Below, piece by piece: positions 1 to 64,000 of a DNA stretch of 64,000 nt; position 1 is the first letter of the stretch, and each line of letters begins with the position of its first letter. The notes under the pieces were generated by a model. The model saw only the letters and a list, made by a program, of their open reading frames with translations. It searched no databases and was not told the DNA's origin. The stretch comes from Hymenolepis diminuta (Eukaryota; Platyhelminthes; Cestoda; Cyclophyllidea; Hymenolepididae). Where the stretch lies: contig CAADRB010000019.1 of the NCBI GenBank assembly GCA_900708905.1, positions 499,514 to 563,513 of the forward strand. The letters run 5' to 3'. The position numbers and the translations under genes were made by a program.

Positions 1-177
1 TTCTGCATCATCGGTGTCTCTAAGACCACGTTTGAAGTCAGCAAACCAACGTTTTATTGTTGTTTCTGATGGAGCGGAGTCCCCATAACACTTTTCAAGC
101 CATTGCTTCGCTTGAACACTATTTTTTCCCATCAAGAAGCAGTGTAAAATTAAAACACGAGATTGTTTTTGATCCAT
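1..177 (-). CDS. mariner transposase, N-terminal 59 residues (partial)
   Basis: The minus-strand frame from the ATG at 177-175 stays open for 59 codons to the window edge. It begins MDQKQSRVLILHCFLMGKNS and contains the mariner N-terminal helix-turn-helix pattern: a GKNSVQAKQWL stretch, then CYGDSAPSETTIKRWFADFK, which matches the family's W-F-(x)-F-K/R recognition helix. In mariners this part binds the terminal inverted repeats. The DDD catalytic domain would follow to the left, outside the window. The visible part has no stop or frameshift, so it is less decayed than the other mariner at 898-1830. Whether the full protein is intact is unknown. The start is supported by family length and by the roughly 180-bp spacing from the terminal repeat. 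Confidence 0.8.
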   Translation of the reverse strand, partial: MDQKQSRVLILHCFLMGKNSVQAKQWLEKCYGDSAPSETTIKRWFADFKRGLRDTDDAE

Positions 178-313
178 TGTTTTGAAAATAACGAAAGTAG
201 CGTCACTCTTAGCACAATAACTCACAAACTAATGAATAGAATATCATGAAATTTTAACAGGTGTCTTTTGAAGGTGAGTATTAACTGAAAAAAGGTGACT
301 GCAATAAAACTAG

Positions 314-356
314 CGCCATCTATGTGTTAGGCCCGGGACTTTTCAGTCCATGTGTT
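314..356 (-). repeat. mariner terminal inverted repeat
   Basis: This is the outer 30-40 bp of the irritans-like mariner, with GACTGAAAAGTCCCGGGCC as its core on the minus strand, followed by TAACACATAGATGGCGC. The partner repeat is outside the window. The inner boundary is approximate. Confidence 0.75.
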
Positions 357-358
357 AT

Positions 359-897
359 ATATATTTCCTTGTGTCACCTGTGGGAGCATGAAGTCTTATT
401 GTCGGTTCACCTTCAGTTCACATCGACCTAACAAAATAGTAACTTTCTCCATTAGGAAACTTTGCATCGTATGCATACAAAATGTTGTTTTTTTGGACGG
501 CTAGATAATGTTTTCTTAAGATATATAGGAAAAACTTAATTAAATATAAATGAAATAACTATGATAATTTCACCTTAAATATTCAGTAGTTTTTTTTTAA
601 CATTCGTAAATAGAGCTGTGCCGTTTCGTTAACAATAAATTGCTTGTTAACGTTTAAAGTTATGAATTTGCTATTCAAACCCATTGGATTGTTTGCTTGA
701 GATGTAAAACTTATTTGTGGAAATATTCTAAAAAATGTTTGAAACTTCGGGTAACTTGGGTTCATCAAAGAACTAGAGAGGAGGGAGACAACAACGGCAA
801 TAGCAAGGATTTGAATGTACAGGATGTGTGAAGTATCTGAGGACACCTGCATTAATTTTTATTAGGTTAGTTTAAATTACAAAAATGCATCTTTTAT
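359..897. other. intergenic, no feature recognised
   Basis: AT-rich spacer between the two mariner elements. A minus-strand open frame of 89 codons at 583-852 has no recognisable domain and is probably chance. I did not find a terminal repeat for the element that begins near 898. Confidence 0.5.
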
Positions 898-1830
898 GTC
901 AGAAGGTCTCATTCCAGATACTACAATAACGAAGAAAATGAAAAGAGACGTTGTAATAATGTCTAAAAAAGCAAAACACAGGAATTTAGAAATTGCAAGA
1001 ATTCAAAAAGTCGCTAGATCTTTCGTTTGCAAAGTTAGAAAGGAGCTGCTGAATGAAAATAGTTGAGATAAACAGACAGTCACGAACATGAGAAAACAGC
1101 ATTATCAATGCTATGCTGCTTCACTCAGAACACCTGAGTTTGCCAGAAGAGTGCATGACATGATGGACGAAAACTCTTGAGAGTCAATGAGCGACATCTT
1201 GCCAAGCATCTTCAAGTGCCTAAAGGAACAATAAGGAATGTTGCTCACGAAGACCTTGGATATAAATCTCATATGCTCTTTGGCGATGTCAGTTTATGTG
1301 GACAAAACCAGTTCAAAAGAATTGTTCAATGCGTGCAAACAACTCTTAAACAAATTGAAGCACCAAGAATAGAAATGTCCCGGTTTTTCTCCGACGAAAA
1401 AGACTTCCACCAGGATGAAAAAGTCAGTGGAAGAAATGATAGGTGGCTGGCTATGCATGAGCGGACCCCACTGAATTTCCAACTGTTATGCATGTGCATA
1501 TTTTTCCACCAACACTGATGGTTCTCGGTGCTGTGAAGGGCACATCACGATTCCTCCACTTTTTCCGCAGGAACTTAGAGTCAATGCAGATTTCTATATG
1601 GAGACTCTTCAAACCATTGTTATTAAGCCTCCTTGGATAGACAGTGTGGCCAATGGAGGAGGACCCTATGCCTTCCTACAAGACTCGGCTCCATCCCATA
1701 AAGCTCTCAAAATTCGGGATTGGATGGCCAAGAATTTTCAATATCATATCACACCAAACTTATAGCCTTTAGACTCATCAGACCTTAATCCTTAGGGTTA
1801 TTACGTGTGGGGTAGGGCATGGCTGAGCGA
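898..1830 (+). pseudogene. DD37D (mori-like) mariner transposase, decayed
   Basis: Fragments of one transposase can be followed in order across at least two frames. About 930-1064 holds an N-terminal DNA-binding part and ends in a stop. About 1125-1518 includes LAKHLQVPKGTIRNV (second helix-turn-helix) and FFSDEKDFHQDEKVSGRNDR, whose SDEK carries the first catalytic Asp. After a frameshift near 1500, about 1550-1820 reads FPQELRVNADFYMETLQTIV, then FLQDSAPSHKA with the second catalytic Asp, then ITPNL, SSDLNP and YYVWG. Counting from the second Asp, the position expected for the third Asp gives a DD37D spacing, as in the mori group. That residue, normally in LDYYVW, is Gly here, preceded by an in-frame stop. 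Several stops, the frameshift and the lost Asp mean it cannot encode an active enzyme. Family assignment is firm; both ends are approximate and no terminal repeats were recognised. Confidence 0.88.
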
Positions 1831-4800
1831 AATATGATGAGTACTGCTATGTTAATAATAGTTACAAGTTACACTAACTTTCCCTTAGCTGCAGCACATA
1901 TAGACCTAAAAATATTTCGGATATAAGGTTACCATGAATCAGGAAGTCAGTTGATGAAAATTTAACATTAGGGCATTAAAATGTAAACCATACACCTTAT
2001 GAAAACACGGCCAACTTAACGCTTCTCTAATTCGAAGCAAGAATCTTAAAGCTCTGATTTCATCAATTGTCTGGTTTTTCTTAACTTCCTTCCCCATTTC
2101 ATTCCCTATTTGTGTCATTTACTTTCTTCTTATTCTGAAATTTTTATATGATTAAAACTTGTAACAGCGTTTTGCACTGCCATAGGAGATACAAAAACCA
2201 TCTATTGTAGCGTCATTAAAAATACTTTAAAGGAGTTGCTTTAGAGTGCATTCGCAATCGTAAGATTCATCTCAGAAACGTCAGCAGACCCACTGTGGGA
2301 AATCCTTAATCTCTAAGGACTGAAATTCTGCCCCTTAAATGAACAGCTTTAAAAGATTGAATGACTCATAAATTATTACGTATTTAATGTTAAACTATTA
2401 CTTAATTGTTTTAATGGAAGCTCCGTGGCGGTATTCATGTCCACAAAGTGAACGTTTAAAATGTTTTGGCTCAAAGTGGCGAAGCAGATGCCTATTAATG
2501 CTTTCCCTCAATTTAAGATCACGCCGCAAATTTTTAACATATAAGTGATTTATTGTTTTCTTAAAATGTTTGCAGCCTTTCCTTTGCAGAACATAACACC
2601 TATTCCTATTTTAAAAGTTGCAGAGGAATCCACTATAATAAGCATAGAACCTTCTTGGTATTGTCGAAGAACGTTGGCACTTGGTAGAAAGAACAGAGTT
2701 TGTGGATCTTTGTGAAATGAGTATTTTTATCTTTCCGTATAACAAAGTAAGTTGCGGAAAAATCACCATTCAGAGTAACAACATCAGACCTATTTGCTTG
2801 TGTTCCCGGTGGAGTGTGAACTTCTATCTGACTTAAAAGGTATTCAGAATGAGCGCTCGCAGACGCTGAACTTTTAAGTGAATTACAGTTAACGAAATCG
2901 CAATACCGATTAATCGATATAGGAATTTCATTCCCTGATGAACATGGCATTTCTATCAATGAAATAAAAGAGGTTTTTCCTCGATCAGGATACAACTTAA
3001 AAGCAGATGAGAATTACTGTTTCGATTAAGATCAGAGTACTGAGCTATATTACTCAAGATCTCACTTATTGAAGAAGGAAGTGTGACCGAATTTAAATAA
3101 GATTTATTATAACCCACAAGAAAAAAAGATTGAAGTTTTGCTATGGTATTTAAAATTTCTATTTAAAAATGCTATTACGTTGGAAATCTTCACTTGGAAA
3201 AAAGCCAAAAGGATAAATGTTTAAAATTCATGTAAAATAATTTATTTCGGTTTGCGTCTTTGATACAGTTATTAACGAACATGTCTTACTAGTTAGAGAT
3301 TGTACTCATTGATGAACATCAAGTAATGTGAATGATCGAGCACACTTATTAATATCAATCGATAGGGAATGAAACGAGCATTTCAAAATAACCAATACAT
3401 TAAACAACCAACTTCTATAATTAACTATGATGTCCAGACACCGGGATACCTGATAAAGTAGTTAAATATTGACCTGGTCTTCCCCTTTGGTGCTTGATTT
3501 TCTCCTACCAGAGGTGAAACTTGGCTTAGTATACCAAAGTGTGATTTACTGACGGTGTTTGCGGATCCTCTGAGTCGTAAACTTACACTAACAAATTCTA
3601 CTGTGTGAAATAAAATGAAATTCTACTCTACTCTCATATATTTAATCCACTTTTATTTGACCGTACTTTTTCACAGTCCATACGTGATAGGCCCGTGGTA
3701 CGAATTGCCGGATTTTATATTCTTGCTATTTTCCGGTTTGGCCTGCTTATATATACAACAAGTAAAATTGCTTATGAAAGCAAGTTATCAGAGATCTTTG
3801 CAAAAAATTTACCTTTGATTTTGGTTTAGCATTCAAAGTGATTAGACATTATTTGTATTGATTATTAATTTTTTCTGGAAAGACGGTTTCCATTCACCTT
3901 TATTTCCTATTTGTGATTCAAATTCTTATGATAACTGATATAAAAGCGTTTATTTCAAAGATTGGATAGCGGCATCACTCTCGTCTTTGTATTTACAAAA
4001 CACTTAGTTGATATGTAATGAGATTCACTTTAATTATTTTCTCTAACATTTTCTAAATTTGGGTGGGTCCTTTATTACTATTTAATATTTCAAGCAGTTG
4101 GTTTTAGTTGGATATACTTATGTGTGATTCAATATATTTTCATTCATAAAGTCATTGTTCAACAACTATGAATTCATGAGGCCAACTGTTAAATTAATTT
4201 GACTAAAGTAAAAAGTTTGATTATAGTAAAAATAATAATGTCCAGGAACCTGGGATTCAGATTGTGAAAGTTGACCATAATATAACAAAGTATACTGCTT
4301 ATATGAGTGCTTTTACTTACTACTATCTTGTTACAAAGGATATGCGTTCCCAATATTCAGATGCTTCCCCGTATTCTGCTTTGTCATGAATAATAAAAAT
4401 CATCAGATACAAGTAAGCTCTTGTTTCCTACATTAAATCTGAATACATATGGACACTAGTCCCAAGCTAAATTTTGAATATTTGTTCAGCTTCCAACAGC
4501 ATTATCATAAAATTTAGTAACCTTTTACCAAATATGCTACGTTACTTTGTTTTGCAGATGTACCAGAGAAATGGGATAATGAAAGCCATCAAGCACATTA
4601 CTATTGAAGAAGTAGCCTAGGCTGAGCGCAGAACGTGAACCAACGTATGTAAATAGTGGTCATTGGCTAAAGCAAGGAATATTCTCATCTAAACTCCATG
4701 TTTAGTTGAGTAGGCGGCAATTGTAAAAAGATAGTTGTTTTCTCTTAATTTTGCATCTTTTTTTTACATCTTGCTCCTTCCTTCTATATTTTTAACTCTT

Positions 4801-5380
4801 ATAGATTTTTATAATTTTTTACTATATGTTACTTCTTATATAAGATGTTCTTTAGTATTTATTTTGAACAACGCTTTCTACGGTCGAATACGTTAGGTTA
4901 TTTCTTTTTTCAGAAAACCTTAAGCAAGCATAAACCATAATGCTTTATGATATCACGTTTGAATTAATTATTGTTGAAATAGGCTAGATACATTCTGGTA
5001 AAATTAAATAATGCAAATTTTTTGACCAAAACTGAAAATGTATAATATTACTACTCTGATTATATATGGTACAATGCAAATATTTGCTTATTTGATTACG
5101 GGTTGATTTAGCACTATCGACAATTATTTTTCCCACTGTGCTCGATTAAGGTGAATAAATAGCTGATACTCTGATGTAAATTAGTTATCTAATTGATCAA
5201 TAAAAAATTATTAAATTTCAAACCCTAAAGCCAAAATATCTATTAATATTTATTGAGATTAAATTAGATTATTAATCTTATCTTCCCAAACTACGATGAT
5301 ATAAAAGACAATAGGAGCAAGCACGGAGATCGAGAAGAACCCTAAATATATATACTAAGTGTTACGTCTACCCTTTTCTT
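1831..5380. other. AT-rich intergenic sequence, no gene recognised
   Basis: Short open frames here (for example 2633-2995 minus, 120 codons, and 3615-3818 plus) show no domain, signal or repeat I can name. One or more conserved islands may lie here that I could not align by eye. Confidence 0.5.
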
Positions 5381-5468
5381 CTCCCTTTAACATAAGTGAA
5401 CAAATGTTAAAAAGAGGAGGAAAAACCAGCCGAATGAAAATGTATTAATATTCGGGTGTTCCATCATC

Positions 5469-5765
5469 ATGCATGAAACCAAACGAAGTGAGGCACTGTC
5501 CCAAATGTTTAAAGCACCAATTAAACACCTCAAAATGGTCAACGTATTTTCTTATAAAACTTGCCTTAGTGGTAGGAAAAGTAGATTAAGGAAATTTAAA
5601 TGCAAATGCAACAAAAATAAGAAGGAGGCGTGGAGAACAAAACGAAGACTAGCTATTGATTGTCGCAATCGTCGCAAGGTAAGATGTGATGAACATGGCT
5701 CATCGATCCAGACATGCGTGAGTAGTTGTGCTAAAGAAAAAGAGAAAAAACTGCCGAAGACATAG
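5469..5765 (+). CDS. 98-codon basic, Cys-containing open frame, probably not a gene
   Basis: An ATG-initiated frame of 98 codons. The predicted protein is strongly basic (many Lys and Arg) with Cys clustered in KCKCNKNKK, DCRNRRKVRCDEH and TCVSSC. There is no signal peptide, membrane segment or recognisable domain. It lies just upstream of conserved island K1. The corresponding stretches before K2 (about 19540-19700) and K4 (about 47990-48130) do not preserve the frame, which argues against selection for a protein. A single exon of a spliced gene cannot be excluded. Confidence 0.12.
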   Translation: MHETKRSEALSQMFKAPIKHLKMVNVFSYKTCLSGRKSRLRKFKCKCNKNKKEAWRTKRRLAIDCRNRRKVRCDEHGSSIQTCVSSCAKEKEKKLPKT

Positions 5766-5789
5766 TATACTGGGATAAATTTTCTTTCC

Positions 5790-5960
5790 CTTTTTTGCGC
5801 CGAGTTTCGCCTCATGCACGTCTTTGTTTCTTGGTTAGGATAAACGCTCCTCTACCTCACTCCTACAACCCCCCTCTTTGCGTCCTCTTCTGCTCTTAGA
5901 AAAGGAAAACAAATTAACCAAGTGTGGTTGGGGAAAGCGTCTTCTTTTTTTCGCTAGCAC
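5790..5960 (+). repeat. conserved island K, copy 1
   Basis: A pyrimidine-rich stretch (CTCCTCTACCTCACTCC and following) leads into GGAAAACAAATTAACCAAG and then a GGTTGGGGAAAGCGTCTTC block. It matches the same layout in K2 (AGCGAAACAAATTAGTC) and K4 (AGCAAAACAAATTAGTC). It lies about 13.9 kb before K2. Similarity is clear only over roughly 100 bp. Confidence 0.55.
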
Positions 5961-8900
5961 ATTCTTTTTCATCTTTTAATAAACATATCCACGAAATCAC
6001 TGCGTGAAATTTAAGTATACGCAATTTGCAAGCGCATAAAACAAATTTTAACGAAGTAGTCAGTTTTATAATAAATTTATTCTTAGAAAAGAAATAAATA
6101 AAATAAATTTCATGTAAAAATTTCATATAGTTAACTCTAAACTATGGTCGTTAATTTAGAAATACATATAACAATCAGGATATATATATGTATATATGAT
6201 TAAAAACTTGATGTGTCCTATTAATGGTTCAGTTATAGTTCGGAGTAAGTAAAAGGAAAATTTTTAAGTAGACATGGGGTATTTTAGACTTTTAAAAATT
6301 ACTCCTAATTAAAGAGGGCAACCCTATAAATCTGACTTTTTACAATAATTCTGTAAATTCACGGGTGGTCCTCATGTCAAATTTTGAAAACATTATTTAT
6401 CAGTAAATCTTAACAATCTAGAGATAAATAGTTATTGCATTATTTTTACTTTTCACAATTCGTGATGCTATATACTTAATGGAAGTCTCTATTAGGTACT
6501 TCATGAATGAGACCTTGACTACACCTTATTAATCCTCATAGAAGTCTAACTAGCTGAGAACGGGAATGACCAGCTTCTATCAGAGACCTTTAGTATTGAA
6601 GAACGACTCTCTATGTATTTCCAAAATTACCCTTTATTTGCATTCTTAATGAAGATACTAAAGTTTTCGCCAAAGCCGCATTGATTCTTTTATACGCTTA
6701 AGACTCAAAACTCCTATCTGTCATGTCTAAACGCGTTTATCAATTCCCTCTTTCTAAAACCGCCCGTTTCATTAAAAGCAAACCTGTGCTCATGCCTCAT
6801 GCGTGTCCTTGCCCAGGTGACTCATAAAAGATCTTCGTATTTCCACACACACCCCAGTTTCTATGCTTCCTCATCATCTCCTATGTTCTTTAGCTTTCTC
6901 TTACTTGCTTGAATCCACGTAGTGGTTTGTTTAATACATTTTGGCCTAGTCAGCTCTTAGCGTTATTGCATATCTATCTTCTTATTGGAAATTAGTATGA
7001 TAATTATTAAATACATTTAGTACTACTTTGAATGAACATTGATAGCCAATTAGCTGAGAAGGCCTCAGAACACACGGTCACGCTTACTCAACGCGCCATA
7101 GGTAGTATCTCTGTACTTTTCAGAATATTCTAGGCGAGCGAGATTCCTTTGGCTAGCCTTGAAAACGTTTTACACTCCACAAATCTTTATTTCCACTATG
7201 TCAGTGTGCCTTAATACTCCGTGTTTTCAAATTAGCTCCAAATATGTCTATTTAAAATTATACCCGTTAATGTAATTTCAAATTTTCCTTTAAATAAGTA
7301 GTTTGACGGTACATGGGAATAATCAAGGAATGAAACAAATGAAAAAACGCCTGCAACTTCGTCACATTTTGAATTTAACTTGCCCTTAACTTCACATATT
7401 GAGGCAAAATTTAAGGGGGGTGTTAAAGAGAAGAAGAACCAGGACCACTGCGTAAAAACAAAGACTGCTCCAATCATTCATCGGTGATATTTATGGGTGG
7501 CTTGAGTTGGAATCGTCTTCCTGAACTCTTGATAAACAGGCTATTTTTGCCTATAAACCTCTGCGATGATACCAGTACTGCATGTTCGAGTAAAGAATTA
7601 GCAATTTTATGAGCTATTCTTTGCCTCATTGAGGAGGAAGGGGTTTATCGTCTCAACTTTTATTGCCGTATTAGTAAAAATATTCAGCCATTTAAAAAAT
7701 GAAAATTTAAATGTTTCCTTTAAATTCAAACGAGCGGTATCATTTAAATACCTCAAACTCTCTTTATGAGAAATTGTGAAATTGTGACAATTTCGAAAAG
7801 AGACTTAAAGCGGGTTAAATTATCGTTTAAATCTAATTAAAAGTGTCTTTAATAAAAAAATACTTCAAGTTAATTCTGATATTAGATTGCCTTTCTAATA
7901 TTACTTTCTTTAACTCCAAATATTAAGCTGAGATACTAAATTGTGTTCTCTCATTTGCTGTATACTGTCAATTTATACTCTATGACGCAATTATCAAATA
8001 CCTTCGGCGGACATTATCATTCACTGAAAGCAGACCAATTTACTCTTACTGTAAAAAATTAAACAAAATTGTTGGTAATATTTTAAAATAAAATAAGGAA
8101 AAAATATTTAAGTCGCAGCTCTTCATCAAAATCGATTTCTTTGACTGGGAGTCCTTCGGGAGAGTTTTAAAAATAAATTTCTTATGAAAGTTGGAAAAAA
8201 TATGTCAAAAAATAGAATTTTATAAAAAAATGCAACTTTAAGAATATTTCACCCCCATTTTATTTGATTTTGCATTATTCTCATAATCTTTTACACGTAT
8301 TTTTGATGTAACTACAAAAATGATAAACGGTATCTTTCTTAAAATTTTTCTGATAGGTGACAATAAAGCAAAGATAGGGATGGTAGATGCGATTTCATAA
8401 ATTCAAAAAATTTAACATTTCTGTTGTGTTTAAATGAAGGGCATACAAAAATGGTAACATATTTCATTGCCTTCTATACCAAAACTTTCCCAGAAAAGAG
8501 CACATTTACAATGCCACCCTCTTATTCTTTTTTATCATTTTATGAAAGGCCACAAATAACACACTTGTCTGCCTTCATTTATTGAGCCTCTCGGGCGGAT
8601 ATTGTTTCTTCTTTCTTTCATTGAGCCTCATGCCCTTTGGTAGGGAAATCATGAAAACTTTGTCAGAAATGAAGTAGACAACCGTTTGAGGCTAAATACA
8701 TTGTATTCTTTACTTCATTTAATTAGAAATACAGATATTAACCAAATTGTCGCCTTCATAAGAAAATTGCCGTTAATTACTTGAGCACGGGAATATTTTC
8801 ACCAAGCAACGTGTTACAGATTTAATTTAGGGTAGATTATAAAAGTATTCATTCTAAAGAAGAATGAGAACGACTTAAAAAAATTTGAGAGCATTTTAGG

Positions 8901-10424
8901 GAGTATTTATTTGTTATTGACAACAACACAATAATAAACGACCGCTTTCAATAAATGACTAAATTGTAACTAGAAAGTTTTTGAATGAAAAGGTTTACAT
9001 ATTTTTCGAGTAATACTTGGTTCTGCTTTAGGCTTTTTCAAATTAAAATTTGCGGTTAAACTACTAGTATTATCAAGTAAAATTAATTTGGAGAACTGAT
9101 CTGAAAGGAGACCGTAATAAATTAGCAAAAGACTAGATAAAATGGTGAAAAATCCTTTTTTACAGAACATCAGTTTGTGAATTTCAACAAGACTTATTCA
9201 AAAGTGTGCATTTTGCCTTCATTTACAAGCTACAAAGAGAATAAATTTTATTGCCATGAGGTGTTATGGTTTATTATACCTTGGCTTTCTGTTCTTCTAA
9301 AATAATAAATTTTACCATGTGGAACTTGACAAAACTATGACTTTTTTTATCTAATCCAAATTATATCAAGAAGGAAATGGAAATAGGCAAATTACAAATA
9401 ATTTCTCCCTACCAATAATAACATTTTATTTTATTTATATTGAAAATAACATTTGCCCATTAAATTTTTTTCATCCAAACTAACGAATAACCTAGTACAT
9501 TGCACAGTTTTTCCGAGGCAACTGGATATCGTTTTATACAATTCAAACAATTTTGAATTTGCCTTCTCCTTCCTCTCTTCTGCTATTTTTGTGGATAATT
9601 TAGGATTGTTAGGTGGAATTATGTTACATTAAAATTTATTTTCCAAATACTTTGGACAAATGAAAGTCAAACTGAATGAAAATGAAGAAAAGAATATTTT
9701 CTGGTCTAAATTAAATAACAGTCATTCACTTTAAACCATGATTATTTTTGCTTTCATAGTAATGACTTTAGTTTCATTAATACCAACAAGTTTAAAACAT
9801 ATGCAGAATTGTTATGTAAATTTCTCTTTGAATGTCGCACTTAAAATGAATGTGTTTTTTCTTCGATAAATGATATGTACTGATGGTTATCGGTGTATGA
9901 AATTTTGAGCCTAGGGAGTAACTGTATCCAAATGACACTTAATTTGGTTAAAATAGATCAAGAATATAATAGTACGTTTGTTAAACAATGCTTAGCAAAG
10001 GACTATACAAGAAAATGTATAATTTGTGATGATTCCATTAGAAATTAGACAATGTTTTCCAGCTACTAGCTACACTATATTTTCTTTACTGTAAGTTTTT
10101 GGTCAAAAGTAAAATCAACTGCTTTCATAACACATTATACAATTTAGCATAACTTGGAGAAAATTTCGGCCATCTTTTTTATTTAGAGTCCTACTGGTAT
10201 GAATTCAACACGAATTTAAATTTCAAGTGTCGAGTGTTAACTGAATTTTAAGTAAGTTGATAAAGTAACTCATTTGTAAAACAAAGTTTTCTAACCTTTA
10301 AAGCGTAGTCACAAAATTTTATTTTAGCTCAGTCAGATAATAAAATAAGTCTATTTCTAGACTTGTTTAGCCCTCACTGCAGCTTTCTTTAGTGAGCAGA
10401 ATAAAGTCGACATAAACTGAACAA
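5961..10424. other. AT-rich intergenic sequence, no gene recognised
   Basis: No coding frame worth naming. The string TTCACGGGTGGTCC near 6359 recurs near 52379, in a place where the large duplication has a partner, but the flanks do not convince me. Runs of TA occur near 6180-6200. A CATTGAGCCTC phrase appears twice near 8580-8630. Confidence 0.45.
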
Positions 10425-10790
10425 TGTTTAGTAGACCTCACGGGTAGTAAGACTCTCGCACGATGTAGCTCAGAGTAACAGGAAGTAATGGTGCCTAGCA
10501 CAATTCCGTCTTATGTCCTCTACTTTACCTGACAAAGGAGGCTGCTGAACATTTACTGGCCAGCAGAGTCTCCAATGTGGAACAACAATAAAGAGAGTAG
10601 TTTCTATGGTGGGTGGTGTTTACTTGATAAGAAAGAAAACTTGAATCTGTGGGAGGGGGATTAAATTACTTTACCACCACGAATTCGCTGCCGCAAATGA
10701 GCTTTCTCTTAAATTCGATGACTGAGTTTGCTCGAGCAGTCAACTGAGTGATTTGTTAAAAGACCGATCGAGGTGAAAAGAATAATTATT
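10425..10790 (+). repeat. conserved island C, copy 1
   Basis: Aligns along its length with C2 (26540-26950). In order: a head with AGTAGACCTCAC (10430), GTCCTCTACTTTACC, GCCAGCAGAGTCTCCAA, GGGAGGGGGATTAAA, CTTTACCACCACGAATTCG and GAGTTTGCTCGAGCAGTCAA. Each has a counterpart in the same order in C2 and, in part, in C4 and C5. There is no shared open frame. It is GC-richer than its surroundings. Confidence 0.72.
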
Positions 10791-12624
10791 TGGAGCTGAC
10801 ATAGTTAAAATCTTGTAAATATATCAGATTAAAAATATGGCTCCATCTATCGTGATCTCTTGAAACCTAACTACCTTTTTTAAATGTTTAGCGCAAATAT
10901 GAAATGAAAGCATACTGCGATCGATAAATTTGAGATCCTCCGAAATTAGCTTTGGTTATTTGAGTCGTCTAAAATGGAAACTTTATTCAATTAACTTGCC
11001 TTCAGTACGTACGTCAAAGGGGTAATATTTTAGCACAGACCAATGTACATATCTAATTGAACTGTATATTTTGGTAGAATAATATACTTATAATATAATT
11101 ACAACGTTTACACTTTGTCAGCGTTATAAAGATAAATTTAACATTATCATTATCCTTCAAAATACTCTATCATATTAAATCAAACTATCAAATCATAATG
11201 AAATAACATCGGCCGATAATCGCAATAAATTTTCCTAAAAACCATTACAATTACTAAAACACTTAAGCCGAGTATTAAAGATTTGAAGCAGATTTATTTC
11301 CATCTTACTCTTAACTGAAAGTCACGAAGGGTAGAAATCGAAGACATTTTCTTAAAGATGAAGTGCGAGATAAAATCATCTGTTTTACCGTACCAAAGTT
11401 CTTTCTTGCGCCCAAAAATTCATCAAATAGAAGAATGCTGAATCAGAACTTAAAGAACCTGGAACCGATTAGGACATAAAGGGAAATGTTTTTTCTCGAA
11501 GCATGCGAAACAGAACTTCTTAGGTGTACTGTTTCTCGGTTCTGCGAATCTTTTATGCATAATTGTAGTGCAATTGATGAATGAATTTGGGAAGGAAGGT
11601 TAATTTATGTTCCTCTACCCAATTCTTTTGGTAAAAGATTAGCAAAAGATGCAGGACGGCAAAATTATCATCACTTTAAAACGGTGAAAGACAATAGCTG
11701 AACTGGGAAATGGATAAAGAATGCGTTGCTTTTTCACCCACTTGAAAATTCATTCGTTATTCCTCCTACCTAATAATGCTTAATTTTTTATATAACTTTT
11801 AGATAACTCCATTGATACATCTATATTTAAAGTTTTAAAACCCAACGCGCAATTATTTATTCAAGTAAACTAAATTCAATACAAATGTTCAGCATGAAGC
11901 ATTTATATTTTGTCACTTTTTTGTCACTCACTCTCACAATATTTGCATATCATTAAATGAAGCTTAGAATTAGTCTACCCCAACGCTTTGAAAAACGAGT
12001 CCTCTTGTTGAGGTATGTTAAAAAACTACTTGTCATCCAGTGTGACATACTTAACAAGAAATTCGCAACATTAGTATATAAATTCAGTGAAATTTAAAAT
12101 ATGCTGTATTTGTTTCCAGATATGTAATATTTTTAGAAATTTTATTCTCCTAATATTGTTCGTCATTGATGAATCAATCCATAGTGGCAGTCGGAAAAGG
12201 ACGATACAATTAGTAAAGATATACGGCGAAAGGGAGAACACGGGAAACGGCACTGCAGAGTGATTTATTAAATGTATCATTATAGTGCAGTGTATTACAA
12301 ATAAAAAAATGTGTATCATAGATAAAATGGATGAAAGCGTTAAAATTGTTATAAAATTCCTTGTGCTAAAATTTTATGACCTAAATTCGGACAAATCTAC
12401 CCATTAAATTGATTTTACCATTCCAGAATGGTAAGAGATTGTGTACTTTGTTGTCCCATGCGTAAAGGATTTCATTTACCTTCGAAAGAAAAGCCATGAC
12501 AGTCATAAGTTTTGTCATTACCTAACCGACATTTCAATAAGAAAAAGACTTATTGATTACGTGGTATTTTTTGTAGAAAGTAACTTATATGTGCTTACAG
12601 ATACCACAGAGGAAATGATAGAGA
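10791..12624. other. AT-rich intergenic sequence, no gene recognised
   Basis: Only short chance frames (12071-12319 minus, 12441-12641 plus). No conserved island was identified. Confidence 0.5.
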
Positions 12625-12710
12625 TGTTGCTTGCGTGTTAGAGACGGATTGTGCAATGGAATATCTTCGTTCTGTTCCATCTGCACAACTAAATGGAAGT
12701 TAAGGAAATT
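12625..12710 (+). repeat. conserved island P, copy 1 (weak)
   Basis: TTGCGTGTTAGAGACGGA, then CATCTGCACAACTAAATGGA, resembles the GCTGCGTGCTAACGGAAGA and CACTCACCAAATGGAAGA pair in P2 (15590-15715). It sits about 600 bp before A1, as P2 and P4 sit about 900 bp before A2 and A4. That fixed order is the main support. Confidence 0.45.
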
Positions 12711-13184
12711 GACACTCTGAAATTTTTATGATCAAAATAATCAGCATTCAGATGAAGTGGTAAAAACTGATCCAGTTGTCTCTGTTATAGAGTTCACATT
12801 TTTATGCTATTAATGACAGCACTAGTTGAGGAGAACCAAAATTCAAGAAAAAAAATAAGTGAACAAAGTATGTTAAACTAAATACCTCATGCATTTTTGC
12901 AATAAAAAATATTATAAAATAATATAAAATAAAAATAAGGAGTTAACGGTCAAGGAGAAGATATGCTTAGGTGAATTTTAAATAGTTTGTCTTGAAGAAA
13001 TGACTCTTATTTTGAGTTTTTTTAGTAAAATAACACTTATTTCTTCAATTATTTATTTAATCCAAGGCAAATTAGTAAATATTGCAAAAGTTAGACTTGA
13101 ACGCTGATAATTTTTTTGCAATAACAATGTGATCTCATTATTTTTTATTATTTGAATAAATGAATTATTTAGAGAATTCTTTTA

Positions 13185-13275
13185 CAAATGAAGAAAGGAA
13201 AGTGGAGTAGACAGACTTTTTATCGGTGGACGAGACTAGACCTCACATAGAGACTGCTGCCTTGCAGGTAGTTAA
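13185..13275 (+). repeat. conserved island A, copy 1
   Basis: GAAAGTGGAGTAGACAGAC, a T-run, TCGGTGGACGAGACTAGACC, then TCACATAGAGACTGCTGCC and TTGCAGGTAG. Matches A2 (16490-16605) and A4 (44420-44490) over about 80 bp. The island ends in CAGGTAG, which resembles an exon-intron junction, but A2 does not keep the GT. Confidence 0.6.
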
Positions 13276-15589
13276 TTTGGTTTATTTGAAATGTCACTCA
13301 TCATCAATCTCAAACTGGATGAGTATCATAACTATAACTCTAACATTAATATTGAAACATTAATAAATAGTTATGACTGAGAGGAGCAAATTAATATTCT
13401 CAAAGTGTTTTCTTGAATTATGTCACTTTACTTTTACATAAAACTTAAGAAATGGCAAAATTTTTTTAAAATAAATAGGTTTTTATTAAACAATTTAAGA
13501 GTATTTTGAGTCCTCTCTTGCTCAAGAGCTAAATAAACAACCTTTCCCTTTGGAAAGAGGGAAAAAGGCAAGAACATGACAGGGGATGAAATTGTATTCT
13601 TCATATTTCTTCTCCTGAACAAGTGTTCACTCACTGAGGAAATGGAAACCATGGAGAGCAAGAAAAGTAAAGGGAATTGATGCACATTTGTACAAGATGC
13701 GCCCATTTTAAACGCAAAATGCTTCATACAACAAATATTCCAAATCGGGGAAAGAAGTTGGTCTAAATGAAGTGGATTCTAATAATATTATTCGTTAAAT
13801 ACTTCTAATAGCGTTTATTTACGGAGTACGATCATCTGCTCTCAATAAGAGTGTGAACTTAAATTCTTCAGTATCCATTTTTCATTAACACTCTCAGCAT
13901 TTTACCCTTTAAAAGCCAGTTTTAGTGAAATTCTAACGCGATATCTTCTAAAAATGAGTAAATTCCTCTCAGTCTGCACTATTAACTAAAATAGATTCAC
14001 AAAATGAGAGAAAATAAAATGAGATTTAGACAGTTTAAAATTGATTTCTAAAAGTTGAAAATTTCACTTTTGTTACCCTTTATTAATGTTCAGGGATGAA
14101 CCCTTAGGGAGATAATCAAGAATGAAACAGGAAAATCAGCATAGAAATAAGAAGCACATAAATCGTGTCTGGACGAAATTGAAAGATTTTTTCACGAAGC
14201 AGTGTGTGGCAGATTAACGTTTTAGACCAAGGGCAAATAAATGAATATTATTGTCTTTTAAACAATGTTCTATTTAACTTAAAAATTACAACAAAAATGA
14301 ACATTTATGGTAACAAACACTAACAATACAACAAAGTAATTGAAACTAAAGTTAATCAATCAATCAATCAATATATTGTTTCTAAACCTTTAAGACATTT
14401 TAAATCAATTCAAATTAGGCGTGATTGTAAAAAACTCCTCTATCGAATCAAGCATTTGCCTGTTGTTCATTAAGGACTCATTTCTTATTTTCGAAAGCCA
14501 CGAAGTATTTTAAAGACAAACATTATTTTTCAGCTTCTTGGAAGAAAGTGAAAAGATGAAAAGATAGGGTTATATATTCAAAGAAGAAAGTGTATTAATG
14601 TAAAAAATATTGAATAACAACTCGTCTATGTGATGGATAATGATACTGTTTAAGATACAGTTCAGTGCAAAATCCAAATTTACGTTAGTTCTGCTAGTTA
14701 CTGATATGTAGAGAAGATTTGATTTCCTTCCTGCCTGCCGACATCATGACAACTGTCGCGATTTATCCTTGTAAAAGTAAAAATTACCTTAAGATTAATT
14801 AACTGCTGCGCGTAATTCTAAAACAAGGTAATGTGTTTTGTAGCCAAGGCAATGTTTAACGATTAATAACTTTAATATTTAATATTACTATGTTTAGTCT
14901 AAATAAACTATTGATAGGGAAGAAAATATGCTAATAAACCACCTATGTTAATCGTTAACATAAGTTGATTTTCGCATTTGAGAGCCTTTGCGTTGTTATA
15001 TTAACAGTTATGATTAATTCGGTTGTACGATGAAGGCAAGAGCATTTTTCTATCTGCCATCGAAAGAACTATCAGAATTTAGTCACCATCATAATATACA
15101 TATGAGAAGAAACTGGACTGATAGATCGCATAGTCCATCTTGCAAATTACTTGAAAGGGATATCGCTTACCCTGGATGAAATTTTTTCGGCTTGTGGATA
15201 TCAGATTATATGATGGAATATTTCGGTTCTATTATTTTATGCATCTGTGGTGGGGAACATTAGGAATCACGAATACGATCTGGTTGAGATGCAACTAAAA
15301 TATTCTTTTAGTTTTAAAACAATTTTTGAAGCAAAAGCTCTAAATTTGTGCCCAGAATAACACATCTAAAGACAAAAAATCAAACGACAGGGATTGAAGA
15401 CCATTCAGCATACATTTCTGAAAAGATTACTGCCTAAAGAATGTCATTCGGTATGCTCAATTTAAATTTTCATGTCCTTTAGTATGTGTTTAAATAGAAA
15501 TAAGGTAAAATAGAAAAAACATCCTTCTTAGTTTAAGGAGTTAATAAAACAAGATAAACAATGCTAATTCTTTCAAAAATGAAACCGAT
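13276..15589. other. AT-rich intergenic sequence, no gene recognised
   Basis: A purine-rich patch at 13545-13670 resembles 16770-16870 in general layout (GGAAAAAGG.., a GGGGATGAAATT-like block, then TCTC/TCAC..GAGGAAA), consistent with the A1-A2 local duplication continuing rightward, but the match is loose. The rest holds no recognisable feature apart from a short tetranucleotide run at 14354-14373. Confidence 0.4.
14354..14373. repeat. (AATC)n microsatellite
   Basis: About five tandem AATC units read directly from the sequence. Confidence 0.9.
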
Positions 15590-15715
15590 TTGCGGTTTTA
15601 CAGTTAAAACGTCCAATAATGGGATTGGGCTGCGTGCTAACGGAAGAGAAGTAATTGACAGAATTGGAAAAGTTGAGTAGCACTCACCAAATGGAAGAGA
15701 GCTTGAAAAGAAATG
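15590..15715 (+). repeat. conserved island P, copy 2
   Basis: First clear anchor of the left copy of the 28-kb duplication. TTAAAACGTCCAATAATGGG, then TTGGGCTGCGTGCTAAC, AAAAGTTGAGTAGCACTC and CAAATGGAAGAGAGCTTG, parallels 43505-43615 (TTAAAACGCTAAATAGTGGT, TTGGACCTGTACTAACTG, AAAAGTTAAGTGAACCTC, CAGATGGAAGTCGGAAAG). The offset is about 27.9 kb. Substitutions do not favour any codon position. Confidence 0.75.
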
Positions 15716-16489
15716 TTAAACAAGTGACTTACTAAGAAAAACAAAAGACAAAATTATTTAAAAAAACTAATGTATTGACTATAGAGAGTGAAAAATTGCT
15801 CTCCTTTACTATGATTACAGATCAGAACAGGATAGGTAGGTTTTTAGCTAAATATCAAAGTATTTATATAATTTAGTATTCAAATAGGATTAAAATTCAT
15901 TATGTTAATCAATTTTAAAATGAACAAACGTCTATTATTATTGATACACATTAGAGTAGGATCATATAATTAATTGATTAAAGCATAGCTTACTAAATGC
16001 CTCAAGGTAAAGCTATGGATCTTTGAGTATCCATGAGTAATTGCACAAACATATTAAAACAACTTGGTAAATATTGCAACTAATGTATAAGTAGCTATTC
16101 CCCGAACTTTATCCAGTAATCAAAATATTAACTAAATGTTAAATGAGGTGAAATTTCTTTCCTGAGGCTAAATATCCACCTATTACGCACTCATTAAAAA
16201 AGGAAGTAGCTATCTGTCATTTTTATTAGATGATCAGACAAAATGAATTGTGTCTAATTCCCAGTTTTAAATTACAATGTGATCAGATTTTGAGATACAA
16301 AAATTTCGGAGTGTTCAATCCAGTTAGGTATTTTATATATATTTATATGAAAGGCATATTTTTGAATAGAATCGATTAAATGATAAGCATTTTAAGCAGT
16401 GGTAGATTTATATTTCGCTTCTATTTGAGGAATACTTTTAAATTAAATCTTGAAGTAAAATTTAGACGTAGAACAGAAGAATGCTAAAA

Positions 16490-16605
16490 TGATGAAAGGA
16501 CCATCCTTTGAGTAGGAAATGAAGAGGAATACGCTTACTTTTTACCGCTGAATAAGACTGGACCTCACACTAAGATACCCGTCTTAAGGAATATTGTTTC
16601 TGTTT
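16490..16605 (+). repeat. conserved island A, copy 2
   Basis: AGACTGGACCTCACACTAAG followed by ATACCCGTCTTAAGG matches AGACTGGACCTCGCGCGAAG and ATTACTGTCTTGCAG at 44446-44480, at an offset of 27.9 kb. The upstream half (GAAGAGGAATACGC, CTTACTTTTTACCGCTG) resembles A1. Confidence 0.72.
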
Positions 16606-17410
16606 ATTTTGGACAATCACTTTCTGTAAATCTTAAACCAGAAAAAATTATGAAGTACATTAAATTTCCCCATGCCCTCTTACTAAATTGGAGCTATTTC
16701 TGTTTGAATAAAAGCTATAGAAGCCGGAAAATTATTATAGGATGATTAAACAATTTCTAAATGTCAGTACTGGAGGAAAAGATGAGAAAAGGAGATAACG
16801 CATAGGGAATGTTAATGTCCCTTCCGTTGATAATGTTCTCTCATCGAAGGACAAAGAACGACAGTAGCCGAAAACAGAGCAAACTAATACCGTTTGGGCG
16901 TTCGGAGTTTCTTTTTTCAAGTCTTACGGTCATGGTGATGGTGCTCGCCATATTTTAATTGAAGCACCTATCTGATTTTGACACATTTGGCTGCGTGAAT
17001 GGGTCAAGGAAATGGATTTTATTTTTGATACATGTCGATTTATATTTAAAAGCAATATTAGGCACTACGATTTCACCTTTAAGCATCTTTATTAAGGAAT
17101 AAATTAAATTTGTGAAAACTACAAAATGTATTACAATGATGCTGTAAGAAAACATTCATGACGAGAGATAACCAGATATCAAGAAACCTATCTCAATCTC
17201 GTTGAATGTTGAAAAATGCATAGAGTTGGACAAACATTTTACGATAGTCCTCATAAAAAATGAATATGATGAAGCAGTTGAACAAAGAATGAGAAAACAA
17301 ATTCTTTTATCCCTCTTGTAACCAAAGAATAGCAGAGGGATTGATTAATACATGAGCATGGAGGTAAGGCGAATGTTGGTTTTAAATAAGGTAATAATAG
17401 GTGGATAAAA
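16606..17410. other. intergenic part of the left duplication copy
   Basis: Lies between island A2 and the near-identical tract. A block TCTCATCGAAGGACAAAG at 16840 resembles TCTCATCGAAGGAAAAAG near 37490, possibly another scattered island copy. No coding feature recognised. Confidence 0.4.
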
Positions 17411-18130
17411 AAATAATAAGCACCCATTAAAATCAGGAGAAATAATATTTTCAGGTCATGATTGTTACTTTAGGTTTTCCTTCAAATTTTAATTAAATCA
17501 TCAAAATTTTACTGTGAGATTTAAATGTGTTAGCTTGACTCACATTAAAGCCATATTTTACATATCAAAATTTGCAGTTACTGCCGCTGGAAACGACGAT
17601 GACAAATGGGAGGATAAGGAAACGATGATTTGAATGATGATGGGAAGAAATTTTCCCTGAGTGAAAAGAGAAGAAAGCCTCCTGAATACAAAGACTCGTG
17701 CATTCATCAACAGGACATGGGCAGTCACGCATAGGCCTATTTTCTCAAGCTAACAATTCCGATGATTACATATGTTCGAAGAAACTAAAGACTGATTGAG
17801 TGATGTTAAAACTTCCTGCATTGAAGTGCGAAATTCAGAACAAAATTCTAAATTTAAATGTATGTCGATAAGAATCAAACCGTAGTTTTTTAATATCAAT
17901 TTAGTTGAGATGGATTGAATTTTCCTGATGGTCTTCAGTTATGGTATTAATAAATAAGCAAAGCAACAGAAAAACATATTTATGATGTATGTAGCACCGA
18001 ATTTAAATGTTCGAATTTTTTCCCACTTAATACCGTTAAGAATATTTCTTCATAACCTACCCTTCCGAGTAATAAGATAAGGTGCTAAATTCGCCTGACC
18101 ACGAAAAAATGTTTTAGTCGAGTAAGGCTT
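17411..18130 (+). repeat. near-identical 720-bp tract, left copy
   Basis: Compared line by line with 45961-46680: no indels and a single substitution (G at 18111, A at 46661). Both copies then diverge within ten bases. On the left, the partner starts at the first base after the assembly gap, so the true left limit is unknown. Surrounding paralogous sequence is far more diverged, so this tract is much younger than the duplication it sits in, or it is an assembly artefact. It has no long open frame and no terminal repeats. Confidence 0.97.
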
Positions 18131-19539
18131 GAATGATTCAGCATTTTTATTTCATTTTAATTATTGAATTCGACATTGGTGATGTCTGTCCATCTAAGTT
18201 ATATTAAATCAATATCAGAATGTAAGTAACTTAGTTGCAAGAAGGAAAAAAAGATTAAATCATAACATTAAACAACGCCATGGCTAACGGCATCATGTAG
18301 AAGACTTTCTTATAAAGTGAAACAGTCTATAATCGCATTACAAATATGAATCACGCAAGCGTCTTAGGTATCATGTTTTTTTCCGATGTCTATTTATTCT
18401 CCCACTTTGCTTCTTGATTCCACTATTTTCCGGTGCTTCCTGAAATTTTAAAAATGTTTCTCTTTTTCTCCCAAGCAACGATAATAATCTACTCATCTAC
18501 CAGCCGATATCCTTTAAATTATGTAAACTTTAGTATATTTGTAATTGCTTGTTAAAGATGAGTTGAAAAATAATGAATACAGTGGTTTATATGGACCTCG
18601 TAACAGGCCAGGTACATAATTTGACCAAAATTGTGCTTGAGGAAAAAGCAATGATCGCAAAAAGAGCATGGTATTCACCTGCGGTAAACGGCTACAATTC
18701 AGCTGAAAAGTGGGGGAAAAGATTTAATCAAGTGTAACGTACATTATATATTTTTCATGACACTTAAAGAGGGTGTGATTCACAATGTCTATTTTGGGAT
18801 TACTATAAAATATTGCATTAAATTAGACCATCTTTCCGGGGATTAAAAATGGAAAATGCTAATTAACTCAGTAACTAATTTTTAAAACATTTGCTGAAGA
18901 ATGAGTTATTTATTCCACATTTGTACATAGTTTTCAAAGTCAGTGATTAGTGGAATATCTAATAAAATGATATTTCGTTTAAAATGCCCATAAAAATGAT
19001 TGAGTAACTATTCATTTTTGAATACTATATCGAGATTGTTCACCATTTTGCTTCTTCAACTGGTTATCTTTTTTCAAGTTGTTCTAAATTGATGTGAAAA
19101 TTTTATCTTTAAAATACTTCACTGACATTAGAGTAGTTACAATAAATAACAACCAACAATTTAATATTTAGTGGTCACAATTTACACAAGAAATCTCACG
19201 CCATTATCGTTCGATGAACTCTATGCTTATAATGCTGAATATTTGGTAATATAAAGATAAATTGAAATTCATTCCTAAATGTTAGTGAGTAGCGAGCAAA
19301 GAGGTTGTTAACCAAAATCGACAAGGATAAAACGCTAAAGACAAGAATTTATGAAGAAACGAAGTAAAGCATCTTTTCTGTTGTTTTCTCCCGTACTCTG
19401 AGTTAGTTAGCATATCAAAAAAAGAGAATGAGATTTATCTTAGAAAAAGTGCTAAGCTAATGAGCTTAAATGGTGTATGACATCAAACCTAACTGTAAGC
19501 AAATTCACAAATTGTCAATAATTTTTATCTATTCATTCA
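18131..19539. other. AT-rich intergenic sequence, no gene recognised
   Basis: Past the near-identical tract, similarity with the right copy falls to a level I cannot align by eye. No gene, tRNA or clear repeat seen. Confidence 0.45.
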
Positions 19540-19990
19540 TTCAGAAAAGGAAAAAAGATAAGAGAGAATGAAGATAGCAAAATGGGAGAAGAGGAGATTA
19601 ATAGACAAACTATTAATCAGTTGTTCACTTCTACCGCCAATTTGGCAAAGGGTGAAGGAAACGAAGAAAAGGCTAAGGCCGAATTATCTTTTCTCTTGCA
19701 CGTATGTGTGGTCGCATTTGAGTAGATAAAATCTTCTCTTTTTTCCTAATCGTGTCTCATTGTGACTCCAGCAAACATTTGCTTAATTTTGACCACCTCC
19801 CCCTATTCCGAAGCTAACTACCCTACCCGTCTACCACTCAAGGAGGAGCGAAACAAATTAGTCTTATAGGGTTGAGGTGTTTGAATAAGCAATGTTCTGG
19901 CAATTTCCCCTTTCTCGCTAAAGTGTTTTCTTTTCTTCTAAAGTCAAACCCATCCGCCAAAGATTCACGGATCAATAATTTGGAGCAAAA
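19540..19990 (+). repeat. conserved island K, copy 2
   Basis: Longest clear match with K4 (47990-48375), offset 28.4 kb. In order: a purine-rich GAGAAGAGGAGATTAATAG, ATTAATCAGTTGTTCACTTC, CTCTTGCACGTATGTGTGGT, a pyrimidine-rich ACCTCCCCCTATTCC block, GGAGGAGCGAAACAAATTAG, TAGGGTTGAGG, and CCATCCGCCAAAGATTCACG. Partners in K4 include ACCATTGATCATTTGTTTAT, CTCCTGCACGTGTGGTATC, GGAGGAGCAAAACAAATTAG and CTCATCCGCTAAGGATTTAG. Substitutions around the AAACAAATTA core fall at all three codon positions and there are indels, so this looks noncoding. Confidence 0.78.
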
Positions 19991-22179
19991 TTTTATTTCG
20001 GGGCACTTTATGCATCTTATAATGTTGAGCATGCGGGAAAATTTGAGTAGACTTTTTTCAACGCATTATTCATAAGATTTATTGGTCATAATCTGGTAAA
20101 TCGAATAGCATTGAGAAAAAAATATACTCGTATATTAATTTTGTTTATTTGTATCAATATTTTTTATTTTATATTAATGCAGCAAGTTGAATGAAAAATG
20201 CAATTAATAAAAGTTTGTAATTATTATCTAGATCTACTGCTGTTTCACATTCATTTGTTGAAAAATTTAAATGTATTTAAAATATTTTTGCTGTTCAAAT
20301 TTCATGATCAAAAAGCCTTAACAGAGATGGCCGAATATTTTCCGGATTTTACGACTACTTTAGAGTTTCAGCAATGCCGTTCAAATACTCACGGACAAAT
20401 GGCGAGTTTGTTATAATGAAATTACCCGTTCTTGAGAAAATTTGTGATTTCCTATGGAAAAATAATGTTGGAAGTGATATTTTAACCATTTTCTGAAAGA
20501 TCATAAATAATGTTATTTTATTTATTTTTGTATAGTCTTGCTCAAAAATAACCAACAAAAAAAGCGCAATATTTAAACGAGTAAGGTATCGCCCTCAGAT
20601 TTTCAACTTTGTTTTCCAGGTATTTATATATTATACTAAAAAAATTAAAAAAACGCACGTAGTACATTTTTTCAGGAAAGATTACGTTTGTTTTTGACTT
20701 TCTTTGAAAAATGAATCAAGCACTTACTTTTCTGTTTTTCTGAGCGACAAACAATCCAGCTAGTGCTTTTGCCCATTATTTTCTGAGAGTTCAAAAATTA
20801 CCAAAACCATTAAAATGTACCTGGAAAAACAAATTGACAAGTTTCTTTAGCAGAGCATATTTAATTAATTTTTAAATACATAATTTAACATTATTTGAGG
20901 ACATATAAATAAAAGAAGCATTTTATTGAAAGTAAAAGTTTTAAAAAATTTCTCCTGATTCAATTTTGGCTCTTTTAACCACCTGTGATTTTTAAAGAAG
21001 GAATTGAAGAGGAAAGATAAAAATATGATTAAAATTCGCATTTGGTGATGGTGACGGTGCCCATGTGACCTAGATAATATTGCGCAGCTGGTCATCTGGT
21101 TACGCTTCAGCACTTAAGAACATCAAAAGACAACGAGGATGCGGATTATGTGGGTTCATTTTTTTCCATTTATCGCTTTACCATTCAAAAGAAAGCCACC
21201 ATAATTTCAGAAAAGTTATAAATGAAAATGTATACGATTTTAAGATGAATATATATAGTCATTAATACCTGCGATTTTTCTTACTGTCAAAGTAGACAAA
21301 GGGGCTAATTGATTGCGAAATTCGTATTTATTTTGCCAAGATATATAACTTTGTTAACTGCTAATCGGCGCAGAGGTTATAACTGTTTATATGTAGCATT
21401 TTATTTTTGCAGATTGATAAAGTAAAACAGTTTTGTAATTAAAAACATTAAATGAATATCTTTTGAAGACAATAATGAGTTCTGGATGTCATTTTGGAAA
21501 ATATTTAGAATCATGTGCCAAATGGAAAATTACTTAGAAGTAACGGATCACCAGTCATCAATTAAATAAAATCTTACCAATATGTAACAATATTGGGTTT
21601 TAAATTGATTTTTAAATTCATTTAATCTTATCTATAATTCGAAAATCATTTTTTAAATATATCGAAGCTGCATTTAAGTGCATGATTTAAATTTTGTTAT
21701 TTTGAGTGAACTTCATTAACCTTATAGGAAGCCGCACTTACTGAAACTAAAATGTATGGCAAAGATATTCCCCTAAAAATAAAAGATAATTGCATTTTCT
21801 GAATTATTAAATTGAAATGCAATTTTATTTTAATAATAGAATTAAATAGGTTAAGACCATCCTATTGCATAGTAGATGAAAATGTGCGTGGCGCCTTGAA
21901 TAATGGCGGTCATTAAATTGAATTTGATCGGTTTCTATCTAACCTGTTCCCCGGTGAATTTAGCGCATAATGTTATATAGATTAAAACGTATTCCGACTC
22001 GACTGAAAATAACTGATCAATTCAGGAACATGTATCTATCACAAATAGAACTATCGGCTTATACGCACGAATGAATGCAGATAGCGAAGAAAATCGAGTT
22101 TACGAATGAGATATCGACAGTGTCTTACAAATGGTAAATCCGCAGATTTCTACAACTCACACGTACAGCTGGTTCCTCC
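19991..22179. other. AT-rich intergenic sequence, no gene recognised
   Basis: About 1.2 kb longer than the corresponding interval in the right copy (48376-49399), so something was inserted here or lost there. The short frames at 20198-20416, 20865-21113 and 21080-21265 show no domain. Confidence 0.45.
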
Positions 22180-22430
22180 GATGGCACAAACGCCCACTAG
22201 TTTATCGCTTTATAAAGGAGGCCTGAGATGGCGAGATTAGTGGCGGGGATATACGGACGCACGTGCCACCTACCTTGATATGCCCACTGGCCTGTCCCTA
22301 ATCAAACCCTTCTCATTCACGGTATCCTATTCAAATTCCATACCACCACGAAACGTTTTTGAGAGCGTTTTATTTAGTACTTTTCTTGATTTTGCTCTTT
22401 ATTGATACGTCGGAAATAGTGTATCTGTTA
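22180..22430 (+). repeat. conserved island B, copy 2, with TATA-like box
   Basis: CCCACTAGTTTATCGCTTTA, TAAAGGAGGCCTGAGATGG, CGAGATTAGTGGC and GCACGTGCCACCTACC parallel CCCACTTGTTTATCACACTA, TATAGCAGGCCATGAGATAT, CGAGACTAGTGGC and ACATGCCCCACCCACG at 49402-49480. A second block, CTTGATTTTGCTCTTTATTG, matches CTTCGATTTCGCGCTTTATT. The aligned CTTTATAAAGG and ACTATATAGCAGG could be TATA boxes of paralogous promoters, but no initiator or transcript evidence is available. Confidence 0.72.
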
Positions 22431-24599
22431 TGACATTCGGAAAGAGAGAAGCATAATAACATCTTTATTCTTAAGCCATTGGCATTACACTTACACATAT
22501 ACAATGTTAGTTTAATTTACTTGATGTAAGCATCTGGGAATGATATTCCGATTAGATGCATTGCAGTAGCCAAGCTATTCAACTCCTAAAATGCACCTGT
22601 TTGAATAATTACGAATCTGGCAATGCTCACGTATTGAGAAGGATTGTTTAGAGGCTGTCAGATATCGCCACTCCGATATTTGCTTTAGTAGGTATTTTTC
22701 TTTATATATATGTGAATGAGGCCAGAATCTTAATGAACCAAAGACTAAATGAATTTTTAACAGTTTCCAACCACCGGGTAAAGTTGTATAATGGAAAAGG
22801 ATCTATTAATTACTACACTTTTTAAACTCAGCATTAAACTACAATTTCTGTAATCTTGTTTTTGAATAGGCACATTTATATCGAATTTTTTTACCTATAG
22901 GTTATAAAACCATTCGGCTTTAATTTATTAAAAATTAGAGTTTATGGTTGATTAGCTGCCGCGCAAAGAAAAAATTATTGATTTTACCAAAATAGTTTAA
23001 TAAGAGTTTAGTTTAGTATTATTGAGAGAATTGCATTATTGAAAATGAAAATGTGAAATATGGAAGCAGTCTTTGTTATTTTTTGCTGAATTTATTTGAA
23101 AAGCAAAAGAGTAAGGTAAACCTCTCGGTCATTTAAAAAGATATATTTAATTAGTTTTACATTTAATTGAAAAATCTATTCCTTTGATTTAAATATAATG
23201 CCTTGCACGCTATTCTATTGTTTCAGGTAATATGAATAAAGTGCGGACTATTGTATTATGGTTAACTACACTGTTTCTTTCGCAAGTTTGCGTCATTTCA
23301 CTTTCAAAAACAACTTTATTCAGATCTTTTAATACATATCTCAGAGCCGTCAACTTCAGTTGGAACATTTTACATGTTGACTGAAGAGCGCAAACAACTT
23401 CTTTAAAAATACATACAGTGCAATTTATGACCCCTGAAAGTTAGATATTTTTTTCATTCCTGTACATTATGATTTCATCGTACACCTAGTACTTATTTTT
23501 TGCAAAATTTCCTGTTCAAATCTTGGTAATTTCTTCAACCCTCTTTGAGTATTCCTTTCCTAAAAAACAGAAGGACCTGGGATCGAAGCGTAGGAAGGAA
23601 ATGTGAGCAGAACTTGGTCGGGAGCTACAGATCCCCTAACACGCAATCGCACCTCATGATTTGAGCCTTTTAAATTTATTTACTGTCATGATTTTATGAT
23701 GTAATACTATAATATAAGTTGCAATGCTTTAAATAAATAGGATATTTAAAAATTGCCTTTTGAATAAAAAACTACGAGAATTTACAACTCAATTTGGTTT
23801 TTAGATTATCTAAATAATTTGAGAAATGATTGAAAATAAGGTTGTGCATATATAATTTTATGCGTGAAATTTAAATATTTGAATGCCTATAAAATTTTAA
23901 AAAAATTCTTTTATTTTTTACATGGTGGTGAAATTGAAAAGAAAGCAAAACCCTTTTTACTGGCTAAATTGTTAAATATACAAATGAAGCTATAGTAAAT
24001 CAGTTTGCAATCGAAGCGAACGATGTCTAGTTATATAAATTCATTGATTAAGACTATAATTAATCAAAGAATTATTGGTTATCTCAAATAAACCTTAGAA
24101 ATATCTAGCCATTTTTATCTGCTATCCCTTTTGAAGAAATGGCACGATAAGAAAATTCAATCACTATTTCTGAATGAGATTTAAGTAGAATCTAAAATTT
24201 AAAACGAAAAGTTTTGACAAATTTTCTATTTTAAATGCCATAATTTGAATATTACCAATATTTCAACTATTGTATTTTATTACATATTTTAATGTTTAAT
24301 TTAAAATACTGGTCAAATAAACGGAAGGTTTGACCTATCAGAAATTCAAAGAGATGGATAAAATATTAATGCTTGCGGTTAACGTATATTGAAACAACAT
24401 GTATTTTGTCAACTTTCCATGCAAAAAACTAAAATTTTCTAACTTCAAGACACATGAAGCACCAACTTAAATTTAAAAATATAAATAAAAAATATATATA
24501 CTAGGATAGGCATAGTAAACTGGTAAACTCTGAAAGTATGGAAACCCTACCAAAGGAAGTATTCCTTAATTGGGGTGTTAATTCACGCCTAGCATTTTC
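22431..24599. other. AT-rich intergenic sequence, no gene recognised
   Basis: Nothing coding is visible. The interval has the expected spacing to its partner, 49626-52440, but I could not align it by eye. Confidence 0.45.
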
Positions 24600-24850
24600 G
24601 TTATGCTCGATGGAAAAGATTTTTATAATACGTTTAGGCAATCCTGGAATAATTAAAGGCACCCTTTTCGCATTTTCACAACATGTGTTGTTGGGCATTG
24701 ATAACAGTTGATTTTTACAAAAAAATCAGAGTGCTTTCCTCTTTTCATTTTATAATTTTTTGTGTTGGTATTAAATGATTAGATCAGCCTAGTCTAATTC
24801 CTTTCCGAGTGGCATAATAATCACCTGTGAATAAAAGAGAAAGCGACCAA
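24600..24850 (+). repeat. conserved island E, copy 2
   Basis: ACAACATGTGTTGTTGGGCA, TTGATAACAGTTGATTTTTA and GTGCTTTCCTCTTTTC match ACAACATGTGTTAATAGGTA, TTGATAACAGCTGATTCCAG and GTGCCTTCCTCTTCAAG at 52467-52560, with similar spacing between the parts. The shared ATGTGTT..GATAACAG..TGAT pattern over about 40 bp is the strongest part. Confidence 0.68.
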
Positions 24851-24939
24851 TGATCAATAAGTGTATATAAGAAATAATTACAAACAATTTTGAGATTTTA
24901 AGCTTGATTGCACAGTTGCTACGTATTTGAGACAAGTTT

Positions 24940-25115
24940 TAGGGATAAAAGTAGGAAGAGGGAATGCAAAAACTTGGATTTTTAAGGGTTGTGTCGCGCG
25001 GGAATGTACACTAATTCCTTCACTCCCTACTCACTTTCCGTCTAACTTCCCCACTCAAAATGACCCAGGAACGTTCATGAAGGGTGGTCTAGATGAAGGC
25101 TAAAAATATTTCTGC
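24940..25115 (+). repeat. possible island shared with 34960-35150 (weak)
   Basis: GTAGGAAGAGGGAATGC, a pyrimidine-rich TTCACTCCCTACTCACTTTC, and CATGAAGGGTGGTCTAGATG with AAGGCTAAAA resemble GGAGGTGGAGGAAAAGC, CTTCGTCTCCTTACCCTCC and CATGGGGTGGTCTAAACG with AAGAGCGGCTTAA. The order and spacing agree, but low complexity makes chance possible. Confidence 0.35.
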
Positions 25116-25829
25116 TAGTGAGAAGGATAAAAACTTACCGGAATTCCTTGCTGGTCTATAGCAGCATTTAAAAATTTACTTCAAAGTTCCTATAGAAGCA
25201 AACTTAAAGGCATCCTCTTACAGAGTTAACGGAAAGCAAAGTCTTTCCTAAATCAGACAACAAAAATTTGGGTTAAATCACAGGCAGATAGCAAATAGGA
25301 CAAGCAGACGTAGGAGTCAGTTCATGTATACAAGATGTCGTCATACCTGAGTGAAGTGTTACATAAGTTTGAGGTCTGTCGTCAGCTTACTGAAGTTCCT
25401 TTGAGATAGGTGAAACTGAGCAAGAGCAAGAATCTAGTGTAAGTTCACAAAGTTGAAACGTAGCCCTCCCATAGTAAGATGTATGTCACCAAAGACGGAG
25501 ACCTTTTTATTATTTATTGATTGATTTTTTCATCTTCGCTGAAAGAATTTCAAACTGGATTTGGCAATTTTTTTGCATTAACGATGAATGAAGTAAGTGA
25601 TATCAATCTGCAGGGCTTATTAGCAGGGCCTGAAAAACATACTACTTTTAAACATACTTTAATTAGCCTGAATCCATAAGATTAATTACATGTTTCTCGA
25701 CTTTGGGCTATAGCTTTAGACTTAAAATCCATAAATAACAAATGGAAATACTCAACGAATGTGAAATCGAATTTCATAAGGTTAGTGCGTAAAATGGTGA
25801 GATCTACTAAACATCTTTATAATAAAATG

Positions 25830-26440
25830 CTGCCGTCTATTAAATGTATTCACCAGCTGCCTTTTCGGCAATTTTCATAAATCACTTTATTAAAGGCTCC
25901 TGATATGCACTATTTTCAGTACTTATTCGACGGACCAGAGATGAAAGAGAATTGGACACCCGTGGCAGCAGAAACTATAATATGAAGCTGACAGCTTTAG
26001 ATTTACGGAATGTCAAAATATTTTTACTTTGATAACTCCTTTTTATTATATCATAAAGTCCTCAAAATTTCAGACACTTGCCCTCCGTAAGCAGTAGATG
26101 TGTAATAGCATTGGCCTACTCAATAAAGAAATCGGCCATTTTATTTACTGATAATTGATAATTGGACATGTTCAGTTCTCGCAATGGAAGACCGTGTGCT
26201 TAGCTATTCTTTTTGTCTCCATACTTTCTTAGTTAATTTTCTTTCCATTTGATTTTGCTCCATCATTATTCTTTTTGTTAAGCAATAGAGAAACCTTGTG
26301 AAAACATATCCACTGGGAGTAAATCTGCTTATTTTTGGGAGTGGTCAGAGTCGTGAGTTAAGCTTACAATACAGGGGCTACCCTTACTTGAGACAATTAG
26401 TTCTCATCGTGAATTGGTAAAAATTGTTCCATTTTATGTT
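25830..26440 (+). repeat. conserved island I, copy 2
   Basis: CTGCCGTCTATTAAATGTAT, TCACCAGCTGCCTTTTCGGC and later GTGGTCAGAGTCGTGAG, TTACAATACAGGGGC and GTGAATTGGTAAAAATTGTT match CTGCCATCCATATAATGCAT, TCATCGGCTGCTTTTCGAC, GCGGTCGAAGTCGTGTA, GTACAATGCAAGTACAGGCC and GTAAATTGGTAAAATTGTC at 53695-54320. The offset is 27.8-27.9 kb at both ends, so the colinear match extends over about 600 bp. Confidence 0.72.
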
Positions 26441-26539
26441 TTAAAATATCTCTCATTTTAATATTGCTCATGCAGACAATTTAATACAATTTCTCCTTCT
26501 CTCCCAGCCACTCCTAACACTTCCACCGAAATAAATCTC

Positions 26540-26950
26540 TGATTTGAGTAGACCTCACATGTCGTGTGGACGTCCTCAAATCCCCACACGAGTTTTGGGT
26601 TAGAGGGAAGCGCTGGTGAGTCCCAAGATAGTGTCCTTTATTTCCAATCTCCCTAAGCTGGCAGAGTAAGATACTTCAAAATTAACATACCCAGAAGGAG
26701 CGCAACGCTAGTGCCGGCAGTGTCCAAGGCAAGAAGACCCGCTTTAAAGGGGCGGGATATGGCGTGCCTGAAATGGAATGGGGAGGGCAGAGTTTTGTGC
26801 AGACTTCTTGTAAATACTGGGGCGAGGCAGAGAGGGAGGGGGACTGAAAACACTTTGACCACCCTGAATTTGCCGCCACGACTGTTTAAGCAAATCTTTG
26901 AAGGTAGTTTGCTTAGACGTCATGAATTGACTACTAGGTGGATTTAAAAA
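26540..26950 (+). repeat. conserved island C, copy 2
   Basis: GC-rich for this window and the best preserved member of its family. A 24-base block containing ACACTTTGACCACCCTGAAT is identical at 26848-26871 and 54684-54707. Other parts match C1 and C5: AGTAGACCTCAC, TTTTGGGTTAGAGGGAAGCG, GCCGGCAGTGTCCAAGGC, GGCGTGCCTGA and GGGAGGGGGACTGAAAA. Plus-strand frame 26711-26947 reads through the block, and C4's frame 54658-54894 shares NTLTTLN with it, but the frames part at once on both sides and C1 and C5 do not keep them. I regard the island as noncoding. Confidence 0.78.
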
Positions 26951-27699
26951 CTTAAGAGTGAAAAAGAGGCTTTCTCTCTATCGATTCAGATATCCTACTT
27001 TCATAGCTGGCTTTTCACAGGAGGAAGTAATTTGAACACTTTCAGCATCGAGCATTGTTTTTTGAGGAAAACTTCATCCACAACGGAAGTGTAATTATTT
27101 CTTAAGAACGAGCGATCGTCTCTTTATTTGATATTATCTTTATTTATTCTCATTTTTCCAGTGTTTACTAAATTTTATACAGATTAGAACGAAAATTTTG
27201 GTATGACCATTTATGTTTAAAATATGAAAAAGATTAATTTATTAGAAACTGAAATTTGATGTATACCACATTTGAACAGCATGAAAAAATTTCTACTTCT
27301 TGTTATCAAAAGTCAGAAAGACAAATATTGGTTAATGACAAAATTTAGTTTTTACTTTCTTTTTTTTCTTATCAAAATCATAATATTCGATGAGTTTCTA
27401 AATGATAAGGCGTTTGATGCTTGTACTGTAATAAAATAATGGTTATAATGAATGAAGAAAATTTGTTACAGTTCCACATTTATCAAAGCCGATCATTTTC
27501 CTTCAGATCAGGTAAAGACCAGGTTTTCCAGAATCCACGAAAGGAATGCACTTATGTCAAACATTTAAGCAGAAAACGAAAATTAACTCTTCAATATATT
27601 TATGCTAAGGGAAATTAACAATTGCAAAAATAGATGGGAAGATTACGGTAGAGTGATTCATTCACTCCCGTCAAACTATCAATCTTGAATCCATTTGAG
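26951..27699. other. AT-rich intergenic sequence, no gene recognised
   Basis: GAGGAAGTAATTTGAACAC at 27020 resembles GAGGAAGTAGTTAGCAAAC at 54884, so similarity to the right copy continues a little past island C. The 65-codon frame at 27421-27618 shows no domain. Confidence 0.4.
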
Positions 27700-28938
27700 C
27701 AATATCAAACAATTCTTCTGCTGATGCTGGCAGTAATAAATCAGCCTAAATTTCATCGAACCGGAAAGACAGGCTCAGAAATGACAAGTGACAATTATCG
27801 TGCGTCAGCTCCAGGCGCCGAGAATTATTAGGATGAGACAGTAAATCATATATAGTTTAATACCTGGTCATCAAGCATACATTTAAAATGTTATGAATTT
27901 TAAAAGAGAACATGCTAAAGGTTAAATTCCTAAAGGAACATTAAATATTTGATTATAAAAGAACTATTAACTTTTTCTTCATTAAATAACACACTTGAAT
28001 AATTAATGTAACTGACTGTGAGAATAAGGAAATGGGTAAGAGGAAGATAGTGATGTAAAAAATAGGCGTTGGAAGAATCTGACATAACTCATTATTTTAA
28101 TAAACATCAATTCTTTAAAAGAAAAAGGAATAAGATTTGTTTGCTTTGTGAGAAAGACTTAACCACTCTATCATTGTAAGAACGTCTATTAGGGGCATAA
28201 AGAAGTGAGAGGGGAATCGAGATAGTCAAATGATACCATAATTAGAAAACTCTCTGGCATTATTGGTTATATGTGGAGGAAACCAAGGATACATTTGGTG
28301 GGTGGTAGGAGTCCCTACATAGATGATTTATAATAAAACAGCACCAAACTTCGATAGCACTATCTCCAATTTATCGGTGTAGAAAGTAAGGATTTTGAAT
28401 AACGTGATATTAAGTAGTAAAGATCCTTGGAAAAGGAAGACATTTACAGAAATATCTGTATATATCGCATGGCTAAATTCCTTGGCAGGGATTTAAATGA
28501 ACGTCTAACCTGAAGGCTATACCACTTCTATTATCAGGTCTAATAAAAATTGGGTCGAGTTCGTTCGGGTTTAGAATACACTGTACAAATGCAACTGCAG
28601 TGGTTGTTTAAATTGGCTAGTTCATATTATCAAATCAGCAAAATAATTTAGGCAACATTGTTTTCTATTTTAGCGTTATTGCAAAGTAGGATTATCAGAT
28701 TTAAATGAAACAGTTCACATTCAATTTCATTTTTGCTTACTATCACCTGTAATTCTCCTACACTTCATTCTACTAGTTCAATAAAGATTCGTTCAACACA
28801 TGCTCAACAAATGAATTAGAATGTGTCCTTTTGCTCAGCAAAATATGCGGCAGTTAAAATTCACAAAATAAAAATCCAGAAAGTTTATCATTCTTTTATC
28901 AAAGTTGTATTCATTATGAAATGAAAATGTCATGAGAG
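27700..28938 (+). repeat. conserved island J, copy 2 (diverged part)
   Basis: Patches match 62520-63760 at a constant offset near 34.8 kb: GTCAGCTCCAGGCGCCGAG (27803) with CCAAGTCCAGGCACCAATG (62624); AGGGATTTAAATGAACGTC with AAGGATTTAAATAGACATTC; ATGAAACAGTTCACATTC with ACGAAACACCTATGCATT; and TCTACTAGTTCAATAAAG with CTGCTAGTTCAGCAAAGG. Similarity is patchy, but three independent patches give the same offset within 20 bases. Confidence 0.62.
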
Positions 28939-29178
28939 GTATTGCTACCAGAGCATTGCTGCCCATCACTGATGTGAAGTGATTCCCTTGGGACTAGATA
29001 GGAAGGGAAAAATAAAAGTGGGTAGAGATATAAGAAGAAATATAAATTGTTATGTCTGGTGGAACTGGCTGGATCTCTTATTACGGCTCTGTGGGAACCC
29101 ATTTCACATTGACTTGATTGTTATTTTTCAGTAATGCTTAAATGGTGTTTTATTTAACTTTAAAATTTGCCAATTTCT
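28939..29178 (+). repeat. near-identical 240-bp tract, left copy
   Basis: Matches 63761-64000 over 240 bases without indels and with three substitutions, at the left end and near 28994. The match runs off the window end, so its full length is unknown. A minus-strand frame (28914-29102, 62 codons) has a near-identical twin at 63721-63924, but that follows from the DNA identity and is not evidence for a protein. Confidence 0.96.
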
Positions 29179-32100
29179 CAAGAAAGTACTGCTTAAATGT
29201 ATTTGTGCCATTTTAACGAAGGAAAACTTTATCACAACTTAGAAGTTTTTGCTGAAAGATATTTGGTTTTATCAAAAATAACTTTTGTGCTCATTATTAA
29301 TCATTTTTAAAACTTTATCTATTATTAACTGATAGCCAAAATGTTAGAATTCATAATTACTAAAGCAAACGAAATAATATTTATAAGTAATTTCATCATT
29401 GTAGTGAACTATCTTATTATTTATTCATTCTGCACTCCTCAGCCAAAAATTTGCACAGATATATAAAAAACCAGAAGCGTTTATCTTAAATCATAAAGTA
29501 TTATGATTTTATTACCTCATTTAACTGATGGACTCAGGAGAGTGAATAGAAATATTAAACAAACTGGGAAATTAAGCATCCCAAATCAATGAAAGAAAAA
29601 ATATTTCAATAAATCTTGGTAAGATTTGAATAGGATATTTGTAATTTAGACACACATTTCATTTTTTCAGAATTTTCACCCAGTAGGGTCGATAAGAGAG
29701 GAGAGAACGGAGTTGGAGAGAGGGTTAGGATTTGCCAACAAGATTAAGCAACTGTCCGTCAGTATGAAGATGCGATATTTCTCCGATTGTGGAGGTAGGA
29801 GAAATGTGGGCGAGCACTGTAATTTTCTTATTAAAAAATAATGGAAAGGAAGTGGAGATTCATCACAAATCTGGACTCTATTTCCTGACTACAATAAAGC
29901 AAATGCCGTCTGAAGGAGTATGATGAAGATCATCAATTTTGTTATCAGCTATCTTACAAATACATTCATTCAGTATAATGCATATATATGCACTAAAAAT
30001 GCGTTATATATAGGACACAGGCAGTTTAAAGATAGTTAAAAGAGTAAGTACTTGTCTGTTAGTAGCAAATAATGATTACATTTTTTTATTCTTCCTTTTA
30101 CTTGCACTTGAGGCGTGTCGAATCACTGCCAATTATTCGATTATTTACGCATAAACCAATAAACTTTAGCTAAGATACTTTTCTTTATACTGTGTTAAAG
30201 CATTTGTATCGGGGAATTTTGGCAGTTCATGGTGTGAAATCAGTTTTTTTCAAAATGCCATTTAAAACTACCCGATTATCTATGAAAAATAGTTTATAAT
30301 TAATCAAAATATCCTAAAACTAATCATTACAAAGGAATTGTTTGGCAGAATTTGTTAATGTTGGGCATCATTTCCACATGTTACCATAAAAGACATTTCA
30401 GGAATAATAAAAGGAGTTTTTACGGTCAAATATAAATGTAAAATAATTAAATAGCCAAGAAACTCTTCACTTACAATTTCTGCATTAGATTTATTCAAAA
30501 GTAGTTTCTTATGATGCAAAGATATAATCCAAATATGCTTATTTTCTTTTCAGATCATAAGAAATGAAAAATTGCAATTAACATAGAATAGATTCCGTTA
30601 ATTTCGATTTGGATTGACTCCAAAAAACAATGTAAATTTTATTCAAGACATTCTGTCTACAAATTATTGTTAATTCTATTGGTAACTGAGCTTAGAATGA
30701 TTGACGGATTGAAGGATCGCGAACAATTTGCATAAGATACTGACATTTAACACAGCGTGGGTGACTGTAGATGCCAGGTATTTCAAACGTCGGATATGTT
30801 TAACCAGCTAACAAGCTATATTGATTCATCTACCTTGGTTTGGATAGCATTTCTGTGGCATTTACTTTAAACCTCCTTTTATGATCTGCTAATCATAAAC
30901 TTAAGTCACTAGCTAGATGACCAAAAATATTCTCAGAGAAATATCGTTTGTAAAAACGGGCAAATGTTTGGCTTGAATTAGGCATAAATTTTTCACTCTC
31001 AATTTTAAATACAAATTTCGATCAAAATTGACGGACTGCAGAGAAGATTGCGACAATTATATATACGAAACCCTTTATAGTTAGCGTGTAAATGGATTTA
31101 TATGTTTCGGGAGTTAGATAATGAAATATCAAAGATGAATTTAAGGAGAATATAAATAAATTCAACCAAATAAATTAATTTAGTAAAGTTTTCCAGTCGT
31201 ATAACGCAATCATCAGGATACAAAAACCAATTTGTTTGGATTTAGAAAAACAAGACAGTAATTATTAATTGTGGGCGTTTAAGGGTACCCACTTTTCCAA
31301 AGCCAAGTAAAAATAGATTACCCTACAAAAGAATTGGTTGTGGAACATAATCCATTAAAAATGAATGAATAACGAATAGTTGGTTTCAAATCGAGTTTAA
31401 ATTGAAAGAAAGCTTTTAATGAAAAGTACCTTAGGGACATTGAGTCAACAGTTATAAATCGAAATTCAGAAACAAAGTAAAAACTATTTAAATTTTCAAG
31501 AAATTAAGGAACTATGGATTAATTTAAATTCACTTCCTGAAAATTCAGAATTATATTATAAGCATTAAGAAAGGTAACTGAAGCATTATTTAAAGTTATA
31601 AGCCTGGAAGTCAGAAGTAGATTACATGCAAGATCACTAAATAAATAAGTCTTTACCAAAATTATAAGTATTTAAAAATAACGGATTTAACACTACTTAA
31701 GTTCATTAAGCCTACTTAAACAAAATATAGTTAAGTGAAGCCTTATCAATCTAGCACAAACGTTGTCCGTTTCTACCAGAATTTGAGCCATGAGTCTTAG
31801 TTTTATCGATTAAGTAAGGTATGGGGTATAACTTGTCTTAGGAAACTGGATGGAACCCTTTAGCCTGACCTTCCCAGTGAAGACATTAGCTAATATACAA
31901 TTAATTTTGAAAGTAAAATTGAAATCAATAAAAAATTTTTAGAAAAATAAGTAAAAAATAGAAAATTTTCAATATTTAATGCTTTTTAAAGTACAAATTC
32001 TATTTAAAATGGGAATTCAAGCGAAAAAGCTAAGTGAATGATAAATAAATATTCTGGAGTCTCTTTTTATTAGTGTCCTCTCATCAGGGAACAACAATTT

Positions 32101-33149
32101 GTTGAATAGGAAAAAAATATTTGAAATTGAGGTCGTTTTATTGCAAGGCGTGAATTTGTCAAACTCCTGCACCAATTAGAACGGTTGTTCAAAGTCGTCT
32201 ATTATGGGGACGTCATCAGTGGTTGTTCCTATGTGGTTATATGTAGTGACTTGACCAAAGAAATTAATTTTTCTGTGAAAAATGAAATAAAAGTGTAACG
32301 ACAAAATAGTTTAGTCGATAATTCCATAATTCTATTCTCATTATCAGCTAATAAGACAGTGCAAATTTTATACGAAAAGCAATAGTTAAAGTGATATCGA
32401 ATTATAGACGATATGCTAATTTCGAGAAGCCATGAATATCTGAAACATTTAGTTTCCTATCTGGAGATTGCTAAGCGTAAGCAAACAATTCTAAACAAAC
32501 TAATAATGTGCAAGAGAGATTGAGTCAATAGCAAAATGAGATAAATCATAGTGTAAGGTGGTATACATAATGATCTGGATGGATCCAGGATGGCCTGCTA
32601 ATATTGGTGCATGTATTTGCGTATTCATGTAAGTCCAATTAGAAGAAAACGCCAAACCCTCCATTTTCATTAACTCTTATTTAATTATCTTGTGAATTTA
32701 CAGATGCCTCAGATATCCCCTTAGGGATAATAAAAGGAAGGAGGACGGAGGAAACCGCAGAGGGTAAGTTTTCCATTAACTTTACTTCCAACGCGGATTT
32801 TTTCAAACCGTCATAAGTGAGCATAATGAACTTTAAAAATGGAATACTACCTATAAAAAACCTGACAGTACTGTCTAATATTTTCTAGAAGACGTCGATG
32901 GAAATGATCTACAGCAAGAGAAAGTCAACGGCATCAAACGGAAGAATAACAATAAAAGAGGGTTAGAATAAAGATAATGAGAGAAAACAGTCATTGTTCA
33001 AGTGTTTAGAGGAGTGGCTATTTTGGTAGAATTAAAATGAAAGACTGCAAGGATGCCAGAGCTCTAAGGTTCTAACGCGCGTGTGTGTGATCATGAGCAA
33101 AAGAAAATCAGCGGAAGTGTAATGAAAGTAAATAAATAGTTCCATTCCT
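29179..33149. other. AT-rich intergenic sequence, no gene recognised
   Basis: A mildly GC-richer purine stretch at 29690-29920 (GAGAGGAGAGAACGGAGTTG and onward) may be another island. It has some likeness to island A (GGAAAGGAAGTGGAG), which I could not confirm. A short palindrome, TGCATATATATGCA, lies near 29978-29991. No coding feature. Confidence 0.4.
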
Positions 33150-33420
33150 CTTCTTACGTAATGTTTCAAGTTTTTGATCCTTGGAGTAGATTTACACTCG
33201 ATACAATTTAGCTTATTTTAGTGAATCACCACCTTCCCCTGTTTTTTCCCTATCATCTATTTCCTAATATCCTGATATAGAAGGAAGATTAATTAGTTTT
33301 ATAAGTTTGTAAAAGAGACCAGCGATCGAGTTCCTCTTTACACTCAGGTTTCTTTTTTCATCTTATACCTCGCCTCTTAAACTCTTTGCTAGGGATTTAG
33401 CGGAAGAAAATCTGTATTAA
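33150..33420 (+). repeat. conserved island K, copy 3
   Basis: In order: a pyrimidine-rich CACCACCTTCCCCTG and TTTTTTCCCTATC, AAGGAAGATTAATTAGTTTT, and CCTCTTAAACTCTTTGCTAG with GGATTTAGCGGAAGAA. The last pair parallels CCTCTTAAAACGCACTCATC, CGCTAAGGATTTAG and GAAGAGAAG of K4. It lies 13.4 kb after K2 and 15.0 kb before K4. Confidence 0.6.
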
Positions 33421-34164
33421 TTTTTTTTAAAATCGCATATATATTTATCATCATTACTTTGAAGAAGACTGAGAAGTTGCATATTTGGTTTTAAATACTA
33501 TTTAATAAATTCTGTACCACCATTGCAAAAATTTATCTGAAATTGTATGTTAAGCAAAAGGTTAAAATTAGTAATCACGAAAATATAGTTCTTTATATCT
33601 TAATAATTTTTAATACAGGAAACGAATAGGAAATAGGAACTGAAAGAAAAATTTTACCTTGACATAAAATTTCGCGTGTTTGCAATAACACTGAAGAAAA
33701 TAAGCTCTGTGTGAATGTAATCCGATTCCTATAACAAAGCATGTAGGTACTCTTTGAGTGGGCAACAAGAAATAAAAGGAAACAATTCTAGACTTGTAAC
33801 ATATCGTTTTAAATTTTGTCTGTCTATTTTATGCTAAAATAACTGTTGTAAATTAAGTAATAGTCATAAACATGCTATCTGTTACCGTTTGAATGACTTT
33901 TAGAATTAAATTTATATTTTTCTAAAATTTCACGCATATTATGATGTGAATTATAACAGTTCTATATAATAGTGAATATGTATATGATCTGTGTAATAAA
34001 ATATCAGTAAACATTAAGACAATCAAATCCAACAATTATTAAATAGTTTCAGATAATGGAGTGACTACTGATCACAGGTTTGCAAATAAGTAAACGTGTA
34101 TAAATAAAGGGAAAGCGAGCGCTTAGTTTTTCAAAAAAATATGCATCAAGCTCTCCTCACTAGA

Positions 34165-34450
34165 TACATTTATTTCCTTGCTCAGTGAGCATTCCTCCTC
34201 TTGGCTGTCCGGGAAGCAAAAAAAAACTACAGTTAGCGGAGCAGCAGGAGAATCACACGAACCAAACGCGGAGGGTGGCCGGCAGAAAGAATGGACAGAT
34301 CGAACTCAGCCGGGAAAGAAGACTTTACTTTCAAGTAGCTGCAGCGGTGTGCAAAGACACGTTCTTTCCTCTCTCTTCGTGACTTGGGACTTTTTCATTT
34401 TCCTGCTAACTCATTTACCAACTGCTTTACTTTGCTTGTAGGCATATTAC
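34165..34450. other. GC-richer patch with two overlapping open frames, nature unknown
   Basis: Stands out against AT-rich flanks (for example GGAGCAGCAGGAGAATCAC, GGAGGGTGGCCGGCAG). Two overlapping plus-strand frames (34178-34441, 87 codons; 34185-34382, 65 codons) exist because stops are rare in GC-richer sequence. Neither shows a domain. TTTGCTTGTAGG at 34431 could be a splice acceptor. It may be an exon, a promoter or another conserved island: it lies about 0.95 kb after K3, much as B4 lies 1.1 kb after K4, but I could not align it with island B. Confidence 0.35.
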
Positions 34451-34959
34451 TGAAGTTTCTGATACTGCTAGTTTGCTCATGGCTCACTCCAGAAATTATT
34501 ATCTGGAATTTTTTAAATTAGAATATATACGATATTACTATGTATGCATCTGTATGTCGTTTAGATTGTAATTTAATGGAAAAATTTAATTTTCTAAACA
34601 TTTATTTATTTCTTTTTAAATATCAGTGTCATTCATTGCGAAATCGATAATCTGCAATTAAAGCAATATAAAGAGTATAGCGGATATTTGGAACAATGAA
34701 TTTAAACTTTCAAATCATATGGAATTATTTTCTGTAAATGCTTTTTAAAATATTTAGGAGTTCCACATTTTGAAACGAAAATTCTAGAGGCATTACTCGA
34801 AATTTCCCAAAATAAGCAATATTTAAGTAGTGAATTTCCTATCGCATTTAACTTGATATTCATTTAATATTCTGCAAATTGGACAAAAACAACATAAAAG
34901 GAATTTTTACTATCTAGAACTTTACTTAATTTATAAATGAGCGAAATCACTTTACGCTT

Positions 34960-35170
34960 CAATGCACACCGAGAGATTTGGGAGTCTAAGGAGGTGGAGG
35001 AAAAGCTCTGATCCTTAAGAAATCAAGAGAGGCACGAGAACCCACCTCTTCGTCTCCTTACCCTCCTCTCTCTGGTAAACCCACATTCAAACAAACGTAG
35101 GGCAAAACTCATGGGGTGGTCTAAACGAAGAGCGGCTTAACAAAATACCAGTCAGTCGGTGGTGGATAGG
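34960..35170 (+). repeat. possible island shared with 24940-25115 (weak)
   Basis: GC-richer block with a purine-rich left half, a pyrimidine-rich centre (CACCTCTTCGTCTCCTTACC) and GGGGTGGTCTAAACGAAG. Its partner is described at 24940-25115. No coding frame. Confidence 0.35.
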
Positions 35171-36084
35171 GAAGGAGAACATGAAAAAAGGGGGGAGGAA
35201 AAGAGCGACGTTAGTGCTGAGTTTTCGTTGTTTACATTGTAGATGTTCTATACTAAGCACATCTCAGAAACACAAAACAGTTTTAAGAAATTCATTATTT
35301 ATTAAAATGACTTGAGTATCTCTTTTCCAATTCATATAGCAAACGGTTCTGCATTACTATCCTTCTACACAATTTCACTGTAAAGACAAGAGGTGAATGG
35401 TCAGAAACACGGCTTAGCAAGTGCTCTGCAGACAAGCTACTTTTGGATGCATAAAAATGTATCGTCAAACTTTGCTGAAATGAAATAAAGGTGTATTTCT
35501 TTTAAATATCTTGTACTTGTAACATGAAGCAATGTGATCGTGCATTAACAGTATATATTCATCATTTTAAAACTATAACAGGGTTAAAATTTTTGAATTG
35601 TTTATTTATCTATTGAAAATTTACATTAACAAAAAAGCGATCTCGATATCACAAGCCGAGATCTAACTTAGGGATCAGATACTGTCACATAAACTATCGA
35701 AGTTCTTGAAAAGTAGACCAAATGTCTGGAAAGCAAGATAGATTTACAAACAGTTCGCTTCGTACTAGCAGGAGTTAATGGGGAAATGCACCAAAAAGAC
35801 CGGCTTGTGGATATCTGAGTTCAAGCAGGCAACATATACTTTCACGGGGTCAAGTAAAGTCTATAATTCACATTACGATGCTCATATTTATTCCAGTCCG
35901 CATTTCTAAATATAAAGAATTTCATCCCTTTTAAAAGCATTTACTGGTTATTTAAATTTGTCTTCAGGATCACTTTAGTAAACAAATGCGATTTATGATT
36001 TTTAAAAGATGAGGGCAATAGAAGCAAGTGTTTTCACACATTCTTACTAGCATCCACGTTCATCCGTTTAATTAGCTGGATGCC

Positions 36085-36170
36085 ATTCCTCGAGGAACTT
36101 AAACAATTCCGATTGCATAACACCTCTCCTTTTGAAAGGCACCATAATAAATGTGCGTCTTTCCCATGTG
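36085..36170 (+). repeat. possible island shared with 53145-53225 (weak)
   Basis: AACAATTCCGATTGCATAAC and CCTTTTGAAAGGCACCATAA resemble AAGAATTCCGATTGATTAAT and CTCTTTGAAAGGCATCATCT, about 30 bases apart in both places. Two short matches at similar spacing are suggestive only. Confidence 0.4.
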
Positions 36171-39100
36171 CTGGTGTTATTACCTGGGTTCTTCATTCGC
36201 ACACCTGGGACATGCTTCAAACACAGCTTATCAAATTGGCTAGGACAATGAATTAAGTGAAGAAATTACCGTTTAGCATTTAATGTATCCTCCTCCAAAT
36301 GAACTGACATATTTTCTGAACAAAGGTCACTTTTTGCTGCCACGGGTGAAGCTGCAAGGGCCCATGTTTGAATCATAAATATAGAAATGTTTTTGGTAAT
36401 AATTCCCAAAGTAAATATACCTTATTTTAGGGAGAGATGGAAAATATAAAGTATTGTGCATCATGAGGTAACATCAGTGGTGTTGAACTTAGTAAATGCG
36501 GTGCTCGTGGTGGATTAACACGTTTGAAAGACAAAATAACCTTTCCGTGTGAAATGTCAGGCTTACTGGAAAAATTTGGTTAATAGTAACATGAATAAAT
36601 TAATTCATCTTAAATAAATGTTATAGTATGAAAATTTTGATGCTTTTTAACTCTGGAGCAGAGGCTCATTTTATTTATAATTCTTTTAATATCCCATTTC
36701 CTATTAATCAAAAGATGTCGCAATAACGTCGATTCCAACAAGTTCAGTCCATTTCTGCAGAGGGATCACTTATTTGAAATATATGCGTTTACTTTCAACG
36801 AACCTCTTCAGTCAGGCTTTTTAGTAGCCCCCCTTAGTGAAATGAACTTCAGTTATCTCTTAACCGTTTTGTAAATTAATCAAGCGAAATGAGATTCCCA
36901 AGCTTCCTGATAGTGAAGTGGACACAGAGCTGTAGGTAAGGGTCTACTTTTACAGAACGAATCTTTTATCTTTTATTTTCCTCATCCTTAGTTGAATGTA
37001 ATGATAAAAGTCTTAGGTCTTTCAATGGCAATGGTAATTCATTGTAAATATAAGCTATTCATTTTGTCCTTTATACAGACTGAAAATGTACCATTTTCAA
37101 TAAATCTTTTGTTGACAAAAGCAAAATTATGGTAACATTTTTTTACAAAACTTCAGCAAAATATATTCTACAAAAATCGATGTCAAATATGTTTCACCCA
37201 GAGCATCCGCTCTTTTATTCTTTCCTCGCTCTTTGCATTCATTCAATTAAAGTGCTGCTTTAAATAATGTTTCCTATTTTCATTACCTGTCTAGCAAGAA
37301 AAAAATGGATAAAGGCCTAGGTAGTATCTGCTGGGTAACTACTTTCCCCACTAATAATGACCTAGAAATTCACATATGAATGTTGTGGTGGAAACCCCTA
37401 CATAAACCATCCTATGAAATTAAACCATTCATCAGTAACCATTTTTTATCCTCTAACATAACCGTTTTATTTACTTCCATGTACCCTATCTCATCGAAGG
37501 AAAAAGCAAAGTGACAATAGTGGGGCGAAACATATCAATATTTATTTCCTACTATAAAGCGTAGAGGAGCGTATGAAATGAGTCTTCAGCATAAATGTGA
37601 TGCAAGAGTTTCCAGATTCATCCGATTAATGACGCAATAAATATAATTCAGTCAATTTTTAACCGCAGATAAATTACATAAGTGTGTCGGTGAAAAAAAT
37701 GGCTTGTAGTGGTGAAATTAGTTAGAGTGACAGAAACCAGCTTATTTCCTATGCATTATCTTAAGGGAATGATGAAATAAAGTGTTTCAATGTTGAATGT
37801 ACCTGAAAACCCTCTAGTTTTCCGGAAACAGAAAAACTGACTCAAGGCTTGTGATGAAGATAGACGTAGTGAGAGAAGACCCTCCCAGATGAGAAATAGA
37901 TAAATTTCTGATGCGATTTGTATGACCTATGAGCTCGAGGCCTCCATAAGTTAGTTTTGGTTATCGGTTGCAGCAATTAGAATATGAGGAAATTTTATTA
38001 GAACTTTCTATTGTTCCTATTTTTAAGATTATCACACATTTATGCGCAGGAATGAGACATAGAATCTTAGATTCACATTTATAATAATATTACAAAGATT
38101 GATTTAATGATAACAATATCCTCTCTTATTGCTCATTTTATTGGATTTGAAACTTAGATCGCAGTGAAATGAAGTCAATCGATGATAACCATTAAAATAT
38201 ATAAGTCATTAAAAAAATGCAAATGGTTAATTGATTTACAAGTTTTCTACCTTATCTATCTACATTTATTTGTATTAAATTACAAACAGCAAAAAGTGAC
38301 TAAAGAAAGGTTTTTTAAAAAATTTTAAGGGTGATATACAGTCCTATGCTGTACTGTATCGAAGTTCTCTTTGAACCTCAAACATTAATAACTAGAAAAA
38401 GAGTGAATTTGAGCCCAAGGAACTTGGAGTCAATTAGAAGCATGAAAAAGAATAATTTTTCTTGATTCATGAAAAAATGTCCTTCATAAGTGTAACCTTC
38501 TATAATCTTTTGGTCTTTCATGTCAAGTTGTAATGTAATTTATGAAATATTTGGGAAAAGACAGTTACTTTAGATTTCTGATTCAATTATTTGGTAAAAA
38601 ATCACGTCAGGGTGTGGTAGACAAAGGTAATATCACTTTAAAACTATGAAAGGCGGTGATCGGTCTGGAAGTTGCTTCCAAACGCAAGTTTTTGAACTTA
38701 GTTTTTAATATTTCGCAATTTTATTTCCTACTTCGGGACCATTTTATGTTGTCAATAACTACAATAAATTATTTTTAGATAATAACAGAGATTGTGTGCT
38801 TGAATCGCAATCTGACTGACATAAAGTATTCGATTTGATAGTAACATGCAGTTTAAGCGTCAAAATGAAAAAAAACGTGATACGCTTGACTTTTTTGGTT
38901 GCACTCCTGCAAAATAGTTTTCTGTTTATATATTCAGAACAGTTGCAGCACCACATACATTTTTTGATCATCATCTGCCTAAAACTATATTTATCTACAA
39001 ACGTTCTCGGAAGAAAACCGAAAAAATCTGCAAAGTCGAAAATACACGGCAGAATTAGAGAGGGAGCGTTAAAATATAGAGATGGATCTCTCTTCATTCT

Positions 39101-40529
39101 TCAGACCTCTATATTCTATTCTCACTCCTAGAACGTAGGAAAGGCCTACATGTGGTTCTTACAATCCGAAATATTCGGAGATAGCTTTTACTTATAAATT
39201 TTCGTGACTAGTATATTGTAAAATATTTCACAAGGACTGTAGTATTTAATTATAATTAACATTATAATCAATTATATTTGGGACCATTCCTTCTAATGGA
39301 AATGATAATTACCCCAGAAAAAATATTTTAAAAAAATTAACTAATCTGTCTGACTTAAACAATTCCATTTTGTACTGATTTCTACGGGTCTGATAAATAT
39401 GGCCATCACTAAAACCCACAGTCAACGCATTTTTCGATCGATTTATCATTGCTTGTTTGATGGTTATCATCTTCACATGAACTCAGTGTTTTCTAGCCTT
39501 AAACATTTGAAACCTTTAAAAATTCGTTTCCTCAATAATCTCCTGAAGTGGCTGAAGAAATTTTCAAGTATTTGAATGGATTTAGAATCTTTCCTGTAAC
39601 CATGAAATTAACTGGTAAAAGGTAGAAGACGGCACAATCAGAAGATGCAATTGATAATGTAAAAAATATCGTCTAAATCACTTGGAATCGCCTCACACTC
39701 TGGAAAAATAATAAAAAACTACTTTCATTTCAAATGAAATATTAATAATTCCTTCAATCTGTGATGTTTACCACTCAACTATTTAGTTCCTTGCTTCCAG
39801 TTATATACTACCAAAACATTCCTCATTGTTGTTGACTACTGTAAAAAACGAACTCTTCTAAACGTTTCACCCTAGATCTTCTGCCATTTGGGATGGTAAA
39901 TTGCCCCAGTGTTGGGACCTGAAAGTATTGATCAATCAACTACAAGCGTTTATACCTACAAGAGGACAAATAATGAAACTAAATATTTTAAAAGCACCTA
40001 AAACCTAATCAGAGTATCCTAATTACAGATGGGACCATAAGTGTTTTAAACAGCTGATGGGTCGGAAACTTCGACATTTATTGATCTGCATATCGGATGA
40101 GCTTTAAAAGAGTGTTTTGAAAAATCGATGTATGTCATTTTATTCAATATGCTACTGACTATTTTAAAAATCACTTAAAGTAATTTTACAAACATTAATT
40201 TCTTCATATATCGGATACCAACCAGGTCTGTTTTATATTTTGGCTCTTTCAAATTGCAGTGGCATTAAATTTGTCCAAAACTGAAGATCAAACTTTTGAA
40301 ACTGAGTTATATTTCAGTTTATTGGCCTGTTGCGGTTAGGGTAAGGGTTAACAGTAATGAAATAGAACATCAAGAATTGGTTAGACCAAGATGTATTGAA
40401 CAAACCGCAGTGCAGACTCCCAAGGAGAAGAGAGGATTAAGGAAAGAAGGGAGCGAACGAAGATTTATCTGACAAGTGATAGTCTCTCTGTGTGTATTTG
40501 TGTGTATTAAAAGGCTACTTATATTCGTC
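36171..40529. other. AT-rich intergenic sequence, no gene recognised
   Basis: Opposing frames at 38759-39097 (minus, 112 codons) and 38835-39131 (plus, 98 codons) overlap. The plus frame has an internal MKKNVIRLTFLVALL start resembling a signal peptide followed by a basic tail, but with no homology I can name. A possible 5' splice site, CTGTAGGTAAGG, lies near 36930. No convincing island, RNA or repeat was seen. Confidence 0.4.
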
Positions 40530-40790
40530 AAGCGAGTGAGGACATAATTGTATGTGTGCTCTAATTGGAGGGGACGGTTGTAAGAAAAGGAAGGGACAGT
40601 GTGGACAGGACTGGTTCCCAATATTAGCCGAGTCAGCCGTGTCCCTGCAACTGTCATCCGAGGTACACTTAACTTTTCCGATTGATGAGGATGAGCCACT
40701 TGGTGACACACGATGTTTATCCAGAGAGAGCCTGAGGTCACAAAGAGGTTGACAATTTCACACATCACTATGAGGACAAGATAATTAAAT
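40530..40790. other. GC-richer patch with frames on both strands, nature unknown
   Basis: A compositionally distinct 260-bp stretch. It holds a plus frame of 66 codons (40552-40752, with GGDGCKKRKGQCGQDW and IDEDEPLGDTR) and minus frames of 132 (40370-40768) and 64 codons. None has a recognisable domain. Its position, about 7.3 kb after K3, mirrors island C2 at 7.0 kb after K2 and C4 at 6.4 kb after K4, so it might be a diverged C copy; direct alignment did not convince me. Confidence 0.3.
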
Positions 40791-43504
40791 TTTGGTGATT
40801 AGCAATGACGTTGTATAGATACTACGGAGATGATGGGATTCATCCTTCAGGCTTCTTTTGCAAAAGATCTAACTGAATGTATTCCATAAATGCCTATTAT
40901 AGCATGACTATAATGAAAAAAACTATCAAGAAGCAAATAGTTTCAGAATTTAATAAGAGGGAATTGAATAACAGAAAGTGGCAAAATAAATCAATGCTAA
41001 CTTTATTGATTTATATTTTTACTGTGCATTATAATGTGATAATTCATTGGTTGTTTATAATCATTAGCTAATAATATAATTTACGTGGAAAAAATAAGCT
41101 AATTGTCACACATAGTTGAAACTATTGCCATTGAACGATTCAACATATCTCTAGAAGCAAGGTATCATTCCTGAGGAAATCTTAGTGAAAATATGCTGGA
41201 TTTTCCCTTCCACTAAAAATGGATAGCCACTTAACGGAACAAGCCAAATATTCGAATTTAAATTATTCAGCAGAAGAAAATCTCCAAAATAGTAGGGGAT
41301 ATTAATTATACTTCAGATCTTGGCGTAGTAAATTTTTATGATTTGTCGAATAAATATGCAAAGATTAAAGTCTGCCCGTTAAAAATCGGCACAAGGAATA
41401 CAAACAGGAATCCAAATTATTATTTTTTCCCTCTAGAATATGAACTTGAAGAAAAATAAAATGCATAATGTTTTGAAATAAAATTTGAATCTAGGGCTGA
41501 CTACAAACGATTAAAATTGATGAATGTTAGGCATACTTCAGTCTAAGATTTTCTAATACAAGACTAATGAACGAAAAAAATTGGACGAATTGTGTTGATA
41601 TTTTTAGTGATTAAAAGTTAAATGAACAGGTGGAGATTCGGGAATTTTAACTGACATATACATTAGTCATAGTTAAATCGGTAATTAATTAAATATAAGT
41701 GACAGTACTGACATTGATAATGCTTACGCAGCGAACCCCACTCAGCAGTACCTGAAAGTGCTAACGAACTTTTGTAAGGAACAGATTTGGATATATTGAG
41801 TGGGAAATGCGCCATTCTATTTTTTTGAAGTTAACTCTCAGGGATTTTAAGAAAAATAGGGAAGCGGATGAGGTATCTGTCATTGGGATATAGCAGCTGT
41901 CTATCATTGTTATTTGAGGGTTAAGATGCTGCTACAAAGTAGGAGGCCTGATCTATTGGGTGGTCAAAATGGTTGAGAGCAATATAATCCTTTTTAATTA
42001 AGTAAATCCATTTTGGAAATAAAGTATACTATTAACTTTGATTATAGGTTAACAGTGTCCTGAGAACTAAGATATGGCGTTTTTTAAATCAAAAGGGAAC
42101 TAAAGATGATCGATGAAAATAAATTAGCTAACTATATGCCATGTATACGGAGGGGACATTTGGCATCGTCATTTTCCTTGGATAACTGCATGCTTTCGCA
42201 AAAGATTACCCAAATATGAACCATCTATATTTATATGTTGGGTATAGCGATGAAGATTTATTTAATATCACATCTGGAACTGAAAGGCTTAAAAGAACTC
42301 GGTCAATTCTCAATTGATTTGAAAGTAAACATTTGTATATAATTTGCGCTAATCTGGCTCGATTGTATATTATTTATGCTTAATTCACTATGCTCTCTTA
42401 CGAAAAACAATAGACTCTTTTAATGCAAATTTACAAGCGAAACCTCTACGTTCGGTTTCATTTTAACATTGGGGACTTGGAAATTGTTTGCCCATCTCCA
42501 AACCAAGTACAGTCAAAGTCTACCTCGGTACTTTGAAAAAAATGTCTGCTAGAGAAAATCGTAAGGTAGTGGAAGCGATAATATATGCTTAGACCTTGTA
42601 AAAATGTAAAAATAATTAGGTAACATTCATGGAGCATTTGGGAGAGAAGCAATATCAAATTACATTTGAGATGAAGATCGATCAAGAATCCGAAGACAAG
42701 GAGAAATTCATTATTTATAGATATGAAAATATTGAAGAATGTATTTTCAACTACTATATCAATATCGCTGAGAATACTTAAAACAGAGCAGCCATTATAT
42801 TGGTTCAAAAAACATGAAAAAGTTTAAGAAAGGTTCGTTTTTCCACTCAGAATATTTATTGCTTTAGGGCCCCGACTTCGACAGACCAGTTGTTTTTTGC
42901 TTGTTGATTATATCTAGAGAGATACCATATACGATGTCCTCCACCATTAAAAGAAATAATTGGCTGATATATGCAGTAGAAAATGATTATTGCTCTAATG
43001 TAGTATATTTTAAATAGGGTACGACTTAAAATGCTATCTGCCATCCTGAAATTTTGCTGACTTGTAAGGTTCGTATTTTGTAATGGGATATCTCAACTCT
43101 TTTTGCATCAAATAAGGAAATATAGAGGTTTAATGAGTTATTTGAAAGAAAACGATGGAAAGAATATTTGAATACCAGCTGTAATGACAGTATGATGCTT
43201 CGAAACCAAATATTTAAAAATTTAGTATTCGGGTGAAGGCATAAAAATTGGCCTTTTTGTCTAAAATGTATGCAGTTTAACGCAAAGCTCTTAAATTTGC
43301 GCGAATTATAACTTTACTTGAGATAATGCCCAAAACGCATCATAAATTGGTCTAAAAGATACTCAAGGTAATCTAGTGCTGCTAAGGGATACGTTATTAT
43401 GCTTTACTATGCTTCCCATTTGGGAAATTATGCAATTAAATGTGATCTTTTACGATTTTAAGCAGTCCCTGACAAAATATATTTACAGGAGCAATCAATT
43501 TGTG
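40791..43504. other. AT-rich intergenic sequence, no gene recognised
   Basis: Contains only frames without domains (40877-41071 plus; 42458-42808 minus, 116 codons; 42856-43044 minus). ATTGGGTGGTCAAAATGG near 41954 shares the GGGTGGTCAAA string with the reverse strand of island C. Confidence 0.45.
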
Positions 43505-43615
43505 TTCAAGCGGTTAAAACGCTAAATAGTGGTATTGGACCTGTACTAACTGAACAAAAGTGGTTGGCAGATTTGCAAAAGTTAAGTGAACCTCTCCAGA
43601 TGGAAGTCGGAAAGA
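43505..43615 (+). repeat. conserved island P, copy 4
   Basis: First clear anchor of the right copy of the 28-kb duplication; the matching phrases are given at 15590-15715. It precedes island A4 by about 0.9 kb, the same spacing as P2 to A2. Confidence 0.75.
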
Positions 43616-44419
43616 TATATGTATGATGTGTGACAATGATGGTTATGCAACTGATTTACAAAGGAGAAAAAAACATATTTTCAAAAAGGAGCATATTGTC
43701 ATTAGAAGTTGCTTACTTTATTTTCTTATTTAAGTTGAAACATAAAGGATTATAAACTGGTAAATATGTTCCTAGAGCAGGATCATAAGACTCAAGGATG
43801 GAAGTAATGCTAATTAATTTGCATTAAGAGAAGGTGCTGAATTTGTATACTTCATGAACAGTCATGAACGCCAGTCAATTTTGATGAAAGCCGGGTTCAA
43901 CAAAGTACTAAGCAAAAATGCTGTTTTGTGACCAGCGGGATCGTTGCCTTCACCCTTCGATTCTCATTAGAAATCTGATTTATTTATTTAACTGATTGAT
44001 GAAATGGAATATTTTTCTAGATAGAGCATCCTACTCTTGCGCATCCAGTTATACGTTCTTTGTGGGTCAGATAATAACCTTAATGAAACGATAAAGACAT
44101 AAGCAACTCCCTTTTGCTATGCAAATTTAGAATTTTGAAAATAAGTTATATATTATAATCAAATTCTCAGATACCCTCGTTGCGAAACGCTTAATCTGGA
44201 GAGCTGAATTTATTTCATATAGAATTAATTGAATCAACTACTATATTTCAATATGAGGAATTTTAAGCAGTCTTGAAAAATGTATACATTTTAATCTTGA
44301 ATTTGGGCTTGTAGATTTTGTTTGAGTGGTTAAGTTGAATTTGGGAATGAATAGGCGAAGCACTCTTAAATAGGGAAGGAAACATCTTTAGATGCCTTTA
44401 GAGTTGTCAGGGCAGCGGT

Positions 44420-44490
44420 ATAGGTCCTACTTTTGCCAATAGACAAGACTGGACCTCGCGCGAAGATTACTGTCTTGCAGTAATTTTAAA
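44420..44490 (+). repeat. conserved island A, copy 4
   Basis: AGACAAGACTGGACCTCGCG, CGAAGATTAC and TGTCTTGCAGTAATTT align with A2 and A1. It ends in TTGCAG as A1 does; A1 continues GTAG, this copy TAAT. Confidence 0.7.
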
Positions 44491-45189
44491 TCTTATCTCG
44501 GATAAGCTTCGTAATTTTGATCTTCCCATTAATGATAATAACTTATTATAAACAAATGTGATAGACAAGAGAAAATCAGTATCGACGACTTTTCTCTATA
44601 TGATAAATTAAGATGTCATGAAAATTTTCACAATGTCTAAGTATTTAAAATAAATACAGTCTGTTGTGGAATTTTTCGCTTATGAACAACCGGAGCAATC
44701 TTTCATTTGGAAAAAATATTAAGATAATATCTCTCGTATTTTTTTCCTTTGCCAGAGCGGTCTGTTTGGAGATCAAGATACAATTACATGGAACTGATAG
44801 CACTTGTGTATACTAGAACCACACATTAAGAATGTTCCAAGTAAGCATAAATAAATTTTTTCAAATATAATTAACTATTTTACTAAGGTTTATACTTATT
44901 TGGACGAATTTTAAGAAGTTTATAATGATAAAGGATGCTTTTGATTAAAATAAATACGTTATAGCTTATAACGTCAATTATAACTTGTTTTATATAACAT
45001 TGTTCCATTGGATTACATATTTATAGTAAAAAGGAAATATTCATGCTGATGTACATAATAAAGGAACGTGTGACGTATTGTAAGGGCTAACAAGAACCGA
45101 GGTCACCATTGTAGGAGTCACCAAATTGCTGGAACTAATGAATCATATCCTGATTATAGAAGTTAAGACTTTTGATAACAGCTAACAAC

Positions 45190-45960
45190 NNNNNNNNNNN
45201 NNNNNNNNNNNNNNNNNNNNNNNNNNNNNNNNNNNNNNNNNNNNNNNNNNNNNNNNNNNNNNNNNNNNNNNNNNNNNNNNNNNNNNNNNNNNNNNNNNNN
45301 NNNNNNNNNNNNNNNNNNNNNNNNNNNNNNNNNNNNNNNNNNNNNNNNNNNNNNNNNNNNNNNNNNNNNNNNNNNNNNNNNNNNNNNNNNNNNNNNNNNN
45401 NNNNNNNNNNNNNNNNNNNNNNNNNNNNNNNNNNNNNNNNNNNNNNNNNNNNNNNNNNNNNNNNNNNNNNNNNNNNNNNNNNNNNNNNNNNNNNNNNNNN
45501 NNNNNNNNNNNNNNNNNNNNNNNNNNNNNNNNNNNNNNNNNNNNNNNNNNNNNNNNNNNNNNNNNNNNNNNNNNNNNNNNNNNNNNNNNNNNNNNNNNNN
45601 NNNNNNNNNNNNNNNNNNNNNNNNNNNNNNNNNNNNNNNNNNNNNNNNNNNNNNNNNNNNNNNNNNNNNNNNNNNNNNNNNNNNNNNNNNNNNNNNNNNN
45701 NNNNNNNNNNNNNNNNNNNNNNNNNNNNNNNNNNNNNNNNNNNNNNNNNNNNNNNNNNNNNNNNNNNNNNNNNNNNNNNNNNNNNNNNNNNNNNNNNNNN
45801 NNNNNNNNNNNNNNNNNNNNNNNNNNNNNNNNNNNNNNNNNNNNNNNNNNNNNNNNNNNNNNNNNNNNNNNNNNNNNNNNNNNNNNNNNNNNNNNNNNNN
45901 NNNNNNNNNNNNNNNNNNNNNNNNNNNNNNNNNNNNNNNNNNNNNNNNNNNNNNNNNNNN
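45190..45960. other. assembly gap (771 N)
   Basis: An unbroken run of N. From island A to the near-identical tract the left copy has about 850 bp. On the right, about 740 bp already lie between island A4 and the gap, so by colinearity only about 110 bp should be missing. Either the gap size is overestimated, the right copy holds an extra insertion, or the sequence right of the gap is misplaced. The translated frames spanning this run are meaningless. Confidence 1.
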
Positions 45961-46680
45961 AAATAATAAGCACCCATTAAAATCAGGAGAAATAATATTT
46001 TCAGGTCATGATTGTTACTTTAGGTTTTCCTTCAAATTTTAATTAAATCATCAAAATTTTACTGTGAGATTTAAATGTGTTAGCTTGACTCACATTAAAG
46101 CCATATTTTACATATCAAAATTTGCAGTTACTGCCGCTGGAAACGACGATGACAAATGGGAGGATAAGGAAACGATGATTTGAATGATGATGGGAAGAAA
46201 TTTTCCCTGAGTGAAAAGAGAAGAAAGCCTCCTGAATACAAAGACTCGTGCATTCATCAACAGGACATGGGCAGTCACGCATAGGCCTATTTTCTCAAGC
46301 TAACAATTCCGATGATTACATATGTTCGAAGAAACTAAAGACTGATTGAGTGATGTTAAAACTTCCTGCATTGAAGTGCGAAATTCAGAACAAAATTCTA
46401 AATTTAAATGTATGTCGATAAGAATCAAACCGTAGTTTTTTAATATCAATTTAGTTGAGATGGATTGAATTTTCCTGATGGTCTTCAGTTATGGTATTAA
46501 TAAATAAGCAAAGCAACAGAAAAACATATTTATGATGTATGTAGCACCGAATTTAAATGTTCGAATTTTTTCCCACTTAATACCGTTAAGAATATTTCTT
46601 CATAACCTACCCTTCCGAGTAATAAGATAAGGTGCTAAATTCGCCTGACCACGAAAAAATATTTTAGTCGAGTAAGGCTT
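45961..46680 (+). repeat. near-identical 720-bp tract, right copy
   Basis: Begins at the first base after the gap. Identical to 17411-18130 except at 46661 (A instead of G). Similarity drops abruptly after AGTAAGGCTTGA. The partner sequence continues to the left beyond 17411, so this tract was probably longer and is cut by the gap. Confidence 0.97.
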
Positions 46681-47989
46681 GAGTGATTTAAAGTTTTAAT
46701 TCTCTTTATTCTTTCGATTTCACAATTAATAATAAAATTATAAAATTGCAAATTTGAATATTAGGATATAAAATTGCAAAATTTACCTATTAAGAAAAAC
46801 AGTCACATTCAGATTCTAAATGTTAAGTGAAAGCATCTTAAGGTGGAGAGCGCATAGAAAGTACAGTGACAAAGGAACTTCAACATAGGTGATATTTGCC
46901 CAAGGCGAAATGACAGAAGAAATCCACTTAAAAGTAGTGGGGAAGAACTAACCAAGATACTTAACTAGGGTATCAAAGGCTTTGATTATCAATATTTATT
47001 TTTTCACAACCAAAAAATTTCCATAAAAAAGTTAACTTACCCCGAGGTATTGGCTTTAAAAAAGAGAATAACTGTAATATGCCTCCAAGATCAAATGGAA
47101 TATTTTATCCATATAAAGGAATTAAAGTTAAAATTTTACGTTATTTTAACTTTAATATTAATTATTTACCATTTGACATAATTGTTAAAATGCACTAAAA
47201 TTGCTGCCATTGATGGACATAAAAAGGAGAAAATAGGAAGTGTTTCTTAATCCAATGTATATCATTCAATTCGGAAATGTGTGGTTATTGTGGTGGTCAA
47301 AGGGTTATAAACAAGAATTTTAGTGAATAATGGATTTCTGTTTTCAATTTTGTTTGTAATTATTAAGACACTTGCATGGTTAAGAGTAGGCAAGTTATTA
47401 AAATGGTTGTTTATATAATTAATTTATATAATTTTAAAGTTTGCGACAATATTGTTCATATTTTGGTTTTATAAATTACAAAATGTTTGCATATTGTTCT
47501 AAACAAGTGAAAAAATGTTTATTTCGAAATACTTTAGTGTTGTCATACTTGTTGTATTAAATTTCAAACAGTAATATCTCAAATAATATTTCAAAACTGA
47601 TAGCTGAAATAAGCTTAAAACCTAAATATATATATCTCAAGTTAGAAGTACTCGGTAGAATCTATGCTTTTAATGTAGAATATACTGTACAAAGGAAGTT
47701 AATGAAAAATTAATTCCAAAATATTAGTTGGGTTAGAGTATAAATATCGAAGACAAAAGCCTGATAAAGTGGAAAATATAATGCCAAAAATTTATCAAGA
47801 AACAGAATGAATTTGTTTTCTCCACCTCTTTCCATTAATGTGTATATCTTAAAAACAGAATGAAGTCGGTTAAGGAGAATGATGCGATAATTTTTGGGTG
47901 TTCCATATTCATACACCCTTTTAAACTGTAGGCGAATCCGAAACTTGCCAATGATTTTCATTTTCTGTGTAGACAGTGGGAAAAAAAAT
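46681..47989. other. AT-rich intergenic sequence, no gene recognised
   Basis: Matches the diverged interval 18131-19539 by position only. The 83-codon minus frame at 47710-47961 has no domain. Confidence 0.45.
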
Positions 47990-48375
47990 ATAAGGATGAA
48001 TGAAAACAGCCAGAGAGAGAGAGGAGGAGGAGAAGATTGAGGGACATACCATTGATCATTTGTTTATCTCTTCCATCTATGTCACAGAATGAGAAAGGAG
48101 CAGGAAATGGTCTAAGGCGTTAATGCCTTTGCTCCTGCACGTGTGGTATCGCGCTCGAGAAAGGGGATAATTTCCCTGTTCTCTCCTACTCGTGCCACAC
48201 TACACCTCTTTTAGATTGTTCCTCCTCCACCCCGGCCTGCTTCCTATTTTTCCTCCACAGCTCCTGGAGGAGCAAAACAAATTAGTCCTGTCGGATTGAG
48301 GCGACGGTCTCCTGATTCTCTCACAACCATGCTACCTCTTAAAACGCACTCATCCGCTAAGGATTTAGGAAGAGA
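47990..48375 (+). repeat. conserved island K, copy 4
   Basis: Partner of K2 (19540-19990); the matching phrases are given there. It begins in an AG-rich run and ends just before the (TA)n microsatellite. The centre is strikingly pyrimidine-rich (CCTCCTCCACCCCGGCCTGC). Confidence 0.78.
48011..48034. repeat. (AG)n/(AGG)n purine microsatellite
   Basis: CAGAGAGAGAGAGGAGGAGG read directly. It sits at the left edge of island K4, where K2 has a non-repetitive purine-rich stretch. Confidence 0.85.
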
Positions 48376-48376
48376 A

Positions 48377-48378
<2 letters not shown>

Positions 48379-48413
<35 letters not shown>

Positions 48414-48417
48414 TATA
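48379..48417. repeat. (AT)n microsatellite
   Basis: About 14 perfect AT units, then ACATATATATAA. It directly follows island K4 and is absent at the matching position of K2, so it arose after the duplication. Confidence 0.97.
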
Positions 48418-49399
48418 ATGTGTTTATGTGATTGTAGCCGTAAACCTGATTGGTTTGTGTCAATAAATGTAATTTTCTTAACAACCAATTGGTATAAAGT
48501 CCTAAGGATTATTTTCACTTGTTTGTTGATTGAGAAATTGGCACACTTTTGTTCTCAACAATACTTGGTTTAACCCCTTTAAATATGTAAGAAATTGGGC
48601 GGAAATAGCATTATTTAAGATTCACTTATTCAACAGGAGATTATAAACCCAGAAATAATTGCAAATTTCCTCGATAATTCATAAAGTTATCAAGTGCCTT
48701 GCAAGATAGGAACATTTGATTAGAAGAATACTTTTGTCTCATTGACTAACAAACTACCTAAATGTCCACCTAACCAAGATAAATAAGTACATTTTAAAAT
48801 GTGTTCATATATGGATAATTAAAATTTTCACTTGAAAATGCAATTTATAGACTTATTACAGAACAAAATTCAAATGCATTATAAAAGTAGCATCGTATTT
48901 CGTGAATCGCTAAAGTGATGAATGAATGAAAAATTTGCCCTGCCGAATGCTAATAGCAGATGATTACAATACTAAATTGAACAATATTAGTCTTTAATTA
49001 ATTATAAATACCAAGGAAGTTTGAACTAAGACAGCCGATGGGAATATTCGTTGAGCATTGAATATCAATAGCTATCTTAGGATACTTAAACAAAATTTGT
49101 CTTGCATTTGCTGAAAGCGTCACGTAAATTCAGAAGGTGATATTGGTAAAGCAACACTTAATCCTGTTCTTACGAGAACAAGGACAATTAGGCAGTTCAG
49201 AAGCACGCAAGTGCCTATCAAAATGAAAATAACTGTCAAATACGCAGGCATGAGAACAGATAACAAAGAAAATTAAACTAAGAAATGAAACGCCAACGAA
49301 CAATTTTAAAAGGAACACACGAAGTGCGTACGTGTTTCTCAGCTGGCACGTGCACATCCCACCTTCATTTTCTCAATTACTGTCTGTCCGTTTATCTAA
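48418..49399. other. AT-rich intergenic sequence, no gene recognised
   Basis: Corresponds by position to 19991-22179 but is about 1.2 kb shorter. The minus frame at 49130-49357 (75 codons) has no domain. Confidence 0.45.
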
Positions 49400-49625
49400 A
49401 TCCCACTTGTTTATCACACTATATAGCAGGCCATGAGATATCGAGACTAGTGGCAGTATGAACACATGCCCCACCCACGTTGCTTTGCACATTCCCTACC
49501 TTCTCCAAGAATGCCCATTCATCCTTGGGGTGTTTGCAAAGATAATTTTTTGAACACTTCTTCGATTTCGCGCTTTATTGATGATTAAAAAATAGTATAT
49601 TACGTGCGAGAAGAGTGAGATCCAA
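49400..49625 (+). repeat. conserved island B, copy 4, with TATA-like box
   Basis: Partner of B2 (22180-22430), offset 27.2 kb. CACTATATAGCAGGCCATG stands where B2 has CTTTATAAAGGAGGCCTG. TGCCCCACCCACGTTG and CCTTCTCCAAGAATGCCC follow. GC-richer than its flanks. Confidence 0.72.
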
Positions 49626-52439
49626 AAATTTCCTTGTCTGCAACTTATTTTTCCTAAGTTATATTTAACGAATCAGCGTTCACACTGGTCGAATGGGGTT
49701 CGATTGATATTGCTCTGTTTGATATGTGATTTCAGTTTAACAAACTTCAAGCAGGTATCTTCGAATGCAGAAAATAAAATATCAAATCTGTTTTAATGTT
49801 AAACGTCTAGATAAATATGAATAAATTAAAACCACTTGAATGTCTAAGTGTTTACAGGCCCGTTGACTTTAATGTTTTGTAAACAGTTATTTACCTTAAA
49901 TTTAGTTATTTACTCTATTAAACAAAGCTGCTAAATTGCAAATTTTCTTAACAAATCATAATTGTCAAATAAGTGATTAACTACCTTTAACCATATTGTA
50001 TCAATCTACTTGATTATTCTATGCTATGATATATCCACTTATTAAATACCATTTATTTTATCAATTTTCCGTAATTTTGGAAACTTTCTCTTACATTTCA
50101 TTCTCTTTTGTTTTTAAATAGATAAATTTACATTTTATATTTGCGGGATATATCTTTCCGCAAACCGTATGGTGTTGATTTACCTAATATTGCAGTAGAA
50201 TAAGAGAATATTCATCCCATAAACATAATGGTGACCAATGACTTCATGAGATCGGTAGATTAGTTAAATTGTTGCAATAGCTTGAGGAAAAATTAGATAT
50301 TATAAATTTAAAAGCAATCATACATCAGTTTCATTATAGTTTTAATGAAGTTTAAGGCAGTTTTCCTAAATATTGCTGAGGATGTATTTAGGGCTCCTTA
50401 AGTGCGTCAATGTATTCATTTCCATGATTTAAACACCATGACTTATGTGGAGAAGAATATCCTATTGTTCCATTTGACGGGAATAAAATGTAAACTTTTG
50501 CGTTATAACTAAGTACATAATTTCATGCTCAAAAAAAATTAATTAGAATTGTTTAATTTTTAGCTCAAAATCGTCAATTCCCTTCAAAAAATTTTTCCTA
50601 TGGATTAAAGAGTGGAAATAAACTTTTCTCACAGATGCGAGCGATACAGTTAGGGACCCTTAAAGATTAATGTTTTCCTTTCATCATCATATGACTCAAT
50701 CAATGCAGTGAATTGAAATATTTCCCAATTTTATCGCACTTTAAACATGTTATGAATTGTAAAGTTTATTTGTGCAACATAAACTGAAAGCACAAGCTGA
50801 AAGATTTGGAATTTTTTTATTCGTCATGGGTCTTTTAAAATATCTACGTGTTTGTTTTTTGAAAATATGCTTTATTAAAAATATTTACATCACTTTCAAA
50901 TATACAGCTTTACTTACAATTCTAAGCCATAATAGCATCAATATTTTGGCATTTATTATAGTCTATTATAACGCATTTGCAAAGATTGAGAAATGCCGAA
51001 ATAGCAAAAGAGAAGTAAAGATTTTTACTGATCACACGCATTCAGACTCCTAAAGGAAGCGCGATGTCACAGGATACTTTCTTCGCCCTACTTTACAAAT
51101 TACTTAATCACAAGAAAAATGCTTCTGAGAACAAAAGCAGGAGTTAGACATCAACAGATTCGGGTCGGAGACGGCGAATTTTCCTTCAAGCAACCGTAAA
51201 GGAATAATGCAAACGCGTTTAGTCTTTGTTCGACCTAAATCTTCGTATTTTACTACTCTCTCATTAATTTGAGGAACTGATTGTGTGCTTTTACTAATGT
51301 TACAATGGGTGCTATTTTTTCTTTAAATGAGATTTTGAACTGCCTTGAATATCAGCAAGCGAAAGCTTACAGTTCACTTCATACTTTGCTTTCAAGCTAC
51401 TTCAATCAATTTGCAAATAGTAGATGATAATGATAGGTATAAATGATTTGCATACGATTTTTGCTTAAGTAGTTGTTATTTAACTACTTGAATTAGATAA
51501 AACAAGAAAACTAGCCTCTATTTATAAGAATGATATATGTGTGAATTGAGCAGTAGTAAATTCACAATTGAAGCAGGCAATATTTACTTTTGAAAATTTC
51601 GCCAATAGCACCATAATCAATCTTTGAGTAATCATTACCTTGGAAAAAGTTTAAGATCGCCAGTAATTAGGCTTTATTTTGCCTGATATTGAAAACATGA
51701 AATGCTAAGAGAAGTAAAACATAATTTTGGGAGCGCATTTATGGAGACTGAATACTTAATGTATGAAACGTTAACAGATTTCTACTTTGAAAACCAAATT
51801 TTAAATACTAATTACATTCTTTGAATAGCTCTTAATTTCACCAAATAAACGAATAGTTTTAGCTCATTAGAAATGAAATAAGCGAATGTTTAAATAATTT
51901 TTGCATTTGGGATAATGCCTATCAAAGATAATTCCGGAAAGACATCTGTTTATCCAATTTTCATTTTGAAAATTCAATATTTTGCCGGATTTAAGACGAG
52001 TAAAGCAGTGGATTATGTATATGTTATTACGTATTCCATTGTCGCTTTCAACTTGCTCTTTTATTTCTTCTTTTCTGTCTAATACATTTCATTTCCATTA
52101 ATCGCGATTAACTGACATAGCTGGGATTTTAAACGCTTATTTCACATCCATATGTACAAATACTGGGACTCCTTAATCCATCCGAGGATAATTTTATTTA
52201 TTCACTTTTCAAACCAGTTTTTTATTAAACAAATATCTTAACGTACTTAGTAAGTAAATAAATTTAATTTAAAACGTATGAATTCTAAGATGGACTTAAG
52301 AAACTTGTTAAGACACAAAAAAATATTGGACCCCTTTCAGGGGAAATATCAGTTAACGGCTTAAAATCAGTCTATTATTTCACGGGTGGTCCACAGAAAA
52401 TCTCCTTTTTTGAAGTGTATTCGAATAATCCTGAAAATA
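49626..52439. other. AT-rich intergenic sequence, no gene recognised
   Basis: Counterpart by position of 22431-24599. The 93-codon plus frame at 50772-51053 is rich in Ile, Phe and Lys, as AT-rich sequence predicts, and shows no domain. TTCACGGGTGGTCC at 52379 recurs at 6359. Confidence 0.45.
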
Positions 52440-52640
52440 ATTTCCTGTCACCTTTTTTACATCTTTACAACATGTGTTAATAGGTATTTGATAACAGCTG
52501 ATTCCAGCAAACTTCTTTTTTCGTAAATTCAAGGTGCCTTCCTCTTCAAGTCCCGAGGTTAAAACTCTTGCTATAAATAATTAAATTTGAATTAGTCTAG
52601 TTTAAGTTCCTCTAGTTCATATTATTCCATCAAAAATGAT
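52440..52640 (+). repeat. conserved island E, copy 4
   Basis: Partner of E2 (24600-24850), offset 27.8 kb; the matching phrases are given there. Further right, AATTAGTCTAGTTTAAGTTC resembles AGCCTAGTCTAATTCCTTTC at about 24787, extending the match. Confidence 0.68.
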
Positions 52641-53689
52641 TACAACTGGATGGCCCTCAAAAGAAAAGATCTACATATTCGAGAGTATTGCGCAAGAGTT
52701 GGATTTTCTTGCCTACACACCAAAGGCATATTCAAGACGAAATCTAAAAATGAAAGTGGGAGGAGACGAAAAATTTTGATTTTCAAGAACTTAGAGCACC
52801 GCACAAGAAGTGATACTACTTCTCTCAACCGTTTTCACTCCATTTCAAACTTCTGCTTTCATGCTGACCCACAAGAATGCACTTGCCAAAATATTTAGTT
52901 ATTTAGTGACGAAGAGAGAGAATTTTAGTTGGAAGGAAAGGTAATAATATTTTTGTTAATTTGATTTTACTGCTTCTATACCTACAATGAAGTCTCGCAC
53001 GTAAATTTGACGTCCGTGCTCGGGATGCTTATTTCATACATATGCATGGAGAACAGTAAGATTGGGTGTTCTTTTAATTACACAAATAGAATAAGAATCG
53101 AATATATTCAGCATCCGGTTGGTTGTAAAGATAACGCTTTTATGCAAATCAAAGAATTCCGATTGATTAATACCGTGATCATCTGCTCTCTTTGAAAGGC
53201 ATCATCTGAGATATGCATTTTTCTAATACTGATCATTTCGGTTGACTAATTTTATTTAAAGGCATTTCAAACGGTATTTGTCACTTGAGTTATCGATTGT
53301 GCGTGGGTGATGAAATATAGTGAATGAGAGCAATGCGAGATATTTATCATTATCAGATCCACTAAACAAGTTTATAGAAGCCAGTTTTGATTGACCTCTG
53401 ATGCGTGTCCATTGGTACTTCTTTTAAACACGCGCATGTGGTGATAAATGTTTCCTTATTAAGAATGTTGTCTATTTTAAACTATGAAACGAGCAGAGTT
53501 GAGAGAATGTATCTCAATCAAGGAGATGATGTACCTGACAGTAATACCGGCTTTAAAATTAATGCTATCAAATATATCATACTTCTTTTGAATAATTCAA
53601 TGAATATAAAAATGATTTCCATAAACCAATTAAATATTCGCACTAGTTTATAATTATTTGTAAACACAATCAACCACAGTCTTCAATGT
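52641..53689. other. AT-rich intergenic sequence, one weak island
   Basis: Includes 53145-53225, which weakly resembles 36085-36170. Frames at 52650-52898 (82 codons), 53007-53195 and 53405-53653 (82 codons) have no recognisable domain, and the left duplication copy has no matching frames. Confidence 0.4.
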
Positions 53690-54330
53690 GAGTATGCTGC
53701 CATCCATATAATGCATTCATCGGCTGCTTTTCGACTATTTCCATGCCTCTTTTCATTAAACTATTCTAATACATATAATACGCCGTAATAGTCTAACTTA
53801 TCAATGGTGATTGGGAATTGAATAGATGCGAGTATCAGACCTTATTATATGAAATTGGCATATTTACACTTGTGAACAGAGTTATATGTAGGGTTAACGA
53901 ATTAAAAAAATGTTTTGACTCCAATAATACATTTCCATATGTCAAAAGGTTTCTGAAATCCCGCATATAATTTGCAATCATCAAGCTGGTAATAACATTG
54001 GCAGCCCAACTGAGGATATCAGCCATGTTGTTTACCGATCATTTCTTAATGATCTGCTTATTTCTCTCTAAGAGAGAATAACTATTTATCTATTATTTCT
54101 TTTCCTCCATAGTTAATAACTCTCATTTTCTCCTTTTTATCATCTTCTCGCCCCGTCATTATTCTGGCTGGAAAGAAATAGAGAAGTCAGTGCATTTAAT
54201 TTTACCTTCTTCGGGGAGCGGTCGAAGTCGTGTATTTAGTGTACAATGCAAGTACAGGCCTCACTTGTAAGAGGATTACCAAGTCAGTTAATTCTTATAG
54301 TAAATTGGTAAAATTGTCGTACTTCGCATT
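53690..54330 (+). repeat. conserved island I, copy 4
   Basis: Partner of 25830-26440; the matching phrases are given there. CTCTCTAAGAGAGAATAAC near 54063 forms a small hairpin (TCTCT..AGAGA) not seen in the left copy. Confidence 0.72.
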
Positions 54331-54599
54331 CCTAAAACATCAAAGAACTCCAAATTTCAGTGTTTCAAAGTCAAGATATTAATGACAATGAATGTATAAT
54401 AATCTCAATTTGAGATATTTATATATTCCACTTCAGTAGGACATGTGGCACGGCGTATACGTAGATAAATAAAAAAAATATGCAACAAATTAGCTATCAA
54501 ATTACAGCAGCTGGGCATTTTATAACTTACCCTGGGCAGATAATCATATAATAATAGTGATCTTCCTTAAAGCCCCTTATTTTAGTAGATCATATTTTT

Positions 54600-54900
54600 G
54601 ACGTCTTATATTGGAGTTAAAGAGTTCGCCCAGATTGTTTGTGACTGCTAGGCTGTTATGAGGAGGTGGAGTGTAAAAGTCAGAAACACTTTGACCACCC
54701 TGAATTTTCTGTCATGGCTGATTCAAGCAATTTTCCAACTTTGTGCAAGTTCTTTACTCTTGAGTAGACTGTCAAACTATCTATCAATTATAATACAAGT
54801 ATTTTACTCATCTATTTGGACACCCTTCTTTGGAAAGTGGTTTTTCATGAGTATTCACTTTCCCATGCGTTGCTTCTACAAAGAGAGGAAGTAGTTAGCA
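54600..54900 (+). repeat. conserved island C, copy 4 (right half)
   Basis: Shares 24 identical bases with C2 (54684-54707) and continues with GGCTGATTCAAGCAATTTTC against CGACTGTTTAAGCAAATC of C2. The left half of the island (AGTAGACCTCAC head, GGCAGTGTCC block) is not recognisable here, so this copy is truncated or its left half has decayed. C5, a fuller copy, starts about 0.7 kb further right. Confidence 0.7.
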
Positions 54901-55559
54901 AACTTCATGAATTTACCTTTTTTCAAAGCAATCATATGTAGTTGCGGGCCATCATCTCTTGAATCTAATTTTATTGCTGCCTTTTCATATTAAATCATTT
55001 TAGTCGAGTTGATCAAGGGACGCGCTAACAAAGAACTCCAAATTCCAATTAGGTTATGATACAAATGGTTATTAATGTTTAGATCAGACATAAATTTGCC
55101 ATAAATTATAATGGAAAGATTTGTATAAGGTAAGAACTTTATGTCACATGTGTTCATGTACCTAAATTAACCTCAAAAAACTATTAGCTTGAGGTTGCTA
55201 TTATTTTGTTAATTACAAAACTCCTAGGATATTAAGAGCTCACGAAATGAATAGAAATGTCGCAGAGATCTAAAGAGGATATGAGAAAGAGTAAAATGAA
55301 TACACACTAGCTTTTCATTTTCATAGCACGCGCAAATAGAACAAATGTGATGTTAAAATGGTGTTTGTGGAATAAAGAGTGAGGTTTTAAAATTAAATCT
55401 GATTCTTTGTTTCAAAATATAGCGAACTTCAAGGCCAAAAACCACATTCAAAAAATTCACATTGTCCATTTGTTCAAAATACCGCATTTATTAAAAGTTT
55501 GCAAAAGATTCAAATAACATTAACCATACGATTTAAAGAATTTTCAAATTATGGATGTT
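54901..55559. other. AT-rich spacer between two C islands
   Basis: No feature recognised. Confidence 0.5.
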
Positions 55560-55965
55560 CATTCCGATTAGATGTCACAAGTTATGGGGACATACTCACT
55601 TTGGGTTACGGAGGAGCATTGGTGGCTATAACGTCACTGCTTCCAATCTTCTCCACTCTTCCAGTGCCAACAGAAGGAGATTAATTAATTAATTAATCTA
55701 TCTCAAAGGTTTACAGTATCAGTGTCAGCAGTGTCTCCAAAGCAAGTACAGATGACGAAAAGAAACCATTTTACAAGTTTTGCGGTGTGCCTGAGCTAGA
55801 TTAGAAAGCAAAATTTGTACGTTAGGCTGCTAAGCGGGAGCAAAAAAGGGAGGAGGGAGATATAAATTCACCTACTTGAATTTGCATCCATTTCTGTTTT
55901 GATCAAATTTTTGACGGTAGGCTTTCTAAGTGTCACGTGTTGATTTCTGTGTCGATTGATAAACA
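55560..55965 (+). repeat. conserved island C, copy 5
   Basis: Follows C2 along most of its length: TCACTTTGGGTTACGGAGG with CGAGTTTTGGGTTAGAGG; AGCATTGGTGGC with AGCGCTGGTGAG; GTCAGCAGTGTCTCCAAAGC with GCCGGCAGTGTCCAAGGC; GCGGTGTGCCTGAGC with TGGCGTGCCTGAAATG; and GGGAGGAGGGAGATATAAAT with GGGAGGGGGACTGAAA. A (TTAA)n run at 55681-55697 interrupts it. C4 and C5 lie within 1 kb on the right, while the left copy has only C2, so a local duplication or mobility of the island is implied. Confidence 0.68.
55681..55697. repeat. (TTAA)n microsatellite
   Basis: Four tandem TTAA units within island C5, absent from C1 and C2. Confidence 0.9.
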
Positions 55966-57649
55966 ACTGGGTGAAAAATGAATTAATATTTTTATCTGTC
56001 AATTCAGAGAACTTTTGCTGATAGATATCCTTCATGATCGTTCACATTCCTATGCACTATGCTACTAATAGAGGGAGAAATTCATGCACATCCTGGCATA
56101 ATTTTTGCAAAGCAATAAAATATGATGAAAATTATACTTGACTTAAGTACGAGAACGTTTATTCTGTATTTAAATCCGTTATGAAATTTTTCAAGACTTA
56201 AGCAAACGAAGACATAAATTTCTGTCTCTAATATCGCAAATTTTCATCTTAAGGGAATTCGAGCAACGACGATGTAATACATGTTTAAAGACAATAATGC
56301 ATTGCTCTGACGATACGGTCGAAATCGCTATTCTCTGGGAGCAAAAATCAACGAGGACTTCCACTTCCGGCTGTGTTAAGTCTTGGCTGATTTAACATCT
56401 CTCAGAATGTCAACTTTAGTATTGATATTCATTCAGTGCGAACATCTCAAAAGATCGCTTGAAATGCAGCAAAATATGTTCTTTGGTTGAAAAAAATAAA
56501 CAATCTACCTCACCTCCCATGAACTAAATGTACTTTTGATTCCCAAAACTGGTAAACTCTGCATTAGCTATTCATACGCTTGTGCGATCTGCATCTTGCA
56601 TATTATCCTTATTAATAAGCGGACATGTATGCATATACATTTATAAAGTTAGGTTTTGTTGACTGGACTAGAATACATAGATCTTAATTTCCACAGCGAC
56701 TTCAATAAATATATAATTTGTTCGCTTATTTTATAATTTTGCACCTAAGTTTTTGTTACATTTTTGGCTCAAAATCATCATATTGAGAAAATTTGTGTTT
56801 GGGTACTTAACCGGACTTAAGTAATTAAAACATATGAAAAAGAGAATATATTTTTGGTGCCGTTAGAAATCTAAACATACTTTCAAGTACTGAAACTTGT
56901 CATTTTCTAAATAATAATAAATTCTGCTCGGAACCACAGTTGAATACTTAGTATGATTATTTGATTACAAATGGTAACTACTGGTAGTGCATCACTACAA
57001 AATTTTTATTACCAATGTAATTCTAATCAAAACTCCCAAAACATTCTCAAGAAAGCAGTATGGAGAAATAAGATAACAAATTCAAAGAGGTCCGAACTAT
57101 ATATAACGATATCCAGTTACCCCGGTAAAATTGGGTATTGTACAAGATTATCCATTATTTCTGATGAACAATTTATTCACCAAACGTTATTTTGCTTGAT
57201 AAATGGAAGAAAACAAATTAATAATTAATAACGCCGAGGAAAAAAATTTATGGATGCTTTCATTTCCGTCTTGAAACCACCCTTTTTAAGTTTTTCCTTC
57301 CTCGTATCACTTCAACTTCGAATTCATCAGAGGTTTCTGGGCTTTCAACGAGATCTTAAGCAGCAATTCTGTAGTCCTGGATTGCTTTCACAAGTCTTAT
57401 CTTTTGAAAGGATCCAAGGGAGAGTAAAGCGGGGTTGATGTAGGCGTTGATTTAGCTCTCGTAAAGCATGGCCTAAAATGGTTTCTATACATGATGTAAA
57501 TAAAATCATTTACCTACATTTAAAAATAACTTTTATCCGTCGTTTGACCACAGTTTCGACCATCCAGAAGTAACCACTACGTAAATTATAATTTACCGCA
57601 CAACATTTGATGAGGTGTCATCTTGTAAGGTAATAGGAAATTTAGAATA
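55966..57649. other. no gene recognised; expected place of the retrotransposon 3' LTR
   Basis: By the shift in duplication offset, about 7 kb was inserted between 54.9 and 62.6 kb, more than the recognisable Ty3/gypsy coding remnant. The downstream end of that element should lie here. I could not identify an LTR by eye. Confidence 0.35.
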
Positions 57650-57659
57650 AATTCCTCCG

Positions 57660-58350
57660 TTTCTCTCTCCTATTTTGCTTTCTGCGGGGCCCTTTTGAAC
57701 GTGTCAACAAATCGCCATGCTCGGCAATTTGATTGAGTGTGATGTTAGGTGCGTGCAGTATTTTTTTAACTGCGGCATACAAAACAGTGTTCCATGGCTT
57801 GATACCGGAGTTTCTGGGAAACCATGCGTTGTGAAGATGCCCTCAAGGACACTGATAATTGCTCCTGCGTTTGGGGTCGGGACTGATAATGCTCCCTGTC
57901 ATTTGGAGCTTGAGTCCATCAATGCAACACTCGATAACACCAGCAAAATCAACAAGCACTCTACTCCATGGTGTCTTTGTTAGGAACTATGGCATTTAAT
58001 TTTCACATGGAGGGCTTCTAACAGCAATTTGAAATTTAAGAAAGCCTTTGTTTAAATGCAAAGAGTATGACAACTCTCTTATTAAATATCAAAGGGAAGT
58101 CGAAAATAGATTATGTCTTACGACGGTAGAATAGATTCAACAAATCTTCTTTTAAGAATGAACCTGACCATTTCGTTTTCACACATTTTGTGGCTTTTCC
58201 GATGACTGAATCTTTCGCCAAAGTGCGTTTTAATAGTTCCACCGTTGCAGGAATATTCTGGATAGGGTTGTTCAAACTACGGTATTCATCATTTACGAGG
58301 TATCCTGGCGATGACGGTTTCTTTCCTGTTTGTTGATTCGAAATTAACAA
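57660..58350 (-). pseudogene. Ty3/gypsy integrase remnant
   Basis: The open frame 58350-58111 has IPATVELLKRTLAKDSVIGK followed by a K-W and an LFYRRK ending, the stretch that precedes the zinc-binding domain in gypsy integrases. The zinc-binding HHCC itself is not recognisable. The core appears at 57930-57760: MDSSSKW (first catalytic Asp kept), then THGFPETPVSSHGTLF, where the family's S-D-N-G is S-S-H-G, so the second catalytic Asp is gone. The Glu-bearing part near 57690 is frameshifted. Confidence 0.88.
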
Positions 58351-58549
58351 TAATTATCTATCCGCTTGTGAAAACACTGGAGTTCTCTGATATTTGATTT
58401 CGAAATCATATGCTGCCAAAATTATTGCCTATCACTGAAGACGATTCACCGAATATGTTGAAATTTCTTTCCTGGATCCAAAAATTGATGACAAATGTTT
58501 GTGACTCACCGGAAGATTAAGGTGACGACCAAGACAAATTTATGGAACT

Positions 58550-58929
58550 TCTTCGCGGCATGGACTATAGTAAATACTTCTTTTTAGTTTGTCCCTTGTT
58601 CTGTCCCTTTCTGATGGTATCGACGAAAGGGATGCGTGAGCCACGGTTTTCTATGAGCCATCTGGGGAAGCATGTGACGTCACTGTTCTACATCGTAATT
58701 TGTAATGTCTGCTGTGATCAATAGTGGCAATTCTAGATTGCAGTGAGTCAGAAGCATATCTTATTGCAGCATGAATTTCAGCTCCTCAAACAATCTTTGG
58801 CAGTTATCAGACCAGTGCCAGGCAGTGCCTTTATAGAGGAGGCAATTAAGGGTTTCACGAACTTCATACAGGTAAGGTAGAAAACAGTTCCATTAGCTCA
58901 TTAATCCCGGCACTGAACGAAGATTTTAG
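58550..58929 (-). pseudogene. Ty3/gypsy RNase H remnant
   Basis: Between RT and RNase H, LRSVPGLMS (about 58920-58890) matches the LRSFLGL connection motif. NLELPLLITADITNYDV (about 58738-58690) matches the pattern in which the first RNase H Asp lies in D-A-S/D-I-T. Stops and frameshifts follow. Confidence 0.75.
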
Positions 58930-59790
58930 ATATTGGTTGGAGATGGCACGTTTACAATAGCTCGAATTCGCTTAGGATCAGGTTGGCACCCCTCCGAATA
59001 AATAAATCAAGATATTTTATGAATTTCAAGAAGAACTCACACTTCTCCGGCTTCAAATGAAAACCATAATTGGCAATGTGTTCAGGCAGACATTCAGTTC
59101 GTTACCTGAATTCATTCTTGGTGCCCTCATGTGCTATAATACCGTGCAGTTACTCAGGTGGGCCTTTTAGATCACCAATCATATTGCCCATCGTATGTTG
59201 GAAAATACCTGGGACTGTTTTCACACTAGACGGGGGTCTAGTAAACTGATATATAACTCGGTCCATGCTGGTAGTTGGTACTTGCAAATAAGCGTCTAAT
59301 AAATCCAACTTCGCAAATCGTGTGCCAATATTGAGAGTTGCTAATATATCTTTAGCAACAGGAAGAGGATGGTGGGTATCTTCAGTAGCTACATTGCACT
59401 AATGAAAACGTTAGCAGATAAATGAACACTACCATTCTGTTTTCATACAACCACAATTTGCACTGCCAATTTAAAGTAGGATACAAATTGTAAAACATCG
59501 ATTTTTTTCAGATCATAAAATCTTTTAATGCACACTTTGTATATCGGTGTAGGTAACTAGACTCTTCGGACGGAAAGTTAGTTTCATATTTCCTTTCAGA
59601 TACGGGTTAACTTTCGTTTTTATAAGCTGACCTAGGCTGTCTCTGAAAACTGAAGAAAATCGTTTGATTATGCCCCTTTTATCTTCAGTCTTTCTAATAT
59701 CAGATTCGCTTGTCATATCAGTTTTATGAATAGGTTCAGCCGATTTCTTTTTGTGAATTAAATTCCGCTTTCTGACCATCTGAGCAAATT
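58930..59790 (-). pseudogene. Ty3/gypsy reverse transcriptase remnant
   Basis: In order on the minus strand: FSSVFRDSLGQLIKTKV (59685-59630, the linker before RT, in open frame 59779-59525), then KLDLLDAYLQV (about 59312-59280, the LDLxxAY motif carrying the first catalytic Asp), PGIFQHTMGNMIGDLKG (about 59212-59160, the FQ..M motif), then the active-site box, which reads stop-LHG-II instead of Y-x-D-D-I, and NYGFHLKPEKCEFF (about 59080-59035, the G..L.P.KC.F motif). Assignment is certain; the enzyme is dead. Confidence 0.92.
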
Positions 59791-59849
59791 TTTTTATTCT
59801 GTCACTTGAGTGACAGATGATTTTTCAGCAAGGAAGTGGATGGTCTACT

Positions 59850-60060
59850 TCAGCGACTTTAATTTGTCAAACCAATAGAGATCCAGAATATCCAAATCAG
59901 GCTGATTTGTTGTGAGGCACTTTGCAGTTATTTGCTGATATCCGTAACCAACTTAGCAGTCAATTTCGCCCTAAAATTTCAGAGCGCCCTCAGAAGTGTT
60001 TTTGGCTATATTATTTGTCAGTTTCAGCAATTAACAGCATAAAAGTTTCGATTTCTTTCC
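59850..60060 (-). pseudogene. Ty3/gypsy protease remnant
   Basis: Only the C-terminal part is recognisable: DLDILDLYWFDKL at about 59905-59865 resembles the D-x-x-L-G-x-D-W-L motif that follows the aspartic protease core in gypsy elements. The active-site D-T/S-G was not seen. Flanking stops confirm decay. Confidence 0.5.
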
Positions 60061-60266
60061 TGAAATCAAAGTATCCGATTGGGACCTGACTTTGTCATTA
60101 TTAATCATCATGGTTACATACTGTCGTCTAATAGAACCTTTGTGTTCATAGTTTGGACTGAGAACAATGAGAGAATTGAAAGATCCAGTAAGCCTACCAA
60201 TAATTTTCTATTTCTCTAAATAACCCATCGTATTGCCCAGGCATTTTGCTTCTTCATGTCCTTTTT

Positions 60267-60900
60267 TCAAATGTGATTTCTGTTAGGAGAGTCTCTGCAA
60301 TTGTGCATTACTAAACATAACCAGTACGGTGATGGGATTTCTTGTTTGGAATATTTTCCTACCTGTTTCTCTTCTCGGACGGTTGTGGAATTCCTTTGAC
60401 ATGACATCATTGGCATTTTACTAGATTGTGGCGTGTCACCCAAGATGGAGCACATTCTTCGACATACCTCTCATGAATCCAGTAGAGTGGTATCATGATT
60501 TTGTTTAATCTTGCTAAAATTCTTACATGAGAATCCATACCGCAGAAATCTTCAAGACCAAAAAGGAAAAAGGCACTTAGAGTGCTCGTGTGAAATAGAT
60601 ATGTAGTCCAGTTGTTCAACAATTTTATTTATCTCTGTAATATGATCAATTTAATCCTTATCAAGTCTCTTAATCTGCATTAGGCACGTTAGGCACTTTT
60701 GAAATTTCGATTATTTCCGCCAAACATTTTGCGAAGAATGGACAGTGCTTCCTCGAATTTGATCATCCAATTCCTTTGGGCGCATTAACATTTTAACTTT
60801 TAGTTTTTGCGGTCCATACTCGAGGAATAAGGAGTCTGACTCTTTTCCCCTCAGGGATGTAAGTAAGATCTTTTCTGAACACATCCTTGCATTTATCAAA
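60267..60900 (-). pseudogene. Ty3/gypsy gag remnant
   Basis: The frame at 60622-60407 contains FLFGLEDFCGMDSHVRILAR, matching the conserved gag stretch of arthropod Ty3/gypsy elements of the type FxxGLxxPxDxxIRTRxL. Downstream (60350-60267), YWLCLVMHNCRDSPN resembles a zinc-knuckle with the usual Cys/His spacing damaged. Upstream frame 60899-60711 (62 codons) is probably also gag. Stops separate the pieces. Gag would form the particle and bind RNA; this copy cannot. Confidence 0.7.
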
Positions 60901-62519
60901 TCTTTTCATATCGATCCGATCGAATTAACTTTACATTCCTCATAAGTATCCTTGAGTAAAAATGCAGTGCAATATGACACATTCAAATCAAACTGATCTT
61001 AACCACGCATTTTCAGTAACATCCTACCCAAGGGATAAATGAATGCTATTAAATTTTATCGTAAGAAATTCCACTTTGGCGGTGCTGTCAATAGTTGCAT
61101 CATCTAAATCCGAGATTCTGTGTTATCCCCTAGTTACCACGATCAAGTAGCAACTAATTTTACTTAATAATGGACACAGAGTGCATAATCCAGTCTTCTT
61201 CTACCAATAGAAGTAAAATGTGTTAGTTCACATTTTCTAATCATCTCACCTGAATGACTTCCACCTTAAATTCATCTTCAAATAGTATGCGGATCACGTC
61301 TCTTTATGATGAGCTAGTAAGTAAGCTCTAAAATTTTGATCTTTCAGAGTTTTAATTAAATACGATCGTGAGGGGCTATAAGACTACTATTAAAATATCC
61401 ATGCTGATTAATTCGTTTTGCCAAAGAAACTTAGCATGATTATCCCAGCACGTTTAAAAAAGCGTTAATGCATTTCTAAGTGATTAAAATAGTTCTTTTA
61501 TTCACGTTTTACACGTTTTTATCTAATTATTGTAGTTAATCACTACCTCTTCTAATTCTCCATTATTTTCATCCGCTATCCAAAGGAAAATCATACTTGT
61601 CATGCTTGTGGCATATTGGCTAGAGGGTTAATTTGGACGATTATTCATCAAATTTTGAGGGGATGTCTCGTCTTTTTTATAGTCAAATTAATGGATGTGT
61701 CAATTTGATTTTAACAAATTGGTAATAATGTCAACTTTATTAAGTTTCACTATGAACAAATTTAACAGTAAGTATGAGAAAATAATTCTGCCCAACATTG
61801 CTGAAACTTTCTCTTTCGCTAAAAATCGCCGGCTTGATATGTAATTAAAAGGAGCTTAAAAATATAAGAACCGATTAAACGAAAAGGAAATGGTTTTCCC
61901 TGATGACTACAAAACTTGCATGTTTCTAGCTTTTTGGAAAACTCTCATCTGAAAATACATATGTATATATATATTTTTTTCATTCCGATTCTTATACAAG
62001 AGTGACAATTCAGGTTGTCATAGAAAGATAGTTTAGTTTTATATCTGAAAGTTAATCCGAGTCTAAATAGCCGAATAATTTTAAATACATTTGTTGCGCA
62101 AAATAGTAGGCTATTAAATATCATGCTAGATCATTTTGCCTTCTCAACAATTGGGAGAAAGAGTATAAATGATGTGACTAGACCGACTCTTCTTGTTAAA
62201 CCGGTCAATAAGCACTGAAAATCATGAACAAATATTTACTGCAATCCAGAGGATGAACCGTAAATATTTAATTTTGAAATATGAACAGTGGTTTCTATGC
62301 AACCCGATTCCAAATCGAGTGAAGACTCTCCGATATTTTGACTTCTTCTCTATCGCTTTTTTGACCTTTTAACCGATTTCAGTCGCTCCTCATAGTTAAA
62401 AATGACAATTTTTTATTACTGTGGGTAATAATAATAAGTGATATGAATATAAAATATTTTGAATAGCCAATGACAGCGTGAATCATCCTTTCAACGAGGC
62501 ATCCTGAATCAGTGTGATA
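60901..62519. other. no gene recognised; expected place of the retrotransposon 5' LTR
   Basis: The upstream end of the minus-strand Ty3/gypsy element should lie here, because homology to the left copy resumes near 62.5 kb. I could not identify an LTR pair or primer-binding site by eye. A short (TA)n run occurs near 61965. Confidence 0.35.
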
Positions 62520-63760
62520 ATCATTAATTTTATAATTTGCTTATGATGACCAGTCACCGAATGAAACTAGGCATTTTGTCAATAAAGGACAACCTAAAGC
62601 GCAACGGATAATGGCTACAATATGCCAAGTCCAGGCACCAATGAACTATAAGGTGCAAATCCGGTTCTGTTTAAGACAAATATGAATTGCAAATGAAAAT
62701 GGTTGACGATGGAGCAATTGAAGGTAGATATGGCCCATTGCAATTTTTTGAGGGGAGTTGCTAACTAGTATATACGAATAATCAATAAAATTGACTAATA
62801 GAAGAAGTGAAAAGATTTAAAAAGAATCTAATGGTATTATGTACTCAAGTGATTGTGTTCATATTATTGAAGTTAAGTAAGATTTATTTTATGAGTGAGT
62901 GAATCTTGAGACATTTATTGTTGTAGGAATATCTCTCATGAAAGTGGAAAAGAGGAAGTGGTACTGGAGTAGATCGATACCATCAGAAGTAAGAAACTGC
63001 ATCTTACTGTTGTTGAAGCGAATGAAATGAGACCACAAGGCAAGGGCTAGAAAGACATCGGATGGAAGTTAGGATTAAGAACCAAATTAAATTGATGGCA
63101 TCCTGAAAAGCCCATGCTAATCCAAAAATTGACAACGAAAGGTCGCATTTATCAGAATTAAGTGATTTTGTATATCACGATCATAAAAAATAAGACTGTT
63201 TAAAAATGAAAATAATGAAATTATGATGGTTAAGTCGTTTTAAAGGATTTAAATAGACATTCATCTTGCTAGCTATTTAAATATTTGACATAATCAAGCC
63301 TGTTAAATATTGATTCATTTAATAATACTGATCACAACATTAACAATTCCACTAGTTATTTAAACAAATTAGAGCGCCAATTTCCAATTAGAACCACCGC
63401 ATACTGGATGGATCGTATATAGGTGTATTTAAAGTTTACACAAATCAATAAATATGATTTTTACTACGTGCAGTTCTATCTTCATGTTCTAGTAAATCGG
63501 CTTTAACAAAATTAAACGAAACACCTATGCATTAATTTCTTTCCAGTGTTAAACTCTATTTTTTAACATCGCTCTGCTAGTTCAGCAAAGGTTCACCTTG
63601 GTAGGCTAAAAAATACTCAACAGCTAACTTGATGAGGATTGGTAAAAAGGTTTCTTTGCACATCACGGCTCACAAAAATTGAAATGCACAGAATGAGGAA
63701 GAAATTCGGGAAAATTTGGGTCACTTTTCATTTGTTTCTTGAGTTATAATACTAGGAGAA
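62520..63760 (+). repeat. conserved island J, copy 4 (diverged part)
   Basis: Partner of 27700-28938 at an offset of 34.80-34.82 kb; the matching phrases are given there. The 7-kb jump in offset from islands A-I is explained by the retrotransposon insertion and the extra C island. Confidence 0.62.
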
Positions 63761-64000
63761 GTATTGCTACCATAGTATTGCTGCCCATCACTGATGTGAA
63801 GTGATTCCCTTGGGAATAGATAGGAAGGGAAAAATAAAAGTGGGTAGAGATATAAGAAGAAATATAAATTGTTATGTCTGGTGGAACTGGCTGGATCTCT
63901 TATTACGGCTCTGTGGGAACCCATTTCACATTGACTTGATTGTTATTTTTCAGTAATGCTTAAATGGTGTTTTATTTAACTTTAAAATTTGCCAATTTCT
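63761..64000 (+). repeat. near-identical 240-bp tract, right copy (cut by window end)
   Basis: Matches 28939-29178 with three substitutions and no indels, and continues to the last base of the window. The sequence just left of it is diverged, so the boundary of near-identity is sharp, as at 18130/46680. Confidence 0.96.

Follow-up and report, generated by a model that had tools for sequence, protein, structure and literature searches.

Near-identical noncoding patches in an old, triplicated flank of NOL4-like genes: a probable case of interlocus gene conversion

A gene-poor flank in a cluster of NOL4-like genes

The window, by which we mean the entire 64,000-bp stretch analyzed here, lies 3′ of a NOL4-like gene, as its gene-poor flank, within a cluster of NOL4-like copies, and the locus, which a sequence-only reading had left unnamed, can be named after this cluster (PF23079). 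The PF23079 domain scored 51.1 and 53.4 bits (curated cut-off 26), and a genome search yielded four hits above the cut-off, two of them with internal stops. The NOL4 domain exons at 79.4 kb (minus strand) and 131.7 kb (plus strand) are 94.4% identical over 107 amino acids, with dS values of 0.65-1.0 by exon and a fourfold-site distance of 0.77 (F84) or 0.69 (K80), based on 142 sites only. Two NOL4-like proteins present in the protein database may derive from related species. None of the 10 ORFs of the window tested (39 listed) reached the Pfam cut-off. An Rfam search of the window yielded no family at the gathering threshold, and RNA folds of nine pieces on the plus strand gave z-scores from -1.84 to 1.74, the best-folding piece (28942-29090) being equaled by 9 of 200 shuffles. 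Literature searches turned up no paper that we recognized as dealing with this locus.

Three copies of the flank

Two colinear copies occupy much of the window on the plus strand: copy 1, a NOL4 3′-flank segment delimited by the outermost matches that fit copy 2 (11124..36450), and copy 2, which begins at 38090, runs to the window end at 64000, and continues to about 73296. Comparison of the 11-37 kb and 37-74 kb regions at E≤1e-3 yielded 20 local matches, 17 of them on the same strand with offsets of 26,966-36,860; 16 of the 20 form a strict chain, with 26594/55600 and 26848/54684 overlapping in copy-1 sequence, while 12004/63628, 16436/67322 and the inverted match 30482/66346 fall off the chain. 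The nine islands reported earlier, which we take to be P, A, the 720-bp tract, K, B, E, I, C and J, recur in their stated order and orientation: 15583/43493 (offset 27,910), 16273/44149 (27,876), 17411/45961 (28,550), 18979/47398 (28,419), 22193/49402 (27,209), 24468/52251 (27,783), 25827/53694 (27,867), 26848/54684 (27,836) and 28631/63441 (34,810). The duplication is longer than first noted, starting at 11124/38090 (offset 26,966) and ending outside the window at 36450/73296 (start offset 36,860).

The self-comparison extended past the window thus confirmed a colinear chain above background, since reversed copy 2 used as subject yielded no matches. Flanking control regions at -42 to -6 kb and -95 to -58 kb yielded none either, and a third control (155-192 kb) gave eight unchained matches, one of them part of copy 3; the same eight appeared at 160-197 kb. 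These unchained matches, together with scattered weak ones on contig C81 and one island family found at eight places within the cluster, would fit the view that the islands are old dispersed repeat families in similar order by chance. We regard this as very improbable: random repeats would not bring 16 of the 20 matches into one strict chain, two flanking regions were devoid of matches, and true repeats of the locus gave 60 and 78 matches. The region 18180-26430 matched only itself, which carries little weight, as the same search missed copy 2 at 60% identity.

A third copy, inverted and located at about 137-161 kb, adjoins the second NOL4-like gene. Nine of 13 matches between copies 1 and 3 lie on one inverted chain, leading from 16.4-36.3 kb to 160.7-136.8 kb, and 9 of 16 matches between copies 2 and 3 have coordinate sums of 209.5-211.8 kb, with two more located beyond a repeat insertion in copy 2. 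As judged from these alignments, the flank is present three times, with copies 1 and 2 in tandem and copy 3 inverted. In three-way alignments of four islands, copies 1 and 2 were closest in two and copies 1 and 3 in the other two, and because of this even split the three copies may be regarded as one old set. Pooled over the four islands, similarity was 0.63 (copies 1-2), 0.60 (1-3) and 0.57 (2-3); the somewhat closer affinity of copies 1 and 2 counts against gene conversion as discussed below. A 30-kb segment of the second NOL4 locus, on contig C81, showed scattered weak matches, with no chain discernible by eye.

Ordinary islands

In the ordinary islands, similarity between the copies is about 58-70%. 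Examples on the plus strand include island K (18979..19877), 60% identical to 47398-48301, an island at 25827..26427, 59% identical to 53694-54317, and an island at 26467..26992, which is common to all three copies and belongs to the family with eight sites in the cluster. Copies 1 and 2 also have a long island in common (32772..34458, plus strand; partner 69068-70798), part of which (33335-34448) recurs in copy 3, inverted, at 140197-139069. Islands present in all three copies lie at 26.5, 30.6, 33-34.5 and 36 kb. Ordinary islands may represent kept regulatory elements, and their divergence was probably slowed by weak constraint on a cis-regulatory role.

Near-identical patches

Three patches, designated E1-E3, differ from these islands in that their identity is far above that of their flanks, with fairly sharp edges except for E3, in which they are graded. 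E1 (17411..18138 in copy 1, 45961..46688 in copy 2, both on the plus strand) has 2 mismatches in 728 bp (99.7%) and a 700-bp exact run; its right edge fades over about 40 bp, and its left edge in copy 2 is hidden by a run of 771 N at 45190..45960. This contact with an assembly gap is likewise a point against the conversion scenario. E2, the core of island J (28942..29250 in copy 1, plus strand), has 4 mismatches in 309 bp (98.7%) and a 255-bp exact run; its near-identical partner in copy 2, also on the plus strand, begins at 63764 and ends at 64072, beyond the window end at 64000. E3 (29880..30170 in copy 1, plus strand) has 7 mismatches in 291 bp (97.6%), with a longest exact run of 108 bp, and is paired with 65210-65500, beyond the window end. 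The exactness of the 720-bp tract over 700 bp, the 98.7% identity of the J core over 309 bp, E3 itself and the N-run edge were absent from the sequence-only reading. That reading had described spacers that no longer align, and indeed the flanks of E1 score 0.66 and 0.61, compared with a mean of 0.61 and a maximum of 0.66 in 40 unrelated pairs; values above these controls were obtained for the left flank of E2 (0.70) and for the spacer between E2 and E3 (0.73), the latter from sequences of unequal length. On such comparisons the duplications are old, much of the spacer being at or near chance similarity.

Throughout a 304-kb region, direct repeats exact over 100 bp or more are confined to E1-E3 and one dispersed element. 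Each patch was found at two genomic places, which argues against dispersed families, and transposons were rejected as the cause of the patches for the same reason. A protein-coding origin was also rejected, since the similarity extends over several frames of either strand and long ORFs are lacking; probes of chance ORFs of E1 and E2 found no relatives in the protein database. None of the three patches was found in the 30-kb segment of the C81 NOL4 locus. Patch GC content (0.33, 0.35 and 0.31, versus 0.29-0.34 in flanks) bears no signature of biased conversion and is not informative.

It is improbable, in our estimate, that some or all of the near-identity is unreal, resulting from placement of one repeat contig or consensus into both copies during assembly. 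In copy 2, E1 does start exactly at the gap of 771 bases and has an exact run of 700 bp, and the offsets make copy 2 some 540-670 bp longer there. However, E2 and E3 are located far from N runs, with 4 and 7 differences respectively, and E1 fades gradually over about 40 bp on its right side. Short-read assembly would, moreover, be expected to break off where a genuine long exact repeat begins or ends.

Comparison of the patches with copy 3

E1 and E2 are barely traceable in copy 3, with scores per base of about 0.05 and 0.09, as opposed to 0.22-0.28 in five ordinary islands. Their counterparts are weak, scoring 35 for E1 (control maximum 32, n=62) and 29 for E2 (control maximum 25, n=64); with stiffer gap costs, the E2 slot in copy 3 was not among the best background windows. 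A counterpart of E3 was sought in copy 3 and not found; E3 is therefore silent on conversion. Conservation of E1-E3 in the third copy is thus barely detectable for two patches and was not found for E3. In simulations, the scores of E1 and E2 against copy 3 were ordinary at 0.65-0.8 substitutions per site, close to the full NOL4 distance, under most settings. At 0.4, or about one branch, 0-3% (E1) and 0-7% (E2) of the 40 runs made for each setting reached them, and with a distance of 0.5 and the indel rate at its highest, 12% (E1) and 40% (E2) of runs also fit. These figures assume equal branch rates, and the yardstick islands were chosen because they could be aligned.

Ultraconserved elements comprise hundreds of identical noncoding bases, and in this respect E1-E3 resemble them. 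It is conceivable, if rather doubtful, that purifying selection has preserved every base of E1-E3 in copies 1 and 2, as ultraconserved regulatory elements of paralogous origin that copy 3 has lost. Identities of 97.6-99.7% over 291-728 bp, next to sequence at or near chance similarity, would favor this explanation, as would the resemblance of the locus to a gene desert near NOL4-like genes with milder conserved islands. However, the identity is between paralogues of one genome, and ultraconservation predicts that E1-E3 should be conspicuous in comparison with copy 3 as well, which they are not. Static copies 1 and 2 would place copy 3 about 0.4 away, while a distance of 0.65-0.8 agrees better with the scores of E1 and E2, and the five ordinary islands tested are closer to copy 3 than either patch. 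Paralogous elements familiar from vertebrates are, moreover, less extreme than two copies held to the same 700 letters would be. The earlier proposal of noncoding islands kept in an old segmental duplication holds, the duplication being threefold, and the milder islands are still candidate regulatory modules, but the 720-bp tract and the J core are poorly explained by selection.

Probable interlocus gene conversion between copies 1 and 2

The lower similarity of E1 and E2 to copy 3, relative to the five ordinary islands tested, points to conversion between copies 1 and 2. We consider long-lasting interlocus gene conversion between these two copies of an old triplicated flank to be the best explanation of E1-E3, with a probability of about 0.6. 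According to this scenario, the patches (~290-730 bp) would have kept exchanging sequence since the duplication, staying near-identical to each other while drifting jointly away from copy 3. Conversion would have stopped where the remaining identity became too short, and E1-E3 would be the last stretches long enough for recombination. Since surroundings as diverged as today's would hinder conversion, the exchange must have been near-continuous. As a counterpoint, copy 3 may have lost constraint and then decayed fast, or been partly deleted. It is also possible, though on balance unlikely, that E1-E3 are paired ultraconserved regulatory elements of the NOL4-like gene, held by selection and conversion together.

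Conversion tracts, according to the review PMC3924818, measure from 50 to several hundred bp, and the minimal efficient segment in yeast is about 200 bp. Patch sizes are near these tract lengths, E1 and E2 are exact over more than the yeast minimum (longest runs 700 and 255 bp), and two paralogues are identical as against a third, as in interlocus gene conversion. In contrast to the cases treated there, the patches are noncoding, with surroundings at or near chance similarity, and the longest exact run of E3 (108 bp) is below 200 bp. Duplicated conserved noncoding elements (dCNEs) adjoin developmental paralogues, as described in PMC1896008, and the islands resemble them in being kept in the noncoding flanks of paralogous genes. 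The present case differs from the dCNEs described there in the weak retention of its ordinary islands, in the failure of the extreme patches to persist in copy 3, and in a host that is probably non-vertebrate.

Three copies of a noncoding segment help to separate constraint from conversion, which are confounded when there are two. If conversion is responsible, paralogue identity alone must not be taken as ultraconservation; if constraint is, the locus would harbor an exceptionally extreme regulatory element, and probably one of a non-vertebrate; and if paired elements are held by both, gene conversion would shield regulatory DNA from drift in a probably invertebrate genome.

Dispersed repeats of the region

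The other long exact repeats of the region, at 107.8, 140.9 and 167.3 kb, are represented by the dispersed 1.3-kb element. Another dispersed repeat, a decayed retroelement by eye, is inserted into copy 2 at 57000..60900 on the minus strand, with at least 78 matches in the genome among the 40 scored of 857 first-look candidates. Its ORF 59150-59398 (minus strand) resembles reverse transcriptase by eye only, and a Pfam search with it yielded no family. The displacement of island J had been ascribed to a retrotransposon insertion, and the jump in offset from 27.8 to 34.8 kb fits the repeat at ~57.0-60.9 kb.

A threefold duplication in a NOL4-like gene cluster

The window occupies bases 499,514–563,513 of a 2.6-Mb contig (genome 170.6 Mb in 203 contigs), and the analysis also took in 100 kb of upstream and 140 kb of downstream sequence, in window coordinates extended outward. 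GC content is about 33%, with only mild CpG depletion, which makes an invertebrate source likely. No Rfam family and no tRNA was found in the window, and none of the 10 ORFs tested out of 39 listed there matched a Pfam family above cut-off, one match being sub-threshold. ORFs at 1159–1765 (+), also without a Pfam family, resemble a decayed transposase by eye.

Self-comparison reproduced the colinear islands at the offsets (copy 2 minus copy 1 position) proposed in the sequence-only reading, while the duplication drawn there proved too short on both sides, now running from 11124/38090 to 36450/73296. At E≤1e-3, 17 of 20 local matches between the copies were same-strand, at offsets of 27.0–36.9 kb, and three were off pattern; together the 17 account for 10,076 of the 26,000 bases in copy 1, and, since two of them overlap in copy 1, the strict chain has 16 matches, as against none when copy 2 was reversed. 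Two flanking control regions likewise gave no matches, and the 155–192 kb region gave eight unchained ones, one being part of copy 3. A dispersed repeat at about 57.0–60.9 kb would account for the offset jump ahead of island J.

The third copy is inverted and adjoins the second of two downstream NOL4-like genes. Nine of 13 copy-1 matches to it fall in inverted order (16.4/160.7, 26.5/150.7, 28.9/146.9, 30.6/144.4, 31.5/144.0, 32.1/143.5, 33.3/140.2, 35.1/138.1 and 36.0/137.0 kb), four being off pattern; for copy 2, nine of 16 have coordinate sums of 209.5–211.8 kb, two lie past the repeat insertion, and five are off pattern. When four islands were aligned three ways, copies 1 and 2 were the closest pair in two (0.644, 0.637) and copies 1 and 3 in the others (0.631, 0.698), with pooled identities of 0.63 (1–2), 0.60 (1–3) and 0.57 (2–3), so that copies 1 and 2 appear somewhat closer to each other than to copy 3, yet not recent. 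A 370-aa ORF without a Pfam family lies outside the window at 153672–154781 (−).

The exon-bearing ORFs of the NOL4-like genes lie in opposite orientations at 78.2–80.4 kb (−) and 131.0–133.1 kb (+), so that the window lies 3′ of the first gene. Both carry PF23079 (51.1 and 53.4 bits, cut-off 26), and their domain exons are 94.4% identical across 107 aa; together with neighbouring sequence they form an inverted duplication (76.7–96.8 versus 134.8–111.8 kb). A genome search returned four PF23079 matches, three on this contig and one on another, two of the four with internal stops. The "unnamed locus" of the earlier reading can be named as the NOL4-like cluster. Between the two genes dS is 0.65–1.0 by exon, and fourfold-site distance is 0.77 (F84) or 0.69 (K80) over 142 sites. 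The value is 0.44 when the third positions of every identical residue are counted, constrained sites among them. The duplication is real, old, longer than reported, threefold, and part of this cluster. Exon-like NOL4-like remnants occur outside the window at 103382–104689 and 177036–177482, the latter with stops, and two ORFs at 189338–190394 (−), also outside, together encode a homeodomain (PF00046) that an intron seems to interrupt, the second piece being below cut-off.

Near-identical patches: conversion or constraint

Three patches stand out between copies 1 and 2: E1, the 720-bp tract of the earlier reading (17411–18138/45961–46688; 2/728 mismatches, exact run 700 bp), E2, the core of island J (28942–29250/63764–64072; 4/309), and E3 (29880–30170/65210–65500; 7/291, longest exact run 108 bp). 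Beside them identity is down to or near the unrelated level (E1 left 0.66, right 0.61; E2 left 0.70; E3 right 0.64; E2–E3 spacer 0.73; 40 unrelated pairs, mean 0.61, maximum 0.66). The patches show no coding pattern, and with two genome places each in a DNA search they do not belong to a dispersed transposon family. Folding of nine patch pieces gave none strongly better than shuffles. In copy 2 an N run lies directly at the start of E1, so that its identity could in part be assembly consensus; neither E2 nor E3 lies close to an N run.

Had selection frozen copies 1 and 2, a distance to copy 3 of roughly one branch, near 0.4 substitutions per site, would be expected. For E2 there is a colinear counterpart in copy 3 that spans the whole patch (146867–146566; score 29 versus a control maximum of 25, n=64), which no longer stands out under stiffer gap costs; E1 has a partial one (159468–159198; 35 versus 32, n=62), and E3 has none in copy 3, 48 of 62 controls scoring equally well. 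Scores per base against copy 3 were 0.05 (E1) and 0.09 (E2), compared with 0.22–0.28 for five ordinary islands, a yardstick picked for alignability. In simulations (three indel rates, 40 runs per setting), the observed or a lower score was reached at 0.4 substitutions per site in 0–3% (E1) and 0–7% (E2) of runs, at 0.5 in 0–12% and 0–40%, at 0.65 in 0–78% and 28–85%, and at 0.8 in 42–100% and 72–100%. Assuming equal rates on branches, and with a small neutral yardstick, the patches thus seem to have changed roughly as fast as neutral sequence, yet are mutually identical, the pattern that gene conversion produces. Ultraconservation could be accommodated if the elements had been lost from copy 3, but we consider it unlikely, and gene conversion explains the most striking islands better (probability about 0.6). 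Passages of a gene-conversion review (PMC3924818) give a minimal segment of about 200 bp in yeast and tracts from 50 bp up to several hundred bp, with which the patch sizes agree; E3 would be near escape from conversion.

Milder islands and repeat families

The idea of an old duplication with kept noncoding elements accordingly holds for the duplication, and the milder islands (about 58–70% identical) fit kept regulatory elements, whereas the most striking ones are better read as converted. Because genome-wide DNA searches miss 60% matches, one failing to return even copy 2, old divergent repeats are possible among the milder islands.

Related elements of about 250–560 bp with short motifs in common occupy eight places in the cluster, at 26467–26992, 54679–54935 and 55599–56114 in the window and at 76.7, 92.5, 116.4, 134.3 and 150.2 kb outside it; a genome search returned, besides the query itself, the 150.2-kb place only. 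They may represent an old repeat, or else a promoter-like or boundary element. A dispersed 1.3-kb element with roughly 35-bp inverted ends, which we take to be mariner-like, lies outside the window at 107755–109113, 140802–141862, 167193–168486 and −94105 to −92804, and has at least 60 matches genome-wide, the best 40 of 715 first-look candidates having been scored.
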